The notes under the pieces were generated by a model. It was not told the DNA's origin and did not search any database. It saw only the letters and a program-made list of their open reading frames with translations. Positions 1-34,666 of a stretch of DNA of 34,666 bases are shown here, one piece after another. Each line of letters opens with the position of its first letter. Positions within the stretch are counted from its first letter, which is position 1. The translations under genes and the position numbers were made by a program. Source of the stretch: a virus; IMG/VR virus record IMGVR_UViG_3300037882_003954, positions 1 through 34,666 of that record; one strand, 5' to 3'.

Positions 1-145
1 CCTTGACCTGGCCATCCAGGGCCGAGGCCACGGCGGCGGCCACAAGGGCCTCGAGGTCGACCTTCTCGGCCTTGGCCTTCCGGCCGGAGGCGGTGGGGGC
101 TTCGGTGGTGCCGTCGGGAACTTCGGTACCGTTGGGGTCCTTCAT
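1..145 (-). CDS. hypothetical protein, cut by left window edge
   Basis: Only the first 48 codons are in the window. The start is ATG at 145-143, with GGAG seven nt upstream. The visible part begins MKDPNGTEVPDGTTEA, then becomes basic (GRKAKAEK) and alanine-rich. It lies 41 nt after the major capsid gene on the same strand, where head-completion, decoration or tail-connector genes are usual. No family can be recognised from this fragment, so a structural role is inferred from position only. Confidence 0.7.
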   Translation of the reverse strand, partial: MKDPNGTEVPDGTTEAPTASGRKAKAEKVDLEALVAAAVASALDGQVK

Positions 146-186
146 GGAATTCTCCAGGCCTCAGCGGCCTATCAGGAGTTGTTGGA

Positions 187-1149
187 TCAGGAGTTGAGGA
201 CGTTGAGGCCCTTGACGCAGGCCTCCTCCACAGCCAGCTTGCACGTGAACCGCAGGCTGATGACGAAGTAGATGCGGCCTTCGCGGGGCTCGGGCACCAG
301 CTCGATCTGGACGTTGCGCCAGATCCCGACATGGAAGTTCTTCGGATTGAAGAAGACCACCTCGGTCTGGTCGGTGTCGTTGCCGTCGATGTCCTCGGGC
401 CACATGCCGATCTGGACGATCGAGCGACCCTTGTACAGGGCCGAGTTCTCGGTGGTCAGCGCGGTGTCGCCCAGCGGAGTCTCGCGGCTGATCTGACCCT
501 TGGTGAAGTCGCTGAGCGACTTGAAGCTGGTCAGGAACTTGAAGTTGGGCATGCTGCGCCGCCAGTGGCGGGGCACCAGACGCATCATGGCGTCCATGTC
601 TGCCCAGGGATCCGCATTCGCGGGGGTCACGATGCGGCGGTTGGAGAAGTCGTGGGTGTTGGTCACCACCTGCTTGAGCAGGCCGTCGAAGGACGAGAGA
701 TAGGGGTCCGCGCTGGCGGTGTCGCCACTGATGAGCAGCTCGTCCATGTCGCGGGCGATGGCCTGCGGCAGCAGGGTCATCAGCGTGTTGCGGAGGCCGC
801 CCTGCTCGATGTTGTCCTCGAACACCTCGATGTCGATGGGCACCTCACCGCGGAAGAGCTGCGCGTCCATCACGGGCGCGGTGAAGTCGACACCGGTCTG
901 GCCGACGCCTTCCTGGACGGCCTGGCCGGGGGTACCGCGGCGAAGCACGCGGCTTCCGATGCCGATGGTGTTGATGCGCTGCGAAGGCGAGCGCATGGGC
1001 ACCACGGTACACATGGGCAGGAGGTCGGAGCTGGCGACCGCGATCTGGAGGAACTCCTTCGCGGACGCCTGCTCCAGAACGCCGTCACCGGACGTCAGCT
1101 CCTGAAGGCCCAAGCGAGCCTTTTCGATGATCTGGGTGTTGGTTGCCAT
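187..1149 (-). CDS. major capsid protein (HK97-fold type)
   Basis: This 320-residue protein is the likely shell subunit of the phage head. Its length suits HK97-like capsid proteins. The central part (about residues 95-150) has the acidic strand-and-helix pattern of that fold (PIDIEVFEDNIEQGGLRNTL, then ARDMDELLISGD). The C-terminal half has FKFLTS, SIVQIGMWPE and the closing strand GRIYFVISLRF. It follows the protease and scaffold genes and overlaps the scaffold stop in TGATG. AGGAG lies upstream of the ATG. All 21 arginine codons are CGN and none is AGG, unlike many accessory genes here, which fits high expression. The direct repeat CAACTCCTGAT spans its stop and recurs 15 nt on. The family call rests on sequence pattern and gene order. 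Confidence 0.85.
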   Translation of the reverse strand: MATNTQIIEKARLGLQELTSGDGVLEQASAKEFLQIAVASSDLLPMCTVVPMRSPSQRINTIGIGSRVLRRGTPGQAVQEGVGQTGVDFTAPVMDAQLFRGEVPIDIEVFEDNIEQGGLRNTLMTLLPQAIARDMDELLISGDTASADPYLSSFDGLLKQVVTNTHDFSNRRIVTPANADPWADMDAMMRLVPRHWRRSMPNFKFLTSFKSLSDFTKGQISRETPLGDTALTTENSALYKGRSIVQIGMWPEDIDGNDTDQTEVVFFNPKNFHVGIWRNVQIELVPEPREGRIYFVISLRFTCKLAVEEACVKGLNVLNS

Positions 1150-1844
1150 CAGACACTCTCTCCTGCCCGAGACGGGCGACGGGTGTTGCCCATATCGGTG
1201 GGCCAGCCGGACTTCTGGTTCTGGGTGTTGACCGCAGGCTCACCAGAAGCGGCTTGCGAGCGGGTGACCGACTTCTCAAGGGCCGCCTTTTCGATACGGG
1301 CGGTTTCCACCTGCTGCTTCAGAGCGATCACCTCCGCCTGGAGGCGGTCGGCGTCAGCCTTTGCCAAGGCCAACTCATTGGCGGCCGTGACGAGGCTTGC
1401 GCTGGCCTTGGCGAGGTCGGTGCTCGCCTTGGCGAGGTCGACCTTGACCGCAGCGTTCTCCACCTCGAGCTGAGCGGAGCGATCGCGCGCCTTCTGCGTC
1501 TCGACACGGCTCTCATCAAGCGCGGTGTTAGCCTTCGTGATGACGACCGATTCGGCGGCCTCGCGAGCCTTCGCGAGTTCAGACATGACACGCTCGACAA
1601 TGCGAGCCTCCATGCCATCGAGCGCCTTGACCGCCTTGGAGATTTCGGAGGCGGCGACCTCGGCGGCGCCTGCCTGACCGCCATTGGCGGCCTGGTCAGA
1701 GGCTTGGCCGGCATCCGCAGCCTGATCGGCGGCAGGCTCGGTGCTCTTCACCACGGCGAATGTGCGGTTGTTGGCCGCTTCACCGACAATCGACACCTCA
1801 TCAACTTCGATGTCGACGAGGGTGGTTTCTTTGAGCTTCGGCAC
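1149..1844 (-). CDS. scaffold-like capsid assembly protein
   Basis: This 231-residue protein probably guides capsid assembly. The chosen GTG start at 1844 has GGAG eight nt upstream; the frame is open to 1874 without a better site. The N-terminus holds a motif, VDEVSIVGEAANNRTFAVVKS in two parts (VDEVSIVGEAANN, RTFAVVKS). It resembles the segment after the protease domain in XkdF-like proteins. An Ala/Gln/Gly-rich linker follows at about residues 40-70. Then comes a long Ala/Lys/Glu coiled coil (about 75-200) with the near-repeat LAKASTDLAKAS. It lies between protease and major capsid genes. It may be the detached scaffold half of a protease-scaffold fusion, which is inference. Confidence 0.65.
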   Translation of the reverse strand: MPKLKETTLVDIEVDEVSIVGEAANNRTFAVVKSTEPAADQAADAGQASDQAANGGQAGAAEVAASEISKAVKALDGMEARIVERVMSELAKAREAAESVVITKANTALDESRVETQKARDRSAQLEVENAAVKVDLAKASTDLAKASASLVTAANELALAKADADRLQAEVIALKQQVETARIEKAALEKSVTRSQAASGEPAVNTQNQKSGWPTDMGNTRRPSRAGESV

Positions 1845-1909
1845 GCTTTGGTCTCCAGGCCCGATCACGGGCACGCGATGACTCTATTTCCTACATGGCG
1901 CATTTGGTC

Positions 1910-1938
1910 CATGTCCAAGAAAAAATGTCCTTGGCATG
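1910..1938 (-). promoter_or_regulatory. hairpin in leader of scaffold/capsid mRNA
   Basis: On the minus strand CATG-CCAAG pairs with CTTGG-CATG across a ten-nt, T-rich loop with one bulged base. It lies between the operator-like site at 1948-1976 and the GTG at 1844. No T-run follows the stem, so it is not a typical terminator. It could stabilise or process the scaffold-capsid message. Confidence 0.4.
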
Positions 1939-1947
1939 TAAAAATGA

Positions 1948-1976
1948 CAATTACGGTCTATAAGACCGGAATGCTC
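1948..1976 (-). promoter_or_regulatory. operator-like site, weak promoter, variant copy
   Basis: On the minus strand GCATTCC runs into a perfect dyad CGGTC-N5-GACCG (1954-1968), then TAATTG. The layout matches the stronger promoters elsewhere in the window (GCATTCC, five-base arms, five-base loop, A/T-rich hexamer 17 bp after the -35 position). Here the -35 is GAGCAT, so promoter strength is doubtful. It overlaps the protease stop and precedes scaffold and capsid genes. Confidence 0.5.
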
Positions 1977-2421
1977 AGTCGGCCACCCTGGCGCGGCCGC
2001 CGATCGAAAACCCGGTGATGAGGCCGCTCTTTGCCTTCGCCCAGAGAGCATCGTCCAAGATCTTCCACCTCTGGACCCATGTCCCCTTCTTGATCACCCT
2101 TCCATTGATGGTGAGATCGGCGATGGTGACGTAGCTCTCGAGGAGCTCGACCTGACGGGCTGATGGATCGGTGGAGTTGAGCCGCCTCTTGCCATGCTGA
2201 AGCCCGTGGCTGCTGGTCGGGTCATACCGAGCCATCCACCTGTAGGCTGCATCGCGCACGGTCTCCTCAGAGTAGATGTCGCCCTGGAGATCGCGCTCGT
2301 TCGGGATGAGCACCTCTCCGAAGATCTCCCTGCGCTCCTCGGCGGGCGCCATGTTGGCAGACTTGAAGATCAGGGCGTTGGTATCACGTGGATCTGCGTT
2401 GAGGTCATGCGGCCATATCAT
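1975..2421 (-). CDS. prohead serine protease, XkdF-like (Peptidase_S78_2)
   Basis: This is probably the maturation protease that cuts scaffold and capsid proteins in the prohead. The 148-residue protein matches the XkdF pattern. It has IFGEVLIPNERDLQGDIYS, then YDPTSSHGLQHGK, LLESYVTIADL, KKGTWVQRWKILDD and the closing SGLITGFSIGG. Counted from the ATG at 2421, the predicted catalytic pair is His76 (in LQHGK) and Ser96 (in LESY), by analogy with the family. An in-frame GTG lies two codons upstream, and neither start has a clear ribosome-binding site. It lies between the head morphogenesis and scaffold genes, the usual order. Confidence 0.85.
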   Translation of the reverse strand: MIWPHDLNADPRDTNALIFKSANMAPAEERREIFGEVLIPNERDLQGDIYSEETVRDAAYRWMARYDPTSSHGLQHGKRRLNSTDPSARQVELLESYVTIADLTINGRVIKKGTWVQRWKILDDALWAKAKSGLITGFSIGGRARVAD

Positions 2422-2448
2422 GGCCACACTGTGGTGGGATCTGGCGGC

Positions 2449-2841
2449 TCAGGTCAAGAAAGGGCAGTCAACCTCATCCATCCCCATGCAGTGGATGATG
2501 TTGGAGAGCCTCCCCAAACCAACCCACCGCCAGCCGGTGGGGCGGCCGACGCGGGCCTTGATGCGGGTGGCGACGTAGTGGTTCGTTCCCCGCTGCATCC
2601 CGACAGGCTCGGCGCCGAAGAACACGGCGACCTGATAGACGGCGGCGTCGGAGATGTACGTGAGCCCGTCGCAGGGACGGCCCGTCATCACCTCCAGCTC
2701 AGCAAAGTCGGAATGCTCCCGACCGTCGACGGCTGAGGACAGCTTGATCGCCTCATCGCCCCACTCGTCGTAGATCTCCTCCGGGTAGACGTCCCGGAGT
2801 TCTGCCTTCATCACAACGCTTTCAACGACAACCTGGTTCAT
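2449..2841 (-). CDS. hypothetical protein in head operon
   Basis: A 130-residue protein of unknown function. The ATG at 2841 has GGGG six nt upstream and is the first gene after the promoter at 2887-2915. The sequence is mixed alpha/beta and acidic at the start (YPEEIYDEWGDEAIKL), with a basic stretch near the end (RIKARVGRPTGWRWVGLG) that could bind nucleic acid or a partner. An internal ATG at codon 11 is an alternative start. Position between the gpF-like gene and the protease suggests a head-assembly role, without direct evidence. Confidence 0.65.
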   Translation of the reverse strand: MNQVVVESVVMKAELRDVYPEEIYDEWGDEAIKLSSAVDGREHSDFAELEVMTGRPCDGLTYISDAAVYQVAVFFGAEPVGMQRGTNHYVATRIKARVGRPTGWRWVGLGRLSNIIHCMGMDEVDCPFLT

Positions 2842-2886
2842 GAAGATCCCCTGTCCTCACTTAGGCGGCTTGATTGCCGCCACTGC

Positions 2887-2915
2887 AAGATACGGGCTTC
2901 ACGCCCGGAATGCAA
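2887..2915 (-). promoter_or_regulatory. promoter with spacer-embedded dyad operator
   Basis: On the minus strand it reads TTGCAT (2910-2915), 17 bp, TATCTT (2887-2892). The spacer carries the dyad CGGGC-N5-GCCCG (2893-2907), and GCATTCCGGGC runs from the -35 into the left arm. It lies in the gap before the gene at 2841, so it should drive the protease-scaffold-capsid genes. It is one of ten related sites. Confidence 0.75.
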
Positions 2916-2922
2916 GGGAGTG

Positions 2923-3981
2923 CTAGAAGACGGGAACCGTCGTCGACCGGCAAAGGCCGTGGTATGGGGGTGGGCCCAGGCCGACGTTGACAAGGTCTCG
3001 CTCGCCCATGGCGCCCGAGAACTCACCCCGGTCGTCGATGGCGCTGCCGGCCCGCTCCACCGTGGCGATGGGCACGCGCTGGCCGTCGCGGGTCACGTAG
3101 AGCTGCCTCTTGCCATCCTCGCCTCGACGCTCCCTGACCCACGGGTTTGACTCCTTGATCTGCTCAGGGCGCGACAGCGTCCTCTCGCGCCCAAGGGCGT
3201 TGAGTCCCTCCCGAACGTCGAAGACCTGACCGTCAAGGAAGCGGCATATTTGCGTGGTCGCCTGATCAAGGATGGCGACCACGCGGTATCGACTGATCTC
3301 GGCCTGATCGTATCCGATGAGCTGCGACCAGGAACGGGCCCGGCCGACGAAGGCGCCGGCTATCACGTCCCAGTACGCGCCGCCCTTTGCGATTTTCCCA
3401 TTGGCAGCAGCCGCGAGCTTCTCGGAGATCTCCTTGCGGCCCCACCCCGCCTCCATCCCCTGGGCGACGATGTCCTTGGCCGCCTCGCCGAACGAGTCGA
3501 CTCGCCGACCCATCTCGTCGGTCACGAAGAGGGCTGCAGACGACCTCATCGCACGGATGGCCTCCTCATCGACGGCGGTGAGTCGAATGCCGACCTTGGG
3601 GACGAACCGGCGAACATCGCGCTTCCCGGCCCTGAAGATGCTGGGAAGGGCATCGCCAAGGCGGGTCTCGATCTTCGTGGGGACCATTGCCAGCTTGCGA
3701 CCGGCCTCCACGAGCGACTGCTCAATCAGCCGCCGGCGGACCTCTGGGTTCGACCTCCCCCAGTCGATGTCGAGGCCTCGAAGCGCAGCAGCTACAGCGG
3801 CCTTCTCGCTGACCGAGGCCGACCTCCTGAGGCGTGAGGCCAGCAGCGCGACCGCTTCGTCAAAGCCTGACCCCGTGGTCAGGTCAATCGCCTTGGCCAT
3901 CAGACGCATCCCGAGGCCGTGCTTGAGCAGGTGGTCGGCCGCCTCCATGCCCTCACAGCACTTGTCGATCTCAGCAGTCAT
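2923..3981 (-). CDS. minor head protein, Mu gpF-like head morphogenesis
   Basis: This 352-residue protein resembles Mu gpF / SPP1 gp7-type minor head proteins, which join the portal-scaffold complex and enter the capsid in few copies. The C-terminal signature is clear: RYRVVAILDQATTQICRFLDGQVF near residue 235 in two parts (AILDQATTQICRFLDG), and GLGPPPYHGLCRSTTVPVF at the end. These carry the paired Cys/His motif (D..T..IC...DG ... PP.H..CR) of the Phage_Mu_F family. The N-terminal two-thirds is helical and basic. The ATG at 3981 overlaps the previous gene by 11 nt. It lies between portal and protease genes, as expected. Confidence 0.85.
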   Translation of the reverse strand: MTAEIDKCCEGMEAADHLLKHGLGMRLMAKAIDLTTGSGFDEAVALLASRLRRSASVSEKAAVAAALRGLDIDWGRSNPEVRRRLIEQSLVEAGRKLAMVPTKIETRLGDALPSIFRAGKRDVRRFVPKVGIRLTAVDEEAIRAMRSSAALFVTDEMGRRVDSFGEAAKDIVAQGMEAGWGRKEISEKLAAAANGKIAKGGAYWDVIAGAFVGRARSWSQLIGYDQAEISRYRVVAILDQATTQICRFLDGQVFDVREGLNALGRERTLSRPEQIKESNPWVRERRGEDGKRQLYVTRDGQRVPIATVERAGSAIDDRGEFSGAMGERDLVNVGLGPPPYHGLCRSTTVPVF

Positions 3982-4132
3982 TGCAACCGCACCTGCACGG
4001 CTTCTTCTCTGGCTGAGGCGGCGGCCGCACCAGCTCGAGGTGGCACCTCAGGCAGACCGCAGTCCCATTGAGGGGCATCCTGTTCATCCAGCCGCAGATG
4101 CACTTGACTGCGGTGCCGACACGGACCTTCAT
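3971..4132 (-). CDS. small zinc-ribbon-like protein
   Basis: This 53-residue basic protein has CICGW near residue 10, CLRCH near residue 28 and a terminal CRCGCNDC, so it probably folds around one or two metal ions. The ATG at 4132 overlaps the upstream stop in ATGA, with GGTGGG before it. A longer open frame upstream lacks a good site. It lies between the gpF-like gene and a DUF5659-like gene. The function is unknown. Confidence 0.65.
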   Translation of the reverse strand: MKVRVGTAVKCICGWMNRMPLNGTAVCLRCHLELVRPPPQPEKKPCRCGCNDC

Positions 4133-4356
4133 CGCCCACCACTGATCCTGGTCCTTGCCAGGGCGTTCATGGCCTTGCAGGCCCTGTCGTACCTGCACTC
4201 AGGTGACCCAGGGTATTGGTCCATCAGCGCCCTGACGGCTTCACCGTCCTCGAACTGAAACTCGACCTGACGGCCAGAACGTGACGTCCCAACCATCTCC
4301 TGGCCTCGAGATGAAAGGAAGCCGGCGAGACGGTAGTCGGTGATGTGAATAATCAT
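4129..4356 (-). CDS. small conserved phage protein, DUF5659-like
   Basis: This 75-residue protein begins at the ATG that overlaps the portal stop in TGATG. The pattern DYRLAGFLSSRGQEMVG, then VEFQFEDGEAVRALMDQY and a helical end resembles the DUF5659 family, small proteins common beside phage portal genes. The match is by eye and moderate. No catalytic residues are apparent. It probably has a minor role in head assembly or none that can be named. Confidence 0.65.
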   Translation of the reverse strand: MIIHITDYRLAGFLSSRGQEMVGTSRSGRQVEFQFEDGEAVRALMDQYPGSPECRYDRACKAMNALARTRISGGR

Positions 4357-6125
4357 CACAACCTGTCCAGCAAGGAGAGCATCTCCTCAACTTCATCGTC
4401 GCTGAGGCCGGACGGCTCGCCTTCTTGCAGACGCCGCCGCAGATCGCTGACGAGGCCCTTGCTCTCCTCAGAGACCTTGGCCTGCATCCTGTCGCGAGCG
4501 TCGATGATGGTGCCGGCGGCCTGCTCGACGTCACCATTGCCATTGTCTGAGTTCTGAATCTCAGCCAATGTAAGCGTGATGGGCTTTTCCATCCACGAGG
4601 CTCGAATCTCAGGGAAGTGGACGTTGAACACGTCAGCGCAGAGACGGCGACCGTCGGCTGGCGTGATGCAGCCAGCGATGACCATCTTCTGGATCATGTC
4701 GGCCAAGCGCTCGGGATCCCGAGTGATCGGCGTCAGCGTCCTGAACAACCAGCAGAAGATCCCGTTCTCAGGCAGGATTTCCGCGTTCATGAAGTTGTCA
4801 AAATCTGTCCGCTCAGGCGCAAAAACGAGATCCTCAGTCATCTGAATCGACTTGTCGGCGGTCGCGCGGTTGATCTCGGCGACGTCACCGCGGAAGATCC
4901 GAGGCATTCGGAACATGGCGCCGATCTCGTAGCTGCCCTGCTTCTTGAACTCCTGAAAGAGCCCATCGTTGGGGATCTCCTTCGACAGCCTCTCGATGGT
5001 GACCGTGGGCGAAGTGCCGCCGGTCCCCTTCGCCTCAGCCTCGATGATGAGGATCTTGGACCAGTTCTGCTCCCCCTTGAGCTCACCCAGGAAGTTCTCG
5101 ATCTTCTCGGTCGCGCCGGCCCCCAAGCGGCCGCCAGAGACCAGCACCACGATTGGCGGGACCGACTTGTTCTTGAACAAGAAGTAATTGACTTCCGCGG
5201 CAGACCTGACGCCCTGAATCTCAGGGATCGCGCCAATCCACCTGGGAAGTCCATACTGTGACGTGGTGCTGTTCAGGCGGAAGTGGATCACCTCGTTGGC
5301 CGGCACTACGCCCGGCTCAAACCTGGCCATGTCCTCAGGCGACTCGTAGAACTTCCCGGTGGCGGGCGAGAGGGTCCGAGGATCGCCGAACTCCTTGAAG
5401 TATGAGTATTGGGCAAGGATCTCGTCGCGCTGGATGAAGCGCCTGAAGCGGCGTTCGACCGTCTGCCGAGTCCAGTGGACCGGCGTGATGGGCACCCACC
5501 TTTCCGCCTTGACCCACCTTGGGTCGAGGTTGGTCAGTCGGCAGGTGTACGACGGGAGCCGGTTGAAACGAGCAGGCTGGCCCTTGCCGTTGCGGCAGAC
5601 CTCCCAGTAGCAGTTGCCGGTCGACTCCAGCTCAGTACGCGACTCCTTGCGCAGCTTCCCAAAGCCGCCCTGGGGGCCGCCGTCGGTGCATTGCTTGAAG
5701 AAGGCGTCACCCATCACCTTCTCGAGGCGGAATCGAAGGGCCAGGCGCTCCTTCTCAGCCTTGACAGCCTCCGCGCTCGGTAGCTTCGGATCTTCCACGC
5801 CCTCGTCGACAGCCTTGGCCATCAGGAAGTCCGCAATGCGATCGTCGACCTCTGCGGCATCAAGACGGATCGACTGCTCGAGGCGGTGGCCGAAGCCATC
5901 GATGTTCGCCTCCATCGCAGCGATGTTTGGTGGAAGGGCAGAGCTGTGCTCCACGATGTGGAGCAGGATCCTTGGGTCGTATGGCGGCTCGATGGCCCCG
6001 TCGTGGTTGAAGGTGTGGCCACTGCTGGCCTCGGTCCCCTGTCGACGGACGATGCCGTCCATGAAGGACTTGTCGACCTTCACCTCAATCACTCGGGCGT
6101 CAACGCCCGTCTTCGGAGTCGCCAT
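4356..6125 (-). CDS. portal protein (PBSX/PF04860 type)
   Basis: A 589-residue protein that should form the dodecameric DNA entry and exit channel at the capsid vertex. Family features are EVIHFRLNSTTSQYGLPRW near residue 277 and EIQGVRSAAEVNYFLFKNKS, followed by PPIVVLVSGG. After these comes a helical segment with EIGAMFRMPRIFRGD, and then the wing and crown helices. The C-terminus is acidic and helical (SGLSDDEVEEMLSLLDRL). The ATG directly follows the TAA of the upstream small gene, with GGTGG about ten nt before. Between terminase and gpF-like genes, as usual. Confidence 0.88.
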   Translation of the reverse strand: MATPKTGVDARVIEVKVDKSFMDGIVRRQGTEASSGHTFNHDGAIEPPYDPRILLHIVEHSSALPPNIAAMEANIDGFGHRLEQSIRLDAAEVDDRIADFLMAKAVDEGVEDPKLPSAEAVKAEKERLALRFRLEKVMGDAFFKQCTDGGPQGGFGKLRKESRTELESTGNCYWEVCRNGKGQPARFNRLPSYTCRLTNLDPRWVKAERWVPITPVHWTRQTVERRFRRFIQRDEILAQYSYFKEFGDPRTLSPATGKFYESPEDMARFEPGVVPANEVIHFRLNSTTSQYGLPRWIGAIPEIQGVRSAAEVNYFLFKNKSVPPIVVLVSGGRLGAGATEKIENFLGELKGEQNWSKILIIEAEAKGTGGTSPTVTIERLSKEIPNDGLFQEFKKQGSYEIGAMFRMPRIFRGDVAEINRATADKSIQMTEDLVFAPERTDFDNFMNAEILPENGIFCWLFRTLTPITRDPERLADMIQKMVIAGCITPADGRRLCADVFNVHFPEIRASWMEKPITLTLAEIQNSDNGNGDVEQAAGTIIDARDRMQAKVSEESKGLVSDLRRRLQEGEPSGLSDDEVEEMLSLLDRL

Positions 6126-6362
6126 TTACTTGACCACCGCCCGACCGGCCGGCCGGCGGGGCCTGGGCTTGACGTGGATCGAGATGACGTTGTCGGGGCA
6201 TACGGAGGCGATCACCACCGAACGGCAGCGCCTCGCCATCTCGGCCTTGGCTGAGGACACGGCCGCGTCGACCGTCCTCGCGTCCAGTTGAAAGTCATCC
6301 AACTGGAGACGCTTGACCTCGCGCGGGCTCCGACGCTCGAACACCTTCACAGACCACTTCAT
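6126..6362 (-). CDS. small hypothetical protein between terminase and portal
   Basis: A 78-residue, strongly basic protein (pattern CRSVVIASVCPDNVISIHV, ending KPRPRRPAGRAVVK). The ATG overlaps the terminase stop in ATGA and has AAGGAG upstream. The predicted fold is alpha/beta with a basic tail. No family is recognised. The tight coupling to terminase and portal suggests co-expression with packaging genes. Confidence 0.65.
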   Translation of the reverse strand: MKWSVKVFERRSPREVKRLQLDDFQLDARTVDAAVSSAKAEMARRCRSVVIASVCPDNVISIHVKPRPRRPAGRAVVK

Positions 6363-7849
6363 CCGACGCTCCTTGCACTCACTTCGCCGCCGCGTTCCCT
6401 TGGCTGCTGCACAGTCGCGAGGGCCATCGCCCAGAAGATGTCGGCGTGGCCTTCTTTGGTCCGCTCTGATGCAGAGCGATCGGTAATGTACAGCACCTGG
6501 TTGCCCGCAGTCACCATCCGCTTGATGCTGTGAATGTCGTTGACGGTGTCGCGATCGCGGGCCATCATGATCCGCCGCTGCTCCATGCGGATCTTGAAGT
6601 TCGTCGCCATCCGAGCCTTGCTCGTGACGTTGAAGTCGACACCTTCGACAATCTCGTCAAAGTCGTAGTGCAGATCTTCGTACAGGGGCAGGCCCAGGCC
6701 TGTCTTGTCCACCCGAAGCCTGACGATCGGCGAGCGCTGAAGCAGTGCGCGGCAGATGTCCTTCTGCTCAGGGAACGGCATGTTGTGGAGGACGCGCCGG
6801 TAGACCTCGGTGTGGCGCACCTCGTCCTCGCCGCCGACCTCGTCAAAGAGTGAGATAACCGTCCGGTCGCGAACGCGGCCGAAGTCGACACCGCCGACAA
6901 GGCGGCCCTTCAGCTTCGGGAGGCTGCCGAGGTCGTCGGTGACCTCCATCTCAGGGTCGGTGCATGGGAGGATCAGCTCGTAGGGGAAGTAGGCGTGCGC
7001 CTCATCGACGAACGCGCACTCGAACTCCTGCTGGAAGTCCTCTTCAGTCAGGCTTTCGTACTGAGCGATGAGGCCCTGGTTGCCGAACTTGTAGACCCTG
7101 TCCCTGGTGGACATCGTCTCGGCCTGAAGGACAGCCAGTGGGACGTTGGTGCAGAAGACGCTGCAGAACCACCATGGGACGAAGAACCTCTGGAACTCCT
7201 TGTACGGCTTGATCTCCTCTTTGAAGATCTCCCAGAAGATCCCCCGCTGGCCGAGCGGGGTCGACATGATCGTGAACTGCCCCTGGGTGCGCGCGATGAG
7301 CACGGTTCCAGAGGTGTAGAGGTGTCGGTCGTTGGGGGCGTGGGCCAGCTCGTCGTAGTAGATGTCGCCGTTCTTGCCACGCGGTGGCCTTGCCGGCAGC
7401 GAGATGATCCTCGACTCGCTCGAGACGCCCTTCCCAGGAGTCTCGAATGAAAGCTCCGTCTTGGTGTCGGTTCGGATCCTGCGCTGGTAGGCCAGGGGCA
7501 ATCCCTCATAGAGGGACTTGGCGACGGTGATCTTCTCCTTCGCGTCAGCCAGGTTGTAGCTGACGTGGATGGATCGATGACCCTCTTTGAGGTGACAGCG
7601 GGCGAGCGACTCGGCGCCGCTGATGAACGAAAAGCCGACCTGGCGACTTTTGTTCACGATGCGGAACCTTGGCCGGATCCCAGACCTTGGATCCCTGAAG
7701 CTCAGGAATTCCTTCTGGTACTCGTCAAGTACCAGCGGCTTGCCATCAATGCGGACAAGCCCCTCAAGGAATCCGGCCTCGGTGGCCAGCCAGTTAGCGG
7801 TTTCTGAGGCGTCTCGCTTGACGATGACGCCAGGTATTGCGGCACTCAC
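6359..7849 (-). CDS. terminase large subunit (Mu gp28-like ATPase-nuclease)
   Basis: The 496-residue packaging motor pumps DNA into proheads and cuts it. Counted from the GTG at 7849, the ATPase domain shows a Walker A-like SRQVGFS (68-74), Walker B DIYYDE (162-167) and coupling motif FTIMSTPLG (192-200). The RNase H-like nuclease domain supplies Asp322 (GGVDFG), Asp381 (RVDKTGLG) and Asp470 (GHADIFWAMA). The open frame extends 77 codons upstream, but that part reads through the previous gene in another frame and has no protein-like character. The GTG lacks a clear ribosome-binding site and abuts a 7-bp hairpin. No small terminase was recognised. Confidence 0.85.
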   Translation of the reverse strand: MSAAIPGVIVKRDASETANWLATEAGFLEGLVRIDGKPLVLDEYQKEFLSFRDPRSGIRPRFRIVNKSRQVGFSFISGAESLARCHLKEGHRSIHVSYNLADAKEKITVAKSLYEGLPLAYQRRIRTDTKTELSFETPGKGVSSESRIISLPARPPRGKNGDIYYDELAHAPNDRHLYTSGTVLIARTQGQFTIMSTPLGQRGIFWEIFKEEIKPYKEFQRFFVPWWFCSVFCTNVPLAVLQAETMSTRDRVYKFGNQGLIAQYESLTEEDFQQEFECAFVDEAHAYFPYELILPCTDPEMEVTDDLGSLPKLKGRLVGGVDFGRVRDRTVISLFDEVGGEDEVRHTEVYRRVLHNMPFPEQKDICRALLQRSPIVRLRVDKTGLGLPLYEDLHYDFDEIVEGVDFNVTSKARMATNFKIRMEQRRIMMARDRDTVNDIHSIKRMVTAGNQVLYITDRSASERTKEGHADIFWAMALATVQQPRERGGEVSARSVG

Positions 7850-7869
7850 GCCCGCAATGTACGCGGGCG
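7849..7869 (-). promoter_or_regulatory. hairpin at terminase start codon
   Basis: On the minus strand CGCCCGC pairs with GCGGGCG across a seven-nt loop, and the last stem base is the first base of the GTG start. It fills the 31-nt gap after the membrane-protein gene. It could limit ribosome access to the terminase start. The G/C arms also recall the operator arms elsewhere. Confidence 0.4.
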
Positions 7870-7880
7870 CCGCGAGAGAA

Positions 7881-8525
7881 TCAACGACCGCGGCGGGCCT
7901 TCTTGCACTCGCTGCTCTCAGGCAGGCCGACTCTGCTGTTGCAGATACAGACGGTCTCCGGGCGGAACTCCCCGCCGTACTTGGGCAGCATCGCGCGCTG
8001 GCAGTCCATGGACGCCTCGCGACGCTGCCGATCGGTCGGCTCGACCTGGGCAGGCTGACTGGGGCTGGCGATGGCGCCACCGCCGCCCATCATGGGCAGG
8101 AAGGCCCAGGTGAGCAGCACGGCACCACCAAGAAGGGCTATCAGCAGCGCGTAGTCCACCATGGTGAACTCCTTCTCGCCGATCGTGATCGGCTCCTGGC
8201 GGCCGTCGAGACCTGCGCGCAGCAGCTCGGCGTGAGCCTTATGCGTCTGTGACTTGACCCATGCGTCGCCGTCGGCTCCAGCGTCGGCCGCCGACTCGAC
8301 CGGCTCGACAGGCTGCGTCTCCGCAGCAACGATCGACCTGGCCTTGGCGACAGCCTCGGCCGTCACGGCGACGCTATGGACGAGTTTATGGACCTCGGCC
8401 GCGGTCGCGCCCCACTGAAGAAGCCCCTGCTCGGCAGCGAGCCCGGCCGCCGCCAGCGCGCGGAAGTCGTCGCGGTACTTGTGATGTACCGCATGTACGA
8501 GCAAGACGCCTTCGCGAAAAATCAT
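7881..8525 (-). CDS. single-pass membrane protein, unknown
   Basis: A 214-residue protein. The ATG at 8525 has GGTGGGGG upstream and is the first gene after the promoter at 8567-8595. The N-terminal 130 residues are helical, alanine-rich and acidic (LAAAGLAAEQ, AADAGADGDAW). A hydrophobic segment follows (ALLIALLGGAVLLTWAFL, about residues 125-145), then a Gly/Pro/Ser linker and a Cys-rich end (MDCQRAML, VCICNS, SSECKK). It heads the packaging operon. The position recalls a holin-like or terminase-associated gene, but nothing identifies it as either. Confidence 0.65.
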   Translation of the reverse strand: MIFREGVLLVHAVHHKYRDDFRALAAAGLAAEQGLLQWGATAAEVHKLVHSVAVTAEAVAKARSIVAAETQPVEPVESAADAGADGDAWVKSQTHKAHAELLRAGLDGRQEPITIGEKEFTMVDYALLIALLGGAVLLTWAFLPMMGGGGAIASPSQPAQVEPTDRQRREASMDCQRAMLPKYGGEFRPETVCICNSRVGLPESSECKKARRGR

Positions 8526-8566
8526 GATCACCCCCACCGTCAGTCGCCAGGATCGGCGATGTGGTG

Positions 8567-8608
8567 AAGGTATCACGCTGCATTCCGGGCGTCAAACCCG
8601 GAATGCAG
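8567..8608 (-). promoter_or_regulatory. promoter of packaging/head operon with 31-bp dyad
   Basis: On the minus strand it reads TTGACG (8590-8595), 17 bp, TACCTT (8567-8572). Over it lies the longest dyad of the set (8578-8608): CTGCATTCCGGG and CCCGGAATGCAG, 12-bp perfect arms around seven bases. The predicted transcript starts near 8560 and leads into the gene at 8525 and on to terminase and portal. A protein on this dyad would cover the -35. Confidence 0.75.
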
Positions 8609-8637
8609 TGACGGCTACTTTTTCGTCAGGGGGTCGA

Positions 8638-9261
8638 TCAGTAGACGCGGAAGAAGACGCGGATGCGGATGCGGCCGGCGGTGAGGGCGCTCATGTTGAT
8701 GTCGCCCGACGTGAACGAGGCCTTGATGGACTTGCCGCCGATCTTGCGGCGGAAGGTGGGGGTCGCGTTGGCCCCGGATCCGGGCAGGTTGGCGGCGGCC
8801 TTGACGCTGACGCCGTCGAGCAGCAGATCGCCCTCGCTCGCACCGTTGTAGCCGATGTCGGCCACGAACGTGTTGGGCGTGGCGAAGGCCACCTCGGTCT
8901 CGACGCTGAAGCCGGTCTGGACCGCCCCGTCGGGGAACACGTAGGTGTCGGTGAACGCCTGGGCGGTGTCGCCGTCGGTGAAGTCGCTGACGTCCTGATC
9001 GGCGACGGCCTCCAGGATGAAGACCCGGCAATACTCACGCTTGCCGTGGTCGCTCCCGTGGTCGTCGGGCAGGACGTTGACGGTGATCTTCTCGTCGGCG
9101 ATCAGCTCGTTCAGGGTCGCCTCAGCGTACTCCAGGGTCTTGGTGTCGATGTTGCGGAACGTCCGGGTCTCCCCGACGCGGACATCACCCCCCTCGGGAA
9201 GGGGCACCTTGATGACCTCGGCGGCCTCGCCGGTGGTCAGATTCTCGATGATGACCTTCAT
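8638..9261 (-). CDS. putative virion structural protein, paralogue A
   Basis: A 207-residue beta-rich protein. AAGGAG precedes the ATG at 9261. The N-terminus (MKVIIENLTTGE), the core (FTDGDTAQAFTDTYVFPDGA) and the C-terminus (IKASFTSGDINMSAL, ending in RVFFRVY) align with the divergent gene at 9375-10601. The two are therefore paralogues with conserved ends and different middles. Likely roles are decoration, head fibre or adhesion, inferred from beta-rich sequence and position next to the head operon. No good promoter is seen in the 113-bp divergent gap, so it may need a phage activator. Confidence 0.7.
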   Translation of the reverse strand: MKVIIENLTTGEAAEVIKVPLPEGGDVRVGETRTFRNIDTKTLEYAEATLNELIADEKITVNVLPDDHGSDHGKREYCRVFILEAVADQDVSDFTDGDTAQAFTDTYVFPDGAVQTGFSVETEVAFATPNTFVADIGYNGASEGDLLLDGVSVKAAANLPGSGANATPTFRRKIGGKSIKASFTSGDINMSALTAGRIRIRVFFRVY

Positions 9262-9374
9262 GCGAACTCCTTCATGGCCCCTTCTTCATCGGGCACGTGG
9301 CAGGCTACATTGATATCCACCTGAACGGCAAGGATCTGATAGCGTGAAAAGACTGTTTTGCGGAGGATGATCGC

Positions 9375-10601
9375 ATGAAAGTCGCTGTTACGAACCTGAC
9401 CGGGCTCCTGCGTACTTATCAACTGCCCGACAGCGGTCGGGTCCAAGGGGCCAGCACCATGACCTTCGTCGGCGTCGACACGGCTGCCTACGAAAGGGTC
9501 CGGGCGGATCTTGAGCGGGACGCAGGCCTCGGCCTGATCTCGTTCACCATCCACCCGGACAGTGGCACTGAGTCACGACTCCTCGAGATGCGTAGCCGGA
9601 CCTTCACGGTTGACGCTGAGATGCTGACCGATGACGACGGGAGCCAGGCGCTCACCGACAGCTTCGTCTTCCCGGATGGAGCGAGGCTGATCAACTCCTA
9701 CGTCACCCGGGTGGCCATGACCGGGGCCAGCCAGCTCGCGCCCGCCCGCATCCAGGGGGCCGACGGGCCCACATTCGCCCTGGTCGATGGTCAGACGTTC
9801 GTCGCTGAGGTCAACGGTTCTCCGGCGACCGTGACGTTTGAGGATGGGACCTACAGCTACTTCGAGCCGTCTGCGGATGAGCCATACAGCCTGGGGACAA
9901 CCTCGTGGTTCGTGAGGCTCAACAACGGTCCGCAGGAGAGTGTGGACTTCCTGGCTGCCGACTTCGCCAACCCTGCAGAAGCGACAGCCGCGGAGGTGAT
10001 CGCCCGACTCAACATCCACTTCGCCGGCCGCGCGGTGGCGGCCCCCTCTGGCGACAAGTGGCGTCTCACGAGCAACATGATCGGGGTCCAGTCGAGCGTC
10101 ACGAGCTCTGGCGGATTCGTTCCATGGGCGTTCGATGCCGGGACGAGCTCCAGCACCGGGACCTCGGTTGACGTCACCGCCACCACTCTTGATGAGGTCA
10201 AGAACGCGCTTGAGTTCTCCTGGGGCAGCAGCGGCCTGAGCGTCGACATCACGGGCGGATCGCTCAATGTTCGGACCGTTGGTAATGGCAGCAGCAACAC
10301 CATCGAGGTCCAGGCGCACACCGCTGCAGCGCTCGGTTTTGAGGTCGGCGAGTACACCGGCACGGACGCGACGACCGCCTCAATCGACTTCGGCGTCGGC
10401 AGTCTCGCTGACCGCCTGGCTGACGGCATGAACCTCTTGGTGAGCGGTGATGGTCGTGGCACTGGCACGAACGCCGTGCCGACCGATGCGATCGACCTGT
10501 CCGGCCTGTCGCTGCGGGCCACGGTGGTGAGCAACGAAGACGTCTCCGAGCTGGCTCCTGGTGGAGGCAGCGCTTCGGTTACTGCGGTCTACGTGGTCTA
10601 G
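9375..10601 (+). CDS. putative structural/adhesin protein, paralogue B with inserted repeats
   Basis: The only coding gene clearly on the plus strand, 408 residues. GGAGG precedes the ATG. Residues 1-125 (MKVAVTNLTG ... TDDDGSQALTDSFVFPDGA) and the last 35 residues (LSGLSLRATVVSNEDVSEL ... TAVYVV) match paralogue A. Between them lie about 240 residues with two beta domains of a kind seen in sheath- and fibre-like phage proteins. The first is TAAEVIARLNIHFAG plus DKWRLTSNMIGVQSSV. The second is TLDEVKNALEF plus GSLNVRTVGNGSSNTIEV, ending AALGFEVG. Rich in Ser, Thr and Gly. The stop lies one nt from the end of the convergent gene, with no terminator between. Confidence 0.75.
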   Translation: MKVAVTNLTGLLRTYQLPDSGRVQGASTMTFVGVDTAAYERVRADLERDAGLGLISFTIHPDSGTESRLLEMRSRTFTVDAEMLTDDDGSQALTDSFVFPDGARLINSYVTRVAMTGASQLAPARIQGADGPTFALVDGQTFVAEVNGSPATVTFEDGTYSYFEPSADEPYSLGTTSWFVRLNNGPQESVDFLAADFANPAEATAAEVIARLNIHFAGRAVAAPSGDKWRLTSNMIGVQSSVTSSGGFVPWAFDAGTSSSTGTSVDVTATTLDEVKNALEFSWGSSGLSVDITGGSLNVRTVGNGSSNTIEVQAHTAAALGFEVGEYTGTDATTASIDFGVGSLADRLADGMNLLVSGDGRGTGTNAVPTDAIDLSGLSLRATVVSNEDVSELAPGGGSASVTAVYVV

Positions 10602-10602
10602 G

Positions 10603-10866
10603 TCAGACGCCCTCGGCCGGGATCCCGAGGGCCTCGAAGGCCTGATTCAGAGCCTCGCGCTCTCCGTACGCGCACCACACACGCTCGGTGTCGACGTCAC
10701 CATCACGCTCCTCCTCGGTCGGCTCTTTGGACCACAGCGATCGGTCGACGGGAAGGTGGAGCCACACGTCATCGTTGTCGATGAGCACGACACGGTCTTT
10801 GTGGATATCGCCGGACTTGTAGGCTGCCGACAGTTCCTTCAGGGTCATCATCTTGATGTCCGCCAT
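10603..10866 (-). CDS. small acidic hypothetical protein
   Basis: An 87-residue acidic protein (MADIKMMTLKELSAAYK, then RVVLIDNDDVWLHLP and a helical end). AGGAGG lies eight nt before the ATG at 10866. A GTG three codons upstream is too close to that site. No family is recognised. It is convergent with the plus-strand gene at 9375-10601 and stands alone after the 240-nt non-coding gap. Confidence 0.65.
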   Translation of the reverse strand: MADIKMMTLKELSAAYKSGDIHKDRVVLIDNDDVWLHLPVDRSLWSKEPTEEERDGDVDTERVWCAYGEREALNQAFEALGIPAEGV

Positions 10867-10984
10867 CTCAAACACCTCCTGATGCAGCGCTCACCGTGAG
10901 CGACACGAGCACCGAACGACCATCCACACGGAGATGGCCGATCGCTACCAGCGTCGTAATGCATTACACTCAGCCAGCATCGGC

Positions 10985-11013
10985 TTGACGCGAGTCGTGT
11001 CCTGACCTATAGA
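10985..11013 (+). promoter_or_regulatory. plus-strand promoter with embedded near-palindrome
   Basis: TTGACG (10985-10990), 17 bp, TATAGA (11008-11013), on the strand opposite to nearly all genes here. The spacer includes a near-dyad GACGCGA-G-TCGTGTC (10987-11001, 6 of 7 arm pairs). Its sequence differs from the GCATTCCGGGC operators. A transcript would start near 11020 and enter the tandem hairpins. No plus-strand gene with a ribosome-binding site follows. Confidence 0.6.
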
Positions 11014-11046
11014 TAGCGCGCACTTCGGCACCCGTGGTCGTCCTCG

Positions 11047-11099
11047 GCCACATTGTCACGCATGTGGCTCCATGCCTGGATCCTACCCCAGGCATGGAG
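11047..11099. ncRNA. tandem perfect hairpins, possible small RNA or operon end
   Basis: First stem: GCCACAT/ATGTGGC (11047-11053 with 11062-11068). Second stem: CTCCATGCCTGG/CCAGGCATGGAG (11068-11079 with 11088-11099). Both loops are eight nt, and the stems share base 11068. Read from the plus promoter, the hairpins would form the body of a short transcript. Read from the minus strand, they form the 3' end of the recombinase operon. Neither strand has a T-run after the stems, so a standard terminator is unlikely. The strand and function are unresolved. Confidence 0.45.
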
Positions 11100-11106
11100 T
11101 CATCAA

Positions 11107-11382
11107 TCATGACCACAGTTCCCCGGTCAGGTGTTGCAAGGCAGTGCGCCACGTCACAAGCCTTTCGTAACAAGCGGCCCGCTGCAGGGCGGATGCACTC
11201 AGGTTCTCTTGCCAGCGGGCCTTCTCGCGCTCATCACCCGCCTCGTAGGCCTCGGTGTAGCGTGCTCGCTGACGCTCGATGCACTGGTCCCTGTCCGCCA
11301 GCATCCTCTCTGCCGCCGTTATCTGCTTGCGCAGGTAGGCGGCCATATCTTCGGCGCTCACACGAGGTTTCGGCGTGTGCAT
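11107..11382 (-). CDS. small helical hypothetical protein
   Basis: A 91-residue, mostly helical protein with many Arg and Glu residues (DMAAYLRKQITAAERML, RDQCIERQRARYTEAYEAG). GGAG lies eight nt before the ATG. It probably forms a coiled coil. It is the last gene of the recombinase operon, five nt after the previous gene. The function is unknown. Confidence 0.65.
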   Translation of the reverse strand: MHTPKPRVSAEDMAAYLRKQITAAERMLADRDQCIERQRARYTEAYEAGDEREKARWQENLSASALQRAACYERLVTWRTALQHLTGELWS

Positions 11383-11387
11383 GAAAT

Positions 11388-11633
11388 CTACTCCTGGCCC
11401 GCGGGACTGCCGCAGGCCGCCGTCTGTAGACGGACTTCGGCCACCTGCTCATCAATGCGTCCGATCATGTCGTCGTAGTGCTTGACCCGTGCTGATGGAT
11501 CAAGGCCCAGAAAAAGAGCGCCCGGCAGACCAAAGCCGGCCAAGTATTCCCAATGATCCCTTTCCGCAAGGAAGAAATCTCGCTGCACGGCAAGGCGCAG
11601 GAGTCGATCGGCCGCGACGTCGGCGGGGATCAT
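11388..11633 (-). CDS. small hypothetical protein downstream of recombinase
   Basis: An 81-residue protein starting MIPADVAADRLLRLAVQRD. The ATG at 11633 overlaps the recombinase stop in ATGA. The frame is open much further upstream, but that part runs through the recombinase gene and looks non-coding. Features are ERDHWEYLAGFG and a helical end. No family is recognised. The coupling suggests expression together with the recombinase. Confidence 0.65.
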   Translation of the reverse strand: MIPADVAADRLLRLAVQRDFFLAERDHWEYLAGFGLPGALFLGLDPSARVKHYDDMIGRIDEQVAEVRLQTAACGSPAGQE

Positions 11634-12304
11634 CGGGGCATCAGGCCGGCGATCTTCGCCAGCTCTGAGTCGTCGACGTGGGTGTAGCGCATGATCTGCG
11701 CCAGGTTCGAGTGCCTTGCGAAGGTGGCTGCAGCCACGGGGTCCCGGTTGCTCAGGCGGTAGGCCAGTGTGATGGCCGTGTGCCGCAGCTCGTGGAACGT
11801 GTACCGACCGTCGAGCTTGGCCTTCTCCTGCCACTTCCAGAAGTTCTCTCGAGCGCTCCTGTCTGACAGGCGGCGCCTCAGGCGCGACTGGAACATCGGA
11901 GAGCTGCCGAAGCAGTCTAGCCTGTCATGCATCATGTTCCGCCGGAGCTGCATGAGCTTCTCGCGAAGCCCGGCCCCAAGGAAGATGCGCTGCCGGTGGT
12001 TTTCCTGCGAGAGGCCTCGACGGCGACGGCCGCGGATCGTCTTGGCGCCAGCCTTCGTTCGCCACTTACGACATCCTTTGTAGACGCGGAGGCTGACGAC
12101 CTGACGGCACACCCCACGCTCATCGAACAACTGCTCCTGATCCAGGCCCAGGATCTCGTGGATGCGGAGGCCGCAGTGGACGGCCATCATCACGATCACG
12201 AGGTCCCTGAACCCGTCCCTATGCTCACCCATGACCTTGAAGAGCTTCCGACGCTCCTCCTCAGGCATGGACCTCGGAGCACCAACACTGGCTGCGTAGC
12301 CCAT
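11630..12304 (-). CDS. compact tyrosine recombinase / integrase catalytic domain
   Basis: This 224-residue protein has the catalytic domain of phage integrases (Phage_integrase family). The residues seen are Arg47 (CGLRIHEIL), His171-x-x-Arg174-His175 (HELRHTA), His198 (FARHSNLAQIM) and the nucleophile Tyr208 (RYTHV). The catalytic lysine was not assigned. It is shorter than typical integrases (300-400 residues), because it lacks a clear N-terminal arm and core-binding domain. GGGGAAG precedes the ATG, which directly follows the TAA of a 109-residue gene. It suggests site-specific integration or dimer resolution. No attachment site could be identified. Confidence 0.85.
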   Translation of the reverse strand: MGYAASVGAPRSMPEEERRKLFKVMGEHRDGFRDLVIVMMAVHCGLRIHEILGLDQEQLFDERGVCRQVVSLRVYKGCRKWRTKAGAKTIRGRRRRGLSQENHRQRIFLGAGLREKLMQLRRNMMHDRLDCFGSSPMFQSRLRRRLSDRSARENFWKWQEKAKLDGRYTFHELRHTAITLAYRLSNRDPVAAATFARHSNLAQIMRYTHVDDSELAKIAGLMPR

Positions 12305-12634
12305 TTACTTCCCCTTGACCTCTGCGATGACCGCGTCCAGCATGGCAAGTTCTCCAGGCTCGTCACTGCACCGTCTGCCGTGACGACGCAAGAACTCTTC
12401 TCGAATCTCCCTGCTCACGGCAAACACGTCCTCAAGCTCCAAGAAAGCCGATCGGCCAGTGTGATCCTCGCCCTTCTCGGATGCGAACTTCAGGCCAGCT
12501 TGGCCAATGGCCCGCCTGGTGTCGACCTTGGCTGACTTCATGGAGCTGATGGCTCCATAGCGGGTCCCGTAGAAGCGACTGGCGCAGCGAGCCATCCACT
12601 TTGGCGTATTTTTCACGCGCCACGCCGGGCGCAT
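12305..12634 (-). CDS. hypothetical protein directly upstream of recombinase
   Basis: A 109-residue basic protein (MRPAWRVKNTPKWMARCAS ... FAVSREIREEFLRRHGRR). Its stop abuts the recombinase ATG. An in-frame TTG at 12652 overlaps the previous stop and is an alternative start. No family is recognised. It could supply DNA-binding functions missing from the compact recombinase, or act as an excision or accessory factor. Both ideas rest on position and basic charge alone. Confidence 0.6.
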   Translation of the reverse strand: MRPAWRVKNTPKWMARCASRFYGTRYGAISSMKSAKVDTRRAIGQAGLKFASEKGEDHTGRSAFLELEDVFAVSREIREEFLRRHGRRCSDEPGELAMLDAVIAEVKGK

Positions 12635-12638
12635 CTTG

Positions 12639-12863
12639 TCACGGCTGCTCAAGTTGGTCTCGCTTGTTCAGCTTGCGGGCCAGCCTGTCGGCCGCCTTGC
12701 TTGATTTGAGGTAGGCGTCGGCATAGTCAACCGACTCTACATCAGGCTCGCCCATGTAGTGCCCGACGCACTTGACCAGCTCGACGCTCCACATGCACGT
12801 CCCATCCTCCTGCGGCACTGCCTCTGAAACCCGCCACCACCTATCGCCAATCTCTCGATCCAT
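12639..12863 (-). CDS. small hypothetical protein, first gene of recombinase operon
   Basis: A 74-residue protein (MDREIGDRWWRVSEAVPQE ... SSKAADRLARKLNKRD). The ATG at 12863 has GGGGG upstream. A longer open frame begins inside the promoter at 12916-12944, so that start is rejected. Central segment TCMWSVELVKCVGHY, basic helical end. No family is recognised. Confidence 0.65.
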   Translation of the reverse strand: MDREIGDRWWRVSEAVPQEDGTCMWSVELVKCVGHYMGEPDVESVDYADAYLKSSKAADRLARKLNKRDQLEQP

Positions 12864-12915
12864 TCGATCCCCCAGCCGGCCAGGTGTCGGGGCCAGCGCC
12901 TCAACCTCATGGAGG

Positions 12916-12944
12916 AATGTAGCCGACAGGCGCCCGGAATGCAA
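12916..12944 (-). promoter_or_regulatory. promoter of recombinase operon with operator half-site
   Basis: On the minus strand it reads TTGCAT (12939-12944), 17 bp, TACATT (12916-12921). GCATTCCGGGC runs from the -35 into the spacer. The second arm (CTGTCGGC) is only a partial match to the dyad. It should drive the genes from 12863 to 11107, including the recombinase. Confidence 0.75.
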
Positions 12945-12962
12945 CATGAAAATGTCAGAATC

Positions 12963-13343
12963 TTAGAAAAAGATGATCGAGGGCTGATGTCGAGACGGCT
13001 TGGGCCTGACGATCTCCTGGCCGGAGATCCTCTTCAGCGACTTCATCATCGACTGCTCGAGGTCCAGCTCAAGCCAGAGGTGGGCGAGGTAGAGCAGTGG
13101 CTGTGGATCGACTTTCAGCTTCCTGAAGGCCTCGACAGGATCGTCCGTCTGGGCCACAAGGCCGATATCCATGGCTACCCTGACCATGAAGGTCATGTTG
13201 GCCGCCCGGCCCGCCTCCTGACCAGCCTCACTCTTCGGGTACAGCTCCAACCGATCGGCGAGCAGCGCTTCAATCCTGGTGGTGAACCAGTCGCGCTTCG
13301 CCTGCCGGGCAGCCGCGGCCTTAGGAGTGAGTTCCATCGACAT
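12963..13343 (-). CDS. hypothetical protein, end of modification operon
   Basis: A 126-residue protein starting MSMELTPKAAAARQAKRDW; an in-frame ATG two codons on is an alternative. It overlaps the 3' end of the methyltransferase gene by 23 nt in another frame. Features are a helical N-terminus, a middle helix (NMTFMVRVAMDIGL), LLYLAHLWLELDLEQSMMK and a basic end. No family is recognised. The long open frame upstream is antisense-like sequence within the methyltransferase and is not counted. Confidence 0.65.
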   Translation of the reverse strand: MSMELTPKAAAARQAKRDWFTTRIEALLADRLELYPKSEAGQEAGRAANMTFMVRVAMDIGLVAQTDDPVEAFRKLKVDPQPLLYLAHLWLELDLEQSMMKSLKRISGQEIVRPKPSRHQPSIIFF

Positions 13344-14067
13344 CACCGCCGCCAGCTCGCGGCGCCTCTGGCCGGACGCTGGCGTCGTACAGGAGGGTCG
13401 GCCACGGCCCAGGACCATCCTGGGGCAGGGGCCTGCGGGCGATGGTCCAGCAGTAGGTGGTGGAGTCGACAGCCTTCTCGCCGTCCATGAACGGCACCCG
13501 CCCCAGGGCCATCTGCTCGGTGACGTAGTTGCGGCGGAGGTCACCCCGCCACTCGCTGCGAGAGAGCCCGCCATCACCATCCAACTGCATCTCCTGGAAC
13601 CAGGCGCTTCGATGAAGGCTGGCGATGATCGGCGAGATGGCCTTGGCGCGGTCGATGAAGAGGCGCGGCCCGTCGTAGCTGGCCCTGTACCTCCCCTTCT
13701 TGTACGCCTCCTTGATCGTGAAGGGGCTGTTGAAGATCGTGGCATCGAAGCTCTGCGGTGGGGCGAATCCCGACCAGACCCATTCGGCGATCGGCGACAG
13801 GAAGTTCCCCACCGCCCGACCTCGATACCGGCCACCGCTGTAGGGCGTGCTGTCGACACCGAACACCTCGAACCAGCCACGCTCTGCGAGCGGGTCAGCC
13901 AGGGCCCCCCGGCCACAGCCGGCGTCGAGGACGGTCGGCGTGTGGAACGGGTCGTCCGAGTAGAGCTGGCAGAGCTCTCGAAGCCTGATCGCGAGGTTCA
14001 GGCCCACCCAGAAGGGGGTCCAGCAGCGCGACTCGTCAAAGTTCTCTGGATGGGTAGTAGTCGTCAT
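13321..14067 (-). CDS. DNA adenine methyltransferase-like protein (NSPF motif)
   Basis: A 248-residue S-adenosylmethionine-dependent enzyme, probably a DNA N6-adenine methyltransferase. Motif I is VLDAGCGRGAL (47-57). The acidic ribose-binding strand is VFGVDSTPY. The catalytic motif IV is NSPF (113-116) in place of the usual NPPF/DPPY. The ATG overlaps the preceding stop in ATGA with GAGG upstream. It shares an operon with a second methyltransferase and an exonuclease. Likely roles are protection from host restriction or a regulatory mark. Arginine codons include AGG (both in KKGRYRAS), unlike the capsid gene. Target sequence unknown. Confidence 0.78.
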   Translation of the reverse strand: MTTTTHPENFDESRCWTPFWVGLNLAIRLRELCQLYSDDPFHTPTVLDAGCGRGALADPLAERGWFEVFGVDSTPYSGGRYRGRAVGNFLSPIAEWVWSGFAPPQSFDATIFNSPFTIKEAYKKGRYRASYDGPRLFIDRAKAISPIIASLHRSAWFQEMQLDGDGGLSRSEWRGDLRRNYVTEQMALGRVPFMDGEKAVDSTTYCWTIARRPLPQDGPGPWPTLLYDASVRPEAPRAGGGDVDGTHS

Positions 14068-14975
14068 CCATACCTCGCCTTCAGCGCCTGCTGGCGCGCC
14101 TTGTTGAGCCTTGCCATCTCTTCCTCGAGACGCTTCAGCTTCTCGACCCCGGCAGGGGTCAGTGACCACCTGGCCTGACCAAGGCTTTTGACAAGCCCTG
14201 CGGCCCTCATCGATCGAAAGACGCCATGCCGAAGCCGGTCCCGGTCGACACCGACAGCCCGAGACATCGCGAGGATGCTCAGGCCGCCAGGCTTGCGACC
14301 CATCTCGATGATGAGCCTCGCCGTCATGGAAGGCGGCACCACGATCGACCTCTCCGGCAGGTCGTACACGCCATGGGCGACCCTGACGATCGCCCCAGAG
14401 TCAACGCCGGCCCTGAGCGCTGCAGATGATGGCCTTGATGACGGCCAGTCGAGGGCAGACCGAATCTCGACGATGTCCAGCGGCCTGGACGAGGCCCTCA
14501 GGACGCCAACCATCTTGCCAACGTCGGTCTCGCGGAAACGCCTGAGGGCCTCAGCGCGCTCCCTCCTGAGGTTGCTCTCCTCGCGGAGTTTCCGCTCGAA
14601 GCTCTGGATCAAGGCTTCAGCCTCAAGCTCAGCCCTCGCCTGACCCTCCATCATGAGGGCGCCGAAGGACTCGCCGCTGGTCGCCCACCACGCCTTGCAC
14701 TCCTCGATGCCCGCAGGGGTGAGCTGGTAGACCTCGGTGTTCGGGATTGCTGACGCCCCTCCGCTCGCCCTGGCGCCAGGGTGGCCGGATACAACACGAA
14801 GCCAGCCGTCCCTCAGCCCTCGCTCGCGAACGGCTGCAGACCAGCATCGGCTGCCCGAGTGGGCGGCTGCCAGCTCCCGGATGCTGATCATGGATTCCGG
14901 GCCGCCAACCTGCATCAAGCGCCAGAAGACCTGGTGCTTGACGGGGAGATGTCGGCGGCGGCCGCTAGTCGCCAT
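14064..14975 (-). CDS. protein with three winged-helix DNA-binding domains
   Basis: A 303-residue probable DNA-binding protein. Winged-helix-like segments lie at about residues 10-95 (HQVFWRLMQ ... VYQLTPAGIEECKAWW), 152-208 (VGVLRASSRPLDIVEIRSAL ... GVYDLPE) and 220-285 (LIIEMGRKPGGLSILAMSRA ... WSLTPAGVEKLKRLEEE). An Arg/Glu coiled coil (110-150) separates the first two. The LTPAG ending appears in two domains, typical of phage winged-helix repeats. The ATG at 14975 has GGTGG upstream and overlaps the previous gene by 11 nt. Several arginines near the C-terminus use AGG. It could be a regulator or a DNA-end or replication accessory protein. Confidence 0.68.
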   Translation of the reverse strand: MATSGRRRHLPVKHQVFWRLMQVGGPESMISIRELAAAHSGSRCWSAAVRERGLRDGWLRVVSGHPGARASGGASAIPNTEVYQLTPAGIEECKAWWATSGESFGALMMEGQARAELEAEALIQSFERKLREESNLRRERAEALRRFRETDVGKMVGVLRASSRPLDIVEIRSALDWPSSRPSSAALRAGVDSGAIVRVAHGVYDLPERSIVVPPSMTARLIIEMGRKPGGLSILAMSRAVGVDRDRLRHGVFRSMRAAGLVKSLGQARWSLTPAGVEKLKRLEEEMARLNKARQQALKARYG

Positions 14976-15276
14976 TCTCATCCACCGACATGGCCGCAGT
15001 GGAGAGTATGCCGCCCAGAGACTGGGCGACGTCAAATGCATCACCGAGGGTGCCGAGGTCGACCTCCAGCGCCCGGCGGACGCTGGCGATGGCGTTGCCC
15101 ATGCGGAAGAGGGTGCCTGGATCAGCCTTGGCGATCCTGGCGAGCCCGTCGATGATCTTCGACATCTCACGGAGCTCTTCGGCATACCCGCCAAGCCATG
15201 CTGCAAGCTCTGCGGCGTTCCCATGGGGGTCGATCCCCTCCGACATGCCAATCTTGATCTGGTAGGGAGTCTTCAT
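14965..15276 (-). CDS. small helical hypothetical protein
   Basis: A 103-residue acidic, helical protein (MKTPYQIKIGMSEGIDP ... AWLGGYAEELREMSKII). The ATG overlaps the exonuclease stop in ATGA. The sequence looks like a small adaptor or dimeric helical protein; no family is recognised. Translation is coupled to the exonuclease upstream and it overlaps the winged-helix gene downstream. Confidence 0.65.
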   Translation of the reverse strand: MKTPYQIKIGMSEGIDPHGNAAELAAWLGGYAEELREMSKIIDGLARIAKADPGTLFRMGNAIASVRRALEVDLGTLGDAFDVAQSLGGILSTAAMSVDENGD

Positions 15277-16136
15277 TCGGATGTAGCCCTTAGTATGGTT
15301 TTTGCGCCATGAATGGCGCGGAATACAGACTTGACATGCGTTGGCATGTCGTCAAGTTTCATTAGGTAACGAAGGTAGTCGACTGGAAGATCTGCCAAAT
15401 CGACACCCTGGTGCTTCCCGAAGCCGATCCTGAGGACTGGCTCTGCTGGCACAGTTCTGTCTGTGTAGATGTAGTGCTGGAAATGGGCGCGGTCGTCGTT
15501 CGAGTGAACCCTCGACGCCTTCATCACGAAGAGAGCCTTCTCGACGTTGTCGACGAGGTGCCCGCACCTCACCATTGCCATCAGCACGCGCACCGCGGCG
15601 TCTGCATCGGCCCAGGCCGCGTGCGCGTTGACGATGCTGATGCCGTACTTCGCGCACACGTCACCAAGACGAGACGACGACCGCCGAGCCGCTGCCTTCG
15701 AGATCCAGATGGGATCTAAGATCCTGTCGTCAGCAAGCTGAAGGCTGTCGCCGGCCTCCCGGATCTGCCTGTTCAGGAGCGGCGTGTCGTACTCCTGAAT
15801 GTTGTACCCGCAGAGCACCGGGACAACCTTCCGCCCAAGTTCTTGAGACGCGACGGAGCCGTCAAGGTGCTCTTTGAGCCTGGGGAGGATCTGGGAGAAC
15901 GTCGGAGACTTGGCGACATCCCGGTCGTAGATCCCATGGACCGCAGACGCGCCCTCGGGGATGCGGATCTCCGGGTTGATGCGGATGTTCATGGGCTTGC
16001 TGAACGGCTCGCCCATGTAGAAGTACCGAACGCCCAGCTCGACGATGCGATCCCTGTCGAGGTCAAGGCCTGTGGTCTCAGTGTCCAGGCTCAGGATCAG
16101 CGAGTGGGTGATCGGCTTGTCCGGCGCGAAGCTCAC
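15273..16136 (-). CDS. DEDDh 3'-5' exonuclease (DnaQ-like) with FGK-type C-terminal motif
   Basis: A 287-residue nuclease of the DnaQ/RNase T superfamily. From the GTG at 16136, Exo I is LSLDTETTGLD (Asp18, Glu20) and Exo II is GYNIQEYDTPLLNRQ (Asp117). Exo III-epsilon is NAHAAWADADAAV (His172, Asp177), so the DEDDh set is complete. The C-terminus has RIGFGKHQGVDLADLP and DYLRYLMKL. This resembles the small FGK(x)G...LP.DYL domain often joined to phage exonucleases. GGAGG precedes the GTG, which overlaps the methyltransferase stop in GTGA. It probably trims DNA in replication, recombination or attack on foreign DNA. Confidence 0.85.
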   Translation of the reverse strand: MSFAPDKPITHSLILSLDTETTGLDLDRDRIVELGVRYFYMGEPFSKPMNIRINPEIRIPEGASAVHGIYDRDVAKSPTFSQILPRLKEHLDGSVASQELGRKVVPVLCGYNIQEYDTPLLNRQIREAGDSLQLADDRILDPIWISKAAARRSSSRLGDVCAKYGISIVNAHAAWADADAAVRVLMAMVRCGHLVDNVEKALFVMKASRVHSNDDRAHFQHYIYTDRTVPAEPVLRIGFGKHQGVDLADLPVDYLRYLMKLDDMPTHVKSVFRAIHGAKTILRATSE

Positions 16137-17101
16137 AAGGCCCTCCAGTCCCAGAATGGATCCCACTCGGCGACCTCAGAGAGCCTTCGACGCGAGATCT
16201 CGCAGGCCCTCTCGTCGGAGTCGATGCCGATGAAGCGGCGCCCCTCGAGGAGAGCTGCGATTCCAGTCGTTCCGCTGCCGCAAAACATATCCAACACAAT
16301 CTCGCCAGGCTTCGTCAGGAGCCGGACGAGCCACCTCATCAAAGCGACCGGCTTCACCGAAGGCCAGTAATTCCCTTCACCACGCTCAGACGCAGAGGCT
16401 CGTGCGCAGTAGTAGAAGCGAGCAGCACTCTTGCTTGCCTCTATGCGAGGTGTCGAGGTGTGCCTCCTATCCATCCGGCCGTAGGTGTTGGCCTGACCCA
16501 TCTTCGCGCTCGGCTCATTGCCATCAAGGCCGCCCTGCTGCCCCTTGGCGTCAGGCATGAGCTGGACAACCTCATCGCTGCCATCATGGATGACGTTCGT
16601 TGGCCACCTGCCGATGACCACGCCTGCCGGATCCTGTCGACAGTCATCGATATTGAGCGGCGTGACGGCACCGCGCTGGCGGGCGAGGATGATTGGCTCG
16701 AACCCAGTCTTGAGGCCACCCTTCGACTTGGGCATCAGGTGAGAGTGCAGCCACATCAGGCTGTCAATCAGCTCCAAGTCTGAGAGGCGAATGGCCATAC
16801 CGGCAAGGTCATGCGTCCTCGCCCCACTGAAGGCAGCCAGATGGCGACCGGCCTTCAAGGCCCTCGAAGCCTCTCGCCACAACTCCGGCCCAGGCACCCA
16901 GCCGTCCCACTCCTTGCCCATGAACCCTTTCTTCGAGTGAACGAAGGGCTCACCGGCCAGCCACGCCTTCAGGCACGCGATAACATCTACGAGCTTGTGG
17001 TCTGAGAGGCCGTACTGGGGATCTGCGATGACGGCGTCCACGATACCGGAGGGCATACCCCTCAGCACGTCGACGTTGTCACCGTGGATGACGTCCCACA
17101 T
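16133..17101 (-). CDS. site-specific DNA methyltransferase, beta class (DPQY motif)
   Basis: A 322-residue enzyme of the N6-adenine/N4-cytosine family with catalytic motif first. DPQY (27-30) replaces the usual DPPY. Motif I is VLDMFCGSGTTG (269-280), followed by RRFIGIDSD. WPSVKPVALMRWLVRL (246-261) corresponds to the common H/W-P-x-V-K-P segment. The middle holds GRWPTNVIHDGSDEV and a polar target-recognition stretch. The ATG overlaps the previous stop in TGATG. Its partner in the same operon is a second methyltransferase with NSPF. Whether the Gln in motif IV alters activity is unknown. Confidence 0.82.
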   Translation of the reverse strand: MWDVIHGDNVDVLRGMPSGIVDAVIADPQYGLSDHKLVDVIACLKAWLAGEPFVHSKKGFMGKEWDGWVPGPELWREASRALKAGRHLAAFSGARTHDLAGMAIRLSDLELIDSLMWLHSHLMPKSKGGLKTGFEPIILARQRGAVTPLNIDDCRQDPAGVVIGRWPTNVIHDGSDEVVQLMPDAKGQQGGLDGNEPSAKMGQANTYGRMDRRHTSTPRIEASKSAARFYYCARASASERGEGNYWPSVKPVALMRWLVRLLTKPGEIVLDMFCGSGTTGIAALLEGRRFIGIDSDERACEISRRRLSEVAEWDPFWDWRAL

Positions 17102-17667
17102 CAGACTTTCGCCTCGATGGGGTAGAAGCCAGGGTCCATCACTCGACGGCCGTTGTAGACGCCGTCCTCGTAGTACAGCTCGACGAGCCTCTTCTCGGAG
17201 TCCATGACCTTGATCCCGTCGGTCGTGTCAACGACCACACCGTCGAAGGCGGTCAGTCCCGCAGCGTGGAGAATCTCGAGGAGGCAGACGGCGGGGCGAT
17301 CTGCCTCGGGTGGTGTCACGCTGTAGACGCTGACCACCCGCACGTCGGTCTCACCAGCTTCATTCCTGGAGATGAGCCTGCAGGTCGGCTCACGCATGAG
17401 CTTCCACTTCGACTTGGGTCCACGCTTCAACCACGGGATCATCACGATGGCGATCGTGCCGTCCTCAAGCGTTCCGACGCTACACACCCGCCCGGTTGCG
17501 GCTGCAGCGGCCATGGCCACGTCGGCGAGCCGAGAGCTAGCGCTGGCGCCGTTCACACTGAATGCAAGGCAGCCGTCCTTCGACGATGCGGGGCCGAGGG
17601 CGACACCCTGGGCGGCGGCTGTTTCGTGGACGAGGCTGATGAGCCTTGCTACCCGCGGGTCGGTCAT
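17101..17667 (-). CDS. hypothetical protein, first gene of modification operon
   Basis: A 188-residue alpha/beta protein. AGGAG lies six nt before the ATG. Features are an alanine-rich helix (LADVAMAAAAATGRV), a strand pair (VGTLEDGTIAIVMIPWLKR), VRVVSVYSVTPPEADRP and a C-terminal tyrosine-rich part (VELYYEDGVYNGRRVMDPGFY). No family is recognised. It begins 22 nt after a strong terminator, and no promoter is visible in between, so expression may depend on readthrough. Confidence 0.65.
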   Translation of the reverse strand: MTDPRVARLISLVHETAAAQGVALGPASSKDGCLAFSVNGASASSRLADVAMAAAAATGRVCSVGTLEDGTIAIVMIPWLKRGPKSKWKLMREPTCRLISRNEAGETDVRVVSVYSVTPPEADRPAVCLLEILHAAGLTAFDGVVVDTTDGIKVMDSEKRLVELYYEDGVYNGRRVMDPGFYPIEAKV

Positions 17668-17689
17668 GGAATGCTCCTCAGTGTGATTG

Positions 17690-17746
17690 AAAAATACAGG
17701 GGCGGCCTGGGTGTTTCTTGAGCGGGCTACACCCAGGCCGCCCCTG
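17690..17746 (-). terminator. strong intrinsic terminator
   Basis: On the minus strand an 18-bp perfect stem (17729-17746 with 17697-17714; arm CAGGGGCGGCCTGGGTGT) closes over 14 nt. TATTTTT follows. It begins one nt after the stop of the gene at 17748. It is the only classical terminator found in the window. Confidence 0.9.
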
Positions 17747-17747
17747 C

Positions 17748-18125
17748 TCAGTTCATCGACTCGTTCTCGACGCGGGGCTCAGCACCGTCGAGAAGCTCTC
17801 GCAGCTCAAGCTGCCTGTTGAGCCCATCATCGCTCAAGTCGTTCGACCGAAGTACGATGTTGTCATCCGAGATCATGGCCCCGCCGACGTCGGCCGGCCT
17901 CGGGAACTTCGTCTCGACAGCAGAGGTGGTCCGAACGAAGTCGGTCTCCGCGTCAGGCGCCAGGGTGATCTTGATGGTGATCACCCGCGGCTTGGTGATG
18001 CCCCGGTGCCGCCGAATGGACACCGAGGCGTCGACGAGGGCCTCGTTGATGCGCTGGATCAGCGAACCGTCGCAGATCGTCATGGCCGTGAGCGGCCTTT
18101 GCCGCTGGTATGCTCGTGAACCCAT
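17748..18125 (-). CDS. conserved phage protein resembling 'replication terminator' annotations
   Basis: A 125-residue protein. The segment DGSLIQRINEALVDASVSI, then KPRVITIKITLAPDAETDF, VRTTSAVETKFP and a polar end resembles a phage protein family often labelled 'replication terminator protein'. The function is not established, and the match is by eye. The start at 18125 has GGAG five nt upstream; an in-frame ATG at codon 15 is possible. It stands alone between its promoter (18155-18183) and a strong terminator, so it is independently and perhaps strongly expressed. Confidence 0.7.
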   Translation of the reverse strand: MGSRAYQRQRPLTAMTICDGSLIQRINEALVDASVSIRRHRGITKPRVITIKITLAPDAETDFVRTTSAVETKFPRPADVGGAMISDDNIVLRSNDLSDDGLNRQLELRELLDGAEPRVENESMN

Positions 18126-18138
18126 GGGAACTCCTACG

Positions 18139-18183
18139 CGGGCTAAATGCCCGTATATCAGCATATCAGCCGGCCGGCTTCAA
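18139..18183 (-). promoter_or_regulatory. promoter with dyad at transcription start
   Basis: On the minus strand it reads TTGAAG (18178-18183), 17 bp, TGATAT (18155-18160). The dyad CGGGC-N5-GCCCG (18139-18153) lies just downstream, at the expected start site rather than in the spacer. GCATTCC is absent here, so this is a variant member of the family. It serves the gene at 18125. Confidence 0.55.
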
Positions 18184-18773
18184 GTCGAGTCGGCGAACGG
18201 GTCGAATTCGACCGCGTCCTCGGGGGGATGCCTGTCGAGATTGCCCCTCCGCTCGGCCATGAGCTCCCTCGCGAGCTGGATGGCGGCAATCGCACGCTTC
18301 TTCGCGGCCTCGTCGTAGAGGATCCGCGCCAGGCCGTTGCCGATGCTCGGCCTCCACTCGTCGATGCGCTTGGCCAGGGCGGCGATGACTTCGTTGCACC
18401 AGTCGTCGTCCCTGGAGTCAGCCGATCCGTCCAAGGCGGAGACGAGCCCGACGCACATCGACTCGATGTCGGTGAACGGATCCCTCATCAGCCCCTCCTG
18501 GGACCGGCCACCGTGGTCAAGCGCGCTGTTCAGAGAGCGCTTGAGCAGCTCCCATGCAGACTCCCGCCGGCGGTGGCCGACAACCCGACCCCTGACCCAT
18601 GTCTGAGCGTACGGACCGCGACCGACATCCTTCTGACTGGGCGGCTTCTTGATGTCGACGTGGTAGTTCCCTATGTCGGCATCACCGGTCCCATCGTTCC
18701 AGATGAAGGCCGTCTCGATGACCACTTGATCACCAGAGCGCGCGTTGTGCAAAATAATCTGAACTTCAAGCAT
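18180..18773 (-). CDS. hypothetical protein
   Basis: A 197-residue protein. The N-terminus looks beta-rich (MLEVQIILHNARSGDQVVI). The middle has RGPYAQTWVRGRVVGHRRR. The rest is helical (ESAWELLKRSLNSAL ... IEWRP-like DEWRPSIGNGLARILYDE). The end is acidic (EDAVEFDPFADST). AAGG lies about ten nt before the ATG at 18773. An in-frame TTG three codons earlier is unlikely. No family is recognised. Confidence 0.65.
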   Translation of the reverse strand: MLEVQIILHNARSGDQVVIETAFIWNDGTGDADIGNYHVDIKKPPSQKDVGRGPYAQTWVRGRVVGHRRRESAWELLKRSLNSALDHGGRSQEGLMRDPFTDIESMCVGLVSALDGSADSRDDDWCNEVIAALAKRIDEWRPSIGNGLARILYDEAAKKRAIAAIQLARELMAERRGNLDRHPPEDAVEFDPFADST

Positions 18774-18799
18774 CGCAGTCAACCTTCACGAAGCCAGCG

Positions 18800-18830
18800 A
18801 TGGCGACGATGGTCAGGCCGTCGTCGCCAT
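18800..18830 (-). other. 10-bp stem hairpin between two genes
   Basis: ATGGCGACGA pairs perfectly with TCGTCGCCAT over 11 nt, in the 67-nt gap after the small membrane-protein gene. No T-run follows, so it is not a classical terminator. It may be a processing or stability element. Confidence 0.45.
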
Positions 18831-18840
18831 GGCTTGTGCC

Positions 18841-19047
18841 TCACGAGAGGCGCGCGCACGCGCGGCGAAAGCATCTACACAGCTCGTCCCATGGAAACCT
18901 CGCCGGCCGAAGATGCCTGATCCAGGCAACCACCGGCCAAGCGAGGCTAACGCTGGCGATCGGCCTGATGGTCACGACACGGACGATGATCTGAGCTACG
19001 ACCGGTAGCGCGACGAGGATCATCAGCCATGTTAGAATGTATTTCAT
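18841..19047 (-). CDS. small membrane protein
   Basis: A 68-residue protein. The N-terminal hydrophobic segment MKYILTWLMILVALPVVAQ (about residues 3-24) is a membrane anchor or signal-like helix. A second hydrophobic stretch follows (ASVSLAWPVVAWI). The C-terminus is basic and has two Cys (ELCRCFRRACARLS). GGTGG precedes the ATG. It lies just after the tRNA. Lysis, superinfection or no known role; nothing in the sequence decides. Confidence 0.55.
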   Translation of the reverse strand: MKYILTWLMILVALPVVAQIIVRVVTIRPIASVSLAWPVVAWIRHLRPARFPWDELCRCFRRACARLS

Positions 19048-19067
19048 GACCACCTGTTCAAAAAAAG

Positions 19068-19141
19068 CGCCCTCGGCTGGACTTGAACCAGCGACCCACA
19101 GGTTAGGAACCTGTTGCTCTATCCACCTGAGCTACGAGGGC
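19068..19141 (-). tRNA. tRNA-Arg, anticodon CCU (reads AGG)
   Basis: A 74-nt cloverleaf. Acceptor GCCCTCG/CGAGGGC, D-stem GCTC/GAGC, anticodon stem ACAGG/CCTGT with loop TTCCTAA (anticodon CCT), variable loop GGGTC, T-stem GCTGG/CCAGC with TTCAAGT, discriminator G. CCA is not encoded. It lies inside an operon, five nt after the HTH gene, and a run of seven Ts follows close to its 3' end. It decodes AGG, which is common in several accessory genes here and absent from the capsid gene. Confidence 0.95.
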
Positions 19142-19146
19142 GTGGG

Positions 19147-19659
19147 CTACTTGATGCGGTGACGACTCCGGCTCTCAGCGCTCAGTGAGGTCTCGACCCA
19201 CCCGCTCCAGTCGAGCTCGTTGATGGCGAACTCGGGAAGCCGACGCCACGCAGAGACGTTGGCCACCACACCATCCACGAAGAAGTCGCCTCCGGTGAAG
19301 ATGGCGACGCGCGGAAACTGATCGCCGGTGATGGCGACGAGGAACGGCCCATCGGCCGTCGGATCGGCGGTCATCGGACTGACCCAGCCGAGGGTCTCGG
19401 CGACGGCCATCAAACCGCGCCACTCCAGGTTCGACGGCCGACTCCGACCTGACCGCCAGGCGGTCAGCGTCGGGTAGCTGACACCAAGAATGCCGGCGGC
19501 CGGCGTTTGCCCGCCGAGGGCGAGAACAATGGCCCCGACCATCGCCGGAGTCGGCGTTCGAGTGCTGCAATCAAACGCGCCGGTAGCGAGGCGGCGCTGC
19601 TGCTCCCGCTCTCCGTCGTACACGTAGCACGCGCGCTGCTTACCCTTGCCAGCGTTCAT
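19147..19659 (-). CDS. helix-turn-helix protein, candidate regulator
   Basis: A 170-residue protein. A Cro/XRE-like helix-turn-helix lies at about residues 50-78 (GGQTPAAGILGVSYPTLTAWR, read in two parts as GGQTPAAGILGV and SYPTLTAWRSGRSRP). The N-terminus is basic. The C-terminal part is beta-rich (FLVAITGDQFPRVAIFTGGD), then WRRLPEFAINELDW. The ATG overlaps the previous stop in ATGA with GAGG upstream. Its operon begins at an operator-bearing promoter (19962-19990), so autoregulation is possible. A role as repressor or activator of the GCATTCCGGGC sites is inference. Confidence 0.7.
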   Translation of the reverse strand: MNAGKGKQRACYVYDGEREQQRRLATGAFDCSTRTPTPAMVGAIVLALGGQTPAAGILGVSYPTLTAWRSGRSRPSNLEWRGLMAVAETLGWVSPMTADPTADGPFLVAITGDQFPRVAIFTGGDFFVDGVVANVSAWRRLPEFAINELDWSGWVETSLSAESRSRHRIK

Positions 19660-19955
19660 TCCACCACCTCGAGCATCCCAAGGGCCTGAGTCACCAGGCC
19701 GGCGTGGTTGTTGGCTTCCGCCTCGTGGTGGGCCATGAAGGCACCGATGGCGGCAGACTTCGTCAGGCCGGATGCGAAGCCGCGCTCAACGTCATACGAG
19801 CCAACACGATCCACGTGAATCCGCCGCCCGGCAGGGCTGCTGTAGTCCTTGAACGTATAGAAGACCTTGGTCTTCTGCACGACGCTGAACGGCTTGGCGA
19901 CAACCCCTCGGAAGAGGTCGCTGGTCACGAACCAAATCTCAGATTCTTCGATCAT
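19656..19955 (-). CDS. hypothetical protein with probable leaderless start
   Basis: A 99-residue protein (MIEESEIWFVTSDLFRGVV, then FSVVQKTKVFYTFKDYS and a helical end). The promoter TTGACA-N17-TACGGT places the transcription start at or within a base or two of the ATG, so the message from it would be leaderless. The ATG also overlaps the upstream stop in ATGA, so a longer transcript could translate it by coupling. No family is recognised. Confidence 0.65.
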   Translation of the reverse strand: MIEESEIWFVTSDLFRGVVAKPFSVVQKTKVFYTFKDYSSPAGRRIHVDRVGSYDVERGFASGLTKSAAIGAFMAHHEAEANNHAGLVTQALGMLEVVE

Positions 19956-20179
19956 GGATCCACCGTACCACGCATTCCGGGCGCTGTCAAACGGTCCTCA
20001 AGATCAAGGATCGCTTCATTCCATACCGCGAGGACCGCCTTGCGCAGGCGGATCTCCTCGTATCGATACCGATGGCCGGCTGGGGTCATTGGCGTGAACT
20101 CCACCATCAGCCTGAGCTGGGTGCGGGCCTCGTCAGCCATCACGCGCATCCACTCGAGGTGCGCCTGAGCCTCACCCAT
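19952..20179 (-). CDS. small helical hypothetical protein
   Basis: A 75-residue protein, helical, rich in Arg and Glu (MGEAQAHLEWMRVMADEART ... YRYEEIRLRKAVLAVWNEA). It overlaps the previous gene by eight nt and the next by four. Its 3' end holds the promoter at 19962-19990, so the last codons (DRLTAPGMRGTVDP) are constrained by both uses. No family is recognised. Confidence 0.6.
   Translation of the reverse strand: MGEAQAHLEWMRVMADEARTQLRLMVEFTPMTPAGHRYRYEEIRLRKAVLAVWNEAILDLEDRLTAPGMRGTVDP
19962..19990 (-). promoter_or_regulatory. promoter inside gene end, operator half-site in spacer
   Basis: On the minus strand it reads TTGACA (19985-19990), 17 bp, TACGGT (19962-19967). The spacer carries the motif in reverse orientation (GCCCGGAATGC). 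It lies within the last codons of the gene 19952-20179 and drives 19955, the HTH gene, the tRNA and a membrane protein. Confidence 0.7.
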
Positions 20180-20525
20180 TGGCCAGGTACTCCGCTGCGC
20201 TGGCCTCGGCCCTGAGGATGGCCCACCGCATGCTTTCAGCCCACGCAGTCGTCGCCGATCGGAAGTGATCGTCAGCGTCAGCCTTTGTCGCGAAGGCGAA
20301 GCAGCCGTTGAACCAGTGGACTGAGCTTGAGGACTCAGTTTGAGGCTCGCCCGTCTTCGGGTCCACGTAGTGAAGCACGATCCCGCCCCGACTGGTCATG
20401 GCGGCCTTGGCCAACCTCGGGCGCTGTGGCGGATCTGGCCATGGGTCAAACCTGCTCTTGTAATTCGACTTCTCGTCGCTTGGCTCGCAGGTCCAGACGA
20501 GGTCGCCGTCCTTGGGTGTGATCAC
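20172..20525 (-). CDS. hypothetical protein
   Basis: A 117-residue protein starting at a GTG that overlaps the previous stop in GTGA. Features are VITPKDGDLVWTCEPSDEK, FDPWPDPPQRP, IVLHYVDPKTGEPQTES and HWFNGCFAFATKADADDHF, with a helical end. No family is recognised. The longer open frame upstream runs through the membrane-protein gene and is not counted. Confidence 0.6.
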   Translation of the reverse strand: MITPKDGDLVWTCEPSDEKSNYKSRFDPWPDPPQRPRLAKAAMTSRGGIVLHYVDPKTGEPQTESSSSVHWFNGCFAFATKADADDHFRSATTAWAESMRWAILRAEASAAEYLANG

Positions 20526-20815
20526 TTCTGACGGCCGATCTCGGCAGCGTTGGCATGGCCGCCGCGATAGTGGCCGAACGCCACGAATGCAATCGCGGCG
20601 AGGATGACAAGAATGACGACAGTGCCCACGCCACCAGAGCCGGCCTGCTTGCTGATGCACTTGGCGCAGGTCGGATTGTCGCTGTCGACGGCGACCCGCC
20701 CGTGTCCGGTCAACGGTCGACCGCAGAGTGCCCTCTCAGAGGGGGTTGAGCCGCTATCCCTGGACGATCTCTGATGGCCCGCGATGTGGACCTTCCCCTG
20801 ACTGCCTCTTCTCAT
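20522..20815 (-). CDS. small membrane-anchored protein with zinc-like motif
   Basis: A 97-residue protein. The first half is basic, with Cys pairs (ALCGRPLTGHG, then NPTCAKC) that could bind zinc. A membrane segment follows (VGTVVILVILAAIAFVAFG, about residues 66-85), then a short polar tail. The ATG at 20815 overlaps the upstream stop in ATGA with GGAG upstream. The topology suggests a small inner-membrane protein. The function is unknown. Confidence 0.6.
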   Translation of the reverse strand: MRRGSQGKVHIAGHQRSSRDSGSTPSERALCGRPLTGHGRVAVDSDNPTCAKCISKQAGSGGVGTVVILVILAAIAFVAFGHYRGGHANAAEIGRQK

Positions 20816-21159
20816 CTCGTCGAGTCTCCCAGCTTCTTGGAAGCAAAGCGCAGCATCTCTGCGATGACGCAGTTGTTCCTGGCCACGCCGGACATTCGAT
20901 TGGCGCAGTCCTCGTACCACTGCGCAAGGTTGCTGACGGCCGACTCTGCGGTCAGCCCGAAGCCGACCCCGTCCGGCCCGCCCCCGACCACCTCCAGGCG
21001 ATCCTCGTCGATGGTGAAGCAGACCTTGACAACCTCACCACGGACCGTCATGTAGGTCGACCACTCACCGTTTATCAGGATGGCGTGCCGGTGGAAGTAG
21101 TCGACGCCGCCAATGTCATCAAGCATTGCGTAAAAAATTTCCTGATGCTTAATCTCCAT
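20812..21159 (-). CDS. hypothetical protein
   Basis: A 115-residue protein (MEIKHQEIFYAMLDDIGGVDYF ... in two parts MEIKHQEIFYAML, DDIGGVDYFHRH). The middle is beta-rich (VVKVCFTIDEDRLEVVGGG). The C-terminal helix carries AQWYEDCANRMSGVARNNC. The ATG at 21159 overlaps the previous gene by 11 nt and has only a weak site. An ATG 11 codons earlier, closer to GAGGGG, is an alternative. No family is recognised. Confidence 0.6.
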   Translation of the reverse strand: MEIKHQEIFYAMLDDIGGVDYFHRHAILINGEWSTYMTVRGEVVKVCFTIDEDRLEVVGGGPDGVGFGLTAESAVSNLAQWYEDCANRMSGVARNNCVIAEMLRFASKKLGDSTR

Positions 21160-21487
21160 GATGAGCACCATCAGGACTGACTTGGTCGACATACCCCTCA
21201 GGCCACTCACAGCCGTAAGTGGCCTCGTAGTCATCGTCGGGAGGCATATGGGCCATGCCGGCGAGCTGCATCTCACCGCAGGACTCGCAGTGGTACTGCC
21301 CGATGGGCTTGCCGGCCAGCAGCAGCGGCTGGCCCTTGCACGGCTTCCGCTTTCGGCCGTTGTGAGCCCCCCAGTCGACAGTGGCGCTTACCGCGGCGAG
21401 GGCTGCGTCAATGATGTTGACTGCGTCATCGCTGACGTCTTCTTTGATCTCAACGCCGCAGTGGTCAAGGAATGGTGTGTAGCGCAT
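21149..21487 (-). CDS. hypothetical protein with CxxC motif
   Basis: A 112-residue acidic protein (MRYTPFLDHCGVEIKEDVSDD). Residues 40-75 hold KRKPCKGQPLLLAGKPIGQ followed by YHCESCGEMQ, a likely metal-binding or rubredoxin-like knuckle. The end is acidic (PPDDDYEATYGCEWPEGY). The ATG follows the previous stop by five nt. The function is unknown. Confidence 0.6.
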   Translation of the reverse strand: MRYTPFLDHCGVEIKEDVSDDAVNIIDAALAAVSATVDWGAHNGRKRKPCKGQPLLLAGKPIGQYHCESCGEMQLAGMAHMPPDDDYEATYGCEWPEGYVDQVSPDGAHHGD

Positions 21488-21491
21488 CGAC

Positions 21492-23078
21492 CTAGTCCCA
21501 CCGGTCCAGCTTGTAGTCATTGGAGACGCCGCCAGCCCACACGCGAACGACATTGTTCCACATGCCACCCTTCGACAGAAGGTAACCGCAAGCAGATCGC
21601 TCGTCGAAGCCCTCCAGCTTCCCGCTGCGCGAGAACGCCTCAATGACAGAGCGGATGCCGTGAAACTCCGCCTTCATGTTCTCGGGGAAGAGGCCAAGGC
21701 CGCCGCCTGCGCGCATCTCCTTCGCGCCCTCGATGATCAGGATCACGCCCTTATGAATGTGGGCGCCAGAAAGCGACCCTGGGTTCAGGGCGATGGCTGA
21801 CACGGGGTAGAAGTGGCCAGCCATGAGGCTGTACTGAGAGGCGGTCGAGCCCTTGGTCCAGACGTAGTTGGACACAGGATCTCGATTGCCGACCAGGTCC
21901 CACTGGATGATGGGCGGGGCGTCCATGTCGACGGCGGTCACCATCGTGGTGTAGCTGCCGAGGGCCGGCGCCTGGAACTCGATCAGCTCGGCGGTCGGAA
22001 GGACCTGCCGAGAGAACTTGTCCCAGGTCATCGTCTCGACCGGGAGCGTCATGGCCGGCCTTGCGGCAGCGGCCCCCTTCTTGAGGTGGCCGAAGAGGCC
22101 ATCGCGAACCTCAGGCTTCGGTGGCGCCGGCTTCCAGATCGCCTTGATGTCCTCGAGGCGCGCGTACCGCCGGCGGAGTGATCCGGCCGCCTTGAGCTTC
22201 TCGAAGAGGATCTCCGCCTGCGCGATGGCGCCGGCGCTGGGGGCCGCCTGGGGGCGCTGGTAGAGAGTGGGGTCCATCTTCGCCGCGAACCGCCTGGATA
22301 CGGCCTCGAAATCCATGCCGATGGCGATGTCGTCGAGCAGCGTGCCGATCATCGAGCTTCGCGGGTGACAGAACCCAGCCGGAGCCTTGGCCACCGCCTT
22401 CCACAGGAGGTTGTTACGCTCCCGCCCCCGCGTGGCAAGAAACTTGGCGTGGACGGACTTGAGCCACTCTGCAGCGCCCAGGACCTTCTCGCTTCGATAG
22501 AGAGCATTCGACTTGAGGAGTCGGATGGCGACGTCAAGATTCTCGTGCATGAGCCCATGCAGGAAGCGACCGAGTGTCTCGAAGTCGTGTTTCTTCGCCG
22601 CCATCGCCTGGCTGTCGGTGACGGCGAGGCTGTCGTGCCGGATGGAGGCCGGAGGCTGCAGCGACAGGTGCTGCCAGACGCCGGTCCTCGGAGTACCCCA
22701 CACGGTCTTCGACGAGATGAAGACGCCGGTCACATTGGCCTTCTCGACGATTCGCGCGAGGGCATCGTGCGCCCCGAACCTGTCGGTCGGAACCGCGGAC
22801 GGGAACCATACGGCCGACGAGGTCCGGCTATTGTCATTGTCGTCGATGACGACGAGACCGCCGAACTCCTCGATGAACCGGCGGCACTCATTGCAGTTGT
22901 GCCCCTGCCGCTCGGACTCGGGGAAGCTGGCGAGGTACGCCTCCCAGAGGCCGGCCGCGTCGGTGGTGAAGAGGACGCCACCGAACCCGGACAGCCTGAG
23001 GTCCAGGAAGAGGCTGTTCATCTTTCCGACGTAGCCGGAGTAGTCGTCGTCACCGACGTTGCCAATCGCGGAATCCAT
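21492..23078 (-). CDS. conserved large phage protein of unknown function
   Basis: A 528-residue protein of a family I recognise from many phages as hypothetical, without an assigned function. N-terminal motif: FPESERQGHNCNECRRFIEEFG, read in two parts (FPESERQGHN, CNECRRFIEEFGG). C-terminal signature: TWDKFSRQVLPTAELIEF, MVTAVDMDAPPIIQWD, VILIIEGAKEMRAGGGLG and YKLDRWD at the end. The ATG at 23078 has GTGGGGG upstream. An in-frame GTG within that site is rejected. It is the first gene after a near-consensus promoter. A pair of Cys (CNEC) may bind metal. Confidence 0.8.
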   Translation of the reverse strand: MDSAIGNVGDDDYSGYVGKMNSLFLDLRLSGFGGVLFTTDAAGLWEAYLASFPESERQGHNCNECRRFIEEFGGLVVIDDNDNSRTSSAVWFPSAVPTDRFGAHDALARIVEKANVTGVFISSKTVWGTPRTGVWQHLSLQPPASIRHDSLAVTDSQAMAAKKHDFETLGRFLHGLMHENLDVAIRLLKSNALYRSEKVLGAAEWLKSVHAKFLATRGRERNNLLWKAVAKAPAGFCHPRSSMIGTLLDDIAIGMDFEAVSRRFAAKMDPTLYQRPQAAPSAGAIAQAEILFEKLKAAGSLRRRYARLEDIKAIWKPAPPKPEVRDGLFGHLKKGAAAARPAMTLPVETMTWDKFSRQVLPTAELIEFQAPALGSYTTMVTAVDMDAPPIIQWDLVGNRDPVSNYVWTKGSTASQYSLMAGHFYPVSAIALNPGSLSGAHIHKGVILIIEGAKEMRAGGGLGLFPENMKAEFHGIRSVIEAFSRSGKLEGFDERSACGYLLSKGGMWNNVVRVWAGGVSNDYKLDRWD

Positions 23079-23127
23079 GGAATCCCCCACTCAGTTGAGG
23101 CCACACGGCCTGGTCAGACACCCGGTG

Positions 23128-23156
23128 AGTATACGGGCGCGCAGCCCGGAATGCAA
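23128..23156 (-). promoter_or_regulatory. promoter with perfect spacer dyad
   Basis: On the minus strand it reads TTGCAT (23151-23156), 17 bp, TATACT (23128-23133), the best -10 of the set. The spacer holds the perfect dyad CGGGC-N5-GCCCG (23134-23148), joined to GCATTCC. It drives the 528-residue protein gene and the genes after it. Confidence 0.8.
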
Positions 23157-23165
23157 GAGATGGAT

Positions 23166-23387
23166 CTACTTCGGGTCAGGCCCCAGATCGAAGCTGACAA
23201 CGCGAACGATGCTGTGAATAGGATCTGTGGAGTCGGCCTCGTGGAAATACCCCCTCTCAATGGCCTTGCGGACGGTCTGGTCGTCGACCACTTCGTACCC
23301 GGCACCTGAGAGATCAAGGCCGAAGACGGAGATGTCGAGCTCGCAGACGACGCGGACCCTGCCGCTGAGCGTGGTCGAAGTTGACAT
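23166..23387 (-). CDS. small hypothetical protein
   Basis: A 73-residue beta-rich acidic protein (RVRVVCELDISVFGLDLSG ... HSIVRVVSFDLGPD). The ATG overlaps the upstream stop in TGATG, with GAGGGGG upstream. The pattern of paired strands suggests a small beta fold. No family is recognised. It ends just before the promoter at 23128-23156. Confidence 0.62.
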   Translation of the reverse strand: MSTSTTLSGRVRVVCELDISVFGLDLSGAGYEVVDDQTVRKAIERGYFHEADSTDPIHSIVRVVSFDLGPDPK

Positions 23388-23680
23388 CACTGCCCCCTCG
23401 CCAGGGCGTGGGAGACGAGCTGCAGGATGGCCAGCCGGCTCAGTCTCCGGCCGCTGGGCTCGCTGTGGATCACGCCATCCCTCAGTTGCTGAGCCATTCG
23501 CTCTTGGCGAATGGCGGCGCGCTCATCAGCCGCCTTGATCTCAGCCTTGAGGGCGACCTGCTCTTCGTTGTGCCGCTGGACCTCAAGGCGGCGCCTTCGG
23601 CCAGCAATGGCCCGCTGCTCAGCCGCAGCAGGATCATTCAAGGCCGCGATGCGGGCCCTTCGCTTGCTTCGATCGCTCAT
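23387..23680 (-). CDS. basic coiled-coil protein
   Basis: A 97-residue, very basic, helical protein (MSDRSKRRARIAALNDPAAA, then RRRRLEVQRHNEEQVALKAE). The middle is an Arg/Glu/Ala coiled coil. It could bind nucleic acid or act as an adaptor. The ATG overlaps the preceding stop in ATGA with GGGG upstream. No family is recognised. Confidence 0.62.
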   Translation of the reverse strand: MSDRSKRRARIAALNDPAAAEQRAIAGRRRRLEVQRHNEEQVALKAEIKAADERAAIRQERMAQQLRDGVIHSEPSGRRLSRLAILQLVSHALARGQ

Positions 23681-23988
23681 CCCCAACCCCCATCGACCAG
23701 ACGCACCACCGGCCGAACAAGGCCACCGTTCGGGTGTTCCACCCCGGACGGCAGTCGAGACTCGACGCATGCAGGCACGCCTATGATGTCAGTGTTTACT
23801 CCACACATGATGCAGCGGAATGTGGTGTGCATGGTGACCTCGCCCAGGGCGCTAGACTGCGTACGAAAGAGATCGCCCTCCTCCACCAGCAGGACAGCGC
23901 CGCACCCACCGCCACCGTTCCCAGCGCCAGTGCAGGTGGATTCCTTCGCCCACCCAGACTGATCACGCCCATTCTTGAGGACCCTCAT
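23677..23988 (-). CDS. phage zinc-ribbon protein (CTGxGNGGGGCG type)
   Basis: A 103-residue protein. CTGAGNGGGGCGAVLLVEEGD (in two parts: CTGAGNGGGGC, GAVLLVEEGDLF) and TTFRCIMCGVNTDI form two Cys pairs. The pattern is one I recognise in phage proteins of unknown function, and it probably binds zinc. GGGGG precedes the ATG at 23988. A longer frame upstream runs inside the next gene and is not counted. Confidence 0.7.
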   Translation of the reverse strand: MRVLKNGRDQSGWAKESTCTGAGNGGGGCGAVLLVEEGDLFRTQSSALGEVTMHTTFRCIMCGVNTDIIGVPACVESRLPSGVEHPNGGLVRPVVRLVDGGWG

Positions 23989-24011
23989 CCCATCACCCCC
24001 ACTTCGGCCGG

Positions 24012-25100
24012 CTATCGCCCCTTGATGACGACCCCGATCCCACCAGAGACGACATCCATCGTGATGTTGGCCCCCTGGGCCCGGCCGGTCTCGAGCACCA
24101 CCCCGACGCCGCCGCCGACCGTGCCGATGTTGATGCTGGTCTTCGACTGAAGCGCCTCGCGGGCCGCCCTGAACACGCGGGCCTCGAGCCGGGGGTAGGA
24201 GAGCTTCTCTGCCTGGAGGAGCCACTCGCACAGGACGTGCTCTCCGTACGACATGAGCCCCTTCAGGTCACTGCGAAGCTGGTCGGTCGGCCGCTGGCAC
24301 AGCGGAAGGCCACCACGAATCCTCGGATCGATGTTGGCCATCAGCAGACCCCGCCGGGCCGGGTCGGCGGTATCGCTGCTCAAGGCCGCATCGTAGACGG
24401 CCTCAAAGTCGAAGATGCCGCCGATGTTGGACGTAGCCTGGGCGACGCGGGTGGCGTCGGCCTTGATGACCGACCTGGCAAACACGCGAAGGCCGTTCTG
24501 GAACGACCACTCGAGAGGCGCCGACTTCAAGTTGGTGAGCATGGAACGGATGCTGCCGCTGCACTTCTGCACGAGCAGGGCGTGCAGCATGCGCGGCAGG
24601 GTGATCCCCTCAGCGGCGGCCGCTTCGGTGATCTGCGGATCGATGGGGCCGCCGATCATCTTGGCCAGCTCGCCGAGGTCAAGCGGAACCCGGAGGCCAT
24701 CGACGGTGTGGTGGGTGGTGTCCGGGTCGACCTCGTACCCGGCCACGAAGTCGTAGATGCGGCCACCTTTCTTGGGAGCCTCGAGGAACTCACCACAGGT
24801 CGCGCAGTTGGTCACCCGCCGCCAGTCGGCGGTGCCGGGCACCCGCTCGATGGCGAGGCCATGGCCGTTGGGGCAGGTGGGCGTCGACTCGGTCAGCGAC
24901 CGGATCGCATTGAGCGCGATCCGGCGCAGCGGACGAATCGGCAGCATGTCCATGTCATCCTCGATGAGGCCGCTGAGGAAGCCGTACTCAGCGACGCCCT
25001 CCGGGCCGATGATCGAAGCCAGCGCCTCGGCCGTGAGCGAGGCGTGAAGGTTTCCCAGGGTTGCGGCAAGGGCCGCATAGTGAAGATCTGTGATTTTCAA
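24012..25100 (-). CDS. large hypothetical protein with zinc knuckle
   Basis: A 362-residue protein. The N-terminus is helical. A CPNGH ... CATC pair (Cys76, His80, Cys99, Cys102) suggests a metal-binding knuckle. The middle is helical. The C-terminus has paired glycine-rich strands (GTVGGGVGVVLETG, then VVSGGIGVVIKGR). The start is a TTG with GGGG seven nt upstream. It overlaps the stop of the 55-codon gene in TTGA. No family is recognised. Confidence 0.65.
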   Translation of the reverse strand: MKITDLHYAALAATLGNLHASLTAEALASIIGPEGVAEYGFLSGLIEDDMDMLPIRPLRRIALNAIRSLTESTPTCPNGHGLAIERVPGTADWRRVTNCATCGEFLEAPKKGGRIYDFVAGYEVDPDTTHHTVDGLRVPLDLGELAKMIGGPIDPQITEAAAAEGITLPRMLHALLVQKCSGSIRSMLTNLKSAPLEWSFQNGLRVFARSVIKADATRVAQATSNIGGIFDFEAVYDAALSSDTADPARRGLLMANIDPRIRGGLPLCQRPTDQLRSDLKGLMSYGEHVLCEWLLQAEKLSYPRLEARVFRAAREALQSKTSINIGTVGGGVGVVLETGRAQGANITMDVVSGGIGVVIKGR

Positions 25101-25264
25101 CGACTTTTCCCCAAACGTTGAGCAACCGACTCAGCGGTCGCCATGTTCATGACAACTACGATCCGCCCGCCGCGGCAGTAGACCACAGCGCCGGGTAGTG
25201 CTTTTTTGATAGCGTCGACAGGCAGGTCTTGCGACTGCCTTCTGAACGGCCAGAAAGGCCTCAC
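25097..25264 (-). CDS. 55-residue hypothetical protein
   Basis: A small gene fills the otherwise empty 160 nt between two genes. The GTG at 25264 overlaps the previous stop in GTGA, and its TGA overlaps the next TTG start in TTGA. The protein is basic, beginning MRPFWPFRRQSQDLPVDAIK. A strand follows (GAVVYCRGGRIVVVMNM), then a basic helical end (AESVAQRLGKSR). GAGGG lies about nine nt before the start. The double overlap is the main support. Confidence 0.7.
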   Translation of the reverse strand: MRPFWPFRRQSQDLPVDAIKKALPGAVVYCRGGRIVVVMNMATAESVAQRLGKSR

Positions 25265-25626
25265 TGACCAACACCCTCAGCCAGAAGGGCTTCGACGATG
25301 GCGTCAAAGCGACTCGGGTGGGTCCCAGGATCGCTGAAGTACATACCAGACAAAGCCGTCCTCGCGGCCCACTCTGGCGCGCCGTCAGCATTCTCCCGCA
25401 CGGCAACCACCTCAACCAGCTCACCCACCAGCCGCTGAAGTACCCGGTGAAGCCACCCCTCGACCGAGCCCGTCTCGTCGGCCAGGTTGGGCGCACAGAA
25501 CTTTGTGCGACCAACCCACCACTCGACGCAGAATTGTAGCTTTGAGGCTCGAAACCCATCCGCCACCGACCTGATCTCGTAGATCGCCAGCAGGGCGACG
25601 GCTTTGGCCTTCTGTTCCTCGTTCAT
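25261..25626 (-). CDS. hypothetical protein
   Basis: A 121-residue protein (MNEEQKAKAVALLAIYEIR, then CVEWWVGRTKFCAPNLADE). The middle is a helix (VLQRLVGELVEVVAVRENA), then HPSRFDAIVEALLAEG. The ATG overlaps the upstream stop in TGATG. No family is recognised. Cys and Trp are enriched in the first half. Confidence 0.62.
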   Translation of the reverse strand: MNEEQKAKAVALLAIYEIRSVADGFRASKLQFCVEWWVGRTKFCAPNLADETGSVEGWLHRVLQRLVGELVEVVAVRENADGAPEWAARTALSGMYFSDPGTHPSRFDAIVEALLAEGVGQ

Positions 25627-25958
25627 CACGAGAAAAGCCCAGCCGCCGCCCGCAGCTTGGTGATATCTTCCACCCGCTGCGCATTCTTCCGCTGGCGGTT
25701 GAATGCGGCCTTGGCCTCCGAGAAAGCATTCACCCCGGAGTAGTCTCGCTCAGGCAGGTCGACCTGAATCTCCCCGTCTGAAACGGCGAACCCCTCAGGG
25801 CGGAGTGTGAGCGTGACCGTCCCGCGCACCTTCTTGAAGTAGATGCCAGCGCCGTTCCGGCTCGACCAGTCCGCAGCGTGCTCAGCGCCCCACTCAACCC
25901 GCTGATCAGCGGCGAGTAGGTCTTGAACCAGTCTCAGTGCCTCGTCCTTGACCGCCAT
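25626..25958 (-). CDS. hypothetical protein, first of operon
   Basis: A 110-residue protein (MAVKDEALRLVQDLLAADQ, then GIYFKKVRGTVTLTLRPEG). A beta-rich middle is followed by a basic helix (FNRQRKNAQRVEDITKLRA). GGGGG precedes the ATG, and the promoter 26004-26032 lies upstream. No family is recognised. Confidence 0.64.
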   Translation of the reverse strand: MAVKDEALRLVQDLLAADQRVEWGAEHAADWSSRNGAGIYFKKVRGTVTLTLRPEGFAVSDGEIQVDLPERDYSGVNAFSEAKAAFNRQRKNAQRVEDITKLRAAAGLFS

Positions 25959-26003
25959 CACTCACCCCCACTGGAAAGCGCCTGAAACCCAGGCGACTTG
26001 GAG

Positions 26004-26032
26004 ATGGTAGCCCGGAATGCAGGCCGTGTCCA
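26004..26032 (-). promoter_or_regulatory. promoter with half-operator beside the -10
   Basis: On the minus strand it reads TGGACA (26027-26032), 17 bp, TACCAT (26004-26009). GCATTCCGGGC (26010-26020) abuts the -10 rather than the -35. No second arm is seen. It drives the genes from 25958 to 23166. Confidence 0.65.
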
Positions 26033-26066
26033 GGGCTTAATGAAACTATCTTCGTTTTTGTCGAGA

Positions 26067-26996
26067 TCAGGATGGCCAGCCGAATCGTCGACCGATCGCC
26101 TGGTAGATCTTGAGGGCGTCGGCCTCATTGAGTTCACTGAGGTCAGTGCCTTCAGGAATCTCAATGATGGTCAACGGGCCCGCGTCGATCCGACGCAGAA
26201 TGCGGGAAAGGTGCTCGGCCAGCGACCCGCGCATGTCGACATCGGCACCGGCCCGCCACACGAGAATGGCGTCTTTGGAGACGCTGATCGCCCTCAGGTG
26301 GTCGGCCATCTCCCGCTCGAAGAGCCTGATGAGCGAGTCTCGGTCAAGGCGGACGGTCTCGAGCATCTCTGGAAGGTGCTCCATCGCAGCCAGCTTCGAC
26401 TCGGCCGCCTCAGCCCGCTCTCGCCAGCTCATGAACTCGACAGACTTCGTGACCAACTTGAGCTCGGCCGCATCAAGGTCGAGCGTGTCCATGGTCACCG
26501 ACACACGGGACGACTCTTGCGGCCTGCCGGAGGTGTCGACCTCGACGGTGACGTGGCCGGCGAAGGGCGCGGCCGCCAGCCGCTTGCGGTCGGCCTTGTG
26601 CTGCCTCAACTGCGCACGCCAGACGTCCAGCAGAACCTCGTCGTAGGCCGGGGCCGTGGCTGTAGACTTGCATTGGTGAGTAGTCAAGGTTGGCAGACTG
26701 GTCAGCCCCTGAAGCGCAGCCCCTGCCTCACTCCACACCCACCGCCAGTATCCAGCCCCATCCAACCCGCCGCAGTGGTACGCCCCCCACCCCGCCGCCC
26801 CCATCGCCCACAGCGCCAAGGATGACGTCGACAGCTCTGACTCGGCCGCTTCGGCACGCTCGCGCCAGTTTCTAGCCATGAGGGCGATGTTCTTCAGGTC
26901 TCGCTCGCTGGGGCTGATACCCAGCTCGTCAGCCACATCGCCCAAGGCTGCCAGGTACTTCTCAAGGTCTGAGCATTGGTCGCTGGAGTCGGTCAT
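26067..26996 (-). CDS. hypothetical protein with repeated WRERAEAAES helix
   Basis: A 309-residue, mostly helical protein. The segment NWRERAEAAESEL near residue 45 recurs as SWRERAEAAESKL near residue 190. This suggests duplicated coiled coils around a central region. That region includes GHVTVEVDTSGRPQ (strand) and DTLDLDAAELKLV. The C-terminus ends with LTIIEIPEGTDLSEL and a helix. The ATG at 26996 has GAGGG upstream. The function is unknown. The repeated helix phrase is common in phage proteins. Confidence 0.66.
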   Translation of the reverse strand: MTDSSDQCSDLEKYLAALGDVADELGISPSERDLKNIALMARNWRERAEAAESELSTSSLALWAMGAAGWGAYHCGGLDGAGYWRWVWSEAGAALQGLTSLPTLTTHQCKSTATAPAYDEVLLDVWRAQLRQHKADRKRLAAAPFAGHVTVEVDTSGRPQESSRVSVTMDTLDLDAAELKLVTKSVEFMSWRERAEAAESKLAAMEHLPEMLETVRLDRDSLIRLFEREMADHLRAISVSKDAILVWRAGADVDMRGSLAEHLSRILRRIDAGPLTIIEIPEGTDLSELNEADALKIYQAIGRRFGWPS

Positions 26997-26997
26997 T

Positions 26998-27249
26998 TCA
27001 AACCCTCGGCGGTAACCGCCTTGCAAGATCGCTGGCAGCTTCTATCAGCGATCGGATCGTCTTGAATGTGTTTCGCATTGAGGCCACCGCCTCTGGGTGG
27101 ATCCGGCTAGGCGGTACAGCGTGGAGATCGCCCAGGACCCGCTGCAGGTCGCCCGCCAGGAGCAGCAGCTCGATGCGGACGTCATGCCACCGCTGGGGTG
27201 ACCGGCACGTGCAGCCGCACCGAGGGCACTCCGGGCGACGATCAACCAT
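26998..27249 (-). CDS. small zinc-knuckle helical protein
   Basis: An 83-residue protein. It opens with CPRCGCTC (a likely metal knuckle), then a helical bundle (RIELLLLAGDLQRVLG, then TFKTIRSLIEAASDLA) and a basic tail. It overlaps the previous gene by eight nt. The site before the ATG is weak, so translation may be coupled. No family is recognised. Confidence 0.58.
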   Translation of the reverse strand: MVDRRPECPRCGCTCRSPQRWHDVRIELLLLAGDLQRVLGDLHAVPPSRIHPEAVASMRNTFKTIRSLIEAASDLARRLPPRV

Positions 27250-27988
27250 CGCCGGCCGGGACTTCTTCGTGAGGGTCGGTCACGTTGACACCAACCGCCG
27301 ATGCAGCGGATTTGATGGCCCTGATGACCATGGCGCGATCCGCGCGACTCCTCCATGAGTCAGGAGCCCGCGCGACACCGCCCTCATCAGAGAAGGCTAC
27401 GGCGTGCCCATCGACCGTGACCACGCCCTTGTTGATGTCGGGGAAGAAACCTTCATCAAAGAGCTTCAGCGCGACACGCTGCTCAATGACGAGACGGTCA
27501 CCAATAGCCCTCATGATGACCGCGACATCATCAACGATGCGGACGATCGAGACGAACACGCCACCGTCGCAGATGCTGACCTCGACGCCGCCGACGACCA
27601 GCTTGCTCACCGAGCTAATGGCGATCCGCTTCTTGGTGACGGCCGCCAGGTCAGCGGCCAGGAGATCGATCTGGCTGAGGTCATCGTTGAGGCGGCCGAG
27701 GGTCCCTTCAAGCAGGGCGATCAGCTCCTTGATGCCAGCCCGCATGGCCACCTTGTCGCCGCCCAGCGAGTAGGACCGCCCGCGAAGGAGGTCGGACGAG
27801 AAGACGCTCATCTGAAAGGCGAGCTCGCTGACGCGGTCGCTTTCCGTTGAGTCGTCGGGATTGGCGAGGATCGCGTTGCGCACGTTGTTGATGGCCTGAG
27901 CCATCCGGTCGCCAGCGACGATCATCGGCAGGATGATCCCCTTTGCGGCAACCTCTCGCATGTCTTCGTCGAGGGACACTGGCTTCAT
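27242..27988 (-). CDS. hypothetical protein, first of operon
   Basis: A 248-residue protein. The N-terminal half is helical (MKPVSLDEDMREVAAKGII ... LLEGTLGRLNDDLSQIDLL). The middle is beta-rich (SKLVVGGVEVSICDGGVFV), then VIMRAIGDRLVIEQRV and an acidic end. AGGAG lies six nt before the ATG, and the promoter 28020-28048 precedes it. No family is recognised. Confidence 0.65.
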   Translation of the reverse strand: MKPVSLDEDMREVAAKGIILPMIVAGDRMAQAINNVRNAILANPDDSTESDRVSELAFQMSVFSSDLLRGRSYSLGGDKVAMRAGIKELIALLEGTLGRLNDDLSQIDLLAADLAAVTKKRIAISSVSKLVVGGVEVSICDGGVFVSIVRIVDDVAVIMRAIGDRLVIEQRVALKLFDEGFFPDINKGVVTVDGHAVAFSDEGGVARAPDSWRSRADRAMVIRAIKSAASAVGVNVTDPHEEVPAGDG

Positions 27989-28019
27989 GCTTCACTCCTG
28001 ATGAACGAACGTGATTCTG

Positions 28020-28048
28020 ATACTACGGGCACGTCGCACGGAATGCAA
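28020..28048 (-). promoter_or_regulatory. promoter with imperfect spacer dyad
   Basis: On the minus strand it reads TTGCAT (28043-28048), 17 bp, TAGTAT (28020-28025). The spacer holds an imperfect form of the dyad (CGTGC-N5-GCCCG), joined to GCATTCC. It drives genes from 27988 to 26067. Confidence 0.7.
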
Positions 28049-28071
28049 GGGCCGTCTTCAATCCGGCGCGA

Positions 28072-28665
28072 TCAGGCCTTGAGATTTGGCAGGCCGCCGA
28101 TCCAGGCGTACCGGCACATCGAACCGTCGAGGGAGATCTCCTCGATCTTGAGCCGGCCGCACTTGGAGAGGACCTTCGCTGTCTTGACGGCGACGGTGAA
28201 CCAGTGGTCCTGGCCGTCCTCACGATTGGAAAGGCGGAGCAGGACACGCGCCAGCTCCTCGATGACTTCGTAGTTGATGGGCTTGACAGCCACGAGGGCG
28301 CCGCGCTCGCTCTCAAGTTGGGCGATCTTCATCTCCGCCTCTACGAGGCTCGACAAGGTGGGTGTGGCTGGCCTGATAGGCGCGAGTCCGGCGATGGCCT
28401 GGACGACACCGTCGCCAAGGATGAGCGCACTCAAGGCCTCCTCTGCATCATCCTGGGCCTCGGCGAGGCTGTCGGCGATGCCGCTGTCGACCGTCTCGTT
28501 GACGCGCTGTCCGTAGCGATGAATGCTCCACGAGGGACCGTCCTTGCCCTCAGCCAGCTCAAGATCCGCCAGGCTTCGGCCTGACTCATCGGCCTGGATG
28601 AGGTAGCCGGCACAGGTGAAGCTCCACTCACCCTCGAAGTCCTCAAGCCATGGGAAGCGAGGCAT
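28072..28665 (-). CDS. hypothetical protein
   Basis: A 197-residue protein. The N-terminal part includes PRFPWLEDFEGEWSFTCAG and WSIHRYGQRVNETVD. Long acidic helices follow (SLAEAQDDAEEALSALIL and VEAEMKIAQLESERGALVA). The C-terminus is beta-like (RLKIEEISLDGSMCRYAW). GGAGG lies seven nt before the ATG. No family is recognised. Confidence 0.65.
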   Translation of the reverse strand: MPRFPWLEDFEGEWSFTCAGYLIQADESGRSLADLELAEGKDGPSWSIHRYGQRVNETVDSGIADSLAEAQDDAEEALSALILGDGVVQAIAGLAPIRPATPTLSSLVEAEMKIAQLESERGALVAVKPINYEVIEELARVLLRLSNREDGQDHWFTVAVKTAKVLSKCGRLKIEEISLDGSMCRYAWIGGLPNLKA

Positions 28666-28667
28666 TG

Positions 28668-28967
28668 TCACACCTCCTTCGGCTTACAGTTGATGGGTGC
28701 CGCATCGGCGGGTACGACAATCATGGAGCGGGCGCACTCGCAGGCCTCCGCTTCGAGCTTGAGTGCGAGCCCGTCCATCCCCTCCGCCTCTCTGCAAAGT
28801 CTCCACATCACGGCAGGCACCACCAGCGACCAGTGCCGCCTGCCGCACGAGATGATCACGCCTGGCCCCCTCTCAGTGTTGCCGATTTGGACGCGCGTGA
28901 CCGGAACGCCGAGTTCAGCACACCGCGCTGCCAGCTTCCCGAACCACTCGATCTGCTCACTGTCCAT
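28668..28967 (-). CDS. hypothetical protein
   Basis: A 99-residue protein (MDSEQIEWFGKLAARCAEL ... VTRVQIGNTERGPGVIISC). Features are GRRHWSLVVPAVMWRLC and a Cys pair (ACECARSMIVVP). GAGGGG lies about seven nt before the ATG. An in-frame GTG one codon earlier is less likely. No family is recognised. Confidence 0.62.
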   Translation of the reverse strand: MDSEQIEWFGKLAARCAELGVPVTRVQIGNTERGPGVIISCGRRHWSLVVPAVMWRLCREAEGMDGLALKLEAEACECARSMIVVPADAAPINCKPKEV

Positions 28968-28988
28968 CACGAATCCCCTCCTTGTCGG

Positions 28989-29642
28989 TCAACCGGCCGG
29001 ACGACGGCCCACGGCCTCCCTGTAGAGAACCCTGAAGCGCTGGTGGATGGCGACCAGGCGCGCGACGTCCTCGGGGCGGTATCCCAGGCTTGGGTACACC
29101 CACTCGACGTCGGTGGCGTAACGCTCGAGGATGGGGCCGAACCGCTCACCGAACTCGTGGGCGCTGTCGAGCCCATCGCCGCCGTAATTCAAGGCCATGT
29201 CAAGCCTCTCATTGAGGTCGTCGATGATGTCGGTCAGCTTCCGAGTCTCCTTCTCGATGTCAGGGTGGCTGCCACGCCGCCCGAGATCGAGGGTGGACTC
29301 AAGGTCCGTTCGCAGGCTTGCAATGCAGTCCTCGACGTGCTCGCGAGCTGCCTGCGGCGTGTACTGCTTCTCAAGAAAGTGCTGTGAGAGGCTGTCGGCC
29401 CCCAGGTTGGAGACAAACCATGGAAGATCCTTCCTGGCGATGATCGGATGTGACGTCGGGTGGATGTCGCCATGGATGATGATCCCGAGATCGCTGATGA
29501 TCACCTCAACGAGGCAGTCTCGGCCGCGTTGTGGGTTCAACATTCGCCAGATCTCCACGCCACCTTCGGCAACGACTCGCTTGAGGGTGTGGTGAGCGAA
29601 AGTCTCGATCTCCTGAGGGAGCAGGTCCTTGATTTCCTTCAT
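28989..29642 (-). CDS. conserved-looking hypothetical protein with GDI motif
   Basis: A 217-residue protein. CLVEVIISDLGIIIHGDIHPT near residue 43, in two parts (CLVEVIISDLG, IIIHGDIHPT), then DLPWFVSNLGADSLSQHFL. The pattern recalls phage proteins with V.I...PG.LLI.GD strands followed by a helical region. The rest is helical (RKLTDIIDDLNERLDMAL). GGGAG precedes the ATG. The function is unknown. Confidence 0.66.
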   Translation of the reverse strand: MKEIKDLLPQEIETFAHHTLKRVVAEGGVEIWRMLNPQRGRDCLVEVIISDLGIIIHGDIHPTSHPIIARKDLPWFVSNLGADSLSQHFLEKQYTPQAAREHVEDCIASLRTDLESTLDLGRRGSHPDIEKETRKLTDIIDDLNERLDMALNYGGDGLDSAHEFGERFGPILERYATDVEWVYPSLGYRPEDVARLVAIHQRFRVLYREAVGRRPAG

Positions 29643-29645
29643 GAT

Positions 29646-29984
29646 TTACTCCCGTTTCCTGAGCGGTTTGAACCTGGACCCCTGCTTGCCGCGCCGACCA
29701 GCGACCGCATCGACGAAGGATGGTCCGCTCCACATCTCGGCGGGGATGTACCCGTTCTTGGTCAGCTCGGCCGCGAAGAGTTCGTCCTGAACAGGGCGAT
29801 CTGGGTAGTAGCCGTCATCACCCACGGGAATGTTGAGCTCGATGATCATCCCGTCGATCAAGCTGGCGTGAGCCAGCAGCGTCCCTCGCTCGTCAACGCG
29901 CCAGCAGATGATGTGCGACTCACCGCCGGTGTCGACCATCAAGCGGCCGGCGATGATGTCGCTGGCCTCCCATGTGAACTTCAT
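29646..29984 (-). CDS. hypothetical protein
   Basis: A 112-residue protein. The N-terminus is beta-rich (MKFTWEASDIIAGRLMVDTG, then HIICWRVDERGTLLAH). The middle has LIDGMIIELNIPVGDDGYYP. The end is basic (GRRGKQGSRFKPLRKRE). The ATG overlaps the upstream stop in ATGA, with GGAGGG upstream. No family is recognised. Confidence 0.63.
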   Translation of the reverse strand: MKFTWEASDIIAGRLMVDTGGESHIICWRVDERGTLLAHASLIDGMIIELNIPVGDDGYYPDRPVQDELFAAELTKNGYIPAEMWSGPSFVDAVAGRRGKQGSRFKPLRKRE

Positions 29985-30256
29985 GACAAACCCTCCAGTT
30001 GGACAGGCAATCGACCGATCTCGATCAGGAAGTCGTAGGCCTCCCTCAGCAGACTGGCAAGATCCCGAGGATCCCTGTCTGCGTGGGGTGGTACCTCCGC
30101 CAGGATGGAAGACAAGAGACGACTGGCCTGGGTGGCCCGCCGGATGTAGCTGTTCATCATCTCAGGCGTGACGGTCTTGCCGCCAGCACCAGGGGGACTG
30201 AGGCCGACCTGGGCGAGTTCGTAGAGCGCGTTGAATGTGCGTTTGCTGAACTGCAT
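29981..30256 (-). CDS. small helical hypothetical protein
   Basis: A 91-residue protein (MQFSKRTFNALYELAQVGLS, then MNSYIRRATQASRLLSSIL and LASLLREAYDFLIEIGRLP). Mostly helical and soluble. AAGGAG lies before the ATG. No family is recognised. It is coupled to the following gene by ATGA. Confidence 0.63.
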   Translation of the reverse strand: MQFSKRTFNALYELAQVGLSPPGAGGKTVTPEMMNSYIRRATQASRLLSSILAEVPPHADRDPRDLASLLREAYDFLIEIGRLPVQLEGLS

Positions 30257-30271
30257 GTCAACTCCTTGGTT

Positions 30272-30535
30272 TCATGACACTGGGCGGATATGGTCAACAC
30301 TCGCCGGGTCAGACGGCCAGATGACGTCTCCGTCCTTGTTGAGGTACGCCATCTCCCACGTCGGGTGATACGGGCCCACGGGTCGACGGCCGGCGAACGG
30401 GCCCTCAGAGAAGCGGATCCAGATGGAGCGGCCTTGTGATGACGTGATCTTCCCTCGGCACCCGAGGTGGATGACGTCAGCACCCCGCTTCGCCGGAACG
30501 CCGTAGGTCCATCGGGTGTAGGCCATCTTCTTCAT
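30272..30535 (-). CDS. hypothetical protein overlapping the previous gene
   Basis: An 87-residue protein (MKKMAYTRWTYGVPAKRGA, then VIHLGCRGKITSSQGRS and WIRFSEGPFAGRRPVGP). The only ATG starts (30535 or 30526) lie within the end of gene 30477-30773, so they overlap by 50-59 nt. GAGG precedes the first. The sequence looks protein-like in the non-overlapping part. No family is recognised. Confidence 0.58.
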   Translation of the reverse strand: MKKMAYTRWTYGVPAKRGADVIHLGCRGKITSSQGRSIWIRFSEGPFAGRRPVGPYHPTWEMAYLNKDGDVIWPSDPASVDHIRPVS

Positions 30536-30773
30536 CAGTACCTCGATCCCCACCAAATCCGAACTCGGAGATGTCATAGTCGCATATGTCTGATGCCAAA
30601 GCCGCGCGGACAGCTTGCTCAATAGCATCTGGCGAGCGGCGAAGCATCTCTCGAACGCCATCGGCAAGCCGTCCCCTCAACTCACTTCGCCACCAGCCTG
30701 AGTCTTCAAGCCTTGCGATGCAGTCTGGGCAGAGACATTGGACATCTCCCGCCCCTTGTCCGTCAGCACCCAC
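30477..30773 (-). CDS. small Cys-containing protein, start overlaps upstream gene
   Basis: A 98-residue protein from a GTG with GGGGAGG six nt upstream. CLCPDCIARLEDSGWWRSEL forms a Cys pair, followed by a helix (RLADGVREMLRRSPDAIEQ) and an acidic end. The start lies 97 nt inside the winged-helix gene. The alternatives are a TTG at 30680, which overlaps the upstream stop, and an internal ATG at 30641. The 3' end overlaps the next gene. Confidence is moderate because of the double overlap. Confidence 0.5.
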   Translation of the reverse strand: MGADGQGAGDVQCLCPDCIARLEDSGWWRSELRGRLADGVREMLRRSPDAIEQAVRAALASDICDYDISEFGFGGDRGTDEEDGLHPMDLRRSGEAGC

Positions 30774-31246
30774 TTTCGACCTCCCCTTGTCGGAACTCGC
30801 ACGAGCAGGCCCTGGTTGACGAGTTCGTCAACGGCCCTGTCTGCAGCCTCCTTTGCCATGCCGAGCGACTGGCGCATCTGCGCCGCGCCTGGCGACCCTC
30901 CGCCTTGGATGTGCTTCAGAATCCGGTCGACATCACTATCAAGCTCCTTCGGCCGCCAGTGGCTGACCGGAGGCACCTTGAACTTGCAACGGTGTTCCTC
31001 CATGGTCAGCATGCCATCAGCCCTGGGTAGGCGAACGAAGTAGCGCCACTCGCCCTTCCGGCCAGGCTCAATCTTCATCTCCACGAGGCCCAGGCCGTGG
31101 AGAGCCTTTGCGGTCCGCATGTGGATACACTGGGCACTGGCGGCCATGCTGCGACGGGGGTAGACGAAGGCTTGGAGTCGGCCGTCAGGCCCCATTGACT
31201 CAAGCGCCTCCATGGCGGCCTTCTGAGGCCTTGTGAGCGCCTTCAA
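30677..31246 (-). CDS. winged-helix DNA-binding protein
   Basis: A 189-residue protein with two winged-helix-like regions. The first is residues 1-80: LTRPQKAAMEALESMGPDG, MAASAQCIHMRTAKALHGLG, LVEMKIEPGRKGEWRYFV. The second is residues 105-165: DVDRILKHIQGGGSPGAAQM, ADRAVDELVNQGLLVRVPTR, KWVLTDKGREM. The start is a TTG that overlaps the upstream stop in TTGA, with AAGGGG upstream. It is a candidate regulator or DNA accessory factor. The last 32 codons overlap the next gene. Its LTRPQ arginine uses AGG. Confidence 0.7.
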   Translation of the reverse strand: MKALTRPQKAAMEALESMGPDGRLQAFVYPRRSMAASAQCIHMRTAKALHGLGLVEMKIEPGRKGEWRYFVRLPRADGMLTMEEHRCKFKVPPVSHWRPKELDSDVDRILKHIQGGGSPGAAQMRQSLGMAKEAADRAVDELVNQGLLVRVPTRGGRKWVLTDKGREMSNVSAQTASQGLKTQAGGEVS

Positions 31247-31518
31247 TGACCATCCCCTTCGACATCGCTGCACATAGGCGCCAGCGTCACGCTCGACTCG
31301 AGCCGGGCAAGTCGGTCATCGATCGCCAGAAGCCGCGAAGCCAGCTCCTCGGAAAGCGCGACCGCCTCGCGGGTCATGACGATGGCCTCGCTGACATACC
31401 AGACGAGTGCGCTGATGTAGGCAGGGAGGCCGAAGAGCCACACGAGCATGAGTAGTGACGCGAGGCGCCTCATGACGTTCCGCATCCTGTCAAACGATTC
31501 CACTGGCAGCGGCTTCAC
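31243..31518 (-). CDS. small membrane protein
   Basis: A 91-residue protein. A basic start (MKPLPVESFDRMRNVMRRL) precedes a hydrophobic stretch (LASLLMLVWLFGLPAYISALVW, given here in two parts LASLLMLVWLFG and LPAYISALVW) that suggests one or two membrane passes. A helical coiled-coil-like end follows (ALSEELASRLLAIDDRLARL). The start is a GTG that overlaps the upstream stop in GTGA, with AAGG upstream. Possible holin-like or inner-membrane accessory role; not proven. Confidence 0.62.
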   Translation of the reverse strand: MKPLPVESFDRMRNVMRRLASLLMLVWLFGLPAYISALVWYVSEAIVMTREAVALSEELASRLLAIDDRLARLESSVTLAPMCSDVEGDGH

Positions 31519-31982
31519 GGCGAAACCTTCGCGCCGCCAGCAGTCTCAGCCAAGGCATTGGCCACCTTCAGCGCCCATTGGTTGCGAGGATCCTGGCCGG
31601 CGATCGCCAGCCTTTTAATAATTGATTGCGAAGCGTGAACCAGCTCAAGGTACGGATGGTTGGACAACGCCCTGGTCCACCTCGACCGACCCGCCGCCTC
31701 CTTCTCCCGGCCGGTGGTGAGCTGGAACGTGTACTCCTTGCCGCCGAAGGACTGAGTCACGATCGTGGTCTTGGTCACCCGGAGCACCACGAGATCCACC
31801 GGATGGTCGCTCGGCCGAACGCGCCGGCCTCGGCCATTTCCCTCGCCCAGCAGCTCCCACTCCGCGCACATTGCGGCATGCTCAGCCGCCCGCCTCGCGT
31901 CGACCGCGGTACGGATCGACTCGAGCTGCGCGACCTCCTCGGGGAGGAGCTTCGACCAGGAGAAATTGAATCGCTCGTTCAC
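31515..31982 (-). CDS. hypothetical protein
   Basis: A 155-residue protein. The N-terminus is acidic and helical (FNFSWSKLLPEEVAQLESI), then AEHAAMCAEWELLGEGNGRG and a beta section (LVVLRVTKTTIVTQSFGGK, then EYTFQLTTGREKEA). The end is helical (ASQSIIKRLAIAGQDPRNQ). The GTG overlaps the upstream stop in GTGA, with GGTGAGG before it. No family is recognised. Confidence 0.62.
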   Translation of the reverse strand: MNERFNFSWSKLLPEEVAQLESIRTAVDARRAAEHAAMCAEWELLGEGNGRGRRVRPSDHPVDLVVLRVTKTTIVTQSFGGKEYTFQLTTGREKEAAGRSRWTRALSNHPYLELVHASQSIIKRLAIAGQDPRNQWALKVANALAETAGGAKVSP

Positions 31983-32287
31983 GCCTCACCACCTGTTGAG
32001 TTTTGGAAGTCGAAGAACGCCTGTCGCGCCGCTTCAAGGGCCTTCAGCGCGCGGTGGGCCCGTTTTCCGAAGCCGCCGATGAGGACACTGCCATCATCAC
32101 GCTTCCGAACGTCGGCCATCCCCTCAATACCGAATCCTGGCCCGCCCAGGGCCCATACCTCAAGCGGCTCACCATCATCAGACGTGCCGACGAGCCAGTT
32201 GATGGGCCGCCTGTAGCGACCCTCGAGAGCCTGAATCGCTGACGTGATCAGCGGCTCGAGCAGCTTCATCCGCTCTTCGGTGATCAC
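31979..32287 (-). CDS. hypothetical protein
   Basis: A 102-residue protein (MKLLEPLITSAIQALEGRY, then INWLVGTSDDGEPLEVWAL and GPGFGIEGMADVRKRDDGS), ending in a helix (HRALKALEAARQAFFDFQN). The GTG start overlaps the upstream stop in GTGA, with GAGGTGG upstream. Mixed alpha/beta, no family recognised. Confidence 0.62.
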   Translation of the reverse strand: MITEERMKLLEPLITSAIQALEGRYRRPINWLVGTSDDGEPLEVWALGGPGFGIEGMADVRKRDDGSVLIGGFGKRAHRALKALEAARQAFFDFQNSTGGEA

Positions 32288-32892
32288 GGCACCACCTCAC
32301 GCACTTCGATGGCTCGGCGGAAGATGCCAGCCGCCTTGGAGAAGACCTCATCGGGTGGCGTCGAGGTGTAGGTGTTGGCTGCCAGCCTCACCCACGCTGC
32401 CGCCATATCGATCTCCAGACAACTGCTCTTCAGCCACTTGGCGATGCGGGTCAGACTGCAAACAGCAGTGTAGGCAATACCAGTGCAGGTGAAGACAACC
32501 TGCCCAAGCGAGTCGATGATGCAGTCCACGTCTGATCCGCTGTCGAGCTGGTCGAGAGCCGCGCCGCCGGCAAACCCGTCGACCATGGGGAGGATATCCC
32601 TCACCAATCCCAGAATGATGACCCTGGCCCGCTCGTTCTCGACAGCCTTTGTTGACCGCGTGTTCACCAGTAGCGGCGCGAGCGGTGCGAGGTAGATCCC
32701 CCTCCGCATGTCGCCATGGTCGCCCTCGCCAAGCATGTCGTTGAACCTTCGGCCGAAATCAGACAGCACTCGACACACGCATTGAGGCCGATCCGTCTTC
32801 GGCTCGCCGGCCAGGAGGGCGACAGCCTCCATCAAACAGGTGCCATCCCTTCCGGCATGGCTGCCGAAGCCAAGGGTGAGTTCCGTGTTCAC
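32284..32892 (-). CDS. conserved phage protein, HAGRDGTCLMEAVALLAGE family
   Basis: A 202-residue protein of a family I recognise from phages and bacteria as conserved hypothetical. The signature is LGFGSHAGRDGTCLMEAVAL near the N-terminus, then LAGEPKTDRPQCVCRVLSD and FGRRFNDML. The first Cys and His may bind metal or be catalytic, but no function is established. A helical part follows (VIILGLVRDILPMVDGFAG). The GTG overlaps the upstream stop in GTGA, with GAGG about ten nt upstream. The longer open frame upstream is not protein-like. Confidence 0.72.
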   Translation of the reverse strand: MNTELTLGFGSHAGRDGTCLMEAVALLAGEPKTDRPQCVCRVLSDFGRRFNDMLGEGDHGDMRRGIYLAPLAPLLVNTRSTKAVENERARVIILGLVRDILPMVDGFAGGAALDQLDSGSDVDCIIDSLGQVVFTCTGIAYTAVCSLTRIAKWLKSSCLEIDMAAAWVRLAANTYTSTPPDEVFSKAAGIFRRAIEVREVVP

Positions 32893-33317
32893 TTCGACAT
32901 CGCCTCCAGCTCGGCGAGGGCTGCTGCGAGCAGCTCCGGCTTGACCACCTGGCGACCACCGGCCGAAGTGCAGCCGTCGACGATGCGAACACGCCGCGTC
33001 TCGACAGCTCGAGAACTTGAGAAGGTGGAACCACGGGAGTGGCCCCACCACACCAGCTCGACCGTCACCGGCTTCGCACCCTTTGGGGGCCGGATGTAGA
33101 CCGGCTCACCCTGGAAGAAGCTGAGGCCCTCGATCTTGACGGCCCGCTCACCCAGCTCGGCGTAGAGCGAGTTTGCTGGGTGAAGGCTGTCGGTGAGCTG
33201 GCCGAGGCGATTCCTGGCCACCCTCACCCGCTGCTCAGCCTCCGCCAACTCCTGACGGACCTTGCCGACCGCCTCATGGGCGGAGTGGTAGGCATCTTCC
33301 AGGTTGACGATGGGCAT
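32889..33317 (-). CDS. hypothetical protein with N-terminal coiled coil
   Basis: A 142-residue protein. A coiled coil (AVGKVRQELAEAEQRVRVAR) at about residues 16-45 precedes a beta-rich part (AVKIEGLSFFQGEPVYIRP, then VELVWWGHSRGSTFSS and RVRIVDGCTSAGG). The end is a helix (PELLAAALAELEAMSK). AAGGAG precedes the ATG, and the promoter 33342-33370 lies upstream. The function is unknown. Confidence 0.66.
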   Translation of the reverse strand: MPIVNLEDAYHSAHEAVGKVRQELAEAEQRVRVARNRLGQLTDSLHPANSLYAELGERAVKIEGLSFFQGEPVYIRPPKGAKPVTVELVWWGHSRGSTFSSSRAVETRRVRIVDGCTSAGGRQVVKPELLAAALAELEAMSK

Positions 33318-33341
33318 CAGAGACTCCTTGTTGACGGGCGG

Positions 33342-33370
33342 AAGGTATCAGCAGATCGCCCGGAATGCAA
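33342..33370 (-). promoter_or_regulatory. promoter with operator half-site
   Basis: On the minus strand it reads TTGCAT (33365-33370), 17 bp, TACCTT (33342-33347). GCATTCCGGGC (33358-33368) overlaps the -35. The second arm is absent. It drives the long gene string from 33317 leftward. Confidence 0.72.
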
Positions 33371-33423
33371 GCTGGATATTCAACCGTTTTTGATTTAGTC
33401 GCGGCCGGCCCTTTGGCTAGCTG

Positions 33424-33615
33424 TCACAAATTCCGACCTCGCACGACATTGAGCTTCGACACGGCCTGGGCCAGAGCCTCGCCCGCTGCCACCGTCGCCG
33501 GGTCGTTGGGATCGCCGGGCTTCTCAGCCACGATGAGAGCCCTTGCCGCCTCGCTCACATCGTGAGCGGCCAGCTTTACGCGCAGATCTTCGGGCTCGAC
33601 AGGATTCGCCTTCAT
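33424..33615 (-). CDS. small alanine-rich protein
   Basis: A 63-residue acidic helical protein (MKANPVEPEDLRVKLAAHDV, then AARALIVAEKPGDPNDPAT). AAGGAG lies six nt before the ATG. It overlaps the end of a 31-codon gene in ATGA. A longer frame upstream is not counted. No family is recognised. Confidence 0.62.
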   Translation of the reverse strand: MKANPVEPEDLRVKLAAHDVSEAARALIVAEKPGDPNDPATVAAGEALAQAVSKLNVVRGRNL

Positions 33616-33707
33616 ACTTCTCTCCTTGGCGTTTGCCGCGTGATTGCGGACATGAGCGCCGGGAAGCCCCGCCACAGCAGGGAGGGGCAACCCGCAGCCA
33701 ACGTCAT
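33612..33707 (-). CDS. 31-residue hypothetical protein
   Basis: A tiny gene fills the only gap here. The ATG at 33707 overlaps the upstream stop in ATGA, and its TGA overlaps the next ATG in ATGA. The peptide begins MTLAAGCPSLLWRGFPALM and ends basic (TRQTPRREV). No ribosome-binding site is visible, so coupling is needed. The alternative is that the gap is simply non-coding. Confidence 0.5.
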   Translation of the reverse strand: MTLAAGCPSLLWRGFPALMSAITRQTPRREV

Positions 33708-34105
33708 CCGTCAAGGATGGCCGCCACGCCACCGACCGGGCGAGGCCCCTCGATGACGATCAGTCGCTGACCGTCGGCCGGGTTGTAAGAGGCCGTCACA
33801 GACCAGCCGCTGATGGGGTCGACCTCGTACCCAAGCTCGAGCATGAGATCTGCGCACCTGTCGGCCTCGGCCACCATGTCGACCTTCTCGGCGAGCAGGA
33901 TCACGACGTGAGGGTATGGCAGCGCACCTTCCATCTGAGGTGACTTGCTCCCATCGCCCGAGTCGGTTGTGTTGAAGCCGCGCCGCCTTAGCTGGGTAAC
34001 GAGTTCTCGGATACCCGGATCAAGCCGGGCCGCCAACCGGCGGCAGTCGTCGATGCACCCGTGTTGGCACGGCGCCCCGTCGTGACAGATGTTGTCGTCA
34101 GGCAT
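33704..34105 (-). CDS. hypothetical protein with Cys-rich start
   Basis: A 133-residue protein. The start is Cys/His-rich (DDNICHDGAPCQHGCIDDC) and could bind metal. RRRGFNTTDSGDGSKSPQM follows, then PHVVILLAEKVDMVAEADR and a beta end (RLIVIEGPRPVGGVAAIL). The RGFNTTDSGDG pattern is one seen in phage proteins of unknown role. GGTGAG precedes the ATG at 34105. Confidence 0.65.
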   Translation of the reverse strand: MPDDNICHDGAPCQHGCIDDCRRLAARLDPGIRELVTQLRRRGFNTTDSGDGSKSPQMEGALPYPHVVILLAEKVDMVAEADRCADLMLELGYEVDPISGWSVTASYNPADGQRLIVIEGPRPVGGVAAILDG

Positions 34106-34331
34106 TACACTCACCTTTCGGGCGCGGATTGCGCCGTGGCTGATCAAACCGAATGGCGAACTCGCCCTCAACCCATACCCGCCTTGGATAGATGGCGCCA
34201 GCCCCGTGTCCAGGCCGGCCGTGGAGAGCTGATCGGCGCGAGTGGTAGACTTTGTAGCTGTACAGCCAGTCGCCGAACCCGGCCGTCCGCACCATGAGGA
34301 CCCAGCCCCACCTGCCTTTGCCCTTGGCCAT
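34098..34331 (-). CDS. basic small hypothetical protein
   Basis: A 77-residue basic protein (MAKGKGRWGWVLMVRTAGF, then WLYSYKVYHSRRSALHGRP), ending RFDQPRRNPRPKGECNA. It overlaps both neighbours by a few nt. The ATG overlaps the upstream stop in TGATG. No family is recognised. Confidence 0.58.
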   Translation of the reverse strand: MAKGKGRWGWVLMVRTAGFGDWLYSYKVYHSRRSALHGRPGHGAGAIYPRRVWVEGEFAIRFDQPRRNPRPKGECNA

Positions 34332-34666
34332 CACGACGCTCCGGCGACCTGGCCGGAGACGGCACCCAAGGCATCGATGGCGGCAGTGCGAATCTGGTCC
34401 AAGCGCTCAGCGGTCAACCAGATAGCGCTCTCGATACCGCCGACCCGGCCCTGGGCAAGGTCGGTGATCACGCCGATCTCAGCGTCCAGATTCACGTAGA
34501 ACTTGACGATGCTCAGGCCCTCCATGGTCACACGCAGCTCCCTTTCCGTCTTCCCGCCGAGGTGGACGACCAGGCTGGGGAACCTGCGACGAAGCGCAGC
34601 GGCCAGCGCCTGGGCCGCCCGCTTCGCCTTGGCGCGCTTCTCGCGAAGGGCCTTGCGGTGGGCGGC
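34331..34666 (-). CDS. hypothetical protein, 5' end outside window
   Basis: The reading frame is open to the right window edge, and 111 codons plus a stop are visible. The visible N-terminal part is basic (HRKALREKRAKAKRAAQAL), then beta (RFPSLVVHLGGKTERELRV), FYVNLDAEIGVITDLAQG and a helical end. A GTG at 34531 with GGGAG upstream could start a 66-residue version, but the upstream frame looks coding. No family is recognised. Confidence 0.6.
   Translation of the reverse strand, partial: AAHRKALREKRAKAKRAAQALAAALRRRFPSLVVHLGGKTERELRVTMEGLSIVKFYVNLDAEIGVITDLAQGRVGGIESAIWLTAERLDQIRTAAIDALGAVSGQVAGAS

Follow-up and report, generated by a model that had tools for sequence, protein, structure and literature searches.

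Gene content and the repeated 11-mer

The IMG/VR record IMGVR_UViG_3300037882_003954 is a viral sequence of 34,666 nt with a GC content of 63%, and it was analyzed over its whole length, which is referred to here as the window. Nearly all of the genes are carried on the minus strand. The left end contains the genes for the major head protein (187-1149), a protease-like protein (1975-2427), the portal (4356-6125) and the large terminase (6359-7849), and the genes for a tyrosine integrase (11630-12304), an exonuclease (15273-16136), an N6/N4 methyltransferase (16133-17101) and a phrog_1735 protein (21492-23078) are located farther along the window. The presence of the tyrosine integrase is consistent with a temperate phage. 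Among the proteins scanned from the window, none was recognized as a tail or lysis protein. The record, which ends within the head operon, is thus very likely to be a fragment of a phage.

The top-ranking 11-mer by copy number in the window is GCATTCCGGGC. Seven exact copies of this core motif are present compared to 0.05 expected from dinucleotide shuffles, and allowing up to one mismatch gives 12 matches compared to 1.4 expected, with a maximum of 5 in 300 shuffles. The heptamer GCATTCC is weakly enriched (12 copies versus 5.9 expected), and a count of 12 was reached in 1 of 100 shuffles. Of the 12 matches with up to one mismatch, 11 lie wholly inside non-coding DNA, which makes up approximately 12.7% of the window according to a home-made gene caller that misses some genes. 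The binomial probability of finding at least 10 of the 12 matches in non-coding DNA is 6e-8, a value that is approximate for the same reason. Identity between sites is 0.88-0.90 in the core, while in the flanks it is 0.20-0.31 and thus at the background level of 0.27 expected. Since the cores are alike and the flanks are at background, the sites are not recent duplications or copies of a mobile repeat.

Anatomy of the ten sites

The original prediction was that ten minus-strand sites each contain a sigma70-like pair of hexamers separated by exactly 17 bp. The coordinates of all ten pairs were confirmed, but the quality of the pair did not hold up at 1948 (GAGCAT/TAATTG) or at 18139 (TTGAAG/TGATAT). 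The accompanying counts were reproduced: GCATTCC is present at nine of the ten sites and absent from 18139, six sites contain dyads, and the motif itself provides the -35 element TTGCAT at five sites. In the sense orientation, the G of GCATTCC is located at minus-strand positions 1974, 2913, 8606, 12942, 23154, 26020, 28046 and 33368, and the ninth copy is reversed, at 19972-19982 on the plus strand. All of the sites described below are read on the minus strand.

Five of the sites (2913, 12942, 23154, 28046 and 33368) conform to the canonical arrangement TTGCATTCCG[G/T]GC-N10-TAnnnT. The canonical promoter-operator at 33342-33370 consists of TTGCAT-N17-TACCTT with an extended -10 and with GCATTCCGGGC at 33358-33368, and it precedes the long operon that runs from 33317 to 28072. 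The one at 28020-28048, upstream of 27242-27988, consists of TTGCAT-N17-TAGTAT and combines GCATTCCGTGC with the right arm GCCCG. Two others have the full inner dyad, namely 23128-23156 (TTGCAT-N17-TATACT), upstream of the phrog_1735 protein gene at 21492-23078, and 2887-2915 (TTGCAT-N17-TATCTT), upstream of 2449-2841 and of the protease-like gene at 1975-2427. At these two sites (2913 and 23154), CGGGC-N5-GCCCG takes up all but two bases (TC) of the 17 bp that separate TTGCAT from the -10 hexamer. The fifth, at 12916-12944 (TTGCAT-N17-TACATT), is located upstream of 12639-12947, 12305 and the integrase gene at 11630-12304.

At three further sites the motif is displaced from this register or reversed, and each of these promoters has its own -35 element. 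In the bivalent site at 8567-8606 (TTGACG-N17-TACCTT, extended -10), upstream of 7881-8537, terminase and portal, the segment 8580-8606 forms a near-perfect 27-bp palindrome, GCATTCCGGGT-N5-GCCCGGAATGC, that is centered on the -35 of the promoter itself. In the site at 26004-26032 (TGGACA-N17-TACCAT), upstream of 25626-25958, the motif occupies 26010-26020 and adjoins the -10. The site at 19962-19990 (19984) contains a perfect -35 in TTGACA-N17-TACGGT, an extended -10 and the reversed motif in the spacer, and it precedes 19656-19955 followed by a helix-turn-helix (HTH) gene at 19147-19659. The predicted +1 of this promoter falls on the ATG at 19955, which means that it may give a leaderless transcript.

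The remaining two sites are provisional members of the set. The degenerate site at 1948-1976, upstream of 1149-1874 and the major head protein gene at 187-1149, keeps the canonical register and has the motif GCATTCCGGTC with a matching right arm GACCG, together with the poor hexamers given above. The site at 18139-18153, upstream of 17748-18164, is the weakest member and consists of the inner dyad CGGGC-N5-GCCCG alone, with an extended -10, TGATATGCT, just upstream of the dyad.

The six dyads of the CGGGC-N5-GCCCG type are exact at 2893, 18139 and 23134 and variant at 8606, 28046 and 1974. The left half-site is near-invariant, whereas the right arm varies from site to site. The right arm is complete at 8606 (GCATTCCGGGT-TTGAC-GCCCGGAATGC), is represented by its inner part at 2913, 23154, 28046 and 1974 (where the pair is GGTC/GACC), and is absent at 12942, 26020, 33368 and 19984. 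This combination of a near-invariant left half and a right arm that ranges from complete to absent suggests that the basic recognition unit is the half-site, with the second half-site acting as a reinforcement.

The relationship between motif and promoter was also seen when offsets were tabulated. TAnnnT occurs at offset +21 in 5 of the 8 sense sites and in no more than one site at any other offset, and TTG occurs at offset -2 in the five canonical sites and in no more than two sites at any other offset. A motif-blind scan for TTGnnn-N17-TAnnnT found 8 matches on the minus strand, 7 of which are motif sites (the lone match off the motif is at 7884), and 1 match on the plus strand; TTGnnn/TAnnnT pairs at the other spacings tried numbered 0 to 3 per strand. 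When a strict promoter rule (at least 5 of 6 matches to TTGACA, N17, TAnnnT) was applied to both strands of the window, there were three matches, and all of them were the off-register sites 8606, 19984 and 26020. The probability that the strict promoters would coincide with motif sites is approximately 1.6e-6 as calculated by footprint area. Because the motif is shifted or reversed at these strict promoters, it overlies promoters and is not the promoter itself. Two matches to GCATTCCGGGC with up to one mismatch, at 14892 and 27226, lack a promoter that satisfies the strict rule and are in line with the expected background of 1.4.

Operon extents were inferred from gene spacing. The predicted regulon takes in the early, DNA-modification, integrase, terminase/portal and head operons together with the HTH operon. 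The claim that nearly every minus-strand gap of sufficient length contains a site was overstated, as there is none in 9262-9374, 10867-11106, 11383-11629 or 17668-17747. The description of the regulon as phage-wide is appropriate within the contig and does not extend beyond it, since the contig stops inside the head operon. Leader hairpins located 3' of the promoters were folded, and most of them were no better than those of shuffled sequence.

Proposed mode of action and candidate regulators

Judging from their anatomy, the sites are probably the operators of one phage-encoded DNA-binding protein that represses host sigma70 promoters. The half-site for such a protein would be the asymmetric core (TT)GCATTCCGGGC, and an inverted second half-site located 5 bp away would tighten the binding where it is present. 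In most operons the operator would be fused with the promoter, with TTGCAT serving as the -35, the inner dyad lying in the 17-bp spacer and the -10 hexamer taking the place of the outer right arm. Once bound, the protein would keep RNA polymerase off each of the transcription units, whether early, integrase, terminase/portal or head, and would be predicted to silence them together, as happens in lysogeny. The variable placement of the motif is the chief argument for a repressor, because shifted and reversed sites could be used by a protein that blocks the polymerase and could not be used by one that recruits it from a fixed place. The original prediction had likewise taken the shifting position as a sign of a single blocking protein, and the independent TTGACA-like -35 elements at exactly N17 in the sites outside the register strengthen this argument. 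Both a sigma factor and a fixed-position activator are disfavored.

Activators that stand in for sigma70 contacts at weak -35 elements include T4 MotA and the P1 late activator Lpa, and the motif may be considered as the site of a phage activator of this type that turns on middle or late operons. Since TTGCAT matches the -35 consensus at 3 of 6 positions, the five canonical promoters could need an activator, and at all five the motif starts 21 bp ahead of TAnnnT. The pattern seen with MotA and Lpa, which is a fixed motif position and no consensus -35, was found at these five sites but not at 8606, 19984 and 26020, where the motif is located elsewhere, is reversed in one case, and is accompanied by a good -35 belonging to the promoter. 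Moreover, the sites head early, integrase and head operons alike, and P1 Lpa had no match in the window. An activator is therefore unlikely. A regulator with a dual role, which would repress the three strong off-register promoters, activate the five canonical ones and autoregulate the HTH operon, would fit the observation that the two promoter classes differ in their -35 (TTGCAT versus TTGACA-like) and in the motif position. The canonical motif, however, overlaps the -35 and the spacer, where the polymerase itself is required to be, and this favors occlusion and makes a dual role quite improbable.

The occurrence of the core and TAnnnT at a fixed spacing in five sites could also mean that the motif belongs to a class of promoters read by a phage-encoded or alternative sigma factor or polymerase. 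The existence of shifted and reversed sites argues against this reading, the window proteins scanned gave no match to a sigma factor or an RNA polymerase, and we consider it very improbable. It is harder still to credit that the motif copies are dispersed parS-like partition sites or methylation sites that are tolerated in promoter gaps by chance, given their exact fit with the promoter hexamers. Intergenic palindromes are able to serve partition, but ParA and ParB were unmatched among the window proteins scanned. The methylation target that had been offered as an alternative in the original prediction has its sole support in the N6/N4 methyltransferase gene (16133-17101), and methyltransferase sites are not expected to be restricted to promoters.

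As for the putative repressor, the leading candidate on the contig, either as the repressor or as an autoregulator, is the 170-aa HTH protein encoded at 19147-19659 on the minus strand, because its operon stands alone in having a perfect -35 and also has its own operator. The HTH_3 match of this protein was below threshold (E 0.089), no homologue was found in the phage, plasmid and IMG/VR collections, and the single-sequence structure model had a pLDDT of 36 and was uninformative. A winged-helix protein at 30677-31213 is a second candidate regulator, for which the single-sequence structure prediction was too poor for a structure search. Since the contig is truncated, the true repressor gene may be located off the contig. 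We tentatively raise the possibility that a new repressor family, perhaps represented by the HTH protein, controls the whole phage via composite elements in which one operator half-site doubles as the -35, the inner dyad as the spacer, and the -10 stands in for the second half-site. In that case, a head operon and the terminase/portal operon would each come under a repression of their own, like the early genes.

Relatives of the phage and comparison with known systems

In IMG/VR, the closest head protein has 39% identity. For the terminase, the identity of relatives does not exceed 34% among the phage records listed or 28% in IMG/VR. Searches with the terminase, head protein, portal, HTH protein, methyltransferase and a 528-aa protein identified no close relatives in the collections searched. 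As a family, the motif was not found elsewhere in the viral collections or, in its canonical form, in the GTDB species collection. A single exact canonical match in a viral contig with 48% GC (L001), a single canonical match inside a coding frame of a Nitrososphaera contig (L034) and one promoter-form site in each of six unrelated viral contigs all read as chance occurrences. In one other contig (L035), an ATG is preceded by a plausible promoter-like copy, the only one in that contig. Two head-protein relatives (L027 and L015) contain other iterated palindromes, for which no promoter link was shown.

The motif is thus novel in sequence and, among the collections searched, confined to the present phage, and it is familiar in kind. 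From sequence alone, it allows the promoters to be mapped and an immunity regulon to be predicted in an uncultivated phage without a close relative, and it provides a handle for tracing the repressor and the host. It would also add a GC-rich case to the few phages that shut down many promoters through one dispersed operator, as opposed to a single lambda-like switch.

In cluster A mycobacteriophages (L5/TipsytheTRex), one immunity repressor recognizes an asymmetric site of 13 bp that is present in 20-30 copies; the sites are oriented with transcription, and at least one is located within the early promoter Pleft (PMC9283540, PMC6550527). Most of these stoperators lie off promoters, and their block to elongation depends on their orientation (PMC9283540, PMC6550527). 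In contrast, the strong sites in the present phage are all located at promoters, the one at 19972-19982 is reversed, and several have dyads. In the cluster O mycobacteriophage Corndog, a 17-bp palindromic repeat of unknown function is dispersed in more than 30 copies, which occur alongside SigA-like and leaderless promoters and are within genes in approximately one third of cases (PMC4351075). The description of the Corndog repeats does not link them to promoter hexamers, whereas the motif described here sits on promoters.

The annotated genome of bacteriophage P1 (NC_005856) was used as a yardstick. The P1 C1 repressor has 22 dispersed operators of 17 bp that are asymmetric, ATTGCTCTAATAAATTT (PMC8546580; annotated NC_005856). 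They are located over -35 elements, spacers and -10 elements or just outside of them, and at ban and c1 they form inverted doubles. The sequence TTGCTC is found in most of these operators and serves as the -35 at P1ban, PpmgR and P2pmgT (NC_005856). The present sites are similar in that an asymmetric core is dispersed over the sigma70 promoters of many operons at varying positions, a TTG within the operator acts as the -35, and there is an inverted double, the bivalent site at 8580-8606. The repressor operon of P1 is under its own operator, and the candidate HTH operon is likewise preceded by an operator-bearing promoter. The motif sequence, with its GC-rich core, differs from that of C1, and TAnnnT is found at exactly N17 from the embedded -35 at five sites here compared to 1 of 20 P1 sites in the same test. 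C1, Coi and Lpa gave no tblastn match at E ≤ 1 in the window, which is an incomplete contig, and for lack of a C1 homologue the system was not placed in the C1 family. In the present phage, the terminase/portal and head operons each have a sigma70-type promoter of their own with the motif, whereas many morphogenesis operons of P1 have Lpa late promoters.

Repeats in related viral records

Two viral relatives identified by their head protein, L027 and L015, carry iterated palindromes of their own. In L027, the palindrome TTGCAACCGGTTGCAA recurs at about six places in 13 kb (positions 750, 2542, 3627, 5414, 7954 and 9331), and L015 contains approximately five full and several partial sites of a AACCCGGGTT-type palindrome in 21 kb. 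These palindromes differ from the operator motif of the window, the putative repressor site on its minus-strand promoters. The same repeat check found nine copies of TTAAGGAGTG in L022 and six in L024. Most of the L022 copies immediately precede start codons, and TTAAGGAGTG is a start-associated repeat in this record.

Leaders of the predicted motif-driven transcripts

Five leaders of transcripts predicted from operator-bearing promoters (2842-2886, 8526-8566, 12863-12915, 23079-23127 and 25959-26003) share a run of GGGG or GGGGG a few nucleotides 5′ of the start codon. Folding placed a short hairpin in several of these five leaders, with a folding energy that was not clearly above that of shuffled sequences.

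Other genes in the window

In a protein comparison, the products of 8638-9261 (minus strand) and 9375-10601 (plus strand) are paralogous, sharing 33% of their residues across an alignment of 113 aa (E = 6e-12). The two genes form a divergent pair on opposite strands, and the operator motif is absent from the 113-bp gap that separates them. The product of 24012-25100 (minus strand), a gene located within a phage operon, matched effector-associated domain 5 (EAD5), a domain from bacterial conflict systems, at 27.9 bits, marginally over the Pfam cut-off of 27. A phage tRNA-Arg with anticodon CCT (19067-19141, minus strand) lies directly 3′ of the HTH gene (19147-19659, minus strand), a candidate repressor or autoregulator.
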